A stretch of DNA of 64,000 nt from Dyadobacter beijingensis DSM 21582 (GTDB lineage Bacteria > Bacteroidota > Bacteroidia > Cytophagales > Spirosomataceae): positions 1,240,001-1,304,000 of the forward strand of contig NZ_KB907786.1 in NCBI RefSeq assembly GCF_000382205.1. Reading direction: 5' to 3'. This document shows, one piece after another, positions 1 through 64,000 of this stretch. The translations under genes and the position numbers were made by a program. Each line of letters starts with the position of its first letter. Position 1 is the stretch's first letter. The notes under the pieces are model-generated. The model saw only the letters and a list, made by a program, of their open reading frames with translations, made no database searches and was not told the origin of the DNA.

Positions 1-1
1 G

Positions 2-424
2 ACGATGGACGTGCACGGGTTCGATGTGTATGACAATGTCAATAAAATGTCCTACGGCGGCAATAACCTCGCCATACCAGCGAAAACGGGCGCTTACATG
101 GGCTTGAAACAGGTGGATCTGAACGGCGTGACGGCGTTCCGCGTGATGGCGATGGCCCCGAAACCGCAACTCAATGCGGCCGGCGGCAAGATCGAGCTGC
201 GGCTCGATAGCCCGACCGGCAGGCTCATCGGCGAGTCGGCCTACCTGGAACCAAGCGACAAGCTGGATTTCAAGCCTTCGGCGCTGGACATTCCCGTGAA
301 GCTTCCCGCACCCGACGCGAAATTGCACGATGTGTATATGATTTTTGTAAACCCTTCCAAAGCATCCGGCAGTCTGATGGTCGTCATGAATGCGCAGGCG
401 GTGCTCACGTCTGCGGCGCAATAA
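2..424 (+). CDS. 3' end of a large secreted protein, possibly with a CBM6-like C-terminal module (partial)
   Basis: The reading frame is open to the left edge of the window, so only about the last 140 codons are present; the first ATG, at base 5, is probably internal. The visible part is a beta-rich stretch with a conserved-looking core (FRVMAMAP, then a segment ending VYMIFVNPS). This resembles the carbohydrate-binding module of CBM6 type that closes many large secreted Bacteroidota proteins, such as sugar dehydrogenase or ThuA fusions. The assignment rests on sequence character only, because the catalytic part lies outside the window. No T9SS sorting tail is seen. A strong intrinsic terminator follows the TAA stop by about 25 bases. 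Confidence 0.6.
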   Translation, partial: TMDVHGFDVYDNVNKMSYGGNNLAIPAKTGAYMGLKQVDLNGVTAFRVMAMAPKPQLNAAGGKIELRLDSPTGRLIGESAYLEPSDKLDFKPSALDIPVKLPAPDAKLHDVYMIFVNPSKASGSLMVVMNAQAVLTSAAQ

Positions 425-448
425 CCGCAAGCTGAGGCACCCGCTGGT

Positions 449-480
449 AACATCCTCCTGGTTTCGGGAGGATGTTTTTT
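449..480 (+). terminator. Rho-independent terminator
   Basis: A perfect 9-bp stem (ACATCCTCC at 450-458 with GGAGGATGT at 467-475) and an 8-base loop are followed by a run of T to 480. It ends the partial gene to its left and separates it from the GT39 gene. Confidence 0.85.
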
Positions 481-538
481 GTATAATCGGTATACTTTTC
501 GGAAGCCGACGCTTCACGAGCCTGAAAACCATACTGAA

Positions 539-2047
539 ATGAACCAGAGAACCGCCCTGCTGCTTGCCTTCATTGCCCTTAAATTCCTGCTGCAATACTT
601 TCTCATTATCCCGGAATACGAGCTCCATCGCGACGAATACTTGCACCTCGACCAGGCGAACCACCTGGCGTGGGGCTACCTTTCGGTGCCGCCGGCGACG
701 TCGTTGATCGGGTGGATTATCCAGGCATTGGGTAACGGCGAATGGGCCGTGCGGTTTTTTCCGGCACTTTTCGGGGCGCTGACGTTACTCGTGGTATGGA
801 AAGCCGTGGAGCGGCTGGGCGGGAATTTGTACGCATGTGTGCTCGCGGGTTCGTGCGTTGTTTTTTCGGTGTTATTGCGGTTAAACCAGCTTTTCCAACC
901 CAACTCCCTCGATGTACTTTGCTGGACCTCACTCTATTTTTTCCTGATCGGATACATCCAGTCGCGGAGCGTGCGCTGGCTGTACGGCTTTGCGGTGGTG
1001 TTTGCGGTCGGTTTTTTGAATAAATACAACATTGCATTCGCCGTGATAGGCTTGCTGCCGGCAATTTTGGTCAGCAGCCAGCGAACCTTGCTGCTGAACC
1101 GGCACGTTTACTTTGCCTTGCTGGCGGCATTGGTATTGATATCGCCTAACCTGATCTGGCAATACCAAAATGGCTTCCCGGTGATCCATCATATGCACTT
1201 GCTGGCCAAAACGCAGCTGGTGAACGTAAGCCGTGCCGATTTCCTCAAAGAACAATTGCTGCACTTCATGGGCGCGCTGGCCGTGATCGTCGCGGGATTG
1301 TACGGGCTGCTGGTTTACAGGCCACTGGTACCGTACCGGCTGTTCTTTTTCTCGATGGTGATCACGCTATGCCTTTTCGTGTACCTGCGCGCGAAGGGCT
1401 ACTATGCGATCGGCATTTACCCTATTTACATCGCCTTCGGGGCCGTTTTTGTGGGGGCAAAAGTGAATGCGGCCTGGGTGCGCGCATTGTTCGTTTTAAT
1501 CCCGGTCGTACTTTTTATACCGCTTTTCCAGGTCGCATTTCCCAATAAAACCCCCGAACAGATCATCGCCGACCCGGAGCCTTACCGGAAGCTCGGCATG
1601 CTGCGCTGGGAGGACGGCAAGGACCACCAGTTGCCGCAGGATTTCGCGGATATGGTAGGCTGGCGCGAACTGGCCGGCAAAGTGGACAAGGCCTACGCCG
1701 CCATGCCCGACGACAACCTCACCCTCGTGCTTTGCGACAATTACGGGCAGGCCGGGGCTATTAATTATTATACCCAAATGGGCGTCCGCGCCGTCACTTT
1801 CAACGCCGACTACATCAACTGGTTCGACCTCACGAAAAACTACAAGCACCTGATCCGCGTCAAAACGTGGGGCGACGAAGGCGACGAAATGCAGGAAACC
1901 GGGCCGCTGTTCGCATCGGGTTTCAAATCCGATTCGGTCACAAACCTTTTTTCGCGGGAATGGGGCACGGCGGTGTATGTATTCAAAGACGCGAAGGCCG
2001 ATTTTCGGGGGAGATTGGAGAAGGAGATCGAGGCGGAGCGGTGGTAG
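539..2047 (+). CDS. GT39-type membrane glycosyltransferase (ArnT/PMT-like)
   Basis: This 502-residue polytopic membrane protein of the GT-C fold would transfer a sugar from a polyprenyl-phosphate donor to an extracytoplasmic acceptor. The first hydrophobic helix (residues 6-24) is followed by the acidic motif HRDE at residues 30-33. That is where GT39/PMT enzymes carry their catalytic Asp/Glu in the first external loop. Many hydrophobic helices follow to about residue 345, then a soluble C-terminal domain. The start is the ATG at 539; the frame extends upstream to a TTG at 479, but that would place 20 polar residues before the first helix and overlap the preceding terminator. The acceptor (lipid A, protein or glycan) cannot be read from the sequence. 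It appears to be a single-gene unit between two terminators. Confidence 0.8.
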   Translation: MNQRTALLLAFIALKFLLQYFLIIPEYELHRDEYLHLDQANHLAWGYLSVPPATSLIGWIIQALGNGEWAVRFFPALFGALTLLVVWKAVERLGGNLYACVLAGSCVVFSVLLRLNQLFQPNSLDVLCWTSLYFFLIGYIQSRSVRWLYGFAVVFAVGFLNKYNIAFAVIGLLPAILVSSQRTLLLNRHVYFALLAALVLISPNLIWQYQNGFPVIHHMHLLAKTQLVNVSRADFLKEQLLHFMGALAVIVAGLYGLLVYRPLVPYRLFFFSMVITLCLFVYLRAKGYYAIGIYPIYIAFGAVFVGAKVNAAWVRALFVLIPVVLFIPLFQVAFPNKTPEQIIADPEPYRKLGMLRWEDGKDHQLPQDFADMVGWRELAGKVDKAYAAMPDDNLTLVLCDNYGQAGAINYYTQMGVRAVTFNADYINWFDLTKNYKHLIRVKTWGDEGDEMQETGPLFASGFKSDSVTNLFSREWGTAVYVFKDAKADFRGRLEKEIEAERW

Positions 2048-2080
2048 GGTAATGCATGAGCCTTGTTGGAAAAGTCATTT

Positions 2081-2116
2081 GAAATGCTTCCCGGGATTCG
2101 GGGAGCATTTTTATTT
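2081..2116 (+). terminator. Intrinsic terminator after the GT39 gene
   Basis: The stem AAATGCTTCCC (2082-2092) pairs with GGGGAGCATTT (2100-2110) with one G-T wobble and runs into a T-rich tract. It lies 34 bases after the stop at 2047. A second weak hairpin with a T run (2143-2160) lies further down. Confidence 0.7.
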
Positions 2117-2233
2117 TCCGAAGAGTCACCGGTTCCCAGCCGATCGGACATCCGATTTTTATTTCTCACCAATACAATTTCAAATTACAGTCCCTTCACC
2201 GAAGGCCCCTTCCACTTCAAACCGGATGATATT

Positions 2234-5200
2234 ATGACAAAACGCTACACGATCTTTTCAGGGCTGTCCGCGATGGTTATCGCTACACTGGTGCTGCTGG
2301 TTGCTTCAACGCACGGCGACGTCAATACGGCCGTTACGCACGCAGCCATTTCGGATAGTTCCCTGGCTATCAGCCCGACGGCGGCTACGATAGCCGGCAT
2401 TCAGCAGGAAATTGCAAACAGGGAATACCATATCACGTTCGATTCGGTTCGAAATGCGCTGCAAAGCCCTAATCGTCGTCACAATCTGAGGGCCTATTAC
2501 AGGCCGGGCCGCCTTTCCATTCAGAACCGTATCGACTCCGCAGGGCAGAATTTTAGCATGGAGATCGTCAGTGAAGGAATTTATGCCGATGGAATGTTGA
2601 TAGCGAAAGCCAAACCGGAAGCTACTGCCGAAAACCAGAACGATACGCTGAGGATTGCACACGGTGATTTCTTGGAGGAGTTCATCAACAATCCGTCGGG
2701 TGTCCGGCAAAATTTTATTGTCAATAAGGCGCCGGCGCGCGCGCAGCAACTCTCCGTGCGCCTGTCTGCGCATGGTTTGCGTGTACGTCGGGAAGACGCC
2801 GGTCAAATCGTATTTTATTCCAACGACAATGGAAAGCAAACCGACCGCCTTACGTACGACGACCTCAAATGCTGGGATGCAAATGGCAAACTGCTTGCTG
2901 CGGGGTTGGTACTTTCGGGGAATGAAATTGAAATCAATGTCGATGTGAAAAACGCGGCCTATCCCGTTACCATCGATCCGCTCATTACCAACGGCAACCC
3001 CGCGAATGCCGATAAAACACTGGAAATCAATCAAAGCTACGCCTGGGCAGGATTTTCGGTTGCCAGCGCAGGCGATGTCAATGGCGACGGATACAGCGAT
3101 GTGCTGGTCGGCGCGCCGAACTACGACAACGGGCAGTCCGACGAGGGTGCCGCATTGCTCTATCCGGGAACTGCAAGCGGCATCAGCCTTGCGGCGACCG
3201 TGCTGGAATGTAATCAGGCGAATGCACAAATGGGGTACTCGGTAAGCAGCGCCGGCGACATCAACAAAGATGGCTTTTCCGATATTCTGGTTGGGGTCCC
3301 TTTTTACGACGCGTCCGGCTCCAACGAAGGTGCGGTAATGATTTACAAAGGTTCGGCAAATGGGCTTGTAACGAACAATCCCTATATTTTTAAGCTGGAC
3401 CAGGCCGAATCTAATTTGGGCGTATCGGTCGCAATGGCCGGGGACGTCAATGGCGACGGCTATTCCGACATACTGGCTGGTGCCCACCAGTTTGATCATG
3501 ACCAGTCCAATGAAGGCGTGGGCGTGCTCGTCTATGGTGCCCCGAACGGATTAGGCATGGTGACGTTTCTCGAATGCAACCAGCCTGACGCGATGATGGG
3601 CTTCGCGGTTGCCGGGGCAGGGGACGTGGACGGCGACGGGTTCAGCGATGTGATGGTCGGTGCGCGGCTGTTCGACAATGGCCATGCCAATGAAGGGGCC
3701 GCATTTATCTACAAAGGCTCCGCGGGCGGACCGGTCACCGCCAATCCGACCATTATCGAGGGTAACCAGCTGGACGCCCGGCTCGGCCACGCGCTTTCCT
3801 CGGCCGGGGACATCAATGGCGACGGGTTCAGCGACGTCGCGCTCGGCGCATTCCTGTATGACAAAGGCAGCAGCAACGAAGGTGCGGTGATGATACACCT
3901 CGGCGGCCCGAATGGCATTGGTGCGGTGGCATCGCAAATACTTGAAAGTGATCAGGTAGAAGCGCAATTCGGTTTTTCGGTCGCCTGCGCGGGTGACGTG
4001 AATGCCGACGGCTATGCTGATCTGATCGTCGGCGCGCGCTATTACGACAAAGGGCAGTCCAACGAAGGTGCAGCGTTTATCTACCAGGGATCGCAGGGCG
4101 GCTTGAATCCCACCCCGGCATCCACGATTGAAAGTGATCAGCAGGACGCGTGGCTGGGCAGTGCAGTGGCTTCGGGCGGGGATGTGAATGGCGATGGTTT
4201 TAGTGACGTGCTGGTGGGAAGCTACGCATTTGATCACGGGCAAAAGGATGAGGGGAGTGTGTTTGTTTGGTATGGGGGTGGGCTGAATATAAGAAAGTAC
4301 GTTGTCAGTCATTTGGAAATGAATCTTCCGGGAAACTTATTTGGCTGGTCTGTGGCAAGTGCCGGAGATGTCAATGCTGACGGGTTCGGAGATGTTATAG
4401 TATCTGCCAAAAACTACGATAATGGACAACCTGGTGAAGGAGCGGCCTTTATTTTTCATGGTTCAATTCAGGGAGTATCGTCGGAGCCAAACATAACTAT
4501 TGAAAGTAATCAGCAACACGCAAACCTGGGGGTTGTATCAAGTGCTGGAGATGTGAATGGCGACGGATTTGTAGACATAATTATAGGAATGCCTCTATAC
4601 GATACCGGATCTGCAAATGAAGGAAAAGCCTGCGTCCTTTACGGTTCCCCGTCCGGGATCAGTACTTTGAACCAAACAACGCTTTTGGGAACGCAGCATG
4701 AAGCGTGTCTTGGTGCAGCTGTCTCCTGCGCAGGAGACTTGAACAAAGATGGTTACAGCGATATTGTTGTGGGAGAATCTGGATACGACATTGATGATTT
4801 TGAGTATTCCGACGAGGGGCGTGTTTGGGTATACTATGGTTCTGCCGACGGGATTGATCCCGACGGTACCAACATCACCGGGCAGATAAACTATCCGTAT
4901 TTCGGCTCCTCGGTATGTGGATCAGATGTAGATGGAGATGGATATAGCGACATTTTGATAGTATCAACCTTTTTTGAGGACGGCGAATTCTACGAGGGGG
5001 CAGCCTTAATTTATCATGGATCGCAAAATGGCCTAAATACGATAAATCCTATGATTTTACAAAGCAATGTCACAGGAGCCCTCATGGGGGACAGAATAGC
5101 TGTCAATGATATAAATGGTGACGGCTTTGTAGATATTGCTGTTGGGGGAACAGGATATTCTAATCCGGAAAATGCCGAAGGAGCTATATTTATTTATTAC

Positions 5201-6295
5201 GGGTCAGACAAGGGACCCAGCACTCTTCCAAGTATTGTCGAGAGCAATGTTGTTAATAGTTATTTTGGCAGAGTTTCCACGGCTGGCGATGTAAACGGCG
5301 ACGGTTATGGTGACTTAATTATTGGAAGCTATGGATATTCGAACGGCCAGGAAAATGAAGGAGCGTTTTACTTGTATCTCGGTTCTCCAAATGGGCTTAG
5401 CAATAAGTTTGACATCCTAGTTCAAAGCAATCAAAACAGCGCCTTTTTGGGCGGATCTGTCGCAAGTGCAGGTGATATTAACGGCGACGGTTTCAGCGAC
5501 ATTATTACAAGTGCCAATCAGTATGATAATAATCAAGTCAATGAAGGACGTGTATCGATCTACTACGGCAACGGCGCACTAGGCACACGCAACAACCTCC
5601 GCCTCTACAACTCCTCCGACCTGTCAACCCCGATCAACCACACCCAATTCCCCCAAAACAACTTCGGTGCGGGCCTGTTCGCTAAATCCTTCACCGGCCG
5701 AAACAAAGGCAAGCTGGTCTGGGAAACGAAGCCGGTAGCGCAGGCCTTTTCGAAAGGCAGCAATAACCGTATTACCAACAGCACACAATCCACCAATTCT
5801 CAGAATGCTTACACTAGTTTGGGAACCACCGGGGTCGAGTTGAAGAATATCATCGATAAGCAAGGGCCGTCGACGAAGGTGCGGGTACGGGTTAAATATG
5901 ACCCGGTGCTGGCGCTGACAGGGCAGACGTATGGACCGTGGCGTTATCTGCCGGCATACCTGATGGGTAATAGCACGGCACCGACGCCGGAGCAAGCTGC
6001 GGGCGATGCGTCGGAAGTCCGGTCGGGTGAATCGGTGGTCGTTGAAAGCGGAACCACGGGAGAATTGCCGACTATTTATCCCAACCCTGTTTCCGAACGA
6101 TTGCACATTCATGTCAACGATGCTGGGCAGGTACGCAACATCCAAATCCTGGCGCAAGACGGGGCAATAAAGTATCAGGCATCCGGATTCAAAGCTGTTG
6201 TGGACGTTCATCAATTTTCCAGCGGCATTTACTATTTAGTCATTACTCAAACCGATGGCTCCAGAACAACCCGGAGGATCTTGATAAGCCGGTAA
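2234..6295 (+). CDS. FG-GAP (integrin-alpha-type) repeat protein with T9SS type A sorting domain
   Basis: This secreted 1353-residue protein has an N-terminal signal segment (residues 1-28) and a roughly 240-residue N-terminal domain. It then carries 14 FG-GAP repeats of about 65 residues, each with a calcium-binding Dx[ND]xDGxxD loop such as DVNGDGYSD and a closing [SN]EG. Such repeats form beta-propellers used in adhesion or ligand binding. A spacer domain follows. The last 80 residues start YPNP and have the layout of a T9SS type A C-terminal domain, so surface delivery by the por machinery is expected. The start is the ATG at 2234, just before the signal peptide; the frame extends to 2063 through sequence that overlaps a terminator. 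Base composition drops sharply inside the repeat block at about 4.25 kb and recovers near 5.57 kb, suggesting a mosaic gene. Ligand unknown. Confidence 0.9.
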   Translation: MTKRYTIFSGLSAMVIATLVLLVASTHGDVNTAVTHAAISDSSLAISPTAATIAGIQQEIANREYHITFDSVRNALQSPNRRHNLRAYYRPGRLSIQNRIDSAGQNFSMEIVSEGIYADGMLIAKAKPEATAENQNDTLRIAHGDFLEEFINNPSGVRQNFIVNKAPARAQQLSVRLSAHGLRVRREDAGQIVFYSNDNGKQTDRLTYDDLKCWDANGKLLAAGLVLSGNEIEINVDVKNAAYPVTIDPLITNGNPANADKTLEINQSYAWAGFSVASAGDVNGDGYSDVLVGAPNYDNGQSDEGAALLYPGTASGISLAATVLECNQANAQMGYSVSSAGDINKDGFSDILVGVPFYDASGSNEGAVMIYKGSANGLVTNNPYIFKLDQAESNLGVSVAMAGDVNGDGYSDILAGAHQFDHDQSNEGVGVLVYGAPNGLGMVTFLECNQPDAMMGFAVAGAGDVDGDGFSDVMVGARLFDNGHANEGAAFIYKGSAGGPVTANPTIIEGNQLDARLGHALSSAGDINGDGFSDVALGAFLYDKGSSNEGAVMIHLGGPNGIGAVASQILESDQVEAQFGFSVACAGDVNADGYADLIVGARYYDKGQSNEGAAFIYQGSQGGLNPTPASTIESDQQDAWLGSAVASGGDVNGDGFSDVLVGSYAFDHGQKDEGSVFVWYGGGLNIRKYVVSHLEMNLPGNLFGWSVASAGDVNADGFGDVIVSAKNYDNGQPGEGAAFIFHGSIQGVSSEPNITIESNQQHANLGVVSSAGDVNGDGFVDIIIGMPLYDTGSANEGKACVLYGSPSGISTLNQTTLLGTQHEACLGAAVSCAGDLNKDGYSDIVVGESGYDIDDFEYSDEGRVWVYYGSADGIDPDGTNITGQINYPYFGSSVCGSDVDGDGYSDILIVSTFFEDGEFYEGAALIYHGSQNGLNTINPMILQSNVTGALMGDRIAVNDINGDGFVDIAVGGTGYSNPENAEGAIFIYYGSDKGPSTLPSIVESNVVNSYFGRVSTAGDVNGDGYGDLIIGSYGYSNGQENEGAFYLYLGSPNGLSNKFDILVQSNQNSAFLGGSVASAGDINGDGFSDIITSANQYDNNQVNEGRVSIYYGNGALGTRNNLRLYNSSDLSTPINHTQFPQNNFGAGLFAKSFTGRNKGKLVWETKPVAQAFSKGSNNRITNSTQSTNSQNAYTSLGTTGVELKNIIDKQGPSTKVRVRVKYDPVLALTGQTYGPWRYLPAYLMGNSTAPTPEQAAGDASEVRSGESVVVESGTTGELPTIYPNPVSERLHIHVNDAGQVRNIQILAQDGAIKYQASGFKAVVDVHQFSSGIYYLVITQTDGSRTTRRILISR

Positions 6296-6334
6296 TGATT
6301 CGTGTAAGCTAGTGCATGTATAGTTGTGGTAAGG

Positions 6335-6365
6335 AAGGCGTTTGCGAATTTCGTGAACGCCTTTT
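6335..6365. terminator. Bidirectional terminator between convergent genes
   Basis: AAGGCGTTTGCG (6335-6346) pairs imperfectly with CGTGAACGCCTT (6352-6363) and is followed by TTTT on the plus side. It lies between the stops of the FG-GAP gene (6295) and the convergent HxlR-type gene (6371). Confidence 0.6.
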
Positions 6366-6370
6366 AGTTG

Positions 6371-6736
6371 CTAACCGATAATCTTCGCCCGGTGCGCCAA
6401 ACCCCAGTAATGCAGCTCTTCCAGCACCTTTTCGAGTGAGGCGCCGTGTTCGGTGATGGAATACTCGACCGTCGGGGGGAAGGTGTCGAATACTTTCCGG
6501 TTAATCAGTTGGTTCATTTCCAGGGCTTTCAGTTCCTTGGACAGGGTTTTGTCGGTAATGCCGGTCACCTCAGCCGCGAGTTGTTTGAAACGTTTCGGGC
6601 CGGACGACAGGGCGAAAAGGATGAGCAGTTTCCACCGCCCTTCCAGCGCTTCGAGCGCGTCGCGAATGGATAATGCGGTTTTAGGGCAGCCGTTTCCTGT
6701 AAGCATGTTATATCGAAATGAATGCGGGTTCTCCAT
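6371..6736 (-). CDS. HxlR-family winged-helix transcriptional regulator
   Basis: This 121-residue protein has the family hallmarks. A Cys near the N-terminus (GCPKTALSIRDAL, about residues 16-28) is followed by ALEGRWKLLIL, the winged-helix core with FKQLAAEVTGITDKTLSKEL, and a basic wing ending EYSITEHG. HxlR/YodB/HypR regulators often sense electrophiles or disulphide stress through that Cys. The ATG at 6736 faces a divergent DoxX-like gene across 95 bases that contain a perfect 14-bp palindrome. Autorepression together with control of the DoxX-like gene is the likely arrangement; this is inferred from position. Confidence 0.88.
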   Translation of the reverse strand: MENPHSFRYNMLTGNGCPKTALSIRDALEALEGRWKLLILFALSSGPKRFKQLAAEVTGITDKTLSKELKALEMNQLINRKVFDTFPPTVEYSITEHGASLEKVLEELHYWGLAHRAKIIG

Positions 6737-6748
6737 TACTACCCATTC

Positions 6749-6780
6749 GGATAGTACTATCCAATGCGGAAAGTACTATC
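6749..6780. promoter_or_regulatory. Candidate HxlR operator (perfect palindrome plus a second half-site)
   Basis: GGATAGTACTATCC (6749-6762) is a perfect 14-bp palindrome. Its half AGTACTATC recurs 19 bases further on (6753-6761 and 6772-6780). Both lie between the divergent HxlR-type and DoxX-like starts, and GTAC-centred dyads fit what is known of HxlR-family sites. Confidence 0.65.
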
Positions 6781-6800
6781 GGACGGATAGCTAAGGTAGA

Positions 6801-6808
6801 TACTTTTG
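6801..6808 (+). promoter_or_regulatory. Promoter -7 element (TAnnTTTG) for the DoxX-like gene
   Basis: TACTTTTG matches the Bacteroidota sigma-A -7 consensus exactly, 23 bases before the ATG at 6832. The operator candidate lies just upstream, so bound HxlR would block it. Confidence 0.6.
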
Positions 6809-6831
6809 CCCAATCACAAAAACAACGGAAT

Positions 6832-7239
6832 ATGGCAATCGACAAAACTTCCAAAACCATGCATAGCACCCTTTGGGTAGTGCAGGCGCTGCTATCGGTC
6901 ACGCTCGTGTGGGCGGCTTACATGAAATTGTTCCAATCCCCGCAGGCGCTGGCGGCCATGTGGCCGTGGGCGGGGCAGGTACCGCCCGTGCTGGTGAAGC
7001 TCACGGGCACTCTGGATTTGCTGGCGGGTATCGGGCTGGTACTACCGGCACTGCTGCGCGTCGGCCCGGCGCTGACGTTCGCGGCGGCCGTGGGCCTGGT
7101 GCTGCTCATGGTATGTGCCATGTTCTTTCACCTTTCGCGGGGCGAATCGCCGGTATTCAATGCCGCCTTCGGCCTGTTGGCGGCATTTGTGGCCTGGGGG
7201 AGGCGGGGACAGTCTGCCTCCCCGTGCCGGGCTAGTTGA
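6832..7239 (+). CDS. DoxX-like small integral membrane protein
   Basis: A 135-residue protein with four hydrophobic helices in the DoxX/TQO-small-subunit pattern: TLWVVQALLSVTLVWAAYMK, a helix after VLVKLTGTLDLLAGIGL, then two more in AAVGLVLLMV and NAAFGLLAAFVAW. Proteins of this group are linked to quinone or thiol redox balance, but their activity is mostly undefined. The ATG at 6832 is chosen because it begins just before the first helix and after the promoter; the open frame back to 6718 runs through the regulatory region. The 3' end overlaps the convergent hmp gene by 8 bases. The neighbouring HxlR-type gene probably regulates it. Confidence 0.8.
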   Translation: MAIDKTSKTMHSTLWVVQALLSVTLVWAAYMKLFQSPQALAAMWPWAGQVPPVLVKLTGTLDLLAGIGLVLPALLRVGPALTFAAAVGLVLLMVCAMFFHLSRGESPVFNAAFGLLAAFVAWGRRGQSASPCRAS

Positions 7240-8434
7240 CAGACAATGACAGCGGCCCGAATTCTTCGAAATGAATGTTGGCCTTATCGATGCCCCGGTC
7301 CACCAGGTAGCGGTAATGCTGGCGGATGAACGGGCCCGGTCCGCATATGTAGTATTCGGCTTCGGGATGCAGCGTTTCGGCCGGAAGCTGGTCCAGCGAC
7401 ACCCAGCCGAGGTATTCGTTATGGGAAAGGCTTTCGGCGGAATCGTAGAAAAAGTGCTTTTCCACACGTGCTACCTGCTCGGCAATGGCGTTCAGATCCG
7501 CCTTAAATGCATGGACGCGCTCGTTTTTGCACCCGTGTACCCAGGTGATAGGCGTGCTGGCGTCCGTGCGTACGAGGCTTTCGAGCATCGCCATGAGGGG
7601 TGTTTGGCCCACGCCCCCGCTGATGAATACCTGCGGCTTGCCATCGCCGGCTTTTAATGTAAAGTTGCCCGACGGGGCCGATAGGTCTATCATATCACCC
7701 GGCTCTACAAAGTCGTGCAGGCGGTTGCTGATCATGCCGTCGGGATGCTGGCTGCCGGCCTCGCGTTTCACGGAAATGCGGTAGTGTTCGCCGTTTGGCG
7801 CGCTCGACAGACTGTACTGCCGGGGTTGTTGCAGGTTGTATTCAGGCAAAAAAAGGCGCAGGCTGATGTATTGGCCAGGCTTGAAATCGGCTACCGCGCC
7901 GCCGTCGACAGGGTAGAGGTAGAAGGATGTGATTTCCTCGGACTCCCGCACTTTTTTGCGCACCACAAATGGCCGCCAGCCCGACCAGCCGCCCGGCAAG
8001 GCCACTTTTTCGTCATAAATTTGCTGTTCGCGGCCGCTCATCAGGCCAGCCAGCTGGGTGTAAGCGACGGTCCAGGCTTCGAGCAATTCGGGTGTGGCCG
8101 CTTCGCCGAGCACTTCGGCAATGGATGCAATGAGATGCCTGCCCACGATCGCATAATGCTCGGGGCGGATATGCAGGCTCGCATGCTTATGACCGATCGT
8201 ATCGACCACCGGCAGCAGTACCGACGGGTCCTCGATGTGCTCCGCATATGCCAGCACCGCCATCGCAAGGGCGGTCTGCTGGCGTTTGTTCTGCTGGTTA
8301 CCCATGTTGAAAAGGTGTTTCAACTCGGGGTTATGCGTGAACATCCGGTTATAGAAGTGGGTCGTGAGCAGCACCCCGTGCTCTTTCAGTACTGGTACAG
8401 TGGCTTTTACGAGGTCTTTTTGTTGTGGGGACAT
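7232..8434 (-). CDS. hmp: Flavohaemoglobin (nitric oxide dioxygenase)
   Basis: A full-length 400-residue flavohaemoglobin that oxidises nitric oxide to nitrate in the cytoplasm using NAD(P)H and O2. The globin domain (residues 1-137) shows the B10 Tyr (Y28), a distal Gln (RQQTALA, about 52-53) and the proximal haem His (HKHASL, H84). The FAD domain has RQYSLSSAP, the NAD(P) domain has GGVGQTPLMAML, and the protein closes with the FEEFGP motif. The gene lies 56 bases downstream of a same-strand Rrf2 regulator gene. A 24-bp inverted repeat 18 bases before its ATG has a partner upstream of that regulator, so it is probably an NO-inducible unit. Confidence 0.95.
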   Translation of the reverse strand: MSPQQKDLVKATVPVLKEHGVLLTTHFYNRMFTHNPELKHLFNMGNQQNKRQQTALAMAVLAYAEHIEDPSVLLPVVDTIGHKHASLHIRPEHYAIVGRHLIASIAEVLGEAATPELLEAWTVAYTQLAGLMSGREQQIYDEKVALPGGWSGWRPFVVRKKVRESEEITSFYLYPVDGGAVADFKPGQYISLRLFLPEYNLQQPRQYSLSSAPNGEHYRISVKREAGSQHPDGMISNRLHDFVEPGDMIDLSAPSGNFTLKAGDGKPQVFISGGVGQTPLMAMLESLVRTDASTPITWVHGCKNERVHAFKADLNAIAEQVARVEKHFFYDSAESLSHNEYLGWVSLDQLPAETLHPEAEYYICGPGPFIRQHYRYLVDRGIDKANIHFEEFGPLSLSVN

Positions 8435-8451
8435 GATATTGGGTGTTTAAA

Positions 8452-8475
8452 ATAAAAGACATTTTTGTCCTTTAT
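8452..8475. promoter_or_regulatory. Candidate Rrf2/NsrR operator upstream of hmp
   Basis: ATAAAAGA, an 8-base spacer and TCCTTTAT form an inverted repeat (7 of 8 positions symmetric) 18 bases upstream of the hmp start codon. The same 8-8-8 layout recurs at 8989-9012 upstream of the regulator gene. Confidence 0.65.
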
Positions 8476-8490
8476 TTGGGTAAAAAAATA

Positions 8491-8928
8491 TTATTTGTTC
8501 AGGGTAAGCTGTCCCTGGATGAGCCCTTCGTTGAACTGGCCGATGGACGTTCCACGCAGCATGACGACGATCTGCGCTCTGATCTTCTTGAAATCGTCGT
8601 GCAGCGGGCACGGATTTGCCTCTGAGCAGTAGCTAAGCCCCATTCCGCAGCCATTGAAAATGCTGTCGCCCTCGATGGCCTGCACAATGTCGGCCAGAGG
8701 GCGTTTCAATCCGCTGGAATCGAGGTAGAAGCCGCCGTTCGGGCCTTTCGACGAAAGCACCAAACCGTCTTTGCTCAGTTTTTGAAGGATCTTAGCCAGG
8801 AATGGTTCCGGAGAATTGATATGCTCCGCAATCTCCCGGATGCCGGCCTTCCGGCCTTCTTCCGAGCTTTGCGCGATGTAAAATACCGCCCGCATCGCAT
8901 ACTCACATGTTTTCGAAAATACTCCCAT
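8491..8928 (-). CDS. Rrf2-family regulator, probable iron-sulfur NO sensor (NsrR-like)
   Basis: A 145-residue winged-helix protein of the Rrf2 family starting MGVFSKTCEYAMRAV, with the wing segment GPNGGFYL. Three cysteines at residues 94, 101 and 107 lie in the loop where NsrR, IscR and RsrR ligate a [2Fe-2S] or [4Fe-4S] cluster. The spacing (7 and 6) is close to, but not the same as, that of E. coli NsrR. The ATG at 8928 is chosen over a GTG at 8946 because family members start right before the first helix. Position upstream of hmp and the shared operators support a role as an NO-responsive repressor of hmp and of itself. Confidence 0.88.
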   Translation of the reverse strand: MGVFSKTCEYAMRAVFYIAQSSEEGRKAGIREIAEHINSPEPFLAKILQKLSKDGLVLSSKGPNGGFYLDSSGLKRPLADIVQAIEGDSIFNGCGMGLSYCSEANPCPLHDDFKKIRAQIVVMLRGTSIGQFNEGLIQGQLTLNK

Positions 8929-8965
8929 TTGACTGATCCCCGGCACCGGGTTGCTTACCTGGATA

Positions 8966-8973
8966 CAAAGGTA
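8966..8973 (-). promoter_or_regulatory. Promoter -7 element for the Rrf2 gene
   Basis: Read on the minus strand the site is TACCTTTG, an exact TAnnTTTG match, 37 bases before the ATG at 8928. The operator candidate at 8989-9012 occupies the -33 region. Confidence 0.6.
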
Positions 8974-8988
8974 ATGCAGGATTTTATA

Positions 8989-9012
8989 ATAGAGGAGTTT
9001 TTTATCTTTTAT
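8989..9012. promoter_or_regulatory. Candidate Rrf2/NsrR operator upstream of the regulator gene
   Basis: ATAGAGGA, 8 bases, TCTTTTAT: the same length, spacing and consensus (ATARARGA-N8-TCYTTTAT) as the site before hmp. It lies where RNA polymerase would contact the -33 region of the regulator's promoter, which fits autorepression. Confidence 0.6.
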
Positions 9013-9099
9013 TATGTAAAATTAATTTTTCTCCGAATAACTATCACTTTGTAAATCAGTTATCTTCGACCCAATACTCAACGTTAATCTTTACTACTC

Positions 9100-10782
9100 A
9101 TGAAAACATCTCTATCCCGGCTGGCGCTGGTATGTTTGCTCAACGCTTTCGTTTTCTCCGTCCTGCACGCACAAACCTGCACATTCGTCAATTTACGCCT
9201 CACATCCCAGGCTTCCGTTAATGCATTCAGTTCGGCTTGTACGACTATCAATGGCGACATTACCGTTTCCGGTGCCGATATCACCGACCTCAGCCCGTTG
9301 CAGCATATCCAGACGATCAACGGTAAGCTGACGATCCAGAACAACCCGGCCCTGACAAGCCTGAACGGGCTGAAAAACCTGACCGGCACCCAGCATTTGC
9401 TTATTTATACCAACGACTTGCTGACAAGCCTCGCCGGATTGGAAAAGCTGAATACGGTTTCCGGATCCCTGCATATCCGTTATAATAAGAACCTGGTGAA
9501 TCTGAAAGGATTGGACGGTCTTACGGGCGCGAATCAATTTTACATCACTAATAATGATCTGCTGGCAAACCTGTCGGGCCTGGGCAGTTTGGCAACGGTC
9601 AGCGACCTGCTGTCGATCAGCTCGAACAAAAGCCTCGTGAATTTCAGCGGGCTCAGCAGTTTAACGAGTGTGAGCCGGATCAATATAGGCGAAAATGATG
9701 CGTTAACCGACTTTTCCGGGTTGGAGAGCCTGACGTCCGTTACGTGGCAGATGAATGTCAGTTCCAATAAAAGTCTGACCAGTTTTAATGGTCTGACGAA
9801 CCTCAACTACCTCAGCGAGGCTTATCTAAGCGCTAATAATGCGATGACGGACTTGTCGGGGCTGGAAAATGTGCGGTCGGTGTATTGGCTGGTGGTCGGC
9901 GAGAGCAGCGGCCTCACCAGCCTGAACGGGCTGCATAACCTGGTATCGGCCACGAACTTCATTATCCGCGGCAATGCATTGCTGACCGACCTGGCGGGGC
10001 TGGATAACCTGGCGACAGCAGGGTGGCTGCAAATCAGCGACAATCCCGAGTTGCAGAGCCTTTCGCATCTGGGCACCGCGTCCAGCACCGGCAGGGTAGC
10101 CGCGCTCACTATCGGCGGCCTGGTGATCCGCGACAATGCCAGGCTAACTTCCTGCGCAGTGGCCGCGGTATGCGACTTCACGAGCGCCAACGAGGCGACG
10201 ATCAGCGGCAATGGGCCGGGCTGCCAGAGCCAGGCTGCGGTAGAGGCCTCATGCGCGGCGCTTCCGGTGACGCTGGCGCATTTCAAGGCCAAGGCAGAGC
10301 GGGGAACGGCCGTGCTGCAATGGGCCACGGCGGAAGAAAAGAACAGCGACTTTTTTGAAATAGAACACAGCTTCGACGCCAAAGTCTGGCACCGCGTCGG
10401 CGGGCAGCAGGCGAAAGGGGAGAGCCATGCGGTGGTGAACTACGAATGGACGCATACGGCGCCCGTGAACGGGATCAATTATTACCGGCTCAAAATGGCG
10501 GATCTGGACGGAACCTTCACGTACAGCCATATCGAGCCATTGAAATTTGAAAACCTTGTGCGAGCCGTCGTTTACCCGAATCCCGTTGCGGATATCCTTT
10601 TTGTCCAGAACAGCAAAGACGCGATGCTGCTCCGGATCATCGATGCAACCGGCAAAAAGGTGTATGAAACGAGCCGCGTACCGCAAATGCTCCCGGTCAG
10701 GGACCTGGGTTCCGGTACTTACCAGGTGCAGGTTACACGGCACGGCGGAGTGGTAGAACAGCAGCGCATTGTAGTGTTTTGA
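9100..10782 (+). CDS. Secreted receptor-L-domain/leucine-rich-like repeat protein with T9SS sorting domain
   Basis: A 560-residue secreted protein. The signal peptide (residues 1-24) ends at VLHAQ. Residues 40-370 hold about 13 repeats of roughly 23 residues in the style LTSLNGLKNLTG, resembling the beta-solenoid of receptor L-domains and bacterial leucine-rich proteins. A beta-sandwich spacer follows, then YPNPVADILFV, the start of a T9SS type A C-terminal domain of about 75 residues. It is therefore probably attached to or released from the cell surface. A weak promoter-like TATCTTCG (9061-9068, 7 of 8 to TAnnTTTG) lies 31 bases before the ATG. Function beyond likely binding or adhesion is unknown. 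Confidence 0.82.
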   Translation: MKTSLSRLALVCLLNAFVFSVLHAQTCTFVNLRLTSQASVNAFSSACTTINGDITVSGADITDLSPLQHIQTINGKLTIQNNPALTSLNGLKNLTGTQHLLIYTNDLLTSLAGLEKLNTVSGSLHIRYNKNLVNLKGLDGLTGANQFYITNNDLLANLSGLGSLATVSDLLSISSNKSLVNFSGLSSLTSVSRINIGENDALTDFSGLESLTSVTWQMNVSSNKSLTSFNGLTNLNYLSEAYLSANNAMTDLSGLENVRSVYWLVVGESSGLTSLNGLHNLVSATNFIIRGNALLTDLAGLDNLATAGWLQISDNPELQSLSHLGTASSTGRVAALTIGGLVIRDNARLTSCAVAAVCDFTSANEATISGNGPGCQSQAAVEASCAALPVTLAHFKAKAERGTAVLQWATAEEKNSDFFEIEHSFDAKVWHRVGGQQAKGESHAVVNYEWTHTAPVNGINYYRLKMADLDGTFTYSHIEPLKFENLVRAVVYPNPVADILFVQNSKDAMLLRIIDATGKKVYETSRVPQMLPVRDLGSGTYQVQVTRHGGVVEQQRIVVF

Positions 10783-10866
10783 AAAAAACTAAAAATTTTT
10801 TCCCGATCCTGTCCAGATCCTGAAATCAGGTTGTCATTAGGTTTTTTAACTTAAAAATAGACCAAG

Positions 10867-11319
10867 ATGAAAACCAGACTTAATTTCTTCGAAAAAGGAC
10901 AGAATGCCATGAAACCGCTTTTTAGCATGAACGGATACCTCAAAAAATCACCAATCGATCGCCATTTGATGGAGCTGGTGGATTTCCGGGTGTCGCAGAT
11001 CAATCAATGCGCATACTGCCTCGATATGCATTCCAAAGAGCTCCGCGCAATGGGTGAAACCGAGCAGCGCCTGTACGGACTAAGCGCATGGCGCGAAACG
11101 CCTTATTACACCGATCGCGAGCGTGCCGCATTCGCCTGGGCAGAGGCGGTGACGGCCGCGCACGTGACGGACGACGTGTATCGGGAAGCGGCAGCGCAGT
11201 TTACGGAAGAAGAACTCGTGGACCTGACGATGGTGGTCACGACAATCAACACCTGGAACCGCCTCAACATCGCGTTCCCCGGCGAAGTGGGCACTTACCG
11301 TGTGGGTATGTTCGGCTGA
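10867..11319 (+). CDS. AhpD-like carboxymuconolactone decarboxylase-family protein
   Basis: A 150-residue all-helical protein with the AhpD active-site signature QCAYCLDMHSKEL: C48, C51 and H55. This is the redox-active CxxC plus His that passes electrons or protons in alkylhydroperoxidase D. The true activity of this subgroup (peroxidase-linked or another reaction) is not established. It lies 81 bases before a YCII/DGPF gene and an ECF sigma factor gene on the same strand. Genes of this family are frequent partners of such sigma factors, so co-regulation is likely. Confidence 0.88.
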   Translation: MKTRLNFFEKGQNAMKPLFSMNGYLKKSPIDRHLMELVDFRVSQINQCAYCLDMHSKELRAMGETEQRLYGLSAWRETPYYTDRERAAFAWAEAVTAAHVTDDVYREAAAQFTEEELVDLTMVVTTINTWNRLNIAFPGEVGTYRVGMFG

Positions 11320-11400
11320 CACCGCCCGGATGAACCGCAAATTTCTTATTAGCTTACGCGTTGAAAAGATCATTGGACTATATTAAACCGATATCCTGTT

Positions 11401-11736
11401 ATGGACGAGTTCTTATTAGTATTCCGACGCGATTTCACGGATAGGGAAAACCAGCCTTCGCCCGATGAGTTGCAGGAGCACTTTAAAAAATGGCATACCT
11501 GGTACGAAAAGATGGCCGCCGAAGACCGGATCGTGCTCAGGCGGAAATGGGATTGGGAAGGCCTGGTGGTAGACAGCCGGAAAACGGTGCTGAATGGGCC
11601 CTATGCCGAAATCAAGGAGTCGATCGGCGGAATGGTGATTATCCGTGCGGCCAGTTACGAAGAGGCTGCCGAGATAGCCCTGGGAGTGCCCGTATTGGAA
11701 GTCGGGGGGAATGTGGAGATCCGTAAGGCATTATAA
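11401..11736 (+). CDS. YCII-related (DGPF) domain protein
   Basis: A 111-residue ferredoxin-like alpha/beta protein of the YCII/DGPF family. It has the N-terminal FLLVFRRDF strand, the central WEGLV strand, the LNGPYAEIKE segment (the family's DGPF-like region) and the GGMVIIRAASYEEA helix. Its function is unknown in the literature. It lies one base upstream of the sigma factor ATG (stop at 11736, start at 11738), so the two are translationally coupled. DGPF proteins paired with ECF42-type sigma factors are a recognised genomic association. Confidence 0.88.
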   Translation: MDEFLLVFRRDFTDRENQPSPDELQEHFKKWHTWYEKMAAEDRIVLRRKWDWEGLVVDSRKTVLNGPYAEIKESIGGMVIIRAASYEEAAEIALGVPVLEVGGNVEIRKAL

Positions 11737-11737
11737 A

Positions 11738-12976
11738 ATGGAGGAAAAAGAGCTGCTGCCGCACCTTTTCAGGACCGAATACCGGAAGCTGGTGGCCGTA
11801 CTTTGTTACCTTTTCGGGATCGAGCACGTCGAAATTGCCGAGGATATTGCGAGCGACACGTTTCTGGCTGCCGCGGAAACCTGGGCAATCAAAGGCGTGC
11901 CCGAGAACCCCGTGGCCTGGCTCTACACCGTAGCCAAAAACCGCACTAAAAATCACCTGAAACGAAATGCGATCTTCGAGCAGAAAGTAGCGTCGGAGGT
12001 GCGGTATTCGATGGAAAAGAACGAGGAAATAGATATAGACATGTCGCCGCAAAACATTACCGACAGCCAGCTTGCGATGATTTTCGCCGTGTGCGACCCG
12101 CTGATCCCCAGCGATTCGCAGGTGGCCCTGGCGCTGAATCTGCTTTGCGGTTTCGGCGTGCAGGAGATCGCCGATGCGTTTTTGCTCAATAAGGAAGTAG
12201 TGTACAAACGTATCCAGCGCGCGAAGGAAAAGCTTAAAGAAGGCCGGATCCGGATTGCGCAACCAGGGGTGAGCGAGATCGGCGAGCGGCTGGAAACCGT
12301 GCTAACGACCTTATATCTGCTGTATTCGGAGGGGTATTACTCCATTTCACAAAATACCACATTGCGGAAAGAGCTCTGCGCCGAAGCCATGCGCCTCACT
12401 TTCCTGCTGGCCGAAAACAACCATACCGACCGGCCGGAAGTGAGCGCATTGCTTTCGCTGATGTGCTTCCATTCGTCGCGTTTCGAGGCGCGCACCAATG
12501 CGAACGGCGAGATGGTGCTTTACGAAGACCAGGACGAATCGCTATGGAACCGCGACCTTATCGATCGCGGCGCTTACTACCTGGCCCGTGCATCCGCCGG
12601 CGAAAAGCTGACCCGCTACCACCTCGAAGCCGCCATCGCGTACTGGCATACCCACAAGGAAGATTCGCCCGAAAAGTGGGCGCACATTCTCGACCTGTAC
12701 GATCACCTGCTGGCGATTGAATACTCGCCCATAGCGGCATTGAACCGCATTTACGCCCTCGCGAAAGTGCAGGGGAAGGATTCCGCTATCCGGGATGCGT
12801 TGCAGCTGAACCTGACAGGCAATCACTTCTACTACTCGCTGCTGGGCAACCTCTACACCGGCATCGACCACGCCCAGGCCGTCGCGCATTACGAAACGGC
12901 CGTCAAACTGGCACATTCAGAAGCGGATAAAGCGATACTATTCCGCAATATCCGGCGCCTGGAAAGCAAGTCCTGA
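11738..12976 (+). CDS. ECF sigma factor with long C-terminal extension (ECF42-like)
   Basis: A 412-residue sigma factor, about twice the usual ECF length. Region 2 is near residues 12-75 (YLFGIEHVEIAEDIASDTF and the PVAWLYTVAKNRTKNHLKR segment). Region 4 is near residues 115-170 (LLCGFGVQEIADAF, then VYKRIQRAKEKLK). The remaining 240 residues form a helical, TPR-like extension matching the DUF6596 type seen in ECF42 factors. Those are thought to be regulated by this extension rather than by an anti-sigma factor, and none is encoded here. The ATG at 11738 follows the DGPF stop directly; the frame back to 11711 overlaps that gene. Confidence 0.88.
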   Translation: MEEKELLPHLFRTEYRKLVAVLCYLFGIEHVEIAEDIASDTFLAAAETWAIKGVPENPVAWLYTVAKNRTKNHLKRNAIFEQKVASEVRYSMEKNEEIDIDMSPQNITDSQLAMIFAVCDPLIPSDSQVALALNLLCGFGVQEIADAFLLNKEVVYKRIQRAKEKLKEGRIRIAQPGVSEIGERLETVLTTLYLLYSEGYYSISQNTTLRKELCAEAMRLTFLLAENNHTDRPEVSALLSLMCFHSSRFEARTNANGEMVLYEDQDESLWNRDLIDRGAYYLARASAGEKLTRYHLEAAIAYWHTHKEDSPEKWAHILDLYDHLLAIEYSPIAALNRIYALAKVQGKDSAIRDALQLNLTGNHFYYSLLGNLYTGIDHAQAVAHYETAVKLAHSEADKAILFRNIRRLESKS

Positions 12977-13645
12977 TTCAAGTTCCATTCACCTGATTAT
13001 TTATCTCTGCCGGTTGATCATTTCTTTCGGTTTGGGATTGTTTTGGGTTTATTTTTTTAGAAACATAAAGCAAATCCCAGATTGATATTCCGGTGCCATT
13101 TTATTTGATGATCATTTAAAATGTGTCGGTATAATGGGCGAAAAACTATGGATTTATAAGTTTTGGTTTGCATTCGCATTCTAGGTAATTGTGCAGATCA
13201 ATCAATTCGTTTACGGTCAGGTAAAATCAAATGCTGGCGATATTCTGCTTCATCAAACCGATTTTGCGCCCGGTGAGCTGGATTATCATCGGAAATTGTC
13301 GCCCGGTCCGGAGCCTTCACTGTCCAATCCCTGCTGAGTTTATATGACCGGCTGCGCAGGGCGCAGGAGCCAGGCGCAGCCCTGACGCCTGATTAGCGGG
13401 AATTAATCCGTTCGGAAGAAAAAGAGAATAGTGAAAGCAATGTAATTCCCGTTTACCACCACGCGGGAGGACAAGGCGTTTCCGGTGACGGTGAAAGTTG
13501 CGGCCACCGGCCATCAGTACCGGCATACACTGCTGATCGTGAAAAGATGATCCGTACAACACTCGCACGGGAAAAGACAAAATCAGCGGGAACGGGCAGG
13601 TAGGGTGAATTAGTTTCTATATTAGCCAGATCTAACCTCACCAAC
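12977..13645. other. 669-base gap: AT-rich spacer followed by a decayed gene
   Basis: The first 210 bases are AT-rich, with no intact gene, hairpin terminator or exact promoter match. From about 13191 the composition rises to that of coding DNA and protein-like fragments appear in alternating frames (see the pseudogene). The last 95 bases lead to the oxidoreductase gene; TATATTAG at 13618-13625 is a weak promoter candidate. Confidence 0.6.
13191..13550 (+). pseudogene. Remnant of an unidentified gene, broken by frameshifts and a stop
   Basis: Three fragments read like protein but in different frames. 13191-13337 gives VQINQFVYGQVKSNAGD and onward. From about 13316 a second frame gives FTVQSLLSLYDRLRRAQEPG, is interrupted by a TAG, and continues to SESNVIP near 13450. 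A one-base shift then leads into FTTTREDKAFPVTVKVAA, ending at a TGA (13548-13550) after LLIVKR. Joined, they would form a polypeptide of about 120 residues with a helical middle and a beta-rich end. I do not recognise the family. The alternative, chance coding-like sequence, cannot be excluded. Confidence 0.4.
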
Positions 13646-14710
13646 ATGTCAAAGCTATTTTCACCTGTTACTATCAAAAGCATCCAGTTCAAAAACCGGA
13701 TCGTTGTTTCTCCCATGTGCCAGTACTCGGCCGTCGACGGCTTCGCCACCGACTGGCACCTCGTGCATTTGGGCAGCCGGGCCGTCGGGGGTGCCGGATT
13801 GATCATTACCGAAGCCACAGCGGTTTCGCCCGAAGGACGCATTTCGCCGGAAGACCTGGGTATATGGAAAGACGAGCACCTCGAAAAGCTCTCGCAGATT
13901 ACCGCGTTCATCAGCGCGCAGGGCTGCGTGCCAGGCGTACAGCTCGCCCATGCGGGCAGGAAGGCCAGTACGGCCGTGCCCTGGAAAGGCCGCGCGGAAG
14001 TGCCTGCGAGCGAGGGCGGCTGGCAGACATTCGCGCCGTCGGCGATACCGTTCTCCGATACTTACCCCAAACCGGCCGCATTGGACGAAGCAGGAATCGA
14101 TAAAATCGTTGCGGATTTCACAGCGGCCGCAAAAAGATCTTTGCAGGCCGGTTTCAAAGTAATCGAAATCCATGCCGCGCACGGCTACCTTGTGCACCAG
14201 TTCCTTTCGCCGCTCAGCAACCAGCGCACCGACGATTACGGCGGCAGCTTCGAAAACCGCATCCGTTTGCTCCTCCGCATTGTCGACGGTATCCAGACCG
14301 TCTGGCCGTCCGACCTGCCGCTGTTTACCCGGATTTCGGCCACCGACTGGGTCGAAGGCGGCTGGAATACCGACGAATCCGTACAACTGGCAGGCATTCT
14401 CAAAGAAAAGGGCGTGGACCTGCTCGACGTCTCGACCGGCGGCTTGTCGCTGGCGCAGCACATCACCGTCGGGCCGGCGTACCAGCTGCCATTCGCCTCC
14501 CGCATTAAGCGCGAAACCGGGATATTGACCGGCACCGTCGGAATGATCACGAGCGCCACCCAGGCCGAAACCATCCTCGTGAACGGCGATGCGGACATGA
14601 TCATCATGGCCCGCGAAATCTTGCGGAACCCCTATTTCCCGCTGGAAGCCGCGCGCGATTTAAGAGAAGGAATTGCCTGGCCGGTACAGTATGAGCGGGC
14701 TAAATGGTGA
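13646..14710 (+). CDS. namA: Old-yellow-enzyme family NADPH dehydrogenase (YqjM/NamA-like)
   Basis: A 354-residue FMN-dependent TIM barrel of the thermophilic-like OYE class, which reduces activated C=C bonds of enals, enones and nitro compounds with NADPH. The class-specific SPMCQYS motif places C25 and Y27 where YqjM has its FMN-modulating Cys and Tyr. The substrate-binding pair HAAHGYL and the LSNQRTDDYGGSFENR block are also present. Length matches the family. It is followed after 30 bases by rpiA on the same strand. Likely a stress or detoxification reductase; the physiological substrate is unknown. Confidence 0.92.
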   Translation: MSKLFSPVTIKSIQFKNRIVVSPMCQYSAVDGFATDWHLVHLGSRAVGGAGLIITEATAVSPEGRISPEDLGIWKDEHLEKLSQITAFISAQGCVPGVQLAHAGRKASTAVPWKGRAEVPASEGGWQTFAPSAIPFSDTYPKPAALDEAGIDKIVADFTAAAKRSLQAGFKVIEIHAAHGYLVHQFLSPLSNQRTDDYGGSFENRIRLLLRIVDGIQTVWPSDLPLFTRISATDWVEGGWNTDESVQLAGILKEKGVDLLDVSTGGLSLAQHITVGPAYQLPFASRIKRETGILTGTVGMITSATQAETILVNGDADMIIMAREILRNPYFPLEAARDLREGIAWPVQYERAKW

Positions 14711-14740
14711 TTTTAGGGTATATGCATTTGAAATATTAAA

Positions 14741-15415
14741 ATGAAAGACCTCAAACACGAAAAAACACTAGCCGCCAAAGAAGCGGTCAAATACCTCTCC
14801 GACGGCCAGATCGTCGGCCTCGGCTCAGGCAGTTCCGCATATATTGCCATCGCTGAAATAGGGGAGTTGGTAAAGAATGGATTGAATATCAAAGGCGTCC
14901 CGACTTCCGAAAAGACCCGCGAACTGGCGGAGTCGCTAAATATTCCATTGCTGAAAATCGAGGATGTGGATTCGATCGATATTACCATCGACGGTGCGGA
15001 CGAGTTTACAGAGGATTTGCAGCTGATTAAAGGCGGCGGGAGTTTTTTGCTGAAAGAGAAAGTGGTAGCGTCGCTGTCGAAGGCGGAGATCATCATTACG
15101 GATTCAACGAAGAAAGTCGGGCTGCTGGGCAAATTTACAGTGCCGATCGAAGTGGTCCCGTACGCACAGAACTATGTTTTGGCACAAATACAAAAACTTA
15201 ATGGTATCGGCCGGATACGCCTCGTGGAAGGCAAGCCGCTCGTTACAGAGCAGGGTAATATGCTTATTGACGGCGATTTCGGGTTGATTGAAGACCCGCG
15301 GGAGCTGGCCCGGCAACTTATCCGGATTGTTGGCGTAGTGGAGCACGGGCTGTTTATCGATATCGCCACGACGGTGATCATGGGTGTGGACGACGGCTTC
15401 GAGATATATAATTAA
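14741..15415 (+). CDS. rpiA: Ribose-5-phosphate isomerase A
   Basis: A 224-residue enzyme interconverting ribose 5-phosphate and ribulose 5-phosphate in the pentose phosphate pathway. Visible family motifs are GLGSGSSAYIAI (substrate phosphate loop, residues 27-38), DGADEF (catalytic Asp, about 87-92) and KGGGSFLLKEK (catalytic Glu/Lys region). Length is normal. It lies 30 bases behind the NamA-like gene, so co-transcription is plausible although the two are not functionally linked. Confidence 0.95.
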   Translation: MKDLKHEKTLAAKEAVKYLSDGQIVGLGSGSSAYIAIAEIGELVKNGLNIKGVPTSEKTRELAESLNIPLLKIEDVDSIDITIDGADEFTEDLQLIKGGGSFLLKEKVVASLSKAEIIITDSTKKVGLLGKFTVPIEVVPYAQNYVLAQIQKLNGIGRIRLVEGKPLVTEQGNMLIDGDFGLIEDPRELARQLIRIVGVVEHGLFIDIATTVIMGVDDGFEIYN

Positions 15416-15545
15416 ATTTTATATAATTCTTGTTTAAATAACAAAAACCTTGCTTCTTCGTGATGGCGTTAGGGCAGGACGCGTTTTCGACGGCGCGTCC
15501 CGCTCTTCCCGATGTAATAGTGTTACGCTTAACCATCCAGCCATC

Positions 15546-17012
15546 ATGAAACCACTCTTCGCACTCGCTATCTCGCTGGTCATGCTGACCGGCAATTACC
15601 AAAAGCCCGGAACCGATCGTCCCGCGGACGATATGCTCTACCCGGCTTCGGCCATGAACAAGCTCCGGCATATCGTCGATTCGCTGAACCTGAAATTCAA
15701 GGTTTGCGACCTCAACAAGGTTTATCTTTCCAAACCGCAGGCCCGGGCGCATCACATTTCGCTCGAAGGCTTGCAATCGAAAACCGCATTGGCCGATATG
15801 GAGGCGGGGATTTCCTACGACCGTTTCCTGGCGCGTTACCCGATGGCCACCGTCGATCCCGATCTGCTAACCGTCGCCTACGACGGCAAGGATTACAAAA
15901 CGCACGAGCCGATCGTTGCCTTTTCAAATGTCAATGGAAAGGGCTCTTACAGTCTTGAAGTGCCCAAAGATACTGCCGAGGCTTTGGGCGATCTTCGCGG
16001 CAAATGGGTAACCAGTTTTGACAAATACGGCGAGGGAAGCGTGCAGGCTTTTTATTTTACGGAAAACCCTGCCCAGAGGCCGATTCCTGAAAAATACGGG
16101 CGCTGGATTCAGTACGTCGACTGTCTCGTGGATACGACAAGCCGGATTTTTACAGAAAAGGCGGAGCATGCAGGCAGGACTTACCTGTCCAAACTGCACC
16201 CTGCGGCCGACGCGCTGAATGGATACATCCTGGAAGTTTTCCCGCGACAAAGAGGGAAGCAAAAAATGACCGACAAGGAAATACAGGAATGGGTCGAAGC
16301 GAGCAATGCATGGGAAGCACAGCGCGCGCACCGCGTCGATAGCCTGCAAAAAGCGTCGTCGAAGTTCAGGGAACTGTTTGCCGCCGCGGTGGAGGAAGCG
16401 AAGCAGCTCGGCAGCGACAACGACTATATCGACGAGTACATCGAACGTTACCATTCGCCTGAACTCGCATTGCAGCTCAAACGCAACCGCATTGTCGTAG
16501 GCGGGTGCAGTATGGACGACAGCCCGCGCATACATGCCATGAACATTGCCCGCCTTTCGGCCGAAACGATCCAATGGGACATTTTCCTCCGTGCGCACCT
16601 CGATATCATGAACGACTATTTCGAACGTGTTTCCGACGGAAGCTGGGCGCAGGAGGGCCGGAAAACGTACATCCGCGAGCTGGAAGTACTGGATATTAAC
16701 GTGCCCGACCTCATGATGGGCATCGTGCTCCGGGCCGGTAATGTGAACGGCAACCATTATTTCGGGTCGGTAGGCAGGATCGGGCGGTCGATTACGGAGA
16801 GCGTGAATGCGAAGGAAATGGAGGCGAGGATCATGGACATGATCACCGATCCCGGCCTGGACGACTACAACCGCGCCATTGCCTATTATCTTTTTAAAAA
16901 CTACAACTATTACCTGCCCGACAAGGCAACGCAGCGGCGAAATACTGTGTCGTTAGAGGTGGCGATGAAAACGTTGCCGCATTACCTCACGGTGAACATC
17001 GAACGAGAATAG
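15546..17012 (+). CDS. Unrecognised exported protein, 488 residues
   Basis: I do not recognise the family. The first 20 residues (MKPLFALAISLVMLTGNYQK) form a short hydrophobic segment compatible with a signal peptide or anchor. The rest is soluble, with a charged helical middle (about residues 225-300) and a helical C-terminal third containing HYFGSVGRIG and YYLFKNYNYYLPDK. The ATG at 15546 is chosen because it opens the hydrophobic segment; the frame runs back to 15450 without signal-like sequence. It stands alone between rpiA and a strong bidirectional terminator. Codon use matches its neighbours, so it is probably a real gene. Confidence 0.75.
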   Translation: MKPLFALAISLVMLTGNYQKPGTDRPADDMLYPASAMNKLRHIVDSLNLKFKVCDLNKVYLSKPQARAHHISLEGLQSKTALADMEAGISYDRFLARYPMATVDPDLLTVAYDGKDYKTHEPIVAFSNVNGKGSYSLEVPKDTAEALGDLRGKWVTSFDKYGEGSVQAFYFTENPAQRPIPEKYGRWIQYVDCLVDTTSRIFTEKAEHAGRTYLSKLHPAADALNGYILEVFPRQRGKQKMTDKEIQEWVEASNAWEAQRAHRVDSLQKASSKFRELFAAAVEEAKQLGSDNDYIDEYIERYHSPELALQLKRNRIVVGGCSMDDSPRIHAMNIARLSAETIQWDIFLRAHLDIMNDYFERVSDGSWAQEGRKTYIRELEVLDINVPDLMMGIVLRAGNVNGNHYFGSVGRIGRSITESVNAKEMEARIMDMITDPGLDDYNRAIAYYLFKNYNYYLPDKATQRRNTVSLEVAMKTLPHYLTVNIERE

Positions 17013-17046
17013 CCGATAGAGAATATTAATGGGTGCTTATAAATAC

Positions 17047-17078
17047 AAAAGCCGTCGGATCTTGTCTGACGGCTTTTT
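17047..17078. terminator. Strong bidirectional terminator
   Basis: AAAAGCCGTC (17047-17056) pairs perfectly with GACGGCTTTT (17068-17077) around an 11-base loop, with T runs on both strands. It serves the plus-strand gene ending at 17012 and the minus-strand efflux operon ending at 17140. Confidence 0.9.
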
Positions 17079-17139
17079 GCGCTTAACTACACTTAACAAA
17101 GATGCTTATCCATAGTGTGTACCAGTCTGATTTGGAATA

Positions 17140-18561
17140 TTATTTCCAACCGCCGCCCAGGCTGCGGTAGAGGTCTACCCGCGCTACGAGCGACTGGCTG
17201 CGGATGAATGCGAGGTTGAGTTCGGCCTGCAAGGCATTGCCTTGCGCGGTGATCACTTCCAGGTAATTGGCCATATCGCTTTGGTAAAGCAATTGCGCAT
17301 TGGAAATAGCCTGCGTCAGGATATTCACCTGGTTGCTGGCGATCGCTTCCTGCTCTTTCAGTTTTTTGGTTTGGACCAATGAATTCGAAACTTCGCCGAC
17401 GGCATTCAGTACCGACTGGCGGAATTCGAGTACCGATTGTTCCCGCTCGATTTTGGCCACTTCCAGGTTGGTTTTCAGCTGGCGGCGGGCAAATATCGGC
17501 CGGGCAATGGTACCGGCAGCAATGCCGAACAGCGATCCCGGAATATTGAACCAGTTGCTCGATTTGAACGATTCGATCCCCCCGCTGGCGGAGATGATGA
17601 GCGACGGATACATGCTCGCCTGCGCTACACCGAGCTGCGCATTGGCAACAAGTACCGACATTTCGGCGGCACGCACATCGGGACGGCGGCTTACCAATGC
17701 GGCAGGAACACCGGTAGCGAGACTGTCGTTCGCCTTGAAATCAGCGAGTTTAACCTTCCGCTCAATGGCATTGGGCATTTGTCCGGTCAGGACCTGCAAT
17801 GCATTTTCCTGGATGGTAATGTCCTGTTCGAGTTGCGGGATGAGCAACGCAATGGCCTCGCGCTGCGCTTCCGATTGCTGCACGGAGAGGGACGTCACTT
17901 CGCCGGCGTCTTTCAGCAGGTTTGTGAGTTTCAATGTGTTATTGCTCAGTTCGAGGTTGTGTTTCGCCACTTCCAGCTGTTTGTCCAGCATTAACAGATT
18001 GAAAAAACCTCTGGCGATGTCGGCTACCAGTCGGGTTTGTACGGCTTTGGTCGCCTCGTAGGTTTGCAGGTACTGGCCCATGGTCGCTTGCTGCTGGCGG
18101 CGGATTTTGCCCCAGATATCGGCTTCCCATGACAAGTCAACACCGGCAATGTAATTCTCGATGTGTTTCGCACCGAGGAAGCTGCTTGCGCTGATCCCGT
18201 TCAAGCTGTTGCTCGACGGGCGGTTGTACGTGCCGGCCACGCGCAGGTCGAGGCGGGGGAGTTGCAGCATTCTGGCCTGTTTCACTTGCTGCTGCGCGAT
18301 ATCGATGCGTTTCAGGGCGATTTGCAGGTCATAATTGTAGGCAATACCGCGTTCGATGAGGTGTTGCAGCGTGGTATCGGGGAAGAATTCCTTCCAGCCC
18401 ATGTCCGCGATGGTGGCGGTGTCGCCATAAGGTACATTGCGGTATTCATTGGGCAGTGCCAGTTCCGGGCGCTGGTAGTCCTTGCTCACCTTGCAAGAGG
18501 CGAGTAGGGTTACCAGCAGGATCAGAACGGGTATTTGCGTTAATCTGAATGTATTTTTCAT
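17140..18561 (-). CDS. Outer-membrane efflux lipoprotein (TolC/OprM/NodT family)
   Basis: A 473-residue outer-membrane channel subunit. A lipoprotein signal ends in LLASC (lipidated Cys at residue 23), followed by KDYQRPEL, typical of the NodT family start. Two repeated halves of long helices then follow, including SWEADIWGKIRRQ and RRPDVRAAEMSVLVANAQLG. Trimers form the duct that completes the RND pump encoded directly upstream (21 bases between genes). It is the last gene of the three-gene efflux operon and is followed by a strong terminator. Confidence 0.93.
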   Translation of the reverse strand: MKNTFRLTQIPVLILLVTLLASCKVSKDYQRPELALPNEYRNVPYGDTATIADMGWKEFFPDTTLQHLIERGIAYNYDLQIALKRIDIAQQQVKQARMLQLPRLDLRVAGTYNRPSSNSLNGISASSFLGAKHIENYIAGVDLSWEADIWGKIRRQQQATMGQYLQTYEATKAVQTRLVADIARGFFNLLMLDKQLEVAKHNLELSNNTLKLTNLLKDAGEVTSLSVQQSEAQREAIALLIPQLEQDITIQENALQVLTGQMPNAIERKVKLADFKANDSLATGVPAALVSRRPDVRAAEMSVLVANAQLGVAQASMYPSLIISASGGIESFKSSNWFNIPGSLFGIAAGTIARPIFARRQLKTNLEVAKIEREQSVLEFRQSVLNAVGEVSNSLVQTKKLKEQEAIASNQVNILTQAISNAQLLYQSDMANYLEVITAQGNALQAELNLAFIRSQSLVARVDLYRSLGGGWK

Positions 18562-18582
18562 GATGTTATTCTAATAAAAAGA

Positions 18583-21500
18583 CTAGTGCGCTTCCGCCTC
18601 GGCCAGTTCCGGTTTAACCGGTTTTTTGACGACTTTTTCCTGCAAATACTGGAAGATCACGTACAGTACGGGTATTACGAACACACCGAAGATCACCCCG
18701 GTAAGCATGCCGCCCACGGCACCGGTACCGATCGAACGGTTACCGAGCGCTGACCCACCGGTTGCACGCATCAGCGGCAAAAGGCCCACAATGAATGCGA
18801 ACGAGGTCATCAGGATCGGGCGCAGACGCAAGCGCGACGCTTCCAATGCGGAGTCGACAATGCTCATCCCCGCCTCGCGGCGCTGAACGGCGTACTCGAT
18901 GATCAGGATCGCGTTTTTCGCGAGCAGACCCACGAGCATGATCAAACCGACCTGCACGTAAATGTTGTTTTCAATGCCCATCCAGTTGATGAATACCATC
19001 GATCCGAATACACCCAGCGGGATTGTCAGGATCACGGCCAGCGGCAGGATGTAGCTTTCGTACTGTGCTGCGAGCAGGAAGTATACGAATACCAAACTCA
19101 ATACGAAGATCAGAATGATCTGCGAGCCCGAGTTGATCTCTTCACGCGTCATACCGGTCCATTCCGTTTTGTAATTGTTCGGCAAAACCTTGTCGGCGGT
19201 TTCCTGCACGGCGCGGATGGCGTCACCGGTACTGTAACCCGGTTTCGGCGTTCCGTTGATCATTACGGCATTGTACAGGTTGTTGCGGGTCACGGTTTCA
19301 GGCCCGAATACGCGTTTCAAACTCACAAGCTGGTTGGCCGGCACCATTTCACCTTCGGTGTTTTTAACATAAATACCATCCAGCGACTGCGGGTTCTGGC
19401 GGTACAGCGGGTCGGCCTGCGCCATCACGCGGTAGTACTTACCGAACCGGTTGAAATCCGACACGAAACTTGAACCGTAGTAGATTTGCAGCGTTTGCAG
19501 CAGGTCGTTCACAGGTACATTCAGCTGTTTGGCCTTGGCATTATCGATTTCCAGCTGAAATTGCGGGTTACCGGTTGCGAAAGTAGTGAATGCATAAGCG
19601 ATTTCAGGACGCTGCATCAATGCGCCTAGGAATGCGTTGGTCGTCGTGCTGAGCTTTTCCAAAGAACCGTTTCCACGGTCTTGGAGCATAAACTCGAAAC
19701 CACTGACGTTACCGAACCCGTCCACGGTAGGGAAGGTGAAGAAGAACGCATTCGCGTCGTTCACCGACCGCACCTGCTGCGACATCATCCCTACGATCTG
19801 GTTAAAGTCTTGTACCTCACCGCGTTCCTCTTTCGGTTTCATGCGGATGAACCCTACCCCGTAAGGCGACGCGTTCGAGTTGGAAATGATGTTCATACCT
19901 TCCACGATGTAGCGGTGGTCGGCGATCGGCGACTTTTTCACAATGCTGTCCACCTGCGCCATCGCTTTCGACGTGCGGTCGAGCGAGCTGCCCGGAGGCG
20001 TGTTGAGCGCGTACAGGAGAAAGCCCTGATCTTCGGTAGGAATGAAGCCGGTAGGAGTCGTTTTGGTCAGCCAGAACGTCGTGCCCGAGATCACGATCAG
20101 CCCAACGATGGTTACCCATTTCTGGCGGATCAGGAATTGCAGGCTTTTCACGTAGCGGCCCGTCATCGATTCGAAACCTGCATTAAATGCGGCAAAGAAG
20201 CGGGCTGCAAAACCCTTGCGTTTACCGTCATGCCCTTCTTCCGCATGCGGATTTTTCAGGAAAAGCGCAGTAAGCGCAGGACTGAGTGTCAACGCGTTCA
20301 ATGCGGAAATGAGAATGGCGATGGCCAATGTAAATGCAAACTGCCGGTAAAATACCCCCGCTGGTCCCTGCATGAAACCAACCGGTACGAAAACCGCGGC
20401 CATGACGAGGGTGATTGAAATGATCGCGCCCGAAATCTCATTCATGGACTCGATAGTGGCGGGCTTGGCGCCCAGGTTCGTTCGTTCCATTTTCGAGTGG
20501 ACGGCCTCGACGACGACAATGGCATCATCCACCACGATACCGATCGCGAGTACCAACGCAAAGAGAGTCAGGAAGTTGATCGTAAATCCGAAGAGCTGCA
20601 TGAAGAAGAACGTACCGACGATCGCCACCGGTACCGCAATGGCCGGGATCAATGTCGAACGGAAATCTTGCAGGAATATGAATACGACGATAAATACGAG
20701 GATGAATGCTTCCAAAAGCGTCGAACGGACCTGGTTGATCGACTCGTCGAGGAAGTCCTTCGAGTTGTACATAATGGTCGTTTTCAGTCCTTTGGGGAGC
20801 GTTTTAGAAAATTCGCCCACGAGTTTTTCGGCCTGGATCAGGATGTCGTTGGCATTAGTACCGGCGGTCTGGAACACAGCCACACCGGACGATGCGTTAC
20901 CGTCGAGTTTACCATTGGAAGAATAGGTGTAAGAACCGAACTCAACCCGTGCAACGTCTTTGAGGCGAATGACGGAACCATCGCTGTTTGCCTTGATGAT
21001 AATGTCCTCGTACTCTTTGTTTTGCGTGAGTTTTCCTTTGTATTTCAAAACATATTCAAAAACCTCTTTACTCGCTTCGCCCAGACGGCCCGGAGCGGCT
21101 TCAAGGCTCTGCTCGCGGATGGCGCCGGTCACTTCCTGAGGCGAAAGTCCCAATGCCGCCAGGCGGTCGGGTTTGAGCCAGATGCGCATCGAGTAGTCAC
21201 GCGTGCCGAACGGCTGCGCCTGACCGACCCCCGGTATACGTTGGAGCTGAGGTACGAGGTTTATTTTAATGTAGTTCAAAAGGAACGTCTCGTCGTAAGT
21301 GCTGTCTTCGCTCGAAAGCGCCACAAACATGATGATCGAGTTCTGCTGCTTTTGCGTAGAGATACCGGCTTGCACTACTTCCTGCGGAATCTGGCTTACA
21401 GCTTTTGAAACGCGGTTTTGAACGTTCACCGCGGCGATATCAGGGTCGGTACCCTGTTTAAAGTACACGTTCAGGGCCATGGTACCGTCGTTGTTGGACG

Positions 21501-21741
21501 ACGACGTCATGTAGGTCATATTCTCGACCCCGTTCACGGCCTCTTCAATGGGCGTCGCTACGGCGCGGGCCACCACCTCGGCATTCGCACCCGGGTATAC
21601 TGCGGTTACCTGTACGGTAGGCGGCGCGATATCGGGGAATTTGGTGATGGGCAGTGTGGTAAGCGATATGATCCCGAGTAGTAATATCAGGATGGATATT
21701 ACCGTCGAAAGGACGGGCCTTTCAATAAATTTCTGAAACAT
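18583..21741 (-). CDS. RND efflux transporter, hydrophobe/amphiphile class (AcrB-like)
   Basis: A 1052-residue proton-driven inner-membrane drug exporter of normal AcrB length. Twelve membrane helices surround two large periplasmic loops. The proton relay is intact: adjacent Asp residues D405 and D406 in TM4 (GIVVDDAIVV) and K942 in TM10 (LLAKNAIL). The N-terminus MFQKFIERPVLSTVIS and the PGANAEVVARAVATPIEEAVNG segment are standard for the family. With the adaptor and channel it would expel lipophilic toxins or antibiotics. The TetR regulator at 23156 probably controls expression. Confidence 0.96.
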   Translation of the reverse strand: MFQKFIERPVLSTVISILILLLGIISLTTLPITKFPDIAPPTVQVTAVYPGANAEVVARAVATPIEEAVNGVENMTYMTSSSNNDGTMALNVYFKQGTDPDIAAVNVQNRVSKAVSQIPQEVVQAGISTQKQQNSIIMFVALSSEDSTYDETFLLNYIKINLVPQLQRIPGVGQAQPFGTRDYSMRIWLKPDRLAALGLSPQEVTGAIREQSLEAAPGRLGEASKEVFEYVLKYKGKLTQNKEYEDIIIKANSDGSVIRLKDVARVEFGSYTYSSNGKLDGNASSGVAVFQTAGTNANDILIQAEKLVGEFSKTLPKGLKTTIMYNSKDFLDESINQVRSTLLEAFILVFIVVFIFLQDFRSTLIPAIAVPVAIVGTFFFMQLFGFTINFLTLFALVLAIGIVVDDAIVVVEAVHSKMERTNLGAKPATIESMNEISGAIISITLVMAAVFVPVGFMQGPAGVFYRQFAFTLAIAILISALNALTLSPALTALFLKNPHAEEGHDGKRKGFAARFFAAFNAGFESMTGRYVKSLQFLIRQKWVTIVGLIVISGTTFWLTKTTPTGFIPTEDQGFLLYALNTPPGSSLDRTSKAMAQVDSIVKKSPIADHRYIVEGMNIISNSNASPYGVGFIRMKPKEERGEVQDFNQIVGMMSQQVRSVNDANAFFFTFPTVDGFGNVSGFEFMLQDRGNGSLEKLSTTTNAFLGALMQRPEIAYAFTTFATGNPQFQLEIDNAKAKQLNVPVNDLLQTLQIYYGSSFVSDFNRFGKYYRVMAQADPLYRQNPQSLDGIYVKNTEGEMVPANQLVSLKRVFGPETVTRNNLYNAVMINGTPKPGYSTGDAIRAVQETADKVLPNNYKTEWTGMTREEINSGSQIILIFVLSLVFVYFLLAAQYESYILPLAVILTIPLGVFGSMVFINWMGIENNIYVQVGLIMLVGLLAKNAILIIEYAVQRREAGMSIVDSALEASRLRLRPILMTSFAFIVGLLPLMRATGGSALGNRSIGTGAVGGMLTGVIFGVFVIPVLYVIFQYLQEKVVKKPVKPELAEAEAH

Positions 21742-21878
21742 AAAATTTGGATTTGTCCCCGTTCGCGGGGCTCATTTTCGAGTGTTTTGGCAAAGCGGGA
21801 GCTGGCCATCGCATTTTGCAACGCGATGGTGCTCAGTCAATTGGTGTAGATAGTTGTAAACCTTTTGCGCCCTGGTAC
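21742..21878 (-). other. Structured 137-base spacer between adaptor and pump genes
   Basis: The spacer holds two small perfect hairpins: CCCCG-TTCG-CGGGG (21757-21770) and CCATCGC with GCGATGG (21806-21829). Neither is followed by a T run on the minus strand. They may stabilise or process the polycistronic mRNA; this is inference. Confidence 0.4.
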
Positions 21879-23060
21879 TTAAATCGGGTTGGCGTGCAGC
21901 AGGCTGTCCATCGACATTTTCTGCGGCGCAATGGCCATTCCGTCTCTAAGCCTGTCCATACCGGCGTATACGATCTTTTCACCCGGCTTCAAACCTTTGG
22001 AAATCAGGTAGTAGCGTCCGCTGCGGTCTGCAACCGTCACGGGGCGGCCTTCCACTTTGTTGCTGTCGAGCACGGTGTAAACGAACACCTTGTCCTGCAA
22101 TTCGAAAGTCGCTTCCTGGGGGATCAGTACCGATTTCGCGAGCTTGTGCGGAATACGGATCCTGCCTGTATTTCCGGAGCGCAGCAAGCCGTTCCCATTC
22201 GGGAAAGTCGCGCGGAAGTTGATCGCCCCCATGGTCTTATCGAATTGGCCTTCAACGATTTGGACTTTTCCTTTTTGCGGGTAAACGCTGTTGTCGGCGA
22301 GTACCAGTTCCACAGCCGGGATCTGTTTGATCTTCTGTTCGATGGTGTTGCCGTCAAATTCCTGCTTGAAATCGAGGAAATCCAGCTCGCTCATCGAGAA
22401 GTATACGTGAATGTCTTTCGTTTCGGAAAGGACGGTCAGCGCGTCGGTGGTACCTTTGCCCACGAGGCTGCCGGTTTTGAACGGAATCGTTCCGATATAG
22501 CCGTCGGCCGGTGCCGTAATGGAAGTGTACCCCACGTTGATCTTCGCGGCATCCACGGCAGCCTGCGCCTGGGCAACATTCGCCTTCGCGGCATCATATG
22601 CAGCCTTCGCAGTTTTCAGCTGAACGTCGGAAACAACTTTGTTAGCAACTAGCGGTGTTAGTTTCTCCACGTTGATCGAAGCGCTTTCGAGTGAAGCCTT
22701 TGCCGATTGGAGAATCGCTTTCGCATTGTTCAGCTGCTCGGCGTATGGCCGGGCATCGATATGGAAAAGCACTTGACCTTTACGGACATAAGCACCCTCG
22801 TCGACAGAGATACGATCCAGGTAACCATCCACCTGCGGGCGGATTTCGATATCTCGGCTACCCTGAATGGAAGCCGTAAACTCACGGTGCGAAGTAACTT
22901 CGTGGTCGCTCACCTCTAACACCGGTAGCGCCTGGGCGGGCGGTGCGGTAGCGGGCGCGTTGGCAGTGGACGATCCGCAGCTGTAAATTGCAGCGGAACC
23001 TGCGGCTAGAAATAGGAGTGCAGTTAGCCTTTTTGCTGTTTTTAATTGGACCTTTTTCAT
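21879..23060 (-). CDS. RND efflux periplasmic adaptor (membrane-fusion protein, AcrA-like)
   Basis: A 393-residue lipoprotein adaptor. Its signal ends in IYSC (lipidated Cys at residue 28). A barrel-sandwich lipoyl half (EIRPQVDGYLDRISVDEG), a helical hairpin (about residues 105-175) and the second lipoyl half (ITAPADGYIGTIPFKTGSLV) follow, then beta-barrel and membrane-proximal domains. It bridges the RND pump and outer-membrane channel encoded downstream. It is the first gene of the operon. A 13-bp operator candidate matching one before the TetR gene lies 64 bases upstream of the ATG. Confidence 0.94.
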   Translation of the reverse strand: MKKVQLKTAKRLTALLFLAAGSAAIYSCGSSTANAPATAPPAQALPVLEVSDHEVTSHREFTASIQGSRDIEIRPQVDGYLDRISVDEGAYVRKGQVLFHIDARPYAEQLNNAKAILQSAKASLESASINVEKLTPLVANKVVSDVQLKTAKAAYDAAKANVAQAQAAVDAAKINVGYTSITAPADGYIGTIPFKTGSLVGKGTTDALTVLSETKDIHVYFSMSELDFLDFKQEFDGNTIEQKIKQIPAVELVLADNSVYPQKGKVQIVEGQFDKTMGAINFRATFPNGNGLLRSGNTGRIRIPHKLAKSVLIPQEATFELQDKVFVYTVLDSNKVEGRPVTVADRSGRYYLISKGLKPGEKIVYAGMDRLRDGMAIAPQKMSMDSLLHANPI

Positions 23061-23123
23061 GGATGTGGACTTCTTTTGCGGTGATAATCAGTTAATTATG
23101 AATAGGTAGTGAAGTTATTATTA

Positions 23124-23136
23124 CTAACGGTGTTAA
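23124..23136. promoter_or_regulatory. Candidate TetR operator before the efflux operon
   Basis: CTAACGGTGTTAA differs at two positions from the perfect dyad CTAACGATGTTAG found at the regulator's own promoter. It overlaps a weak minus-strand -7-like element TAGGTTAA (23133-23140), so binding would block the efflux operon. Confidence 0.6.
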
Positions 23137-23155
23137 CCTAGTGAGAAAAAAATAA

Positions 23156-23755
23156 TCAGAGGTTTTTGATGAAAGCGTCAACAGATTCGTCCATTACTTT
23201 TTTGTTCATTTGAGAGTCGTCGATATCGGAGCAGCGCATCATAACGATTGAAATCAAGCCGTGCAGTACCGACCACAACGCATGAATTTTAAAGCAAGTT
23301 TCCTCTTCTGAATTTTTTTTCTCTTTTACGATTCCCTCGATGGCTTCACCGATGTGGTCCCGGAAGCTGTTAAATTCCGGTTTCGCCTTGCCCGGGCTTG
23401 AACAGGGCATTCCCAAACCGTACATGAGCTGATAGTATTCGGGATTTTTAAATGCAAAGTTCCAGTAAGTTTCGGCATGGGCCCTTAGCCGTTCTTCCGG
23501 TTCCGCGTATTTGCGCTTGTCTTTTTCCAGCAATCTATCGAGTAACCGGAAACCATCCATAGAAAGTTCAAACAAGATCGCTTCTTTATTTTCGAAGTGA
23601 TCGTAGATCACCGGTACGCTGTATTCAATGGCATCGGCTATCTTCCTGATCGACAGTGACTGCCAACCTTCTTCCTTGACCAATTGCAAGGCTACCGCCA
23701 GGATATTGGTCCGCATATTTTCTTTCTGCCGTATTTTTCGTTCGAGGATTCCCAT
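23156..23755 (-). CDS. TetR/AcrR-family transcriptional repressor of the RND operon
   Basis: A 199-residue regulator. The N-terminal TetR helix-turn-helix spans residues 12-58 (ILAVALQLVKEEGWQSLSIRKIADAIEYS, then YDHFENKEAILFEL). An all-helical ligand-binding domain of the WHG/TetR_C_33 type follows, with the YYQLMYGLG segment. It lies upstream of and co-directional with the three efflux genes. Its own promoter and the efflux promoter carry near-identical 13-bp dyads, a typical local repressor layout. The inducing ligand cannot be predicted. Confidence 0.92.
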   Translation of the reverse strand: MGILERKIRQKENMRTNILAVALQLVKEEGWQSLSIRKIADAIEYSVPVIYDHFENKEAILFELSMDGFRLLDRLLEKDKRKYAEPEERLRAHAETYWNFAFKNPEYYQLMYGLGMPCSSPGKAKPEFNSFRDHIGEAIEGIVKEKKNSEEETCFKIHALWSVLHGLISIVMMRCSDIDDSQMNKKVMDESVDAFIKNL

Positions 23756-23772
23756 GGTAATTCAAGATTTAC

Positions 23773-23785
23773 CTAACGATGTTAG
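23773..23785. promoter_or_regulatory. Candidate TetR operator at the regulator's own promoter
   Basis: CTAAC-GAT-GTTAG is a perfect 5-3-5 dyad lying 17 bases before the ATG and directly next to the -7 element, consistent with autorepression. Confidence 0.65.
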
Positions 23786-23793
23786 CAAAGGTA
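23786..23793 (-). promoter_or_regulatory. Promoter -7 element for the TetR gene
   Basis: Read on the minus strand the site is TACCTTTG, an exact TAnnTTTG match, immediately upstream of the operator dyad and 30 bases before the ATG at 23755. Confidence 0.6.
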
Positions 23794-23901
23794 CTGCGGG
23801 TTTTTCACAATAACAATCCGCCGGCCGGTAACATCCCGGTTACCTTCGCTTGTCCGGTGTTCGACTAAAACCATGCCGGGCGCATCTGCGTTTCGGGCTT
23901 G

Positions 23902-25524
23902 TCAGCGGTCGACTGCCTGGGCCACAGGCATTTCTGCCGTTCCGAACAGCCTTTCCGCCATCTTATGATCGTGCCCGTACACATCTTTCCGGAATTGCAG
24001 ATTCCCGTGCTGGTCCACCCACGACGTGAAATAGCCGATAAAAACCGGGATTTCGTTCTTCCCGCGCAGGCGCACGTACTTTTCTTTGCCCGCATTCATG
24101 GCAGCGGTAATTTTCTCGCTCGTCCAGGTACTATCGCGTCGCAGCAGCCATTCCGCCATTTTTTTCGGCTCCGACAGCCGGATGCAGCCGTGGCTGAATG
24201 CCCGCTGGCTTTCGTTAAACAGGCTTTTACTCGGCGTATCGTGGAAATAAATGCTGTAACTGTTCGGGAACAAAAACTTGACCAGCCCAAGCGAATTCGA
24301 CTTGCCCGGTTTTTGCCGCACCGAGCCGCCGTTCCATTCCATATTGTGGCGTGCCAGGTAATTCGGGTTCTTTTTAATGCCGGGCAAAACTTCTTTTTTA
24401 AGGATGCTGGCAGGCACGTTCCAGTACGGACTAAATACGATTTGATTTAATGTACCTGAAAAAATGACAGTACCATTAGCCTCGGAACCCACGACAACCA
24501 CCATATCGAATGACAATTTGCCAGCTTCATAGGCGTGCAGCGTAAATTCAGGGATGTTCACCAAAATGTAGTCTGTCGGCGGGGCGGCAGGCATCCAGCG
24601 AATGCGCTCCATATTGATCAGCATCTGCCGGATGCGGCTACCGATCGGGACGTTCAGCTCCTTAAAAAATGCGGGGCCGGTGACGCCGGTTTGCTTCTGG
24701 CCCACGCGCTGCTGGAAGTGCTTCACGGCGCTGGTCAGGGTGGTGTCGAACAGTTTGGTACTATCCGGCCCGGGCAGGTCGCCGAGCAAATGCAGCCGGT
24801 TTTTCAGGGTTACAATCAGCGTGTCGCGGTCGCCCTCGCGGAATTTCTTTTCCGTATCCACGGTGGCGGGTTCGCCGTTCTGTGTGATCGAGTAGTATTG
24901 TAAGACTTTCTCTTTCAGAAGGTTATAGTGTCTGTTCACAGGCTCGTAAGCGGCCACGTTCTGTCCTTTGTTCTTTAAAAGCGAATCCAGGAAAACCTCC
25001 GGATTGAGTTTCCGGCGGGGAATAAACCAGTTGAGTTCCTGGGTGTTAATACGGTGATCGCCGGAATACGCGCGGTCGGTATAGCGGAAAAACTGCTCGG
25101 TGAGCGCCAGTTCCGTATCGATGACGAGCTGATTATCCGGGCTGATTTTTTTCAGCTGAGAAAGGGAATCGATGGCCTTGTCGAGCGCCGCATTATACAG
25201 CGAACTATCGCCCGAATAATGAATGAAATCATTGCGCAAACTCCTGAAAATAGGCACGAACTCGGCCACGCCATCGGGGAAAAACCACGCGTACTGGTAA
25301 TTCCGGTGGTTGTAGAAACTGCGCAGCTTGGCCGTAAGGCTATCGTCGAGTGTATGCGCGGACACGTACGAGGCAAGCGCCGCGGTATCGATAAAGAGCT
25401 CGGTGAAAGAGTTTTCGACGGTAATGGTCGTATCTCGTTTGGCGATTTCCGTTTTGTGCTCTGCCGTTTTGCGACAAGCCGCGCCAGCCACCGCCAGGAT
25501 CAGGAACAATGCGATTTTCTTCAT
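23902..25524 (-). CDS. L,D-transpeptidase (YcbB/YkuD-type) lipoprotein
   Basis: A 540-residue cell-wall enzyme. The start MKKIALFLILAVAGAACRK is a lipoprotein signal with its Cys at residue 17. A helical N-terminal domain, a peptidoglycan-binding-1-like domain (about residues 245-300, ending KQTGVTGPAFFKEL) and the YkuD catalytic domain follow. The active-site block SHGCIRLSEP holds the nucleophile C447. It would form 3-3 cross-links in peptidoglycan or attach proteins to it. The ATG at 25524 is preferred over one at 25581 because it begins the signal peptide. No partner genes are adjacent. Confidence 0.9.
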   Translation of the reverse strand: MKKIALFLILAVAGAACRKTAEHKTEIAKRDTTITVENSFTELFIDTAALASYVSAHTLDDSLTAKLRSFYNHRNYQYAWFFPDGVAEFVPIFRSLRNDFIHYSGDSSLYNAALDKAIDSLSQLKKISPDNQLVIDTELALTEQFFRYTDRAYSGDHRINTQELNWFIPRRKLNPEVFLDSLLKNKGQNVAAYEPVNRHYNLLKEKVLQYYSITQNGEPATVDTEKKFREGDRDTLIVTLKNRLHLLGDLPGPDSTKLFDTTLTSAVKHFQQRVGQKQTGVTGPAFFKELNVPIGSRIRQMLINMERIRWMPAAPPTDYILVNIPEFTLHAYEAGKLSFDMVVVVGSEANGTVIFSGTLNQIVFSPYWNVPASILKKEVLPGIKKNPNYLARHNMEWNGGSVRQKPGKSNSLGLVKFLFPNSYSIYFHDTPSKSLFNESQRAFSHGCIRLSEPKKMAEWLLRRDSTWTSEKITAAMNAGKEKYVRLRGKNEIPVFIGYFTSWVDQHGNLQFRKDVYGHDHKMAERLFGTAEMPVAQAVDR

Positions 25525-25685
25525 GCTGAAATAAGGTCGTGGACACGTCCAATATAATCGCTTTACCGTTAGAAATCCCATTTCTACCGAAGGATTATCA
25601 AATTGTCGACCCCTATTCCGCCAACCTATATTAGCGGAAGATTTGGTTTTTTGTTGTTGATTCCTGCCCGGACACCACGGCCCCC

Positions 25686-25706
25686 AGCCCGGTTCCGGGC
25701 TTTTTT
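25686..25706 (+). terminator. Orphan plus-strand terminator-like hairpin
   Basis: AGCCCG-GTTC-CGGGCT is followed by a run of T on the plus strand, yet both flanking genes are on the minus strand. It may end a short non-coding transcript from 25525-25685, or be a minus-strand structure whose T run is coincidental. Confidence 0.45.
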
Positions 25707-25719
25707 ATGGGGGTATTAA

Positions 25720-26373
25720 TTACCCCAGCACCCCTAACCGCATGGCTACCTTGGTCAATCCCACCACATTCTTCACGTGCAACTTCTGGAACAGGTTCCG
25801 CCGGTGGGTTTCTACCGTTTTGATGCTGATAAAAAGCTCCGCAGCAATGCGGGATGTGGAATATTCACGGGCGACGAGGGCCAGGATCTCCATTTCGCGC
25901 AGGCTGAGCGGGTGGTCGGTTTCAGTGGTTGTTCCGAAATCGCGGTGAGGAGCGGTGAGTGCGGCGAGATTTTGCATGATACGCTGGTCGAAATAGATCT
26001 GTCCGCGGGCAATGGCCCGGATGGCGCCGTACCACTCGTCGGTGTCGGAAGCGGCATCGAGAATGGCGCTTACGCCTGCGCACACGAGATCGCGGATGTC
26101 GGAGAGCGCGCCGCCGGGGCGGAAGACGGCAAAACGCAGGCCCGGGCAGGTTTTGCGTAAGTGGGTGATGCGCGACGGCAGCTTTTCCATGTCATAGTCA
26201 AACACGACAACCAGGTGGGCGGCATCCAGCACCGGGCAGGGCAGGTCCGGTAAGTCGCGAAGGGTAGCCGTCAGGTGAATGCCGGATTCTCGCCCGAACC
26301 ACGCGCTCAAAGCCTCGCGCTCGACCGGATAGGGATGTATCAGCAGGGTTTTTAAGGGTGTTTGGGGCATCAT
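25720..26373 (-). CDS. LuxR/NarL-type response regulator
   Basis: A 217-residue two-domain regulator. A receiver-like domain (residues 5-120) contains LVVVFDYDMEKLP, whose Asp may be the phosphorylation site, though the surrounding receiver motifs are weak. The C-terminal LuxR helix-turn-helix (about residues 150-212) is canonical: LSLREMEILALVAREYSTSRIAAEL, then KTVETHRRNLFQKL. The start is one of two adjacent ATGs (26373 or 26370); the frame extends to 26436 without family similarity. No histidine kinase is adjacent, so its input is unknown. Confidence 0.85.
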   Translation of the reverse strand: MMPQTPLKTLLIHPYPVEREALSAWFGRESGIHLTATLRDLPDLPCPVLDAAHLVVVFDYDMEKLPSRITHLRKTCPGLRFAVFRPGGALSDIRDLVCAGVSAILDAASDTDEWYGAIRAIARGQIYFDQRIMQNLAALTAPHRDFGTTTETDHPLSLREMEILALVAREYSTSRIAAELFISIKTVETHRRNLFQKLHVKNVVGLTKVAMRLGVLG

Positions 26374-26565
26374 CGCTTGCGGCTCGGAATGTTTTTTCAA
26401 ACATACACGGCCAGGCGGTAGCGGATCAACCGGCAATCGACGACCTGCATTTTAAATCGACGGATGCGCGGATTAGATTTTTATTATAATATGTAATAGG
26501 CATTACACGGATGCCCGATTCGCATTTTCTTTGCAAAGTTTTCCATTACACCAATTCAACGGACC

Positions 26566-26730
26566 ATGACGCTCCTCAGTTTTGCCCTTCGGATCAAGGA
26601 AGTGAGGGATTTGCAGAATTCCTACGCTGCCACGCGCGACATTAATATCCTCGCTCGCCTGAAAGATATGGAGAAAGAGCTGGATAGGCTGATTCACAGC
26701 ATAGTAACAACTCCACGTAACCCCTTCTGA
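26566..26730 (+). CDS. Small 54-residue coiled-coil protein
   Basis: This short gene reads MTLLSFALRIKEVRDLQNSY and continues through DINILARLKDMEKELDRLI to a TGA at 26730. The heptad-like pattern of Leu, Ile and charged residues predicts one amphipathic helix that could dimerise. Two things support a real gene: the reading frame is strongly biased to charged helical residues, and an 11-bp perfect hairpin starts 11 bases after the stop. TTTCTTTG (26526-26533) is 7 of 8 to the -7 consensus. A 119-codon frame on the other strand covers the same DNA and looks less like protein. Function unknown. Confidence 0.55.
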   Translation: MTLLSFALRIKEVRDLQNSYAATRDINILARLKDMEKELDRLIHSIVTTPRNPF

Positions 26731-26741
26731 CACTACTTGCC

Positions 26742-26772
26742 CGCGGCGCGAAACTAAAACCTTCGCGCCGCG
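26742..26772. terminator. Perfect GC-rich hairpin after the 54-residue gene
   Basis: CGCGGCGCGAA (26742-26752) pairs perfectly with TTCGCGCCGCG (26762-26772) around a 9-base loop, without a T run. Its core GGCGCGAA/TTCGCGCC recurs in the hairpin at 31433-31466. Confidence 0.5.
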
Positions 26773-27069
26773 CTGGTATATGGCGAAGTGCTGTCCGTCA
26801 TTCGCATACGGCTGTAAAATTCCCGCGGAATCCAGATTTTCGTCAGCTTTGCTCAATAACATGGAAGGATATCAAAAATGAAGTGTGTGGTGAAAGGACG
26901 AACCTAACAAAACCATGGCAGCCTGTTGCAATCGCTTTATCCTTCGGTAGCTTTTTTTCAATGTTTATCCAAACTCAACACGTCCTGAGCTAAGTATAAT
27001 TTCACTAGACCATTGTTTTTGTTGTGACTTGAAATTTCAATTGTCTGTTCATTTCAATCCAGCAAAACC
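26773..27069. other. 297-base region upstream of the Gfo/Idh/MocA gene
   Basis: AT content rises towards the ATG at 27070, as expected for a 5' regulatory region. I see no exact TAnnTTTG element, conserved RNA structure or intact small gene in it. Confidence 0.4.
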
Positions 27070-28386
27070 ATGTCCCACTCCCGTCGCGATTTTCTTCATA
27101 CTGCCTCCGCAATAGCGGCTGGTGCCGGCCTTTCGGCTATTGTTCCTTCGTCGGTTTCTGCATTGGCGTCTGTGCCGGCGGCTGACAAGATCCGCATCGG
27201 GGCTATCGGGGTGAATGGGATGGGTTGGGCGGATTTGAATGCGATCCTCAAAAATCCGGGCACGGAATGCGTGGCGCTTTGCGATGTCGATAAGAATGTG
27301 CTCGACAAACGTGCCGCCGAGCTGGCGAAGGGCGGCAGTTCCAAAATCAAGACTTATGGCGATTACCGGCAGCTGCTGGCCGACAAGGATGTGGATGCGG
27401 TGGTGATCGGTACACCCGACCATTGGCATTGCCTGATGATGGTCGAAGCGTGCCAGGCGGGCAAGGATATATATGTAGAAAAGCCGATCGGGAATTCCAT
27501 CGCCGAATGCCGGGCGATGGTCGCCGCACAGCAGCGCTATAACCGCGTGGTGCAGGTGGGCCAATGGCAGCGGAGCCAGAAACATTTCCGTGACGCCATC
27601 GAATTCGTGCATTCCGGGCAGCTCGGAAAAATACGGCTGGTGAAAGTCTGGGGTTATTTTGCGTGGGTGAACCCGATCAGCAAATTGCCGGATGGTACCC
27701 CGCCCGCCGGTGTCGATTACAATATGTGGCTCGGCCCGGCGCAGAAGCGGCCGTTCAACCCCAACCGTTTCCATTTCAATTTCCGCTGGTTCTGGGATTA
27801 TGCCGGCGGACTCATGACCGACTGGGGCGTGCATTTGCTCGACTACGCTTTGCTGGGCATGAAAGCCGCCAATCCAAACAGCATCATGGCGGCCGGCGGC
27901 AAGTTTGCCAACCAGGATTCCGGCGCCGAAACGCCCGATACGCTCACAACCGTGTTTGAATTCGACGACTTCAATATCCAGTGGGAGCACGCGATGGGCA
28001 TCGATGGTGGCCCCTACGGCCGTCAGCACGGCATTGCCTACATCGGCAACAACGGCACGCTCGTGCTGAGCCGCGACGGCTGGGAAGTGATTCCGGAAGG
28101 CAAGCGTATGGAGGCCGTTCCGTTCCGCAAATCCGAAGATAATGGGCTCGACCTGCACGCGAAAAACTTTATCGAAGTAGTCAAATCCCGCAAAATGACC
28201 GATCTGAATGCGCCGATCCAGGTCGGTTCCGACATTGCCGTGTTTTCGCAAATGGGCAATATCGCTTACCGAACGGGCAAGAAAATTTATTGGGATAAGG
28301 AAAAAGGGAAATTTACCGATGCCGAGGCCAACAAACTCATCGCGAAAGAATACCATAATGGCTATAAGCTGCCGTCTGTTTCATGA
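27070..28386 (+). CDS. Tat-exported Gfo/Idh/MocA-family oxidoreductase
   Basis: A 438-residue NAD(P)-dependent dehydrogenase-type protein. It opens with a twin-arginine signal (SRRDFLHTASAIAAGAGLSA), so it is folded with cofactor in the cytoplasm and exported. The Rossmann domain starts KIRIGAIGVNGMG (about residues 40-52). The family motif EKPIGNSIAE (about 138-147) supplies the catalytic-region Lys. The C-terminal alpha/beta domain (NFRWFWDYAGGLMTDWGVH onward) is normal. Such enzymes act on sugars, inositols or glycosides; the substrate is not predictable here. It appears monocistronic; a CDF transporter gene follows after 86 bases. Confidence 0.9.
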   Translation: MSHSRRDFLHTASAIAAGAGLSAIVPSSVSALASVPAADKIRIGAIGVNGMGWADLNAILKNPGTECVALCDVDKNVLDKRAAELAKGGSSKIKTYGDYRQLLADKDVDAVVIGTPDHWHCLMMVEACQAGKDIYVEKPIGNSIAECRAMVAAQQRYNRVVQVGQWQRSQKHFRDAIEFVHSGQLGKIRLVKVWGYFAWVNPISKLPDGTPPAGVDYNMWLGPAQKRPFNPNRFHFNFRWFWDYAGGLMTDWGVHLLDYALLGMKAANPNSIMAAGGKFANQDSGAETPDTLTTVFEFDDFNIQWEHAMGIDGGPYGRQHGIAYIGNNGTLVLSRDGWEVIPEGKRMEAVPFRKSEDNGLDLHAKNFIEVVKSRKMTDLNAPIQVGSDIAVFSQMGNIAYRTGKKIYWDKEKGKFTDAEANKLIAKEYHNGYKLPSVS

Positions 28387-28472
28387 TTTTTTGTATTTCA
28401 ATCATGAGAAGCGCACTTCCGGCGGCGGGGACCTGTTCGGTATAGGGTGCTTTTTGCCATTGCCCGCCTGCT

Positions 28473-29390
28473 ATGAATGAGAGACAAAAACGCCTCAGGG
28501 AACGACGGCTCATCAAGCTTTCGATCATTACCGGTTCGGGTTTCACGATCTGGGCCATTGTCGTAGGGATTCTCGGCGATTCGAAATCGATCATTTTCGA
28601 TGCCCTTTTTTCTATGGTCGGCATCAGCCTGTCAGGCGTGTCGCTGCTGGTAAACAACTTCGTACGAAAGCCCGACGACGACGATCTTCCGTTCGGACGC
28701 GCGCAGTTCGAGCCGTTTTCGATGACGCTCCAATCGGCAGTGATCATCTTCCTCTGTTTGTATTCGCTGGCCACGTCGGTCATGGACATTATCGCCGGTG
28801 GCAAGTCTGTCGAGCTGGACATTGCCTTGCCTTACCTGATCGCCTCCATCATAGGTTGTTTTTTGCTATGGCTGTATTTCCGGAGAATGGCGCTGCAGAT
28901 CCGGTCGGAATACTTGCGCATCGAAGCCACCGAATGGCAGCTCGATGCCCTGCTGAGTACGGGCGTGCTCGTGGTGCTGTCGCTGGGCTATTTCCTGCGC
29001 GGCACCTCACTGGCATTTCTCATCCCGTACCTCGACCCCGGCATGGTCATCATCATTTCCCTGCTTTTCCTGCGGATTCCGGTGGGGACATTCTGGAAAA
29101 ATATCCGTGAACTCCTGCAATTCGCACCGGACGACGAGGTGGAAGAAATGATCCACCAGGAAGCGGAGGGCATTTCTAAGCGCTACGGTTTTATCGATGA
29201 ATATGTGCGCGTAGCGAAAACGGGCGGCAGCTACACGATCGAAATCGATTTCCTGCTCCCGGAAGCGCTCGCGCATACGCAGGTGAAGGAGCTGGACGGG
29301 ATCCGGCAGGAGCTGTACGACCGCATCCGCGGCGAGTACAAAATGTGGCTCACGATTTCGTTCACCACCGAGCGGAAATGGATGATATGA
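28473..29390 (+). CDS. Cation-diffusion-facilitator-type transporter with non-canonical metal site
   Basis: A 305-residue membrane protein with six predicted helices and a soluble C-terminal domain, the CDF layout. The transport-site residues differ from zinc CDFs. TM2 has FDALFSM, keeping the first Asp but with Ser where YiiP has D49. TM5 has EWQLDALLS, with Glu in place of the His of HxxxD. The DDDDLPFGRAQFEPF loop between helices is acidic. This suggests a different ion or a changed mechanism. It is convergent with the AraC gene, with only 3 bases between stops. Confidence 0.85.
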   Translation: MNERQKRLRERRLIKLSIITGSGFTIWAIVVGILGDSKSIIFDALFSMVGISLSGVSLLVNNFVRKPDDDDLPFGRAQFEPFSMTLQSAVIIFLCLYSLATSVMDIIAGGKSVELDIALPYLIASIIGCFLLWLYFRRMALQIRSEYLRIEATEWQLDALLSTGVLVVLSLGYFLRGTSLAFLIPYLDPGMVIIISLLFLRIPVGTFWKNIRELLQFAPDDEVEEMIHQEAEGISKRYGFIDEYVRVAKTGGSYTIEIDFLLPEALAHTQVKELDGIRQELYDRIRGEYKMWLTISFTTERKWMI

Positions 29391-29393
29391 GCT

Positions 29394-30368
29394 TTACCGC
29401 AGCCGCCCTAGCTGCATTTGTTTAGGTGTAATGCCGAACTTCCTTTTGAATGCCTGGATAAAATTGCTCCCGTTGGCATAGCCGACGGCCTCCGCCACTT
29501 CCTCCACGGTAAGGCCGCTATCCAGCATTTGCCGCGCATGCAGCATTCTTTTTTCGTGGATCAATTCATATACACTCGTGTTGTACCGCTGCCTGAACCC
29601 TTCCCGGATCTGGTGCTCCGAAAGCGGCGAATGGGCGGCAACATCTTCCAGCGAATGCGTCGTGAGGTAATGGATATTCAGGTATTCAAATATTTCGTCC
29701 AGGTGGCGTGCGGCGTCCGGGCGCAGCTGGCCGACTGTTTTTTCCTCGCGGTACTGCTGCAATTGCAATGCGAGCAGTTCGAGGATCTTGCCGTTCAGGT
29801 ACATTTCAGAAAGATCGTCGGCGACGGGCACGTGCAGGATGCGTTGCAGGACGGCGTGCATTTCAGCGCTTACGGGGGCCGATTTGCTGAAAAGTGCGAA
29901 CGACTGGCCTTGTTCCAAAGCGGTTTCCAGCTTCTTCACCGGGCTGCCGTTTTGTTGTAAAAATTGAAGTAAATGCTCTTTTTTGAGGATCAGCGCCAGG
30001 TACTCGAAGCCTTTCTGGCGGTTATAGAAAATATCGGAATCGAAATTTTCGGAATAGTAAATATTGTACTCCGCGGGACGCAGCGGGTGTTCGCCCGGAA
30101 TGTCGCGGAAGCGGGCATTGGAATGGCCGGCCAGCTGGAAATGCAGGCTGATATGCGGGTCGCTTTTCATACCGCGGATCTGCATATCCTCCATGAAATC
30201 GGCCTGGAAGCGGATAATGCCGAAATTCCGGGCATAAATATTCTTCACGCGATGGTTCACGAAAGGTATTCGAGGCGCATCGTGCTCGAAGGTATCCACC
30301 GATGGCTGCGAAAGAAACTTCCTGCCCGCGATCTCCCGGTACGATTCATTATCAATGATATAGGCCAT
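29394..30368 (-). CDS. AraC-family transcriptional regulator
   Basis: A 324-residue regulator with an N-terminal sensing region of about 220 residues. The C-terminal AraC DNA-binding domain has two helix-turn-helices (SLEDVAAHSPLSEHQIREGF and LTVEEVAEAVGYANGSNFIQ, then FKRKFGITPKQMQ). The ATG at 30368 is preferred over a TTG two codons upstream. It is divergent from the epimerase gene with 84 bases between starts, which makes that gene its likely target; the ligand is unknown. Confidence 0.9.
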   Translation of the reverse strand: MAYIIDNESYREIAGRKFLSQPSVDTFEHDAPRIPFVNHRVKNIYARNFGIIRFQADFMEDMQIRGMKSDPHISLHFQLAGHSNARFRDIPGEHPLRPAEYNIYYSENFDSDIFYNRQKGFEYLALILKKEHLLQFLQQNGSPVKKLETALEQGQSFALFSKSAPVSAEMHAVLQRILHVPVADDLSEMYLNGKILELLALQLQQYREEKTVGQLRPDAARHLDEIFEYLNIHYLTTHSLEDVAAHSPLSEHQIREGFRQRYNTSVYELIHEKRMLHARQMLDSGLTVEEVAEAVGYANGSNFIQAFKRKFGITPKQMQLGRLR

Positions 30369-30425
30369 GCACAAATTTCAATGTTTTTATCGGCTATCCC
30401 AATATTTTTCGATACCGGGCGCACA

Positions 30426-30433
30426 TACCTTTG
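30426..30433 (+). promoter_or_regulatory. Promoter -7 element for the epimerase gene
   Basis: TACCTTTG is an exact TAnnTTTG match, 19 bases before the ATG at 30453, giving a short leader. It lies in the divergent region shared with the AraC gene. Confidence 0.6.
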
Positions 30434-30452
30434 CAGGAAAATCGATTCGATC

Positions 30453-31436
30453 ATGGCTATTTTGGTAACAGGCAGCGCAGGGCATTTGGGCGAGGCGCTG
30501 ATGCGCACCTTCCGCGCGCAGGGCACCGCCGCCACCGGGCTGGACATTCAGCAGTCGCCCTACACCGACCTCGTCGGCAGTATTACAGACCGGGATTTTG
30601 TACACAAAGCCATGCAGGGCATCCGTACCGTCATCCATACCGCTACCCTGCACAAGCCGCACGTGGCGACGCACAGCAAGCAGGATTTCGTGGATACCAA
30701 TATCACAGGCACGCTCAATTTGCTCGAAGAAGCGGTTTTACAAGGCGTTTCGGCATTTTTGTTTACCAGTACCACCAGTACATTCGGCGCAGCCATGAAC
30801 CCCGCCGAAGGCGAGCCGGCCGCCTGGATTACCGAAGACGTGATCCCGCAGCCCAAAAATATTTACAGTGTCACCAAACTCGCTGCGGAAAGCCTCTGCG
30901 AGCTTTTTCACCGGAAAAGCAAGCTGCCGGTATTGATCCTGCGCACCTCGCGCTTCTTCCCCGAAGACGACGACAACGCCGAGACGCGGCGCCTGTTCGA
31001 AACGTCCAACGTGCAGGCATTAGAACTCCTGTACCGCCGCGTCGACATGGCCGATGCCGTTACGGCGCATTTATCAGCCATGGAAAAAGCCGGTCCGATC
31101 GGGTTCGGCAAATACATTATTTCGGCCACCACGCCGTTTTTGCCGGCGCATTTGCCGCAACTGCACGTCAATGCGCCGGAAGTGATCCGCTCGGTGTACC
31201 CTGAATGCGAGGAGCTATTCGACGCGCGGGGCTGGAAAATTTTCCCGGAAATCGATCGGGTGTATGTGAACGAGCGCGCACGGCGCGAGCTGGGGTGGGC
31301 GCCTGCGTACGACTTCGCGCATGTGCTGCGGTGCCTGCGCGAGGGGGCGGATTTCAGAAGCCCGCTGGCGCGCGAGGTAGGAAGCAAAGGGTATCATGAG
31401 CAGGAGTTCGACGAAGGGCCGTTTCCGGTGGAGTAA
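30453..31436 (+). CDS. NAD-dependent epimerase/dehydratase (extended SDR)
   Basis: A 327-residue extended short-chain dehydrogenase. The nucleotide-binding motif GSAGHLGEA is at residues 7-15. The catalytic pair is YSVTK (Tyr and Lys about 4 apart, near residue 149), with the preceding STTSTFG stretch supplying the Ser/Thr. It would act on a nucleotide sugar or a related carbonyl substrate in the cytoplasm. The ATG at 30453 follows an exact promoter -7 element; the frame continues far upstream through the AraC gene without meaning. The stop codon is embedded in a perfect hairpin shared with lpdA. Confidence 0.88.
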   Translation: MAILVTGSAGHLGEALMRTFRAQGTAATGLDIQQSPYTDLVGSITDRDFVHKAMQGIRTVIHTATLHKPHVATHSKQDFVDTNITGTLNLLEEAVLQGVSAFLFTSTTSTFGAAMNPAEGEPAAWITEDVIPQPKNIYSVTKLAAESLCELFHRKSKLPVLILRTSRFFPEDDDNAETRRLFETSNVQALELLYRRVDMADAVTAHLSAMEKAGPIGFGKYIISATTPFLPAHLPQLHVNAPEVIRSVYPECEELFDARGWKIFPEIDRVYVNERARRELGWAPAYDFAHVLRCLREGADFRSPLAREVGSKGYHEQEFDEGPFPVE

Positions 31437-31466
31437 TGGCGCGAAGCCCCTGCTTCGCGCCATTAC
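31433..31466. terminator. 15-bp perfect hairpin between convergent stops
   Basis: GTAATGGCGCGAAGC (31433-31447) pairs perfectly with GCTTCGCGCCATTAC (31452-31466) around a CCCT loop. It includes the epimerase stop codon and ends 2 bases before the lpdA stop, so it probably terminates both transcripts. Confidence 0.75.
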
Positions 31467-31467
31467 A

Positions 31468-32877
31468 TTACATATTCAATGCCCCGCGCCCGGAGGCCGT
31501 CAGGAACGCCTCTTTCAACGCTTCCGCGTAAGTGGGATGGGCGTAGGAGATCGTAGCCGAGGCGAGATCGGTGATTTCATATTCCATGATGGTCACGGCC
31601 TGTGCGATCAGGTCGGCGGCGCGGGCCCCGATGATGTGGACGCCCAGCACTTCGCCGTATTTAGGATCGGAAAGGACCTTGGCAAAGCCCGAGGTATCAC
31701 CCGCAGCGCGGCCCCGGCCGCTCGCCGAGAAGGGGAATTTGCCTTTGTTATAAGGAATGCCCTGCGCTTTCAACTGCTCCTCCGTGAGCCCTACGCTCGC
31801 CACTTCCGGCCAGCTGTACACGACGCCCGGAATGCGGTCGTAATTGATCTCGTGCGCATGGCCGTGAATGCCTTCCACCGCCGCAATGGCCTCGTCCTCC
31901 GCTTTGTGGGCGAGCATCGCGCCTTTGATCACATCGCCGATGGCGTACACGTTGGGCGCGGCGGTCCGGAAGGCGGTATTAGTTACAATGCGGCCGCGGT
32001 CGTCTTTCTGGATCGACGTGTTTTCCAGGCCCAACCCTTCGGTATAAGGTCGACGGCCTACGGCCACCATGCAGTAGTCGGTCGTTATTTCCTGCTGTTT
32101 CTGGTCCGCGCCGGTGTATTTGACGGTCACTTTTTTACCGTCGCTCACGGCCGAATCGACGCGCTGGCTGAGCAGTACGTCGATGCCCGATTTGGTCAGG
32201 ATTTTTTTGAGTTCGGTGGTGAGCTCCTTGTCCATCGTCGGTACAAGGTTGGCGGCGTACTCGATAATGGTCACTTTTGTGCCGAGGCGCGCATATACGG
32301 AGGCCATTTCGACCCCGATCACCCCGCCGCCGATCACCGACATCGTGGCCGGGATCTCGTTCAGCGACAATGCTTCGGTGGAGGAAATAATGCGTTTCTT
32401 GTCGATCACCGCATTGGGCAGGGAAATGGGCTTGGAACCGGTGGCGATGATCGTGTACTTGCTCTGGTACTCCTGCTCGGCGCCGTCGGCCGCTTTCACG
32501 GCAATGCGGTCATCGGAAACGAACCGCGCCGTGCCGTAGATGACGGCGATCTTGTTCTTTTTCATGAGGAAGTTGATGCCCGACACATTCTGGGACACGA
32601 CCTCGCTTTTACGCCCGAAAAATTGCTTCACATCGAGCGAAAGCCCTTTTACCTGGATACCGAAGCTGGCAAAACGTGTTTCGGCGTCGTGGTAATGTTC
32701 GGAGCTGTCGAGCAGGGCCTTGGCGGGGATGCAGCCCACATTGGTGCAGGTGCCGCCCAGGCTGTTGTACTTTTCGATAATGGCTGTTTTGTAGCCCAGC
32801 TGTGAGGCCCGGATGGCCGCGGTGTACCCGCCCGGCCCGGAGCCGATAACGATCAGATCGTAGTCCTGGTTAATCAT
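31468..32877 (-). CDS. lpdA: Dihydrolipoyl dehydrogenase
   Basis: A 469-residue FAD enzyme, the E3 subunit of 2-oxoacid dehydrogenase or glycine-cleavage complexes. FAD-binding GSGPGGYTAA is at residues 12-21. The redox disulphide is in GGTCTNVGCIPAK (C44 and C49). The NAD domain has VIGGGVIGVEMASVYARLG, and the C-terminal HPTYAEALKEAF carries the active-site His-Glu pair. No E1 or E2 genes are adjacent, so it probably serves complexes encoded elsewhere. Confidence 0.96.
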   Translation of the reverse strand: MINQDYDLIVIGSGPGGYTAAIRASQLGYKTAIIEKYNSLGGTCTNVGCIPAKALLDSSEHYHDAETRFASFGIQVKGLSLDVKQFFGRKSEVVSQNVSGINFLMKKNKIAVIYGTARFVSDDRIAVKAADGAEQEYQSKYTIIATGSKPISLPNAVIDKKRIISSTEALSLNEIPATMSVIGGGVIGVEMASVYARLGTKVTIIEYAANLVPTMDKELTTELKKILTKSGIDVLLSQRVDSAVSDGKKVTVKYTGADQKQQEITTDYCMVAVGRRPYTEGLGLENTSIQKDDRGRIVTNTAFRTAAPNVYAIGDVIKGAMLAHKAEDEAIAAVEGIHGHAHEINYDRIPGVVYSWPEVASVGLTEEQLKAQGIPYNKGKFPFSASGRGRAAGDTSGFAKVLSDPKYGEVLGVHIIGARAADLIAQAVTIMEYEITDLASATISYAHPTYAEALKEAFLTASGRGALNM

Positions 32878-32962
32878 GGTAGTGGAAATTACCTGGTAGT
32901 AATGAGTGATGATTCAAAATCCGCCCAATGTAGTATTTCCGGCCGATAGTTTCAATGGTTGC

Positions 32963-34456
32963 TTAGCGGGTGTTGTTGCTCGCTTCAATCACCGGCAGCA
33001 CAAACTGCCAGGCCGGATTGGCAGGCTCCTGATGTTCTTTCAAGACGATTTCGTCGAATTTTTTGAGGATATCCGCGTGTTTTGCTGCCACGTCGGTCGT
33101 CTCGCTGCGGTCGGTGCGGAGGTTGAAAAGCTGCCATGCATTGCCGGGATTCTTGCGCAGGTCCGTTTTGACGCCCTTCCAGTCGCCCATGCGGATAGCG
33201 ATCTGGCCGCCTTTTTCGGGGTATTCGAAATAGAGGTAAGCGTGCTTTTTCTGGCGATTGGTTTGGCCTAGCAATTCCGGTAAAAACGAAATGCCGTCCG
33301 TCGCTGGGGCAGACTGGCCGGTTAGTTCCGCCAGGGTCGCCAGCAGGTCGTACTGAACGGAAATGTGATCGCTCACACGTCCGGGTTTGATTTTGCCGGG
33401 CCAGCGGGCGATGAATGGCTCGCGGATACCGCCTTCGTACACATCCATTTTCAAACCGCGCAACCCGGCCACGCTGTTGAAGAACTGCGCATTCACACCG
33501 CCGTTGAAAGTAGCGCCGTTATCGCTGCTGAACATGACGATCGTGTTGTCGTCCAGCCCCAGGGCTTTGAGTTTATCGAGAATAATGCCCACCTGGTCGT
33601 CCAGATAGGTAATCATCGCGGCATAGGTCGAGAGCGGATATTGGGTGGAAGCATACCCCTTTTCCCCGTAGTAGGGTTTTTCATCAAATTGCCCGACATA
33701 TTTTTTGACATAATCATCGGGCGCCTGCAATGACACGTGCGGAATGGTATACGGCATATACAGGAAAAACGGCCCGCCTTTGCTCCGTTCGATAAATGAT
33801 AATGCCTTTTCAGTCATTTTCATGGGCGCGTATTCCTTGCCTTTGAATGAGTCGAAGTCCGCATCGGTGGCCGTAGCCGGGTCGAGCTTGCGGTGAACAT
33901 CCTGCCAGGGCTGGGCAAGGGTGTCCCAGCGGTCGTTTTCCCATAAATGCGACGGGTAGAGGTTATGCGCCTGTTTCTGGTCGAGGTAGCCGTAGTAGTA
34001 ATCGAAGCCCTGTTTGGTGGGCGTGCCTTCGGTGTTGTTCATGCCCATGCCCCATTTGCCTGTAAGGGCGGTGGCGTAGCCTTGCTGTTTGAGCAGTTCG
34101 GCCACGGTGAATTCTTTCGCGGGCAGCGGCATTTGGCCGCGTTCCTCGTCGTCGCGAAAAGTGCCGAGCTCGAAGTTGCCGCGGATGGCCGAGTGTCCCG
34201 CGTGTTTGCCCGTCATGAGCATCGCGCGTGCGGGTGCGCATACGGGCGTACCTGTATAATGCTGCGTGAAGCGCACTCCTTCGCGGGCGAGCCGGTCGAG
34301 ATTGGGCGTTTTGATCTTCTGCTGGCCGTAGCAGCCGAGTTCCCCGTAACCGAGGTCGTCGGCGTAGATGTAAATGATATTGGGTAAACGGCGGTTTTGG
34401 GCGCTGGCGCCGGCATCAATAAGGATTAGCAGGATCAGAAGGTTCAGGAATCGCAT
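32963..34456 (-). CDS. Secreted sulfatase (formylglycine type)
   Basis: A 497-residue type I sulfatase with a Sec signal peptide (residues 1-19, ending ASAQ). The metal-binding YADDLG is at residues 31-36. The CAPAR motif starts at C73, the Cys converted to formylglycine by a separate maturase. MTGKHAGHS and the FSSDNGATFNGG block complete the active site. It would remove sulfate from glycans or aryl sulfates in the periplasm or outside. Substrate class cannot be read from the sequence. It is divergent from the ABC exporter genes. Confidence 0.93.
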   Translation of the reverse strand: MRFLNLLILLILIDAGASAQNRRLPNIIYIYADDLGYGELGCYGQQKIKTPNLDRLAREGVRFTQHYTGTPVCAPARAMLMTGKHAGHSAIRGNFELGTFRDDEERGQMPLPAKEFTVAELLKQQGYATALTGKWGMGMNNTEGTPTKQGFDYYYGYLDQKQAHNLYPSHLWENDRWDTLAQPWQDVHRKLDPATATDADFDSFKGKEYAPMKMTEKALSFIERSKGGPFFLYMPYTIPHVSLQAPDDYVKKYVGQFDEKPYYGEKGYASTQYPLSTYAAMITYLDDQVGIILDKLKALGLDDNTIVMFSSDNGATFNGGVNAQFFNSVAGLRGLKMDVYEGGIREPFIARWPGKIKPGRVSDHISVQYDLLATLAELTGQSAPATDGISFLPELLGQTNRQKKHAYLYFEYPEKGGQIAIRMGDWKGVKTDLRKNPGNAWQLFNLRTDRSETTDVAAKHADILKKFDEIVLKEHQEPANPAWQFVLPVIEASNNTR

Positions 34457-34480
34457 GGGGCGTGGTTTAAGAGCGGGCGG

Positions 34481-34501
34481 AATTTAACCAAAATTTAACC
34501 A
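34481..34501. repeat. Direct repeat AATTTAACCA in the divergent sulfatase-ABC region
   Basis: AATTTAACCA occurs at 34481-34490 and again at 34492-34501, one helical turn apart, between two divergent genes. It may be a regulator site for either; no regulator gene is adjacent. Confidence 0.4.
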
Positions 34502-34535
34502 CGACAGCGGGCAGCGATTCAAAAACATACCTTGC

Positions 34536-34543
34536 TATATTTG
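34536..34543 (+). promoter_or_regulatory. Promoter -7 element for the ABC exporter operon
   Basis: TATATTTG is an exact TAnnTTTG match 25 bases before the ATG at 34569. Confidence 0.6.
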
Positions 34544-34568
34544 TCGCTGCAATTAATACTAAACCCAT

Positions 34569-36314
34569 ATGTCTGAAAAAGCCGATCCGGCCACTCCCAA
34601 GCAACCGGGCATATTCAGCCTCGTGGCTCCGTACAAAGGGTTGATCATCCTGCTGCTGCTATCCGCATTGCTCAGCAATGGCGTGAACCTGTGGCTGCCG
34701 AAACTGGTCGCCGACGGCATCGACGACTATACGCACCAACGCTTCGACCTGCATACGACACTCGTCGAATTCACCGCCGCCGTGATATTCGTGTTTGTAT
34801 TTGCCTACGTGCAAAGCATTATCCAGACCTACGCTTCCGAAAAAGTAGCTCGCGACCTGCGTACGCGGCTGTCGGACAAGATCTCGCGGCAAAGCCACGC
34901 ATTTATCGAGCATACTACCGCCGCCAAGCTCCTGACCAACCTCACGGGCGATATCGATTCCATTAAACTGTTCGTCTCGCAGGCGATCGTTGCCATCGTT
35001 TCTTCCATATTCATCATCCTGGGCGCCAGTGCATTGCTGCTGAGCATTAACTGGAAACTGGCATTAACGGTCCTGGCGATCATTCCCGTCATCGGCGGGA
35101 TGTTCGCGTTTACCCTGAAGAAGGTACGGTCGCTGTTCGTACAAAGCCGCGAGGTGATCGACTGGCTCAACAAGATCATCAACGAGAGTATCCTGGGCTC
35201 GGCGCTGATCCGCGTCGTGAACTCGCAGCAGCTGGAATATGCCAAATTTTTGGAGGCCAATACCAAAGCGAAAGGCTTCGGACTGGCTATCCTGAGCCTC
35301 TTTGCGGGGCTGATCCCCGTGGTAACGTTTACCGCCAACCTGTCCATGCTGACGATCCTCGTCCTGGGCGGGCATTTCGTGATCGAGGGCGATATGACGC
35401 TCGGAAGTTTTGCGGCATTCAACAGCTACCTCGCCATCCTGATATTCCCCATCCTCGTCATCGGTTTCATGAGCAATGTCATTGCGCAATCCACAGCCTC
35501 GTTTCAGCGCATTTCGGTCGTGCTGAATGCCGATGATCCGGTGGAAAAGGGCACTTCGAAGGCATTGCTGGAAGGGCGCATCGAACTGCGGAACGTAACG
35601 GTGCGCTACGGAGAGAAACCTGCTTTGAAGGATGTGAGCCTGGCAATCGGCGCCGGGTCACGCATTGCCGTTATCGGGCCTACGGCAGCGGGAAAAACGC
35701 AGCTGCTTTACCTGCTCACGGGCCTGAACCGCCCGCAGGAAGGCACCGTCGAATTCGACGGGTATCCGATCGACCATTACGACAGCGAGTCGTTCCACCG
35801 GCAGGTCGGTTTCGTGTTTCAGGACAGCATTATATTCAATATGAGTATCCGCGAAAACATCGCGTTCAGCACGACCGTCACGGACGAATCGCTGCAACGG
35901 GCGATCGATACCGCCGAGCTCACCGCATTTATCGAAACCTTGCCGGAAGGCCTGGATACCGTCGTTTCGGAGCGTGGGGCAAGCCTTTCGGGCGGGCAAA
36001 AACAGCGGATCATGCTCGCGCGGGCATTGGCGATGAACCCGAAAGTGCTGCTCCTGGATGATTTCACGGCACGCGTGGATACCCATACCGAAAAGAAAAT
36101 CCTGGCGAACGTGGAGCGGAATTACCCCGGCATTACACTCATTTCGGTGACCCAGAAAATCGCGGCGATCGAGCATTACGACCAGATTGCCGTGCTTATG
36201 GAAGGCGAGCTCATCGGCTGCGGCACCCACGAGGAACTGATGCAGACGAGCCCTGAGTACGTTCAGATTTACAATTCGCAACAAAGTACCAGCAACTATG
36301 AAGTACGATCTTAA
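34569..36314 (+). CDS. ABC exporter half-transporter, subunit with degenerate catalytic site
   Basis: A 581-residue half-transporter: six membrane helices (residues 20-310) fused to an ABC ATPase. Walker A GPTAAGKT is near residue 371 and the signature LSGGQ near 472. In the Walker B block LLLDDFTARVD, D498 stands where the catalytic Glu should be. In heterodimeric exporters (TM287/288, TmrAB type) such a subunit forms the non-hydrolysing site. The partner gene overlaps its 3' end by 17 bases. The pair points towards the polyketide operon and overlaps it at the far end. Confidence 0.93.
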   Translation: MSEKADPATPKQPGIFSLVAPYKGLIILLLLSALLSNGVNLWLPKLVADGIDDYTHQRFDLHTTLVEFTAAVIFVFVFAYVQSIIQTYASEKVARDLRTRLSDKISRQSHAFIEHTTAAKLLTNLTGDIDSIKLFVSQAIVAIVSSIFIILGASALLLSINWKLALTVLAIIPVIGGMFAFTLKKVRSLFVQSREVIDWLNKIINESILGSALIRVVNSQQLEYAKFLEANTKAKGFGLAILSLFAGLIPVVTFTANLSMLTILVLGGHFVIEGDMTLGSFAAFNSYLAILIFPILVIGFMSNVIAQSTASFQRISVVLNADDPVEKGTSKALLEGRIELRNVTVRYGEKPALKDVSLAIGAGSRIAVIGPTAAGKTQLLYLLTGLNRPQEGTVEFDGYPIDHYDSESFHRQVGFVFQDSIIFNMSIRENIAFSTTVTDESLQRAIDTAELTAFIETLPEGLDTVVSERGASLSGGQKQRIMLARALAMNPKVLLLDDFTARVDTHTEKKILANVERNYPGITLISVTQKIAAIEHYDQIAVLMEGELIGCGTHEELMQTSPEYVQIYNSQQSTSNYEVRS

Positions 36315-38055
36315 CAAACTTTCGGAGGAACAGCAGAAAACTTCCACCATGAAGGGGCTCGGAAAGTTGCTGACGCTGATCTCCCACGAACGCGGAAACC
36401 TCACGCTGGCGATAGGGGCCATTACGCTCAATACGGCCGTGAATTTGTTCGGGCCGTACCTGATCGGCCATGCGATAGACCGGTACGTGGTGACGAAGCA
36501 GTTCCACGGGCTGCTCGTTTTTGGCACCATTCTGCTGGCGATGTATTTGCTTGGACTTGCTACGGCCTACCAGCAAACCAAGCTGATGGGCGGGGTAGGG
36601 CAACGCCTGCTCTTTACGCTCAGAAATGCCATTTTCAACAAGTTACAGCAACTGCCGGTCGCGTTTTTTAACCAAAACAAGGCCGGTGACCTCATTTCGC
36701 GCGTCAACAATGATACCGATAAATTGAACCAGTTTTTCTCGCAATCGCTCATGCAGTTTATCGGGAGCATTTTCACGATGCTGGGGGCGGGGATATTTTT
36801 ATTGGTGATTAATGTCAAACTCGGCGGGGCAGCGCTGGCACCGGCTGTGGTGATCCTGATATTTACATTGGTACTATCGCCCTGGGTGAAGTCGGCCAAC
36901 GCTAAAAACCTGAAAAGCACGGGTGCATTGAGCGCGGAAATCCAGGAGAGTTTGAACAATTTCAAAGTCGTGATCGCCTTCAACCGCCGGGATTATTTCC
37001 GGCAGCGCTTCCAGGTGGCAAACCTCGATAATTACCGCACGGCCATCCGCGCAGGTCTGGCGAACAACATTTTTCTGCCTACATATTCCTTTTTTTCCAA
37101 TGTGGCGCAGCTGGTGGTGCTCACCTACGGCATTTACCTGATCAGCGTCGGCGAATTCAGCGTGGGGTTGCTCGTGAGTTACCTGGCCTACGCGGTGAAT
37201 TTTTACAACCCGCTACGGCAGCTGGCGGCATTGTGGGCGAGTTTCCAGGTGGCAATGGCCGGCTGGGACCGCATATCGCAAATCCTCGCGCTCGAAACCG
37301 ACCTCGTGCCACTCGCCGGGACCACGCACGACGCGGACGGCGCGTTGCTCGAATTCCGCGATGTACGTTTCGGCTACGACAGCCGCGAAATCCTGCACCA
37401 GGTCAATTTCAAACTTGAACGCGGCAAAACCTACGCACTCATCGGCCCGACCGGCGGCGGCAAAACCACCACGGCCTCGCTCATCGCCCGCCTGTACGAC
37501 CCGCGCGAAGGTACCGTCCTGCTCGACGGGCGCGATATCCGCACGTACACGCCCGAAGAGCGTACGCAGAAGATCGGTTTCATTTTGCAGGAGCCGTTCC
37601 TGTTTTCGGGCACGATCCGTGATAATATCCTGTACGGCAACGAGCAGTTGAAGGAGTATTCCAATGCAAAGCTGGAAGAGGTGATCCGCAGCGCTAACCT
37701 GGGCGAGATCCTCGCATTGTTCGAAGACGGCCTCGAAACAAAGGTATCCGCTACCGGCGACAGCACGAGTCTGGGCCAGAAGCAGCTCATCGCATTCATG
37801 CGGGCCGTTTTGCGCAGCCCCGAGCTTCTGATCCTCGACGAAGCCACGGCTAATATCGACACGGTGACAGAAAAGCTCCTCGGCGACATCCTGAAACAGC
37901 TCCCCGCCTCCACCACGCAGGTCATCATCGCCCACCGCCTCAACACGATCGAAAACGCCGACGAAATCTTCTTCGTCAACTCCGGCGAAGTAAACCGCGC
38001 CGGCTCGCTCGACGACGCGATGACGATGTTGCTGAAGGGGAATAGGGCTAGCTAG
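36298..38055 (+). CDS. ABC exporter half-transporter, partner subunit
   Basis: A 585-residue half-transporter with six helices (residues 45-330) and an ATPase domain. Walker A GPTGGGKTT and Walker B LLILDEATANID are canonical, with the catalytic E515. Its signature reads TSLGQ (residues 490-494) instead of LSGGQ. In a heterodimer this weak signature would face the degenerate Walker site of the other subunit, so one ATP site is consistently inactive and the other intact. Translation is coupled through the 17-base overlap. The last 8 bases overlap the convergent last gene of the biosynthetic operon, suggesting but not proving export of its product. Confidence 0.93.
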   Translation: MKYDLNKLSEEQQKTSTMKGLGKLLTLISHERGNLTLAIGAITLNTAVNLFGPYLIGHAIDRYVVTKQFHGLLVFGTILLAMYLLGLATAYQQTKLMGGVGQRLLFTLRNAIFNKLQQLPVAFFNQNKAGDLISRVNNDTDKLNQFFSQSLMQFIGSIFTMLGAGIFLLVINVKLGGAALAPAVVILIFTLVLSPWVKSANAKNLKSTGALSAEIQESLNNFKVVIAFNRRDYFRQRFQVANLDNYRTAIRAGLANNIFLPTYSFFSNVAQLVVLTYGIYLISVGEFSVGLLVSYLAYAVNFYNPLRQLAALWASFQVAMAGWDRISQILALETDLVPLAGTTHDADGALLEFRDVRFGYDSREILHQVNFKLERGKTYALIGPTGGGKTTTASLIARLYDPREGTVLLDGRDIRTYTPEERTQKIGFILQEPFLFSGTIRDNILYGNEQLKEYSNAKLEEVIRSANLGEILALFEDGLETKVSATGDSTSLGQKQLIAFMRAVLRSPELLILDEATANIDTVTEKLLGDILKQLPASTTQVIIAHRLNTIENADEIFFVNSGEVNRAGSLDDAMTMLLKGNRAS

Positions 38056-39322
38056 TCGCCACCGGGATATCCTGCAACAAAACCCACATCGCCTCCCGGC
38101 AGATCTTCTCCGCGTCGAGTTGGGGGAGAAAGCTTTCGTGCGAGCAGAAGGACAGGTTCATCCGGCCGTTGAACGTGCTTATTACCAGCGTGTTGGGGTT
38201 GCGCCAGGGGAACCCCACGGAGGGGCTGTGGATTGCCCTCACACGGAATGTGTTGTAAGAAGCCGGTATGTCGAGGACGCCCATGTTCGAGATGGTGATG
38301 TCGTGGCTGCCCTTCGTGGCGCGCATGTGCCGAAGGAGCGCGGGGGTGGAATTGTGGAAATATTCGGTGACGAATATCATTTCCGCCGCGTCGATTTTTC
38401 CGGTTTTTTCGACCAGCATTTGTTTCAGGTGCCGCGCTTCGTCCCAGAAGCGGGTTTGGCCGTCTTTGGGCGTGATCGACAATTCTACGATCGGCGCAAA
38501 TGCGAACAAATGGTCGCGGCCGATTTCGGGCAGGTACCGGCGGATATCGACCGGACTGATGACCTTGTTGCGCGATTCTTTACCTCTCACTGCATGGTGC
38601 GCCAGCAGCGATGCCGTGCACAATGCGGCCTGGACGGTCGTTTGTTCTTCCTTGCATTTGCTGACCAGCGCTGAAGTCGTTTCGCGGTCGAGCGTGTGGG
38701 TGAGATAGTAATATTTGCCGGTGCGGGCGACAGGCTGCGGATTAAGAACAAAAAACAGGCCTTTCGCCAGCCAGGAGAATGCTTTGCCTTTCCAATGGAT
38801 GATTTTATTGGTACTAATTTCCGTTGGCACAATCGATCCTGCCGATTGAAAACCTTCATAGGGCTGTAATTCCAGATCGGGATCGTCGAGCAGCGTGAGC
38901 AGTTCGCGCATGAGCGTCACGAACCCGGAGCCGTCGCAGACGCAATGCGGGCATACGAGCAAGAGGTTGGAGAGGGTGTCGGATTTCAGCCAGATGAGTC
39001 GTGCTGCCGGGTCTTTTTCCAGGTTGAATTGCCTGTGCCATTCGCGCAGACTTATTTCCTGCCACTGTATGTCGGATGTCCGCTCGATGATCTCGATCGG
39101 GATCTGTGAAATATCCGGATTGGTGACGAATGCCGGGACATTTTTCTCGTTTCGCTGCACATTCACGCGTAGTAATGGATGCCTGTTTTGTATTTTGACA
39201 AGCGCATTTGTCATTTGCTGGAAAGAAAAATTTCCTTCCAAAGTGGCTGCAAAAACGCAGTTGACCGCCGCCAGGCCGTCGGCGTACATGATTCGCTCCC
39301 CGACAATCATTTGTCTGTTCAT
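38048..39322 (-). CDS. Condensation/PapA-like acyltransferase 1 (last gene of the operon)
   Basis: A 424-residue enzyme of the chloramphenicol-acetyltransferase/condensation-domain superfamily, closest in style to PapA and alcohol acyltransferases. The catalytic HxxxD is HCVCD (H126, D130), followed by GSG. Later family blocks SPVDIRRYLPEIGRDHLF and SNMGVLDIPASY are shared with the two neighbours. It would move an acyl group from an ACP or CoA to a hydroxyl. The ATG at 39322 lies 1 base from the preceding stop; the longer frame to 39556 lies inside the neighbouring gene. Confidence 0.85.
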   Translation of the reverse strand: MNRQMIVGERIMYADGLAAVNCVFAATLEGNFSFQQMTNALVKIQNRHPLLRVNVQRNEKNVPAFVTNPDISQIPIEIIERTSDIQWQEISLREWHRQFNLEKDPAARLIWLKSDTLSNLLLVCPHCVCDGSGFVTLMRELLTLLDDPDLELQPYEGFQSAGSIVPTEISTNKIIHWKGKAFSWLAKGLFFVLNPQPVARTGKYYYLTHTLDRETTSALVSKCKEEQTTVQAALCTASLLAHHAVRGKESRNKVISPVDIRRYLPEIGRDHLFAFAPIVELSITPKDGQTRFWDEARHLKQMLVEKTGKIDAAEMIFVTEYFHNSTPALLRHMRATKGSHDITISNMGVLDIPASYNTFRVRAIHSPSVGFPWRNPNTLVISTFNGRMNLSFCSHESFLPQLDAEKICREAMWVLLQDIPVATS

Positions 39323-39323
39323 C

Positions 39324-40604
39324 TCAATCCGGAATGGTGATGGGTATGGGTTCCAATAATTGCTTGCTGAGTAATGCCATCGCCATGTCGGCGATTTGCC
39401 GGCTATCCATTTTGGCGAGATAGCCCTCTTCGGAGTGAAATGCGAAATCCATGCGCCCGCCGAATGTCGATACCGACACCTTCGACGGATTCCCCATCGG
39501 AAAACGCGAAAGCGGGCTGCGTACTTCGGTAACCCGCAAAGGGCCGTAGGTATCATTTAATGGAATACGGCCTATGTTGGCAAATGCGAAATCATGTCCT
39601 CCCTTTCCCGCTCTGGCATACCGGATGCTGCGCGGGTACAGCGGTACGAGGTATTCGCTGAAAAACAATAGTTTAGGCGCGTCGGTTTGCCCAATTTGTT
39701 TGTAGAGCTTCTCTTTCAGCGCGTTTGCCTGCACCCGGAAGCTGCCGGTGTCACCCGGCGTTTTTAACCCCGCCATCGACGGGAATGCAAACAAATGGTC
39801 GCGCGCGATTTCCGGTAAAAAGCGGCGCATATCCACCGACGAGAACATCCGTCCGCTCGTGCGCACGCTGCGTGCCCGTTCGAATGCACGCATGAACGCT
39901 AGGATCAGCGCGGCGTTGAGGTTAATGTCCTTTTGCTTGCAGGCGGCCAGCAATGCAGCTGTTTCATCTTCGCCGAGCTTCCAGCGGATGGTGTAGAACC
40001 GGTCTTTGACGACGGGTTTCATCCACGAAACCGCCAGCAGGAACAGGCTGGTAATGCCTGCGACCGCCTTTCCGGCCAGCCGGTTAAAGGCATTGCGGCG
40101 AATGGCATCCGGTACCAGCCGCTCGGGCGAAAAGGCCGCGTAGGGCCGAAGCTCGGTGAGCGGGTCGGCGAGGCATTCGAGCAGCTCGCGCATGAGCGTG
40201 ATGATGGACGTGGCGTCACCAATGCAGTGGTGGCAGACGAACAGCAGGTCCGAAATGCCGTGAGAGCGCAGCCATACGACGCGCGCAAGCGGTGTGTGCG
40301 GTTTATCAAACGGGGTGCCCCATTCGGTGTCGGTTTCGGCTAGCCAGGTATTTTCAGCATGCCTCTCCGTGACCCGCAGCGGAATGGGTGCGATCCCATC
40401 GTCGGTGATGTACCAGGGAATCCCGTGGGCGTCGGCTTCTACCGCGACACGCAGGAATGGGTGTTTTTGCTGGATTTTCTGCAATGCATTACGCACGTCG
40501 CCCTCTTCGAAATGCCCGGTTACCTGAACGGGGAACACGACGTTCACGGGTGTGTCCGCGCCCGCGTACATGGAAGCTTCCAGGAAACCCATTCTTCTTT
40601 TCAT
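39324..40604 (-). CDS. Condensation/PapA-like acyltransferase 2
   Basis: A 426-residue paralogue of its two neighbours, with the catalytic motif HHCIGDA placing His and Asp at residues 126 and 130 exactly as in the others. Shared blocks include SSVDMRRFLPEIARDHLFAF, FANIGRIPLNDTYG and GNPSKVSVSTFGGRMDF. Its ATG overlaps the stop of the upstream acyltransferase by 4 bases, so translation is coupled. A separate acyl acceptor position or acyl donor from its paralogues is the simplest reason to keep it; this is inference. Confidence 0.85.
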   Translation of the reverse strand: MKRRMGFLEASMYAGADTPVNVVFPVQVTGHFEEGDVRNALQKIQQKHPFLRVAVEADAHGIPWYITDDGIAPIPLRVTERHAENTWLAETDTEWGTPFDKPHTPLARVVWLRSHGISDLLFVCHHCIGDATSIITLMRELLECLADPLTELRPYAAFSPERLVPDAIRRNAFNRLAGKAVAGITSLFLLAVSWMKPVVKDRFYTIRWKLGEDETAALLAACKQKDINLNAALILAFMRAFERARSVRTSGRMFSSVDMRRFLPEIARDHLFAFPSMAGLKTPGDTGSFRVQANALKEKLYKQIGQTDAPKLLFFSEYLVPLYPRSIRYARAGKGGHDFAFANIGRIPLNDTYGPLRVTEVRSPLSRFPMGNPSKVSVSTFGGRMDFAFHSEEGYLAKMDSRQIADMAMALLSKQLLEPIPITIPD

Positions 40605-41896
40605 AAACGCACGGGGTCGGGCTCGGTAACGGTTTCAAAGAGGATTTTCATCGCTATGTCGCGGATTTGCAGGGCCGTTTCGCGCGGGAGAAATTGCTCG
40701 TTGGAGACAAATGAAAAATCCATTTGTCCGCCGAAAGTGGTGGTAATGATCGTATTAGGGTTTGCGAACGGGCCGATGACCGTGGGGCTGTAAATCGTAT
40801 CGACCCTGAAATGCCGGTATTGGGCCGGAATATCGAGCTTGCCCATGTTGGAAAACATGAAGTCGTTGCCCACCTTGGCATAGGTCAGAAACCGGCGGAG
40901 CTTGTGCACAGAGCCGTGCGAAGCCTCCATGATCATCGTAAATTCATACGGGTTCAGCTTGGCCATTTGTGCGGAAACGTGTGTTTGTAATGTTTTCGCT
41001 TTTTCCCAGAAACTGTTTCCGATCGATTGCGCGAGCCCGATATTCAATGCAAGGCCGTAGGAAAAGAGCATATCGCGCTTCACTTCGGGCATGTACCGGC
41101 GAATATCCACCGGGCAGGTGGCCTTACCATGCGCCCCGGCGCCGTTGACAGTTTTGAATGCTTCCAGCAAGGCCAGCCCGATAGCGGTATTGACCGTCAC
41201 TCCTTCTTTTTTACAATAGCCAAAAAGGGCCTTCGACCGCTCCGCATCCAGTTTCCAGTTGATCAGATAGTCGGTTGCGCGCGGTGCCGGTTTTGTTTTG
41301 GTTGAAATAAACAATGAGCCCAGGGAAAGCCCGGCATGTACGAGGGCGGCAGATAGCCTTGCCTTGAAACGGTTTCGGCGGCTGTTCAGGATTTCGGCGG
41401 GTACCAGCTCGCTGATGCTTTGGAACGCGGGTGCTTTGCCGATGTCGGCCTGTGGGTCGTCGAGCAATGCCAGCAGATCGGTGAGGAGCGCCACGCCAGA
41501 GCCGCCGTCGCACATGCAATGGTGGAAGGCCATGATGAGGTCCGAGACCCGATCCGAGCGCAGCCAGGCAATGCGCAGCAGGGGGCCATTGGCTATATCA
41601 AACGACTTGCCGAGTTCATGAACGGTTTCATGGTTCCAATCCTCGTCGCCGGTCCTTTCTATGATCCGCAGCGGGATGGCGGGGCGGGCCATTGGCATGT
41701 GGAAATAGGGCCTTCCGTGCGCATCGATGCCGATTGCCGTACGCAGCATCGCGTACTTTTCCTGCAAGCGGGCCAATGCGGCCGTCAGTTGTCCGGCGTC
41801 GAGATCGCCAGTGATTTTCAGTGCATAAACGCCATGAAATGGCTCCGAACCGTCGCCGAACAGCACTCTTTCCAGGAAAAGCAGGTTGCGTTTCAT
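40601..41896 (-). CDS. Condensation/PapA-like acyltransferase 3
   Basis: A 431-residue member of the same trio. HHCMCDGGSG gives H126 and D130, and CPVDIRRYMPEVKRDMLFSY, FSNMGKLDIPAQYRHFRV and FANPNTIITTTFGGQMDFSF match the shared blocks. An intact catalytic His argues that it is active. No adenylation or peptidyl-carrier domains occur nearby, so a peptide-bond-forming role is unlikely and ester formation on a sugar or lipid hydroxyl is favoured. It starts 3 bases after the glycosyltransferase stop. Confidence 0.85.
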   Translation of the reverse strand: MKRNLLFLERVLFGDGSEPFHGVYALKITGDLDAGQLTAALARLQEKYAMLRTAIGIDAHGRPYFHMPMARPAIPLRIIERTGDEDWNHETVHELGKSFDIANGPLLRIAWLRSDRVSDLIMAFHHCMCDGGSGVALLTDLLALLDDPQADIGKAPAFQSISELVPAEILNSRRNRFKARLSAALVHAGLSLGSLFISTKTKPAPRATDYLINWKLDAERSKALFGYCKKEGVTVNTAIGLALLEAFKTVNGAGAHGKATCPVDIRRYMPEVKRDMLFSYGLALNIGLAQSIGNSFWEKAKTLQTHVSAQMAKLNPYEFTMIMEASHGSVHKLRRFLTYAKVGNDFMFSNMGKLDIPAQYRHFRVDTIYSPTVIGPFANPNTIITTTFGGQMDFSFVSNEQFLPRETALQIRDIAMKILFETVTEPDPVRL

Positions 41897-41899
41897 CGG

Positions 41900-43102
41900 T
41901 CAGGCATTTTCGGTGACGGTGTGACTGAGCGCGAAATCTTCCAGGAGCGAAACGGCCTTCGCATTGCCGCCGGCCCGGGTGAAGGTATCGCGGATATGCT
42001 GCGCCGCGAGGCGGTATTTCGGGTTTTCGAGCAGTTCCTGCATGGCGTTCTGCACATCGGCCACGCGCAGGCGCTTGTACCGGACTTTGATGCCGCAACC
42101 CGCATTTTCGATCAGCGCGGCGGTATGGAAATGGTCGTATGCAATGGGCGTGATAAGCATCGGCAGGCCGTTCATAAACGTGTCGTTCACCGTATTGAAC
42201 CCGCCGTGGCAGATCACCGCATCCATTTTGGGAATAATATCGGCCTGGGGCACAAAGCCTTGCACGATAAAGTTCTCCGGCCATTCGTCGATCACCGACG
42301 GGTCGGTAGCAGCCACGATCGTGATCGGCCCATTGCCGAATGCCTCGATGAGTTTGAGAAAAAATTCTTTGCGAATATCGACGAGCAAGGTGCCCAGCGA
42401 GACAAATACCTTCGGGCCGGTGGCTTTTTCAAGCTTTTTCCAGTCGAACGGCGTGTCGTTGGGGCGGCCTTTGACGGGGCCTACGAACTTCATATGCGGG
42501 TCGGGGTAGGGAAAACCGGCAAATTCCTTCGAAGTGAAGACGATGTTCATCTGGTGCGAATGGATCACGAACTCGTCGGTATAAATGCCGAGCCCGCGTT
42601 GCAGGCCCTGGATGAGGTTCTGCTGCCATTCAAATATTTTCGGCGCCGAATTAGCCGTGTCGCCCATCACGTCGGGCGGTACGGGCGTGGTGGTCACGCA
42701 CGGAATGCCTTTGAGGTGGGCCGCCAGCGCGCCAGCGAAGGTAATGCAGTCGTTAACGATCACATCCGGCTGGAAATCTTCGGTCACCCGCATCACGCCC
42801 GGTACCATGATCCGCGCGAAGGGGATGTAGGTTTCTTCCAAAGCGAGTTTCATCACTTCCGGGCCGGAAAGCGACGGGCCGTCGTCCTGGCGTTTGAGGA
42901 TGCGCGCGATTTCGTCCTGGTGTGGCGCGAGTTCGGCTTCGGGCAGAATGTAGCGCCCGCCGTCGGGAATGTGCCTGTCGGCGAGGGGAACGAGGCCTGT
43001 CCAGGCCACTTCATGGCCGTTGGCGAGCAGGCTGGCCCCCACGCTCAGGGTGGGGCTGATATGTCCGAAAAAAGGAGGTACTACAAATAGAAATCTAGCC
43101 AT
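41900..43102 (-). CDS. GT1-type glycosyltransferase B (UGT/MGT-like)
   Basis: A 400-residue GT-B-fold enzyme. The N-terminal acceptor half starts MARFLFVVPPFFGHISPTLS. The C-terminal donor half carries VFVSLGTLL, GFVPQADIIPKMDAVICHGG and FNTVNDTFMNGLPMLITPIA, the nucleotide-sugar signature of macrolide and carotenoid glycosyltransferases. The ATG at 43102 overlaps the previous gene's stop by 8 bases; the frame to 43216 is inside that gene. It would add one sugar to a hydroxyl or carboxyl of a lipophilic acceptor in the cytoplasm. Confidence 0.9.
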   Translation of the reverse strand: MARFLFVVPPFFGHISPTLSVGASLLANGHEVAWTGLVPLADRHIPDGGRYILPEAELAPHQDEIARILKRQDDGPSLSGPEVMKLALEETYIPFARIMVPGVMRVTEDFQPDVIVNDCITFAGALAAHLKGIPCVTTTPVPPDVMGDTANSAPKIFEWQQNLIQGLQRGLGIYTDEFVIHSHQMNIVFTSKEFAGFPYPDPHMKFVGPVKGRPNDTPFDWKKLEKATGPKVFVSLGTLLVDIRKEFFLKLIEAFGNGPITIVAATDPSVIDEWPENFIVQGFVPQADIIPKMDAVICHGGFNTVNDTFMNGLPMLITPIAYDHFHTAALIENAGCGIKVRYKRLRVADVQNAMQELLENPKYRLAAQHIRDTFTRAGGNAKAVSLLEDFALSHTVTENA

Positions 43103-44291
43103 TTTGAAAGACTTTAACGGGTAGCTGATCGAGCCATAATGCGGCGGTTTTAGTGCCTCCTGCCTCTTCGAACGATTGGCGGATGCGCTGTGCCGCGGCC
43201 CGGTAGCCCGGATCATTTAATATATCGCCGACCGCATTTTTAAGGTGCGGGGCTTTAAAACGGTTGAAATTGAGGCGCACGCCGCACCCGTTCGCCACCA
43301 CGCGCCCCGCCACGTGCGACTGGTCGTAGGCGATCGGGATCACTACGAGCGGCAGGCCGTTCGACAGCGCTTCGGAGACGGTATTATGGCCTGCGTGGCA
43401 GACGACACCGTCGAGATGGGGAAGCAGTTCGAGCTGGGGTATGCGCTGCTGTACCAGAAAATTGGCCGGCCAGCTTTCGAACAACGCCTCGTCGGACACC
43501 ACGACAACAAATACGTCCTCGCCGCCGAATGCTTCGATTACTTTTGAAAAGAAGTCCTTTTTGAACTGGTGATCGAACGTGGTACCGATGGAAATCAGGA
43601 TTTTGGGCACTGTCTGGCTTTTCAAGCGGCCCCAGTCGAAGGGAACGTCGCCAGCGCGGCGAGCAATCACCGGGCCCGGGAAGCGGTAGTGATGAGGCAG
43701 TTCCATTTCCCCGAAGAATGCACGGGAAGTGAACACGAGCGTCAGCAGCTCCGAAGTTGCCAGGCTCTTTTCGCCTCCGATACCGAGCTCTTGCTGAAGG
43801 GCGACAATCTGCCGCGTCTCCCATTCATGGATTTTTGGCAAATCTTCCATCATTTTAACGGCTGCGGGAGCGGTTACCGAGGTGGCGTAAGGTATATCCG
43901 CCAAATGCGCGGCCATAGCCCCTGCAAAAACCTGGTGGTCGTTGATGACCACGTCAGGTTGATACGCTTGCAGGATTTTCATAAGCCCGTCGAACATGTA
44001 GCGGTTAAGGGGAACTAGTACTTCTTCATACAGGAACTTAATGCTTTCGATACCGTAGACGTTCTTTTTGGTAATCATGTCCAGGTATTCGGCATTGGCC
44101 TTTTTTTCGGAATCGTCCTGGTCGTAGCGGATCACGAGCAGCCGGCCGCCTTCCGGCAGTTTCGCCTGCAACTGCTCGTCCAGGCTGATCCACGCCACCT
44201 CATGACCCAAAGCCAGCAGTTCCGCACCCACCGAGAGGGTCGGATTGATATGGCCTGTGAGCGGCGGGACGATGAAAGCGAATTTTGACAT
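43095..44291 (-). CDS. GT1-type glycosyltransferase A (UGT/MGT-like)
   Basis: A 398-residue paralogue of the next gene with the same opening (FIVPPLTGHINPTLSVGAEL) and donor motif (VCHAGHNTVSEALSNGLPLV, then PIAYDQ). The final Asp-Gln is the classic sugar-contact pair, whereas its partner has Asp-His, so the two may use different sugars. Carotenoid glucosyltransferases look similar, but no carotenoid genes are present and the operon context points to a polyketide or lipid acceptor. It lies 77 bases after the hydrolase gene, the widest gap in the operon. Confidence 0.9.
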   Translation of the reverse strand: MSKFAFIVPPLTGHINPTLSVGAELLALGHEVAWISLDEQLQAKLPEGGRLLVIRYDQDDSEKKANAEYLDMITKKNVYGIESIKFLYEEVLVPLNRYMFDGLMKILQAYQPDVVINDHQVFAGAMAAHLADIPYATSVTAPAAVKMMEDLPKIHEWETRQIVALQQELGIGGEKSLATSELLTLVFTSRAFFGEMELPHHYRFPGPVIARRAGDVPFDWGRLKSQTVPKILISIGTTFDHQFKKDFFSKVIEAFGGEDVFVVVVSDEALFESWPANFLVQQRIPQLELLPHLDGVVCHAGHNTVSEALSNGLPLVVIPIAYDQSHVAGRVVANGCGVRLNFNRFKAPHLKNAVGDILNDPGYRAAAQRIRQSFEEAGGTKTAALWLDQLPVKVFQNG

Positions 44292-44368
44292 TTTTCCGGG
44301 TCAGTATCAGATTATTGTGCGCTTCTGAATCGCGCCCGGAATGAAGTCCGGGGCAATAGGATTATTTT

Positions 44369-45193
44369 TCAATCGATTTCCGTTGGCCTCGGCCGACGGG
44401 CGCCGGGGTGTTTTTCGAGCAACCGCCGATGGCCCGGTTTGAGGAATTTTTCCAATTCCTTCCCAATCACTTCGGGTTGCTGAACGGGTACATTGTGATC
44501 GCCGGGGGCGAGGACGAGCTTGGCGTTCGGGATCCGGGAAGCCAGCGTGCGGCCCGAGGGTACGCAGTTGGAATCCTCGCCATAGATCAACAGCGTTTCG
44601 TGCGGGATGGCCGCTACCGACGGATCGTTGAAAAAGGCCTTTTCCGCCTCCATATCCGACCGGATGGAGGTTTCGTTGAACAAAAACTCATACATCCGGT
44701 GGTTCTTTTCCAACTGCCGTTTCCCTGCCAGCAGGCGCGTCGTGTCGGCGAAATTTTCGATATAGTGGATCAAAAATTCCTTGCTGTACGTATCGATGAT
44801 CGCGAGTGTTTCCTGCTCGCTCGGGTCGGGGCCCTCGATGATCGCCAGCTTGCCGACGCGCTCCGGGAAGCGTGCCGCCATTTTCAATGCCACCAGCCCG
44901 CCGTAGCTGTACCCGGCCAGGTGCGCCTTTTCAATGCCGAGCGCGTCCATCAGGTCGTGGAGGTCGTTGGTCATCGAGGTAAGGTCATAGCCGGTTTTCA
45001 CTTTTCCGCTCATGCCGTGGCCTTTCATATCGAACAGCACCACGCGAAAATGCTTCGCGAGCATGGGCGCGATGTTGAAATAATACACGGCCAGGTTACT
45101 GAACATCCCGTGCACCATGATGATCGTCTCACGGCCTCCGGGGTTCAGTTCCTGTACGTGCAGGCGGATGTTGGGCAGGTCTATTACTGGCAT
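44369..45193 (-). CDS. Alpha/beta hydrolase, probable chain-release thioesterase
   Basis: A 274-residue alpha/beta hydrolase. The oxyanion HGMF is at residues 28-31, and the nucleophile elbow GYSYGG has S96. The acid lies in LIYGEDSN (about residue 219) and the His in PGDHNVPVQQP (about 246). The synthases contain no thioesterase domain, so this enzyme is the best candidate to free the finished chain from its carrier. Its ATG overlaps the ACP stop by 10 bases, tying the two together. An ester hydrolase acting on the final product is the alternative. Confidence 0.82.
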   Translation of the reverse strand: MPVIDLPNIRLHVQELNPGGRETIIMVHGMFSNLAVYYFNIAPMLAKHFRVVLFDMKGHGMSGKVKTGYDLTSMTNDLHDLMDALGIEKAHLAGYSYGGLVALKMAARFPERVGKLAIIEGPDPSEQETLAIIDTYSKEFLIHYIENFADTTRLLAGKRQLEKNHRMYEFLFNETSIRSDMEAEKAFFNDPSVAAIPHETLLIYGEDSNCVPSGRTLASRIPNAKLVLAPGDHNVPVQQPEVIGKELEKFLKPGHRRLLEKHPGARRPRPTEID

Positions 45194-45483
45194 TCCCGGA
45201 TGTAATTGATGATATCTTCGAGTTTCAGCCGGATAATTTCGTCGAGGTCCATGTTCGACAGCCAGCCTGTGAAATCGATGTTCGGGCCGAAATGGTTTTT
45301 GACTTTTTCGGAGAATGCGACGATCTCGATGCTGTCCATTTCAAGGTCTTTGGTAAATGAGCTGGCGGGCGTAATATCCATTTCCTCTACAAATTCCTCG
45401 CCGATCACTTCGGTGATAAACTGGTTGAGTGTTTCAAAAATCTCTTCTTTGCTCAGCTTGTTTTCCTGTATCAGTTGGTCCAT
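45184..45483 (-). CDS. Stand-alone acyl carrier protein
   Basis: A 99-residue carrier protein. The attachment motif LEMDSIEIVAF places the phosphopantetheine Ser at residue 51, in a helical bundle of normal ACP size. It differs clearly from the two ACPs inside the large synthase (SIDSIKRMEI type), so it probably has a separate duty, such as carrying a starter unit or the acyl groups used by the three acyltransferases. It overlaps both neighbours, by 13 bases with the synthase upstream and 10 with the hydrolase downstream. Confidence 0.92.
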   Translation of the reverse strand: MDQLIQENKLSKEEIFETLNQFITEVIGEEFVEEMDITPASSFTKDLEMDSIEIVAFSEKVKNHFGPNIDFTGWLSNMDLDEIIRLKLEDIINYIRECQ

Positions 45484-48400
45484 CCGATGATGTAGTTAAA
45501 ATGTTTGATAGTATTGATCCATGTATTTTGAATGCGCAATGCATTTTCCTTAATCTCTTCAATCTGATAGGCTTTCGGGTTGCCCATGAGCCCTTTCCCC
45601 AGCATTTTGCCGAATGCTTCCTTGGCTACCCAGCAGCGCGTCATCCATTCGTCCTGGTCGCGGCCTGCGAGCAGCGCCAGTTCGGCGGGGGTAAAAACGA
45701 TCTCGGTAAAACCGGCGCTCCGGGGCTGTATTTCTTCAATATCGATGCCTACCGGGCCCTTGTCGCTGGCTATGGCCACGGCTTCGAGGTTCTTGTGGGC
45801 CAGTGAAATGTGGACGCCGCCGGTCATCGGTCCGTCGAGGAACGGCTTGCCTGCCTCGTCGGAGCGGATTTCGAACTCGATCGGGAAACAAGCCTCGTGA
45901 CGTGTGCGTAGCAGGAGCATGCGCGTGGCATCCTTGGCGGCTACCCGGCTGATCATCCATTCCTTCTTTTTGTTAGGCATCAGCCCACGCTGGTGCCGCT
46001 TTTCCGGTTGGTTGAAATACCTTTTCAAAATAAAATCCCACGAAACCACGCGCTGGTAGGCATTGCGGAAGAGGAACACGCCGGGCGCCACTTCGTCGGA
46101 TAATATATTTTGCAACGGGGCCATAGACACGTTCCAGAGCTTGTCGTCGATTTCCAGGCGGCGGTTTTGCCAGCCGCGGATGATCGACCACACTGTGCCG
46201 TCGCGTTTGAGGATGAAATCGGCCGTGGCGGTATCTTCGGTAAGTTCGGTAAGGCGGCAGGTACATTCGAAAATGCCTTGCTGATCCTCCATTTCACCAT
46301 AAAATTCCACTTCGTTGATCTTTACCGGGAATGCGATGCGGTCTTTCGTGAGCGTGAGTTGCAGCCAGAGTCCGAACAGCTGCCCGGCATTATCCAGCAG
46401 CGAACCTTTGCCCGCGTCGCCGGAAATAAGGCCGGTAATGCCGTTTGTGCCTACGGTAATCACTTCCCGGATGCCCTGGTAGGCCGGTCCGTGGAACATA
46501 TTTTCGCGGTATATCTGCTCCGGCGTAATGTTGATACCGAGCGATTCGCCGATTTCGTAGCGATTCGTTTCGGGTACGCCTTTCGTTTCCGAAAGCAGCA
46601 CTTCCGCATTGGCGTATTTGTCAAGATCCAGGTAAACCCGGTCGGGGCTTTTCCATTCGCCGGTAACGGTTTCGCGGAACGGTTCCACGACATTCATCCA
46701 TTGAAATACCTTGATCGCCATGATCTTCTGCACACGGAGCTCAGGCGCCTGCTCCCGCGCGATGTCGCCGAACACTTCGAAAATCATCGTCATCGGGATC
46801 ACCGGATCCATATCCTCCACGCAATGCCAGCCCGGTTTTTGCTTCAAAAGCGAATGGTCGATAAGCCACGGGCTGTTCTGCAACGATAGATCAAGCTGCT
46901 TTTTGAACGCGAGGCGATTCTGCGGCAGGCGTTCCTGCGGCAGGCGATCCTGAGGTGGCTTGACAGCGGCAGGCTGGGCCGAAGTCTGCGCACCTGTTGC
47001 GCCAAACGGCCTGTTACGCACCAATTCCGCGATTTCCGATTGTACCAATGCCATTTCGTCGAGGTTGGCGCTCAATGCGCGCATCACCGGACTTGCAATA
47101 TCATCCAGTGCGAGTTCCTTTTTCGGCTGGGTAAATGTGATTTTTTTTAAAGATTCCAGCTCCGTCACAAATGGCGAACCGAGCTGCAATTTCATCGGTC
47201 TGCGCTGCACAGGCGGCTGATTTTCAATGCCCATAAACGTGTGGTCAACGTTTTTGCCCTCCACAAACAATGCGGCCATCACGCGCTGCAACTGCTGCAA
47301 CCCGCCGCGGATCGGCACATTGGAGGTGATGGCACTGTATGGCTTGCCCTTCAAAGTGTCATCGACAAAGCCGACCAACCCGCCGGAGCCTACCTGCACG
47401 AACATCCGCACGTCCTGTGCATATAATTTTTCGATCAGCTCGCGGAAGCGCACCGGTTTTACCAAATGCTCCACGCTCAGCGAGCGGATCTCGCCGAATG
47501 ATTCGGGGTAAATGTCCAGCGTCGTGGCCGACCAGAGCGGAATGGCCGTCGGCTGGAACTCCATCGTATCCAGCCCGTCCAGTATCCGGTCCAGCTTATC
47601 CTTTACGAAAGGAGAGTGGAAGCCGGACTGGAACGGTAGCTGCTGATGGAAGATCTGATGTGTGCGTAAAATGGCCGAAAAGTCCTCAACCGCACCGATG
47701 GTACCGCAGAGGATCACCTGCTGCGGGCAGTTGTCGATGGACAGGTAGATGTCCTTCCTGCCTTCCAGCCACGGTTTCAATTGGTCATAACCGCAGCCTA
47801 CCGCGAGGAATTTCGTGTTTTTTACCTCAAAAAGCTCCGGGTTGAGGCGCGTGAGCAGCTGCAATACCGATGTTTCCGAGGCTAATCCGGACGAGCGGCC
47901 GGCGAGCCATTCGCCCAGGCTGTGGCCGGCATTCATATCGGGCACGACCCCCAGCTTTTTAATGGCAGAATCGAGTATCCGGCTCTTTTCGAGCAGTTTC
48001 ATGGCCGTATTGAACACCGATTGCTCGTCGCCGGTTTCGCCTGCCTCAAAACGCGGGAGTTGAAAATACGCCGCCACGCTGTCGATTTCCCCGCCCGCCA
48101 GGCCGTCCAGGCCGGGGAAGAGGAAAGCGGTTTTGCCGCCATTCGCGAGCAAGGGCTCGTTTGTGTACCAAATGTCCTGCTTGTTCCGCCAGACATTGTT
48201 TTTGGAAACTATTTTAATCGCTTTCGCCATGCGTTCCGGCGTCGGGTCGAACACGGCTAACCGGTGATGTCCCGTGCCGGTCTCCTTTTCGCCTTTTTCC
48301 AATGCGCGCAGCAATGCCTCGTGCGTAGGGCGTGCGAGGAGCAAAACTTCGTCACGGGCGGGGACATTTGTGTTGATTGAAACGGCATTTGTAGTCTTAT

Positions 48401-49802
48401 TCTCAGGACTTTTGTCCCAACCTTGCAGGACAACGTGCGCATTAATCCCGCCAAAGCCGAATGCATTCACACCTGCATACCTCGGCAGGCCCGATGCATT
48501 CCAGTCGGTCAATTGTCTTACCGGCTCAAACCGCGTATCGGCCAGTGCTTCCACAGGCTCCTCGCAATGCAGGGTAGGAGGCAGCTGCCCGTGGTACAAT
48601 GCAAGTACCGTCTTGATCACCCCTGCAATGCCCGCCGCAGGCATCGCGTGCCCGATCATCGATTTGACAGAGCCAATCCCCGCTTTGGTACCGCCCTGCC
48701 CGAACACCTTCGCCAGCGTTTCCAGCTCCGTTTTATCGCCGAGCGGCGTGCCGGTGCCATGTGCTTCGAGGTAGCCGATCTGGTCGGTGCCGATGCCGGC
48801 CATGTCCCAGGCCTGGCGAATGGCTTTCACCTGCCCGTGCACGGTCGGGCTCATGACGCTCGCCCCCGCGCCGTCGCTGCTCACGCCTACGCCCTGGATG
48901 ACGGCATAGATACGGTCGCCGTTGCCGATCGCGTCGGATAGTCTTTTTAATACCACAAAACCACAGCCCTCGCCGATCAGCAGCCCGTCGGCACGCTGGT
49001 CAAACGGTCTGATCTGCTGGTTTTTGGACAATGCACCCAGCTGGTGGAAAATGCTCCAGAATGGCGCATTCTGGCTGGCATGCACGCCGCCCGCGATCAT
49101 CATATCGGCGCGGCCGGAGTTGAGCTCCTGCACGGCATGGTCGATCGCGAGCAGCGAACTTGCGCACGCGGCGTCCAGTGTGTACGCGGTACCGCCGAGG
49201 TCCAGCCGGTTGGCCACGAGCGAAGCCGTCAGGTTAGGGATCAATCCCATGGCCGTATCCGCCGAAAAACGGCCTTTTTTCTGCTGAAATTCGGCTTTGA
49301 CTCTTTCGAGGTCTTCGTTTTTCAGGTCGGGGAGAATGCTTTTGAGCACTTCCACGATCTGCTGTCCGGTACGCACGATCTCGATCGCCCGCGTCGCGCC
49401 GGGGCCGGTATAGTTGCCTTTGCCGATGATAATGCCTGTTTTGGCAAAATTGGCGCCGTTGGTGAATGCGTGGGCATCCGCAAGCGCCTTGTGGGCGAGG
49501 CTGAGCGCGAGCAGCTGCTCCGGCTCGGTTCCCTCCACAGCCAGCGGCAATATCCCGAACCGGATCGGATCGAAATCGGCGTAATTGTCTATAAAGCCAC
49601 CGCGGCGGCAGTAAAAGCGGTCCACAGCCGTGGCTGCTCCGGCCTGTTTTTCGTCAAAAAACAAGTTGTCCATCCGGCTTTCCGGCACGGTTTCGATGGC
49701 GTCCACCCCGGTGCGGATGTTTTCCCAAAAGGCGTCAAGGTCGCCCGCGCCGGGGAATATCCCCGACATACCGATAACGGCAATCTCTGCATTTCTTTTC
49801 AT
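45471..49802 (-). CDS. Iterative type I synthase B: KS, AT-like, DH, phosphopantetheinyl transferase
   Basis: A 1443-residue multidomain enzyme. The KS (about 5-460) has a complete triad: C213 in DAACASS, H348 in EAHGTGT and H385 in IGHAMPAAG. The acyltransferase-like domain (about 555-860) has S628 in GHSLGE and H729 in FHSP. It opens FPGLDG, where acyltransferases have FPGQG, so the oxyanion Gln is missing. A linker with a five-residue repeat (PQDRL, PQERL, PQNRL) leads to a double-hotdog dehydratase (about 975-1265; H983 and D1137). The end is an Sfp-like phosphopantetheinyl transferase (about 1280-1443; VGIDIEE and WVAKEAFGK). The system thus carries its own ACP activator. It follows synthase A by 33 bases. 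Confidence 0.92.
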   Translation of the reverse strand: MKRNAEIAVIGMSGIFPGAGDLDAFWENIRTGVDAIETVPESRMDNLFFDEKQAGAATAVDRFYCRRGGFIDNYADFDPIRFGILPLAVEGTEPEQLLALSLAHKALADAHAFTNGANFAKTGIIIGKGNYTGPGATRAIEIVRTGQQIVEVLKSILPDLKNEDLERVKAEFQQKKGRFSADTAMGLIPNLTASLVANRLDLGGTAYTLDAACASSLLAIDHAVQELNSGRADMMIAGGVHASQNAPFWSIFHQLGALSKNQQIRPFDQRADGLLIGEGCGFVVLKRLSDAIGNGDRIYAVIQGVGVSSDGAGASVMSPTVHGQVKAIRQAWDMAGIGTDQIGYLEAHGTGTPLGDKTELETLAKVFGQGGTKAGIGSVKSMIGHAMPAAGIAGVIKTVLALYHGQLPPTLHCEEPVEALADTRFEPVRQLTDWNASGLPRYAGVNAFGFGGINAHVVLQGWDKSPENKTTNAVSINTNVPARDEVLLLARPTHEALLRALEKGEKETGTGHHRLAVFDPTPERMAKAIKIVSKNNVWRNKQDIWYTNEPLLANGGKTAFLFPGLDGLAGGEIDSVAAYFQLPRFEAGETGDEQSVFNTAMKLLEKSRILDSAIKKLGVVPDMNAGHSLGEWLAGRSSGLASETSVLQLLTRLNPELFEVKNTKFLAVGCGYDQLKPWLEGRKDIYLSIDNCPQQVILCGTIGAVEDFSAILRTHQIFHQQLPFQSGFHSPFVKDKLDRILDGLDTMEFQPTAIPLWSATTLDIYPESFGEIRSLSVEHLVKPVRFRELIEKLYAQDVRMFVQVGSGGLVGFVDDTLKGKPYSAITSNVPIRGGLQQLQRVMAALFVEGKNVDHTFMGIENQPPVQRRPMKLQLGSPFVTELESLKKITFTQPKKELALDDIASPVMRALSANLDEMALVQSEIAELVRNRPFGATGAQTSAQPAAVKPPQDRLPQERLPQNRLAFKKQLDLSLQNSPWLIDHSLLKQKPGWHCVEDMDPVIPMTMIFEVFGDIAREQAPELRVQKIMAIKVFQWMNVVEPFRETVTGEWKSPDRVYLDLDKYANAEVLLSETKGVPETNRYEIGESLGINITPEQIYRENMFHGPAYQGIREVITVGTNGITGLISGDAGKGSLLDNAGQLFGLWLQLTLTKDRIAFPVKINEVEFYGEMEDQQGIFECTCRLTELTEDTATADFILKRDGTVWSIIRGWQNRRLEIDDKLWNVSMAPLQNILSDEVAPGVFLFRNAYQRVVSWDFILKRYFNQPEKRHQRGLMPNKKKEWMISRVAAKDATRMLLLRTRHEACFPIEFEIRSDEAGKPFLDGPMTGGVHISLAHKNLEAVAIASDKGPVGIDIEEIQPRSAGFTEIVFTPAELALLAGRDQDEWMTRCWVAKEAFGKMLGKGLMGNPKAYQIEEIKENALRIQNTWINTIKHFNYIIGWTN
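46915..46959. repeat. 15-bp tandem repeat in the AT-DH linker
   Basis: Three units (46915-46929, 46930-46944, 46945-46959) follow the pattern CGNTCCTGCGGCAGG with a few changes, the third being the most diverged. Each unit keeps frame and encodes PQxRL, so copy-number change would only alter linker length. Confidence 0.7.
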
Positions 49803-49835
49803 GATGGTCGCAATTTGTTCAACGCCTTCCGCCGC

Positions 49836-52800
49836 TTATTCAGCCATGATCAGTACCTGGCTTTCCGTGCCGTATTTGAGTTCATTGACAAATGTTTCCA
49901 TGCCGTCTCCAAGCGGGATCAGCGGGATGCCGCGGCGTTCGTATTCCCTTTCGAGCGAGGGCGACACCATGCCGGTGCCCTTCCACGGGCCCCAGTTAAT
50001 GGCCGTTACCTTGCCTTTGATCTTCTTGCGCAATTCCCAGGCATATTTATCGAGTACGCTGTTGGCGGCCGCATAATCGGTTTGGCCGCGGCTGCCATAT
50101 ACGGAGGCGACGCTTGAAAACAGGGTCACGAACTGAACGTCGTCTTTCAAATGCTCGGCCAAAACCCGCAGCGGCGTCACTTTCGTGGACATCACGCGTT
50201 CGAACGATTCGGGTGTTTTCTGATGGAACAGCTTGTCTTCCAGCAGCCCCGCGCCGTGAATGACGCCGTCGATGCGGCCAAACCGGCTGTACAGCCCTTC
50301 CACCATCGCGATCAGCGCTTCTTCGTCGCGCAAATCCATGGAATGGTAGCTTACCGTCGAACCATTGCCTTCCAAAGCGGAAATGGTACCGAGGATCTGG
50401 TTGGCCTTGTGTATTTCTTCCGTTTTCTTCTCGATCTCGGCAGGCGATTTGAGCTGGCCCGACGCGATGAGGCGTCTGCGGATATCTTCCCTGTTTTTCA
50501 GACCGGCCAGCGACTGGTCGGCGTGCTGGCGCGGGTCGGCGGAGCGGCCGACGAGCACGTAATGGCAGGGGTAGTCTTTCGAAAACCGCACAATCAGTTC
50601 CGAAGTAATGCCCTGTGCGCCGCCTAATGCCAGGATCACCGATTTTTTGTCGAGGTGGATATCCGGGTTGGCGCCGGTAACGATTTCGGAGCGGACCAGT
50701 TCCACCGTTTGTCGCTGGCTGCCCTCATATACCACTTCGCAAGGCTCGTCGGTATGCAGGATTTCATTGAAAGTAATGCCCGCCACCTGTGCGGCCGGAA
50801 GCTGGGAGGTAATGCTCACCAGCCTGCATTTGGTTTGGTCGTATTCCTTATCGAGGCTTTTCAACAGTCCCGCATAACCCTGGAAATGCCGCAGCAGCTT
50901 CACGTCGGTGTCTTTGTCGAGCGCGCTTTGGGTGTCGGAAATGGTGTAAACCCATTTCACTTTGCTGAAATCCAGCTTTTTAATGAGCGAAAACGATTCG
51001 ATGATCGTCGGTTTCAGGCGTGAAGTGAAAATGTTCAGGATAATGAGTCCGTCGAACCCTTGCAGGGAATCTTCGGTGGAAATGATGCTTACTTCTGCAC
51101 CATTTTGCTCAAAAATCGTCTTGATGGCCGTTGCTACACCGCCCGCGTCGTCGGTTACCGCGAATCGTTTGCCTGCCAATGCGGCGGGGTTAAGCGCCGG
51201 GATGGCCGAGGGTGCCAGTTCGAAGCGGAGGCGCGAGAGTTTTTCGTTTAAAACCGCTTTCGGGGCAGGCGCCACATGCAGGCTTTCCGCTTTTTGAATA
51301 GAATCCTGCGCACCGCCCAATGCTTCCGACAGCCAGTCGATCAGCCCGTTCAGCGTTTTAATGGATGCGAGTTTTTCCACCAGCTCCTCGCCGCGTTCCT
51401 GGTAAATCCGGATCAGTCCGTCGATATTGTTTTTCAGCTCACCGATGATCTCCATGCGTTTGATGGAGTCGATGCTCAGGTCCGCTTCCAGATCCATATC
51501 CATGCCCAGCATTTCCTGCGGATAGCCGGTTTTGGCGCTTACCGCTTCCAGCAGCACCGATTTAATGCGGCTTTCCGGCCATTCTTCGATCACGCCGTCC
51601 TGGGTGATCGAGAGCTTGCTCAAGGGCACGCCGGCGGTTTGTGGTGCAGGAGAAACGGTCGCAGCAACCTGCTGCTGGTGTTCGGTGATCCAGTTGACGA
51701 GCAAGTTCAAGGTCTTGATCGCCGCCAGCTGTTCGATCACCGCCTCTTCATTTTGCTGGCCGGCATCGAACCCGCCCAGCTGTTTGCGGAGCTCGCCGAT
51801 GATTTCCATGCGTTTGATGGAATCGATGCTCAGGTCGGCTTCGAGGTCCATATCCATACCGAGCATTTCCTGCGGATAGCCCGTTTTATCGCTGATTACC
51901 TGCATCACCAACGCCTTCACGTCCACCACGACCGGTTTGGCGGCCGCCTGGGCCGCCACCGCTTTTTCGATCACGATCGGAACGGGTGCGGGTGCATTGG
52001 CCGCGAGTCCGCTCAATGCCGGTTCTTCAATTTCAATATTCCTCGCAGGCGGCACCGATTGGCCCAGGTAACCCAGTACCACATCGCGCTGCGCCTGAAT
52101 GAGGTATTTCACGCTATTGAGGTATTCATGAACCACACGTTCGGCTTCGGCACCGGCCGCCGGGGTCCCAATCGTCGGCTGCTGGAATGCGGCCAGTTTC
52201 AGCGGCTCGGTCACCGGCAATGCGCCGTGTTCGGGCAATTTTCCGTGGAGTGGAAGCGCCATCTGGCCGTCTACGAGCCAGGTAGTAATGCTTTTCCGGT
52301 ATTGTTCCGGCTTGTCGAGGTCGAGCACGCGCACGTCGCGGTCCTCGAATAGTTTGTTAAAATCAATGCTGCGACCGGTGGCGATGTAGCCCGCCAGCGC
52401 GTGCAGGAGCTGCGTAATGCCGGTCTGGTCCTTGTCTTCGGTATAAATGCAGACCTCATCTTTGCCCAAAATCGATTTGGTAAGCCCCGTAAGCACCTTG
52501 CCCGGGCCTACTTCCACGAATACGCGGGCGCCGTCCTCATACATTTGCACCACCTCTTCCGAAAACCGCACCGGGCGTACCAGGTGGTCGGAAAGGCGCT
52601 CCTTGATATCCTCCGGCGAAGCGGGGTAGGGGGCGGCAGTCGTATTCGACCACACCGTCAATGCAGGTTCGGCGAATGCGACATCCTGCATTTCAGCAGT
52701 ATAAAGTGCTTTCGAGCCGGCCAGCAGCGGGCTGTGGAATGCACAGGCCACTTCGAGCTGGCGGAACGAAATTTTCAGTTCGGTGAGTCTGGCCGTCAGC

Positions 52801-55800
52801 TCGGCGACGGCCGGTGTAGTTCCGGCCAGAACCCATTGCCGCGGCGAGTTGTGGTTTACCGGGTAAATGTGGTTGATCTCCGAAACAATGCGCGTCAGCT
52901 CGTCTTCGGGACAGTTCACGGCTACCATCGCTCCATTGTCGTCACCGATGGCATCGAGGATCGATTTGGCGCGTTTTTCGCTGAGCGGCACAAGCTGGTT
53001 GGCCTCAAACACCCCTGCAAAGCACAATGCAGGCAGCTCGCCATAGCTGTGGCCGGCCACCATGTCCGGGTGTATGCCAAGGTCGCGGAGCAGTTCGGCG
53101 ATCGCCAGGTCCACGACGCCCAGCAGCGGCTGTGCCAGTCGGGTATCCTTGATTTTCTCCTTTTGTGCCTTTGCCGATGCTTCATTGAAAACAGCATCCG
53201 GGAAAATGATCTGCTGGTAGGCAGGATGCTTTCTCAATAACTTCCGCATTGCCGGGAATGCCACAAACAAGTCGCGCGCCATATCTACACGCTGGCTGCC
53301 CTGCCCGGGGAACATGAATGCTACTTTACCTTCGATGTTTTTGGTATAGTAAATACCCCCATATGCCGCCAAGCTCTGCCTGGTGTTCGCCGATGTTGCC
53401 AGGCTCTGCCCGGTTTCCAGAACATTATTTAGTTTAGCCAGCGCATCCCCGTGATCCCCAGCCACAATGCAAACCTGCACAGCCTTTTCGCAATACAAAT
53501 GCAAACTATGAGCCACATCGCGCAGCGAAACCGCGTCATTTTCGAGAATATCGTGGGCAACTTTCACCAGTTTCAAAGCTTCTTCCAGCGTATCCCCGCG
53601 GAAGACGAGCAGCTCGGCAGGCCATGCTTTCACCGATTTCTTCGGCTTGTTCCCGGAAGCGCTCTCGATGACCGCATGGAAATTGGTACCCCCGAAACCG
53701 AATGCGCTGATCCCCGCCACGCGGCGGCTGTCGGTCCATAGCGCAGGTTTGGTCTGGAATGCGAACGGGCTCGTTTCCGGATTATAGTAAGTGTTTGGCG
53801 TTTTCAGGTTGATGGTCGGCGGTTTGATGCCGTGGTATACGGCCAGCGTGGCCTTGATGAGCCCGGCGAGGCCTGCGGCGCATTTGGTGTGGCCGATCTG
53901 CGTTTTCACGGAGCCGAGGTGTGTCTGGCTGGTCAATGCGCCGGAGGCCAGCATCATTTCCGTTAAAGCGCTGAGCTCGGTCTTGTCGCCCACGACGGTA
54001 CCGGTACCATGCGCTTCCACGAGGCCCAGTTCGGCCGGCGAAATACCTGCCTGATCGTAAGCGCGTTCCAATGCTTTTACCTGCCCCGATTTTCGCGGAG
54101 CGGTGAGTCCCAGGCTCTTACCGTCGCTGGATCCGCCCACACCTTTGATGACGGCGTAAATCGTATCACCATCGCGCAGGGCGTCGTCCTCGCGTTTCAG
54201 CACGACCATCGCCACGCCTTCCCCGAGCGCGATGCCATCGGCCTCGGAGTCGAAAGTGGCGCAGCGTCCCTTGCGGGAGAGCGCGTGGGTGCTGGAAAAC
54301 ATCAGGTAATCGTTAATGCCGTTGTGCAGGTCGGCGCCGCCGGCGAGTACCATTTCGGAGCGGCCGAGCACCAGTTCCTGGCACGCGAGATCAATGGCCG
54401 CCAGGGAAGAGGCGCAGGCGGCATCTACCGTGTAATTGCGGCCGCCGAGGTTCAGTCGGTTGGTAATGCGGCCGGAAATCACGTTCGCCAGCACGCCGGG
54501 GAACGAGTCTTCCGTCAGTTTCGGCAATGCGTCGTCGAGTTCTTTGGGTATTTCACCAAAAAATTGTGTGAAAAGCGAGCGGAAGCCGTAGTTGTTGGCC
54601 AGGTCGTTGCCGCCCTCTGCGCCGATGATCACCGATACATTGTCGCGGTTGTTATCCGCGCCGTAGCCGGCGTTGTCGAGCGCCTGCTTCGCTACGAGCA
54701 GGCTCAGCAGCTGGGTAGGGTCGATGGCCGCCAGCGATTGCGGCGGAATGCCGAATTCCAGCGGGTCGAAGTCGATTTTCGGAATAAAACCGCCCCATTT
54801 CGAATGTGATTTACTGCCATCGGAAACGGTCGGGTCGTAGTATAACGCCTTGTTCCAGCGATCGTCCGGCACCTCCGTCACCCAGTCTTTGCCGGCCAGG
54901 ATGTTGCCCCAGAACTCCTCGATGTTGCGGGCGCCGGGGTAAATGCAAGCCATGCCGACAATGGCGACATTCAATGCCTTCTTCTTCCTTCTCGGCGCCT
55001 TCGGCAGCGCCGCTTTTTCGATGTATGCATAGTGTCCCGTCGCCACGTTTTCGTGCAGCCCGCGCATCGTCACGACCTTGTTGAGCATAGCCGCAGCCTG
55101 CCCGATCATGTACATGCCGCGGCTCATTTGTTCGTCCGGGGCGATGGTTACGAGGTTATCTTTTTGTCTTTCAATGCCTTTGGCGGCAATGCGGAGCCGG
55201 CCCACATTGAGTTTTTCCAACTCGGCCCAAATCTCCTTCTTATCCATGCCTGCCGCTTCCATACGGGCCTTTTCCGCATTGAAATCGGCGGCGAAAGGCG
55301 ATTCGAGGCAGCGGGTTTCGTGGCCCGGTGCCGTTTCGAGCAGTACGGTTTCGGTATGTTCCAATGCCTGCTCCTGGAATTGCGGCAGAATGGCGCCGGT
55401 AGCTACGGCCTCCTGCGTGTACAGGTAAGCGGTGCCCATGAGCACGCCCACCTTTACGCCGCGTGCGGCCAATGGCGCGGCCATCACGGAGATCATCGCC
55501 GCGGAAAAATCGTCATGAATGCCGCCTGCGAAGAACACTTCAAGCTGCTCGGTTTGCTCTTCCAGTAACAGCCGGTTGATCTGTTTTTCCCAAAGCACGA
55601 AGCTGGACAGCGGGCCCACATGGCCCCCGCATTCACGGCCTTCGAAGATGAACCGTTTGGCCCCTTCTTTCAAAAACATATCGAGCAGCGGCGCCGATGG
55701 TACGTGCAGGAATGTCTTGATGCCCAGCTTTTCCAATGGCTTCGCCTGCGACGGACGCCCCCCTGCGATGAGTACCACGGGCGGTTTTTCTTCGGTAATG

Positions 55801-56909
55801 TAGGAGAGCTGCTCGTCGCGCAACGCCTCGTCGGCGAAGCCGAGAATGCCCACGCCCCAGGGCTTATCGCCTGCCAGTGCGCGCGTTTCGCGGATGAGCC
55901 CGCGGGCCTTGTCGCCTTTCAGGAGCGACAGGGCTACGAACGGCAATGCACCGGCGTTCGCTACGGCCTGGGCAAATGCCGGCACGTCGCTCACGCGCGT
56001 CATGGGCCCCTGTGCAATAGGATATTGCGTGCCGAGCGCCTGTGCGAGGGCATTGTCTGCTGCCAGCGGGTTCAGGTTTTTGGCCTGCCGCAAATGCCCG
56101 AACATGGCTTCCTTAACCGCGAAAACGAGCCGGGGGAGCTTTTTGTATTGGCGGACGAGGTCGGTGCCGATGGCAATGTCCTGCCCGAGCGGAATGTATC
56201 CTTGATCGAGGTCGATCGTGTGCAGAAATCCGTCCAGATGATCGCGCACGGGTTGAGCGGGCAATGCGGGCGAGTTCGGCCTAACAAGCACACGAAAACC
56301 GTCGATCACGCGGGTTTCATTGCCGTTCAGCTTCTCGCTCACCGCTTTCAGGGAGGCAGGGGCAGAACATTCGGGGAAGGGGAGCAGCTGGCTGTCGAGC
56401 ACCACGCCGCGTCCGCCGAGCGCGGTGATGGCGGCGGCATTATGCACGCCGATACCGCCCTGCACCCATACCGGGATGTCGCTAACCTCCCTCATTATAC
56501 GTTGAAACAAAATGAAGGAAGAATCGCTGCTTACGACCCCGGCCCCTTCGTTTCCCTTCGCGATAATCCCCGCCGCACCGGCGGCTTTGGCGAGCTTCGC
56601 TTCGGCTACACTGGTAACCTGGATAATGATTTGAAGCGTGTCTGCAGGTTTAGGAAAAGTCAGGCCATATGGTAGGATTGCTAGTGTAACTTGTTCAGGT
56701 AATGCAATGTTAAGCGGTGTGTTGTCGGCGAAGCATACGCCAAAAGCTTTCTTGGTTTTCGACGCCACCTTTTGCAGAGCGTTCGTAGCGATTTGTTGAT
56801 CTCTTCCGAGGTGGATTACTGGGAAAGCTCCGGCTTCCGACAGCGCTAAGGCCAGGGTTGCATCCGGTCGCTCCATCGGAGTAACACCGATCATTTCCAG
56901 GTTTTTCAT
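49836..56909 (-). CDS. Iterative type I synthase A: PfaD-like ER, KS, AT, ACP-ACP, KR
   Basis: A 2357-residue megasynthase, first gene of the operon. Residues 1-200 are a half-barrel resembling nitronate monooxygenase. Residues 285-570 form a PfaD-type flavin enoyl reductase (ECGGHVGP near 426, then FFAGGIHDDF). The KS (645-1085) has C832, H967 and H1007. The AT (1195-1500) has FPGQGSQ, S1288 in GHSYGE and H1392. Two ACPs (S1697 and S1815) share a long identical segment around LSIDSIKRMEIIGEL, the style of PUFA, enediyne and heterocyst-glycolipid synthases. The KR (2085-2350) has GGAQGIT and Y2279. With the dehydratase of synthase B the system can fully reduce each added unit. The ER is normally a separate protein in PUFA systems, so its N-terminal fusion is notable. 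No release domain is present. Confidence 0.93.
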   Translation of the reverse strand: MKNLEMIGVTPMERPDATLALALSEAGAFPVIHLGRDQQIATNALQKVASKTKKAFGVCFADNTPLNIALPEQVTLAILPYGLTFPKPADTLQIIIQVTSVAEAKLAKAAGAAGIIAKGNEGAGVVSSDSSFILFQRIMREVSDIPVWVQGGIGVHNAAAITALGGRGVVLDSQLLPFPECSAPASLKAVSEKLNGNETRVIDGFRVLVRPNSPALPAQPVRDHLDGFLHTIDLDQGYIPLGQDIAIGTDLVRQYKKLPRLVFAVKEAMFGHLRQAKNLNPLAADNALAQALGTQYPIAQGPMTRVSDVPAFAQAVANAGALPFVALSLLKGDKARGLIRETRALAGDKPWGVGILGFADEALRDEQLSYITEEKPPVVLIAGGRPSQAKPLEKLGIKTFLHVPSAPLLDMFLKEGAKRFIFEGRECGGHVGPLSSFVLWEKQINRLLLEEQTEQLEVFFAGGIHDDFSAAMISVMAAPLAARGVKVGVLMGTAYLYTQEAVATGAILPQFQEQALEHTETVLLETAPGHETRCLESPFAADFNAEKARMEAAGMDKKEIWAELEKLNVGRLRIAAKGIERQKDNLVTIAPDEQMSRGMYMIGQAAAMLNKVVTMRGLHENVATGHYAYIEKAALPKAPRRKKKALNVAIVGMACIYPGARNIEEFWGNILAGKDWVTEVPDDRWNKALYYDPTVSDGSKSHSKWGGFIPKIDFDPLEFGIPPQSLAAIDPTQLLSLLVAKQALDNAGYGADNNRDNVSVIIGAEGGNDLANNYGFRSLFTQFFGEIPKELDDALPKLTEDSFPGVLANVISGRITNRLNLGGRNYTVDAACASSLAAIDLACQELVLGRSEMVLAGGADLHNGINDYLMFSSTHALSRKGRCATFDSEADGIALGEGVAMVVLKREDDALRDGDTIYAVIKGVGGSSDGKSLGLTAPRKSGQVKALERAYDQAGISPAELGLVEAHGTGTVVGDKTELSALTEMMLASGALTSQTHLGSVKTQIGHTKCAAGLAGLIKATLAVYHGIKPPTINLKTPNTYYNPETSPFAFQTKPALWTDSRRVAGISAFGFGGTNFHAVIESASGNKPKKSVKAWPAELLVFRGDTLEEALKLVKVAHDILENDAVSLRDVAHSLHLYCEKAVQVCIVAGDHGDALAKLNNVLETGQSLATSANTRQSLAAYGGIYYTKNIEGKVAFMFPGQGSQRVDMARDLFVAFPAMRKLLRKHPAYQQIIFPDAVFNEASAKAQKEKIKDTRLAQPLLGVVDLAIAELLRDLGIHPDMVAGHSYGELPALCFAGVFEANQLVPLSEKRAKSILDAIGDDNGAMVAVNCPEDELTRIVSEINHIYPVNHNSPRQWVLAGTTPAVAELTARLTELKISFRQLEVACAFHSPLLAGSKALYTAEMQDVAFAEPALTVWSNTTAAPYPASPEDIKERLSDHLVRPVRFSEEVVQMYEDGARVFVEVGPGKVLTGLTKSILGKDEVCIYTEDKDQTGITQLLHALAGYIATGRSIDFNKLFEDRDVRVLDLDKPEQYRKSITTWLVDGQMALPLHGKLPEHGALPVTEPLKLAAFQQPTIGTPAAGAEAERVVHEYLNSVKYLIQAQRDVVLGYLGQSVPPARNIEIEEPALSGLAANAPAPVPIVIEKAVAAQAAAKPVVVDVKALVMQVISDKTGYPQEMLGMDMDLEADLSIDSIKRMEIIGELRKQLGGFDAGQQNEEAVIEQLAAIKTLNLLVNWITEHQQQVAATVSPAPQTAGVPLSKLSITQDGVIEEWPESRIKSVLLEAVSAKTGYPQEMLGMDMDLEADLSIDSIKRMEIIGELKNNIDGLIRIYQERGEELVEKLASIKTLNGLIDWLSEALGGAQDSIQKAESLHVAPAPKAVLNEKLSRLRFELAPSAIPALNPAALAGKRFAVTDDAGGVATAIKTIFEQNGAEVSIISTEDSLQGFDGLIILNIFTSRLKPTIIESFSLIKKLDFSKVKWVYTISDTQSALDKDTDVKLLRHFQGYAGLLKSLDKEYDQTKCRLVSITSQLPAAQVAGITFNEILHTDEPCEVVYEGSQRQTVELVRSEIVTGANPDIHLDKKSVILALGGAQGITSELIVRFSKDYPCHYVLVGRSADPRQHADQSLAGLKNREDIRRRLIASGQLKSPAEIEKKTEEIHKANQILGTISALEGNGSTVSYHSMDLRDEEALIAMVEGLYSRFGRIDGVIHGAGLLEDKLFHQKTPESFERVMSTKVTPLRVLAEHLKDDVQFVTLFSSVASVYGSRGQTDYAAANSVLDKYAWELRKKIKGKVTAINWGPWKGTGMVSPSLEREYERRGIPLIPLGDGMETFVNELKYGTESQVLIMAE
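51442..51887. repeat. Direct DNA repeat encoding the duplicated ACPs
   Basis: Two 92-base copies (51442-51533 and 51796-51887) begin CCGATGAT and encode the same ACP core around LGMDMDLEADLSIDSIKR. They differ at scattered, mainly silent positions, so the duplication is not recent but the protein has been held constant. Confidence 0.75.
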
Positions 56910-57159
56910 AACGTAGTTTTTTTAGTAAATCTCTATTAATCAGCTCGCTTGGAGGATATTGGCTGGCAGGGTCAGGAGAAGTACAGATGGTTTCAACTGA
57001 TATCGTCCGGTTCATGGCGAAATATACGTAAATTATAATACGAGAAATTACTTCTAATAGCAAATTGAAATTTTACTACAAGAAACTGCGATGCGTGTGG
57101 TATTTATTTGTGAAATAATTTAATGATTTCGGTTACATGTGGTAAACCCGCGGTCAATA
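56910..57159. other. Upstream region of the biosynthetic operon
   Basis: These 250 AT-rich bases before synthase A are the only visible place for the operon promoter. I see no intact gene; a 117-codon frame on the minus strand overlaps the synthase start and does not look like protein. No strong dyad operator was found. Confidence 0.5.
57019..57026 (-). promoter_or_regulatory. Possible -7 element of the biosynthetic operon promoter
   Basis: Read on the minus strand the site is TATATTTC, 7 of 8 to TAnnTTTG. It would give a leader of about 100 bases before the ATG at 56909. No exact match exists in the region. Confidence 0.3.
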
Positions 57160-57202
57160 AGAAAGCCGCTATCGTCGCATTTTGCGACGATAGCGGCTTT
57201 CT
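57160..57202 (-). terminator. 20-bp perfect hairpin after the PD40 lipoprotein gene
   Basis: AGAAAGCCGCTATCGTCGCA (57160-57179) pairs perfectly with its complement at 57183-57202 around a 3-base loop. On the minus strand it is followed by a T-rich stretch, 16 bases after the stop at 57219. It insulates the biosynthetic operon from upstream transcription. Confidence 0.8.
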
Positions 57203-57218
57203 CCGTCATTGGATAATA

Positions 57219-58214
57219 TTACCAGCGTTGTTTAAGCCCTGTCATGTAAAGATCGTAACCGCCCTTACCGCCGGGGCGGTTGGATGAGAAGAGTAACAGT
57301 GTGTAGTTGAAATTCGACATGTCCGGAAGGACGGGCCGGTACTCGTTATGCGGTGTGTTGATCCGCGGTCCGGCGTTGACAGGCACCGACCATTTCCCAT
57401 CTTTATATTCGGAGTAATACAGGTCTTCACCGCCCTGGCCGCCGGGGCGGTCGGACACGAAAACCATCGTATCGTACAGCAGATACGGGCATTTGTCATT
57501 ATAAGGTCCCGAAAGCTCCTCCACCTTCCTGATCTCGTATTTCAAGGGCTTTACCAGGCTTTCCACCGTGACGGTATCCCGTTCTTTGCGCGGGATTTTT
57601 ACCTCGTAGATGTCAAAATTGCCGTCGCGGTCGGAACAGAAGTAAATGCGGTCGCCCCCCCGGGAAAAAGTAGGGTAGGCATCGTTCGCCGGAGAATTGA
57701 GGTATTGCACAGGCTCAGGATCGGACGTGCCGCGTTTGGCATATTTGATGTCCATTTTCCCGGAAGCGTCGTCCGCGTAGAATAGAAGCAGGTCGTCTTT
57801 CGTGCCGTAATTGACGAAATCCTGTCGGAGCGAAATCAGGCGCGGGCCGTAAACATTGAAATTGCCATTCACCTTGCCGATTAAATGCTCGGCATTGTCG
57901 TAGATCTCGAAGTAGTCGAGCCCCGGTTGGGATTTTCCTTTTTCCAGCTTCAACCGTTTGCCGTATGTGAAATGCGCCGGGAAGTAAACCAGGTTGAAAA
58001 CATCTTTGCGCGCCCGTTTCGATGAAAATATCAGGTGTGTATCGCCGGAGCGGTTTTGCGGCAGCGATGAGTTATAATCGTCGTACTCCGAATTGAATTC
58101 TTCCAGGTTCAGCACTTCCGAAAGAAATTTACCGTCCTTCCGGTCCGGGTCCATGCCCGGCGGCCAGCAGCTGAACACGAGAAACAGGACGATCACAGGC
58201 ATTAATTTTCTCAT
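57219..58214 (-). CDS. PD40 (WD40-like) beta-propeller lipoprotein
   Basis: A 331-residue lipoprotein. The signal ends in LVFSC (Cys at residue 16). The body contains at least three PD40/TolB-type blades, seen as FSRGGDRIYFCSDRDGNFDI, VFVSDRPGGQGGEDLYYSEY and LFSSNRPGGKGGYDLYMTGL. Such propellers occur in OmpA- and gliding-associated Bacteroidota envelope proteins, but this one lacks a peptidoglycan-binding domain. Its partner is unknown. The next minus-strand gene upstream starts at 58992 and ends at 58279, so the two may be co-transcribed. Confidence 0.85.
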   Translation of the reverse strand: MRKLMPVIVLFLVFSCWPPGMDPDRKDGKFLSEVLNLEEFNSEYDDYNSSLPQNRSGDTHLIFSSKRARKDVFNLVYFPAHFTYGKRLKLEKGKSQPGLDYFEIYDNAEHLIGKVNGNFNVYGPRLISLRQDFVNYGTKDDLLLFYADDASGKMDIKYAKRGTSDPEPVQYLNSPANDAYPTFSRGGDRIYFCSDRDGNFDIYEVKIPRKERDTVTVESLVKPLKYEIRKVEELSGPYNDKCPYLLYDTMVFVSDRPGGQGGEDLYYSEYKDGKWSVPVNAGPRINTPHNEYRPVLPDMSNFNYTLLLFSSNRPGGKGGYDLYMTGLKQRW

Positions 58215-58278
58215 AGCGCGGTAGTTTAACGTTTTTGTATACGCATTGACACAAAATCCATTTCAAACGTTGCCCTGC

Positions 58279-58992
58279 CTAATTCGCCAAACCATCGCAA
58301 TGCCCCAGCAGCCGCAGCAGGTCCGGCTCTTTGACAAAATCGACCGGATTGGTTTTCAGGTACTGGTCGATCTGCTTCCGGTGCGCAGGGTACAGTTTCT
58401 TAATGCTTGCGGGTGTCGGAATGTAAAAGCGGTTGTTGTTGTCGACCAGGTACAGTGCGGAGCGATAGGTAAACACCCCCTCGGCATTCGCGTTGAGTTT
58501 ACTGGTTGAGGCGCCCCGGTCGCTGGAATAGCTGCGGTAGGTCGTTACCGCAGAAGCCGTATAGGAAATGCCGTAAGGTCCGCCCTTTTCGGTACCGATG
58601 CGTGCCAGCACCTCGCGCCTGCCCAGGCTCGCCCGCCCGAACGTGCCCACGACCTCGCAGTAGCCGAAGCGCTTGTCGAACCGGTAGGATTTGTCGCCGA
58701 TCGTGATCTGTTTCAGCAATGCCTGGTCGATGATTTCGAGCGTGTCCCGTTTGAAATCCACAAAAAGCACATGCCCGCCGACATAGTTGTAGTTGAACCG
58801 CGCCTGGGAGCTCCGGCCATTGACGAACTCCGCATTACCCGGCATAAACTGCGGGAACTGGTAGCGGTCGGCATAGGGGATTACCTTGTCGGGATACTCG
58901 CCCGCCTTCACCTTGAACACCTTGGGGACCTGCGCCTGCACCAGCGCAGGGCATATTGTGAAGAATGCGAGGATGAGGCTTCGGGCTTGCAT
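58279..58992 (-). CDS. Unrecognised secreted protein, 237 residues
   Basis: A signal peptide (MQARSLILAFFTICPALVQAQ) starts at the ATG at 58992, chosen over a start ten codons upstream. The mature part includes a beta-rich centre with FNYNYVGGHVLFVDF, GYCEVVGTFGRASLGRRE and YRSALYLVDNNNRFYIPTP. A helical tail (IKKLYPAHRKQIDQYLKTNP) has the feel of a small periplasmic family common in Bacteroidota. I cannot assign a function. The stop lies 64 bases upstream of the PD40 lipoprotein start. Confidence 0.75.
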   Translation of the reverse strand: MQARSLILAFFTICPALVQAQVPKVFKVKAGEYPDKVIPYADRYQFPQFMPGNAEFVNGRSSQARFNYNYVGGHVLFVDFKRDTLEIIDQALLKQITIGDKSYRFDKRFGYCEVVGTFGRASLGRREVLARIGTEKGGPYGISYTASAVTTYRSYSSDRGASTSKLNANAEGVFTYRSALYLVDNNNRFYIPTPASIKKLYPAHRKQIDQYLKTNPVDFVKEPDLLRLLGHCDGLAN

Positions 58993-59069
58993 ACGGACGT
59001 TTTTTTGTAATTGGTATCTCAAAAAGAACCGGGGGACCGTATTCTACGCGCCGTGCCACCTGCTATTGT

Positions 59070-59318
59070 TCACGTAAAACTGATGAATGCGAGGTAGGCG
59101 ATGATGATCACCGGAAAGCCGCTCACGGTCAGCGCCCAGCCCGGATGACCGGCATTCAGCAGGAAATAGGCGCCGGCGGCACATGCGATGAGCGCGAGGA
59201 TCGGCAGGAACACCATGCCTTTCCCGGCAGAATCCTGGTCGCTGCTGAAAAGTGAAAAAAGGAGAAACAGTGCCGCAGCGGCATCCACGAGCATACATGC
59301 GTACACGATGGTTTTCAT
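59070..59318 (-). CDS. Small hydrophobic membrane protein, 82 residues
   Basis: Three hydrophobic stretches (residues 4-24, 35-53 and 61-81) predict a small integral membrane protein without recognisable motifs. A second frame on the same strand is rich in Arg and Cys and is rejected in favour of this one. It lies 26 bases downstream of the histidine kinase gene and may be co-transcribed with it. Confidence 0.65.
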   Translation of the reverse strand: MKTIVYACMLVDAAAALFLLFSLFSSDQDSAGKGMVFLPILALIACAAGAYFLLNAGHPGWALTVSGFPVIIIAYLAFISFT

Positions 59319-59344
59319 ATTCAGAGAGGGGGGCGATAGTTGAA

Positions 59345-60586
59345 TTAAAACAAAGGCAGCGTCACTACAAATGTGGTACCCTTACCGGGGTTGGGCTCGG
59401 CCTTGATAATGCCCTTATGGTTACGTACGATCTTGCGGCAATAGGCCAGCCCCACGCCCTCGCCCTGCTTGAAGCTCCCGGTGGGCAGGCGGGCGAATAT
59501 GTCGAACACTTTTTCGAGTTGCGAATCGTCGATGCCGATGCCGTTGTCTTCAACCCGGATCTCCGCATAGCTCATTTGCAGCGGTTCGGGCAGCAGATCG
59601 TCGATCTCGTGCAGCGCCAGTTCCTGCGCCGTAACGCGGATGCGCGGCGGTTGTTCGTAGCCCGCAAACTTGACGGCATTGTGCATAAGCTGGTAAAAAA
59701 GCTGTTCGATCTGGTCGCGGACGCCCTGCACGACGGGCAGGGTGTCGGTTTCGATGATGATTTCCCGGCGCTCGATCTGCGGCATGAGCTGCGCCGTGAC
59801 GTCGGCCAGGATATTGCCCAGGTCTATTTTCTCGAACGGACTGCTGTTATTCAGCTCCGAAAATTCGGACAAGTCCTTGATCATCATTGAAAACTGCTGG
59901 GCGCTGCTGCGGATCTTGACCGCCAGGTCTTTGGCCTTGTCCACTTCGTAGCGGTCGGTCGCATTCACGAGCATATCGCTGAATACCCGCAGTTTTCGCA
60001 GCGGTTCCTGTAAGTTATGGCTCGAAATATGGCGGTACTGGCGGTTTTCGTCGTTAGAGACGAGCAGCTGGCCGGCCAGTTCGTGCATAGCCGAGCGTGT
60101 GCGTTCCATGAGCTGGATGCTGTCCAGGTGGAATGCGAGCAGCTCGGAGAACAGGTTGAACATCCCGATCACCCGCGGGTTCTGCAACTGGTTGGGCCTG
60201 GGGTCTATTGCACAGAGCGTTCCGAAAAAGCTGCCGTTTTTGAGCACGATCGGCAGTGAAATGTAGCTCTTGAAACCGTACAGTTTCGGGGTGGGGTGCC
60301 CGCTGTAAAATTCGTTTTCGTCCACATGGTCGATGACCACCGCATTGCCGCTGGCGCGGATTTCATTGCAGATCGTCGTCGCGATTTCCAGTTCGCCGCC
60401 CGGTTCGACTCCGAAGCCGATCTCGTCCTGCACGCTGCACGCGATCCACCGGTCTTCGGTTACCCTGGCCACAGCCGCGAAGCCCATGCCGGTGGAGCGG
60501 CAGATTACTTCGAGCACCGTTTTTACAATCGGTATTTGCTGAACCCTTTCGATATCGGCAAATAAATAGTCGTCGGGTTGTACCAT
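59345..60586 (-). CDS. GAF-domain sensor histidine kinase (soluble)
   Basis: A 413-residue kinase without membrane helices, so probably cytoplasmic. An N-terminal GAF sensor (residues 10-160, with SYISLPIVLKNGSFFGTLC) is followed by a dimerisation helix whose H190 in ISSHNLQEPLRKL is the phospho-acceptor. The ATPase domain shows the N box (QLMHNAVKF), G1 box (VEDNGIGID) and G2 box (GEGVGLAYCRKIV). The phospho-acceptor segment is of the phytochrome-like HisKA type. No response regulator is adjacent, so its partner lies elsewhere. Confidence 0.9.
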   Translation of the reverse strand: MVQPDDYLFADIERVQQIPIVKTVLEVICRSTGMGFAAVARVTEDRWIACSVQDEIGFGVEPGGELEIATTICNEIRASGNAVVIDHVDENEFYSGHPTPKLYGFKSYISLPIVLKNGSFFGTLCAIDPRPNQLQNPRVIGMFNLFSELLAFHLDSIQLMERTRSAMHELAGQLLVSNDENRQYRHISSHNLQEPLRKLRVFSDMLVNATDRYEVDKAKDLAVKIRSSAQQFSMMIKDLSEFSELNNSSPFEKIDLGNILADVTAQLMPQIERREIIIETDTLPVVQGVRDQIEQLFYQLMHNAVKFAGYEQPPRIRVTAQELALHEIDDLLPEPLQMSYAEIRVEDNGIGIDDSQLEKVFDIFARLPTGSFKQGEGVGLAYCRKIVRNHKGIIKAEPNPGKGTTFVVTLPLF

Positions 60587-60659
60587 TTTGTGAATGTGTA
60601 ATAGCAGGTGGATTAGTAAATTTAGGTGCCGGGTTCCGGATAACCTAAACTTACTGTCT

Positions 60660-60866
60660 ATGAAAATTTTCCTGCTGTCTTTGCTCGTTGCATTTGCCGC
60701 CTACCTGATAGCCGCCGTCGGAGGATATTATGCGATCGTTAAGTTGTCGTCCAACAGCCACGATAAGTCCATGGAAGCGAGTATGACAAGCGCATTTGTA
60801 CTTGGCCCGATTGCGGCCATTATCACGTTTATCGGGGCGTATTTTTACTTCCGTTCGCACGGATAG
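60660..60866 (+). CDS. Small two-helix membrane protein, 68 residues
   Basis: Two hydrophobic helices (FLLSLLVAFAAYLIAAVGGYY and AFVLGPIAAIITFIGAYFYF) flank a short polar loop. The ATG at 60660 is the first one that begins right before a helix. The 3' end overlaps the convergent ankyrin gene by 38 bases, which is unusual but tolerated for convergent genes. No family recognised. Confidence 0.65.
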   Translation: MKIFLLSLLVAFAAYLIAAVGGYYAIVKLSSNSHDKSMEASMTSAFVLGPIAAIITFIGAYFYFRSHG

Positions 60867-61854
60867 CGGCGAGCCTTGCGGCGAGCACGGAAAAATTTTC
60901 CGGCGGCGTTTGTCCCCAGCTTTTGAACTGTTTCGACTGGTATGCCACGTCCTGGAAAATGTCCCAGCCGCTCTGTGTTTTATAGAATGGATCGGCCCCG
61001 TGGTCGAGCATGGCATTGCATATGTCCCAGGCCTCGGCGTCGGCAGCGGACATGAGCATCGATGTGACGATCACAAGCTCGTCGACCTGCGGCGGGATCA
61101 CGTTAGGGTCCGCGCCATGTTCGAGGAGCAGGCGCACTTTGTCGGTTTTGGTGCTGTCGGACCGGTCGCGGTGGATGGCGGGGAACAGCACGGGCGTACC
61201 GGTGCCGGCTTCATGCGCATTGGCGTCGGCGCCGTGGTCGAGCAGCCATTTCAATACGGAAGGGTCGTAATCGAGGACCCGGAAATGCGTGGGCGTGTGC
61301 GCCGGATCGCCGTTATCGACCTTCGCGCCGTTTTTGACGAGTATTTCAAAACATTCGATGAGTTTGGCAGGATCTGCTTGCAGGCCCTGTTTCGCCGCGA
61401 AATCCAGCAGCGTCGTTTGCTCGCGGCCTGCTTTGTTAATACCCGCAAATGGTTGCAGCAGATCCGCCCGGAGGCTGGCATTATCCAGCACAGCGATATG
61501 CGCCGCCAGTTTCCGCTGCGCTTCGTCTTTGAAATAATAGGAACCATCGGCCAAGGCGGCATCCTCCTGGGCCCAGAAGCCCTGCCTGATATTGTTGACG
61601 ATGGGCGAAGCTGCGAGCATAAAAATCGCCATGACTGCCGGCGCGATGCTGAGTACCAGCACCATTATGCGCGTAAACTGGAACGGCAGCAGGTTAATGG
61701 CCGCCAGGATGCCCAGGGGAATGAACAGCATGATCACGTAGCCGCTGGCCATGCGGTCATCGGAGGAACCGGACCGTGCGAAGAGCAGCAGGCCGATCAG
61801 AATAGCGGTATAGAGGCCGAGCAGGCACCAGCTGATCAGGGTGATTGTTTTCAT
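60829..61854 (-). CDS. Membrane-anchored ankyrin-repeat protein
   Basis: A 341-residue protein with three N-terminal membrane helices (about residues 5-25, 37-55 and 62-85). A soluble region follows with at least three ankyrin repeats, seen as CFEILVKNGAKVDNGD, LKWLLDHGADANAHEAG and VRLLLEHGADPNVIPP, and a fourth at AMLDHGADPF. Ankyrin repeats bind proteins; here they face whichever side follows the third helix. No partner is evident among the neighbours. Confidence 0.85.
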   Translation of the reverse strand: MKTITLISWCLLGLYTAILIGLLLFARSGSSDDRMASGYVIMLFIPLGILAAINLLPFQFTRIMVLVLSIAPAVMAIFMLAASPIVNNIRQGFWAQEDAALADGSYYFKDEAQRKLAAHIAVLDNASLRADLLQPFAGINKAGREQTTLLDFAAKQGLQADPAKLIECFEILVKNGAKVDNGDPAHTPTHFRVLDYDPSVLKWLLDHGADANAHEAGTGTPVLFPAIHRDRSDSTKTDKVRLLLEHGADPNVIPPQVDELVIVTSMLMSAADAEAWDICNAMLDHGADPFYKTQSGWDIFQDVAYQSKQFKSWGQTPPENFSVLAARLAAIRANGSKNTPR

Positions 61855-61933
61855 GCCGCAAAATTAGCTAGCCGGTAACCCGGCGGGCAGTTTGTAAATC
61901 AGCTATTTATTAAGCGGTGCCTGCCCGTGATGC

Positions 61934-62416
61934 CTAATGCGACGCGATGTATTCGTCGAGCAGCGCCTTTACCGGATGGTAGTAAATCTCGGCGCGACGG
62001 CTCGGGCGGATGTCCCAGCCGCGGTCGTAGTTGACGATGCAGGCGCCGATAAAATTGTTCGTGGCCTTGCGCACAGCCGGGTCCCAGATAGCCAGCTTGG
62101 AGATCCGTCCCTTTTCCATGGCGGTTTTGGCCGGCGTTTTCAGGATCAGTGCCGAAAACTCGTACTGGTTCACGGTCCCCGAAAGCCACACCGCCCCTTC
62201 GATTTGCGGATCGTTGCTTTGGTCTTTTACCTTGGTACGGATCTGCGCCTGGCCCTTGGCCGGCAGGTCCGTTTTCTTGTTTTTCAGGTAAGCATCGATA
62301 GCGCGCATGGCGTGCTCGGCCGGGTCAACGCCGTCGAACTCGCTCAGCTCGTATAATCTTTTGATTTGAAATTCAGTCAGTTGTATGTGTTTTCGATAGA
62401 CTTTTTGCTTCACCAT
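61934..62416 (-). CDS. Hypothetical protein, 160 residues (DUF7678-like C-terminal region)
   Basis: An N-terminal segment (KVYRKHIQLTEFQIKRLYEL) is followed by a compact C-terminal domain with VWLSGTVNQYEFSAL, RISKLAIWDP and VNYDRGWDIRP. That pattern is reminiscent of the uncharacterised DUF7678 family; this match is from memory and moderately certain. Start choice: ATGs occur at 62428 and 62416, and a TTG at 62443. An exact promoter -7 element at 62441-62448 would leave only about 8 bases of leader for 62428, so 62416 is preferred. Confidence 0.7.
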   Translation of the reverse strand: MVKQKVYRKHIQLTEFQIKRLYELSEFDGVDPAEHAMRAIDAYLKNKKTDLPAKGQAQIRTKVKDQSNDPQIEGAVWLSGTVNQYEFSALILKTPAKTAMEKGRISKLAIWDPAVRKATNNFIGACIVNYDRGWDIRPSRRAEIYYHPVKALLDEYIASH

Positions 62417-62440
62417 AACCCGTTCCATATTGCATCTATC

Positions 62441-62448
62441 CAAACATA
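62441..62448 (-). promoter_or_regulatory. Promoter -7 element before the 160-residue hypothetical gene
   Basis: Read on the minus strand the site is TATGTTTG, an exact TAnnTTTG match, which excludes the TTG start at 62443. Confidence 0.55.
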
Positions 62449-62879
62449 CGCAGCTTCCGGGAGTGATTCAATGGCTTCCCGGCTTTTTGTGCGAGGGGGA
62501 TAGAAATTTGGATTTATACCGATTCTTGATAAGGTTTTTTACCCGCAATCTTTGCCCGTTGTCTTTTCAAACCATTGCATTCGAAAGCATACGCGCCCTG
62601 AAATAGTATTTGAATAATGCAATATTTACTTCGAATGCTTTTCAATTTTACCACAAAAATAAATAATCGAAATTGTGTCGATTTTACACTAACATAGGGG
62701 CGTATAGAAGTTCTACTACCCATTGCAAACGTTCCCGGTATCGTGTGCAGAAATAAATACGGTCAAATGTTTGGCAGGAACGGGGCATGTAAATAGACTT
62801 GATCATGGTTTCAATTGGACTTTATCAATGAAATCCGGCGATTGTCTTGAAATAGTTATATTCTAAATGACTCAATTAC
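62449..62879. other. 431-base AT-rich intergenic region before the SusC-type gene
   Basis: No intact gene, clear terminator or exact TAnnTTTG element was found on the plus strand. Regulatory sequence for the receptor gene is expected here, and SusC genes often use alternative sigma factors, which would explain the lack of a standard -7 element. Confidence 0.45.
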
Positions 62880-64000
62880 ATGAGAAAACCACTTCTACTC
62901 ATCCTCACGCTGCTACTGGCCGTATTCACGGCACAGGCGCAGAACCGCGTACTGAAAGGCGTCGTGATCGATGGCGTGTCGAAGGAGCCGATGCCAGGGG
63001 TTTCGATCCTGCTTTCGGGTACGACCTCCGGAACGGCCACCGACGCGGAAGGAAAATTTGCGTTGAACGTGCCCGAGAACGGCGGCACGGTGATTATCAG
63101 CTATGTAGGGTTTATGAAGCAAACGATCGACATCACCAACCGCGGTTCGCTGACAGTGGTGCTCGAACCGGACGTAAAGGCACTGGAAGATGTGGTAGTG
63201 GTTGGTTATGGCGAGCAAAAACGCTCGCACCTCACGGGCGCGGTGGCGACCGTGAAAATGAAGGAACTCGACGAACTGCCCGTGGGCGACATTTCATCTG
63301 CACTGGCCGGCAAGCTGCCCGGCGTGAATATCAGCGGCGGTACGGCACGCCCGGGATCGCCTGCGTCTATCGTGATCCGTAACCCGACAAAAGCCTCCAA
63401 AGACGGCGGTAGTAACTCGCCGCTCTACATTATAGACGATGTGATCCGCTCCGAAGCCGATTTCCAGTTGCTGGATGCTTCCGAGATCGAAAACCTGTCG
63501 GTACTCAAAGACGGTGCGGCGGCCGTCTACGGTGCCCGTGCGGCATTGGGTGTGGTAGTGGTGCGGACCAAACGCGGAAAAGCAGGCAAGCCGACGGTCA
63601 GTTACACGACTACCGTAGGCGTGTCGGATGCTTCCTATAAATCCAAAATGCTGAACGGTGTACAGCTGGCCACCTATCTGAACGACTTCAACCGCTCGCG
63701 CGGCCTGGCGCCGACCGACCCGGAGTATTACTCGGCGGATGAATTGGAATACTTTAAAAACAACAACCATAACTGGTTCGATATGGCGTGGAAACCTTCG
63801 CTGAACACCCGGCACGCCGTGAATATCAGCGGCGGTACCGAACGGGCGACGTTTTTTGCGGGCGCTACCTATTTTTATCAGAATGGTAATGTCGATAATA
63901 TCAGCTACAAAAAATGGAATTTCCGCGCGAGCACGGATGTGAATGTGACGAAGCACATTAAGGTCGGCCTCGGCGTAAGCGGTAACCTCTCCGACAACAA
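62880..64000 (+). CDS. SusC/RagA-type TonB-linked outer-membrane receptor (5' part)
   Basis: The frame starts at the ATG at 62880 and is open to the right edge, giving the first 373 residues. A signal peptide (residues 1-20, ending TAQAQ) leads into a carboxypeptidase-regulatory-like domain (about 22-105, GVVIDGVSKEPMPGVSILLS). A linker with EDVVVVGYGEQKRSHLTGAV and the TonB plug domain (about 115-225, ALAGKLPGVNISGG, LYIIDDVIR and ENLSVLKDGAAAVYGARA) follow, then the first barrel strands. It imports glycans or other large nutrients with a SusD lipoprotein, which would lie beyond the window. Confidence 0.95.
   Translation, partial: MRKPLLLILTLLLAVFTAQAQNRVLKGVVIDGVSKEPMPGVSILLSGTTSGTATDAEGKFALNVPENGGTVIISYVGFMKQTIDITNRGSLTVVLEPDVKALEDVVVVGYGEQKRSHLTGAVATVKMKELDELPVGDISSALAGKLPGVNISGGTARPGSPASIVIRNPTKASKDGGSNSPLYIIDDVIRSEADFQLLDASEIENLSVLKDGAAAVYGARAALGVVVVRTKRGKAGKPTVSYTTTVGVSDASYKSKMLNGVQLATYLNDFNRSRGLAPTDPEYYSADELEYFKNNNHNWFDMAWKPSLNTRHAVNISGGTERATFFAGATYFYQNGNVDNISYKKWNFRASTDVNVTKHIKVGLGVSGNLSDN

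Follow-up and report, generated by a model that had tools for sequence, protein, structure and literature searches.

Gene Content and Organization of the Operon

The 64-kb window, which denotes here the whole stretch of DNA that was analysed from a genome of 7.38 Mb, carries nine minus-strand genes of its reading-frame list in the interval 38048-56909, as listed in Table 1. The eight junctions of this operon measure 33, -13, -10, 77, -8, 3, -4 and 1 bases, with the starts of GT2 and of the third acyltransferase set at 43102 and 39322 by hand count on the translations, and both the one-strand layout and the junction lengths of the original prediction were reproduced exactly. Judging by this spacing, the genes are presumably co-transcribed. 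A Pfam scan of eight of the nine products detected NMO (two stretches), KS, acyltransferase, PP-binding (two stretches) and KR in synthase A; KS, acyltransferase and an ACPS-type phosphopantetheinyl transferase (PPTase) in synthase B; and Abhydrolase, two UDPGT-type glycosyltransferases (GTs) and three condensation-superfamily proteins among the remaining products, with the acyl carrier protein (ACP) recognised by a separate profile match. These matches agree with the predicted set of two synthases, a free ACP, a hydrolase, two GTs and three PapA-like proteins (Pap1 to Pap3).

The terminator-like hairpin that separates synthase A from its upstream neighbour is not listed by a simple terminator scan, and its position is as expected for the end of the neighbouring transcript. 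Two ABC transporter genes (34569-38055) converge on the 3' end of the operon. Within 10-kb flanks of the best 80 of 124 related loci described below, the first gene of this pair adjoins the cluster in six of the nine Dyadobacter loci and was seen beside it in no other genus, except for a 26%-identical ABC protein in locus L077, and the pair was rejected as an exporter for the cluster and is not counted among its parts. Elsewhere in the window, an RND efflux set (OEP, AcrB-like and HlyD-like) with an adjoining TetR regulator and an L,D-transpeptidase occupies 17140-25581, a flavohemoglobin-type protein composed of a globin and FAD- and NAD-binding domains lies at 7232-8434, and a large FG-GAP repeat protein (2063-6295) and a receptor-L-domain/leucine-rich-repeat-like protein (9100-10782) both end in a secretion-system C-terminal sorting domain.

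Table 1. Features of the operon and its upstream border, with positions in the window.
Feature	Position	Strand	Remarks
Terminator-like hairpin	57150..57215	-	between upstream gene and synthase A; MFE -39.1 kcal/mol, z -9.3
Synthase A, 2357 aa	49836..56909	-	two NMO/FabK-type ER barrels, KS, malonyl AT, ACP, ACP, KR
A, ER barrel 1 (~residues 1-230)	56220..56909	-	NMO-like; no His at catalytic position, 79/79 rows
A, ER barrel 2 (288-617)	55059..56048	-	FabK-like; catalytic His430 invariant, 79/79 rows
A, KS	53661..54968	-	C832, H967, H1007
A, malonyl AT	52467..53318	-	S1288, H1392, R1313; GQGSQ in 79/79 rows
A, tandem ACPs	51417..51908	-	S1697, S1815
A, KR	49980..50633	-	S2266, Y2279, N2283
Synthase B, 1443 aa	45471..49802	-	KS, AT without malonyl signature, putative DH, PPTase
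B, KS	48414..49787	-	C213, H348, H385; triad intact in 81/81 rows
B, AT-like domain	47247..48146	-	S628 and H729 in 81/81 rows; GQGSQ in 0/81
B, dehydratase-like region	46083..46889	-	H983, D1137, 81/81 rows
B, 4'-phosphopantetheinyl transferase domain	45510..45755	-	Pfam match, motif check
Free acyl carrier protein, 99 aa	45184..45483	-	Ser51, invariant in 81/81 rows (best 80 of 124 loci plus window)
Alpha/beta hydrolase	44369..45193	-	S96, H233
Glycosyltransferase GT1 (UDPGT/MGT type)	43095..44291	-	in 52/80 loci (best 80 of 124)
Glycosyltransferase GT2 (UDPGT/MGT type)	41900..43102	-	in 79/80 loci (best 80 of 124); remaining one stops at contig edge
PapA-like acyltransferase Pap1	40601..41896	-	HHCMCDG
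PapA-like acyltransferase Pap2	39324..40604	-	HHCIGDA; only in 9 Dyadobacter loci among best 80 of 124
PapA-like acyltransferase Pap3	38048..39322	-	PHCVCDG; first His gone, catalytic His present

Domains and Catalytic Residues of the Synthases

One scan of genome contigs recovered 124 relatives of synthase B, of which the best 80 were kept and their loci fetched. The alignment of B comprises 81 rows (the best 80 of 124 loci plus the window), and that of A 79 rows, as L033 and L104, in which A is split, were left out. All tested catalytic residues of A are invariant in 79/79 rows. The whole of A scores 1055.2 bits against the PfaA-type model TIGR02813 (cut-off 1010.1) and thus has the PfaA-type KS-MAT-ACP-KR order, while a piecewise genome search with the same model yielded no piece over the cut-off in any of six genomes (0/6), the window's best reaching 704.5. 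The reductase, originally labelled PfaD, proved to be a tandem FabK/NMO-like didomain: the PfaD-family model TIGR02814 gave no match at E 1e-3 in the ER region of A and none in the window's genome, and the same search matched 3 of 14 control genomes, one of them over the cut-off. Barrel 1 also matches nitronate monooxygenase/FabK chains. The His loop of barrel 2 reads GGH, and the equivalent loop of barrel 1 contains His in 0/79 orthologue rows; the residue is also missing in the window, L114 and four plasmid-borne relatives (6/6), and a His-less first barrel recurs in Streptomyces, Beijerinckia, Methylosinus and Rhodobacteraceae relatives. Barrel 1 would be a pseudo-enzyme, a fused pseudo-enoyl-reductase that has apparently lost catalysis.

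The tested catalytic residues of B are invariant in 80-81 of 81 rows. Its AT shows a three-residue alignment gap at the place where the MAT of A has an Arg kept in 79/79 rows, a position which we take to be the malonyl-binding residue; R652, one residue past the gap, is Arg in 8/81 rows, the window included. Because GQGSQ is missing throughout and the malonyl Arg falls into the gap, the AT of B probably does not load malonyl, the loss of the Arg being read from the alignment gap itself. The dehydratase (DH) region of B has no Pfam hit; a profile search weakly matches it to PKS dehydratases (CurK, E 0.049), and the DH-PPTase part can be aligned at 26% identity (E 7e-37) with a PPTase-bearing protein of 629 aa encoded in the Beijerinckia Type P cluster. 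Together with the invariant H983/D1137, these matches suggest that B carries a DH, so that of the reducing set predicted as complete, KR and ER are detected by profile and the DH is a candidate.

The predicted dedicated PPTase was confirmed as an ACPS-type domain at the C-terminus of B. In the 2011 typing of secondary-lipid synthases, of which sections are drawn upon here, the motif P1b' (hShxH) with P1a x(G/D)xP characterises the PPTases of Types M-T, and P1b those of Types A-L (PMC3098273). The PPTase of the window has P1a AGKP and P1b' ISLAH; across the alignment, P1b' occurs in 80/81 rows, P1a, in a pattern with F, Y, A, E, K or W as the next residue, in 79/81, P1b in 0/81 and the P0 motif of Types A-L in 3/81.

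Hydrolase and Tailoring Enzymes

In the hydrolase, a probable release enzyme, the Ser of GxSxG and the His are invariant in 80/80 rows (best 80 of 124 loci), whereas the acid position as tested varies, with D in 32/80 rows, so the acid may lie elsewhere or the column was wrongly chosen. The two GTs, which share 40% identity, score 62.6 and 69.4 bits against PF00201 (UDPGT, cut-off 19.5), placing both in the GT1 superfamily, and do not reach the cut-off of the MGT subfamily (192 and 172 vs 260); the best solved matches of GT2 are YjiC-type glycosyltransferases.

All three Pap proteins lie above the cut-off of PF00668 (Condensation), and Pap3 also above that of PapA_C. The catalytic His and Asp of HHxxxD are invariant, as in PapA acyltransferases, with the His kept in 83/83 rows of Pap1, 10/10 of Pap2 and 80/80 of Pap3 (best 80 of 124 loci, window included); the first position of HHxxxDG in Pap3 is P in 72/80 and A in 8/80 rows, the second His being kept. 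None reaches the PapA5 family cut-off of 396 bits (39.1, 31.3 and 23.1). Among solved structures, Pap1 matches a phthiocerol dimycocerosyl transferase best, along residues 18-424 of its 431. The three proteins are only 34-37% identical to each other, and they therefore probably differ in the site or the acyl group that they serve.

A hydrophobic small membrane protein of ~160-200 aa, termed F0, follows Pap3 in 68 of the best 80 of 124 loci (for example L086:20208-20738), and one member that was scanned has no Pfam family. In a 69th locus, that of Filimonas zeae (L087:17723-19654), Pap3 and F0 share one reading frame, suggesting a joint function of F0 and the acyltransferase. F0 was not seen in the window, in the nine Dyadobacter loci, in L045 or in L078, whose contig ends first, and a search of the window's genome, run without a positive control, did not find it; F0 as a universal part of the cluster was thus ruled out by its absence from the window, the Dyadobacter loci and L045.

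Distribution and Inheritance of the Cluster

The best 80 of 124 loci span ten named Bacteroidota genera, with Pedobacter (22), Chryseobacterium (19), Dyadobacter (9), Chitinophaga (9), Mucilaginibacter (7), Sphingobacterium (6) and Flavobacterium (3) followed by five other names with one locus each. The check for a conserved neighbourhood that had been proposed gave a clear result: the order A-B-ACP-hydrolase is present in 80/80 of these loci, with B identities of 57-89%, and GT and acyltransferase genes come next in nearly all of them, in the usual order (GT1)-GT2-Pap1-(Pap2)-Pap3 with few exceptions. The A-B-ACP-hydrolase order stays the same while the flanking genes vary between genera, an agreement that goes beyond chance. 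Frames of at least 70% length were counted in 80 loci (best 80 of 124) for B and ACP, in 79 for hydrolase, GT2 and Pap3, in 78 for A, in 77 for Pap1 and in 52 for GT1. The exceptions are A in pieces in L033 and L104, a contig of L078 that stops inside the hydrolase, the lack of Pap1 in L087 and short Pap1-like frames in L063; in L031 the reading frame of the hydrolase starts upstream of ACP, which affects the printed order only. The loci nearest to synthase B (72-89% identity) are from Dyadobacter, and in the tree of B the window groups within the Dyadobacter clade, its nearest neighbour being Dyadobacter sp. SG02 (91%).

The distribution of the cluster is patchy. With the window's genome counted in each sample, 9 of 37 genomes from the genus have full-length B, and its C-terminus occurs in 4 of 395 genomes of the phylum and 2 of 291 of the order. 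Uniqueness of the cluster was ruled out by these phylum and order samples and by the ten genera above.

Among the best 80 of 124 loci, 28 are without GT1, and they coincide one for one with the 28 rows that make up the Chryseobacterium-Flavobacterium-Sphingobacterium clade, L078 being counted among them though its contig ends before the GT1 point. Sphingobacterium B groups in the tree with Chryseobacterium and Flavobacterium, and vertical inheritance for Sphingobacterium was rejected (p-AU 0.0002) when the 11 Sphingobacteriaceae rows of a 29-row subset were held together, a test group picked after inspection of the tree; both trees come from quick searches and contain some long branches. It is thus the gene tree, and not family membership, that the gene content mirrors, a pattern pointing to transfer of the cluster in one piece.

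A Core Shared Outside Bacteroidota

Relatives outside Bacteroidota were taken from matches in a plasmid collection. Two Streptomyces plasmids (L110 and L113) carry A-B-ACP-hydrolase-GT in the same order and then a methyltransferase, with identities to the window of 45% (A), 38% (B), 25% (ACP), 31% (hydrolase) and 37% (GT1); as their ACP and hydrolase accessions are identical, they count as about one case. Their annotated stretch, from incomplete plasmid gene tables, has no Pap and a single GT, and these clusters are possibly of Type M. A divergent Cytophagales genome has A-B-ACP-hydrolase-GT2-GT1-Pap-hydrolase. The recurrence in Streptomyces and this genome suggests a core that forms a single unit and a tail of variable tailoring genes. 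In Beijerinckia and Methylosinus, A and a PPTase-bearing protein are accompanied by synthase-III-type genes (two and one, respectively), which occupy the place of the KS-AT of B, the ACP and the hydrolase of the window. Set against the Streptomyces and Cytophagales loci, this comparison suggests that A and the DH-PPTase make the chain, and that the KS-AT of B, the ACP, the hydrolase and the GT would form a glycolipid module, with Pap, the second GT, the methyltransferase and F0 as apparent lineage-specific additions.

We tentatively propose, as a possibility short of an even chance, that the core is an old glycolipid assembly unit common to Bacteroidota and Streptomyces, in which the KS and the non-malonyl AT of B and the free ACP would act as a hand-over module from an ars-like synthase to a hydrolase/GT pair, with variable sugars, acyls and methyls added, the products forming an unnamed class of envelope glycolipids. 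The interest of the locus lies in this core common to two phyla and in a tandem ER of which one barrel is apparently past catalysis.

Proposed Product and Alternative Readings

The product class originally predicted, an acylated glycolipid, fits every gene, the tested active sites and the Streptomyces core, and we retain it as the rather probable reading: a saturated long chain would be built, passed to a dedicated ACP, released, glycosylated and acylated two or three times. Synthase A and the DH of B would elongate malonyl units with full reduction to a largely saturated chain of ~C20-C26, a length and saturation borrowed by analogy from relatives at ~40% identity, and the PPTase on B would serve the carrier domains of A. 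The second KS and the non-malonyl AT, on B, would act last and shift the finished chain onto the free ACP, perhaps with a last condensation step, after which an oxygen would remain at C3; this role for the KS-AT and the ACP is suggested by position and lost motifs. The hydrolase would free the chain from its carrier, GT2 and then, where present, GT1 would add one or two sugars, and the PapA-like enzymes would place ester groups on free hydroxyls, with probably two such steps in most lineages and three in Dyadobacter. The product would likely be located in the cell envelope.

Among the other readings, the one that survives best, though we regard it as unlikely, is that the GTs use a different acceptor to build a sugar or glycoside, to the hydroxyls of which the Paps move the chains of the synthase from the ACP, in which case the long chain would be an ester group and not the aglycone. 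Mycobacterial sulfolipid and polyacyltrehalose are precedents for such polyacylated sugars, and PapA5/Mas exemplifies PapA enzymes that accept chains straight from the carriers of a synthase. The solved match of Pap1, the mutual divergence of the Paps, with its probable difference in site or acyl group, and the free ACP gene in all 80 loci (best 80 of 124) would suit this arrangement, but on the Streptomyces plasmids, whose annotated stretch has a methyltransferase and lacks a Pap, the core seems able to do without these enzymes, and the conserved hydrolase suggests that a free chain is released. Glycosylation of a polyunsaturated fatty acid or polyene made by the synthase is considerably less probable: the whole of A does pass the PfaA-type model, but its ER keeps an invariant catalytic His and falls outside the PfaD family, a single DH-like region can be made out as against the DH2 carried by Type A PfaC (PMC3098273), the PPTase has P1b' of Types M-T and not P1b of Types A-L, and behenic acid exemplifies the chains made by the Type P relative. 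Least credible of all is a glycolipopeptide whose condensation-like proteins form amide bonds as in NRPS-type systems, because, although all three exceed the Condensation cut-off, there is no adenylation domain among the eight Pfam-scanned products, the proteins are ~430 aa each, Pap3 has PapA_C and the best solved match of Pap1 is an acyltransferase.

For the acylated glycolipid that we favour, as for the orthologous clusters, searches of open-licence PMC papers brought up no product, nor did they bring up a description of a hand-over module of the KS and AT of B and the free ACP. To this extent the claim that no known system combines all these elements holds within the literature covered; the rarity it implied does not, given the same order in 80/80 loci (best 80 of 124) and a Type N synthase named in 2011.

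Comparison with Known Systems

The mycobacterial PapA parallel of the original prediction is borne out at the level of the Condensation superfamily, the HxxxD motif and the solved match of Pap1, and fails at that of the family, as the Paps fall far below the PapA5 cut-off and Pap3 is without the first His in 80/80 rows (best 80 of 124 loci). With the PUFA synthases (Types A/B), the window shares the PfaA-type KS-MAT-ACP-KR and differs in the missing PfaD-family enoyl reductase. The hgl system (Type F) likewise links a Pfa-like synthase to a glycosyltransferase, HglT (PMC11804610), and its hglC (KS-CLF-AT) is without the DH of pfaC (PMC3098273), whereas B of the window reads KS-AT-DH-PPTase and no thioester-reductase-type domain was hit by Pfam in eight products of the operon; the window's genome also gave no match to a PfaD-family ER. 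HglE, suggested as the parallel, turned out to be more distant than Type P (ars), which provides the best plasmid-collection matches outside Streptomyces.

Type P appears to be the closest relative found with an assigned product class. It has the same architecture of A with tandem ER barrels (39.5% over 1689 aa to the Beijerinckia protein) and a PPTase-bearing protein that matches the C-terminus of B. Its chains are taken to be saturated, after the example of behenic acid. They serve as the alkyl chains of phenolic lipids, for example behenic acid, C22 (PMC3098273, Table 1), with C23-C25 fatty acids reported for ArsA of Azotobacter (PMC4824345) and chains of C22-C26 for Azotobacter Type P (PMC13291983), although phenolic lipids are reported not to have been found in Beijerinckia itself (PMC3098273). 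Type P hands its chain to type III polyketide synthases (PMC3098273, PMC4824345); in L109, two genes annotated as 3-oxoacyl-ACP synthase III C-terminal are read as such synthases after PMC3098273. The window operon has no type III polyketide synthase gene between A and the PPTase, and in their place a second KS-AT, the free ACP, the hydrolase, the GTs and the Paps.

As far as it could be tested, the cluster corresponds to the Type N secondary-lipid synthase locus of Shulse and Allen, which was named in 2011 from Chitinophaga pinensis DSM 2588 and Chryseobacterium gleum ATCC 35910 (PMC3098273). An orthologous locus is present in C. pinensis YS-16 (L104), where the scored matches, covering 16 of 19 candidates, contain no second long PfaA-like locus, and orthologous loci also occur in Chryseobacterium (19 of the best 80 of 124); C. 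gleum is not among these 80, so the orthology rests on YS-16 and other Chryseobacterium. The PPTase of the window carries P1a and P1b' and lacks P1b, as expected for this type. In the sections concerned, the Type N product was left unassigned in 2011, with the suggestion that it is perhaps structural in Chitinophaga resting bodies, and these sections treat the synthase only, the words 'glycosyl' and 'glycosyltransferase' occurring 0 times in the main text (PMC3098273). As that paper is silent on glycosyl genes, the conserved sugar and acyl tail is an addition made here, and it gives a testable prediction for the Type N product, namely a glycolipid whose long chain is saturated and which bears one or two sugars together with two or three acyls, for which lineage differences are predicted by the lack of GT1 in the 28-row Chryseobacterium-Flavobacterium-Sphingobacterium clade and by the third Pap in Dyadobacter.
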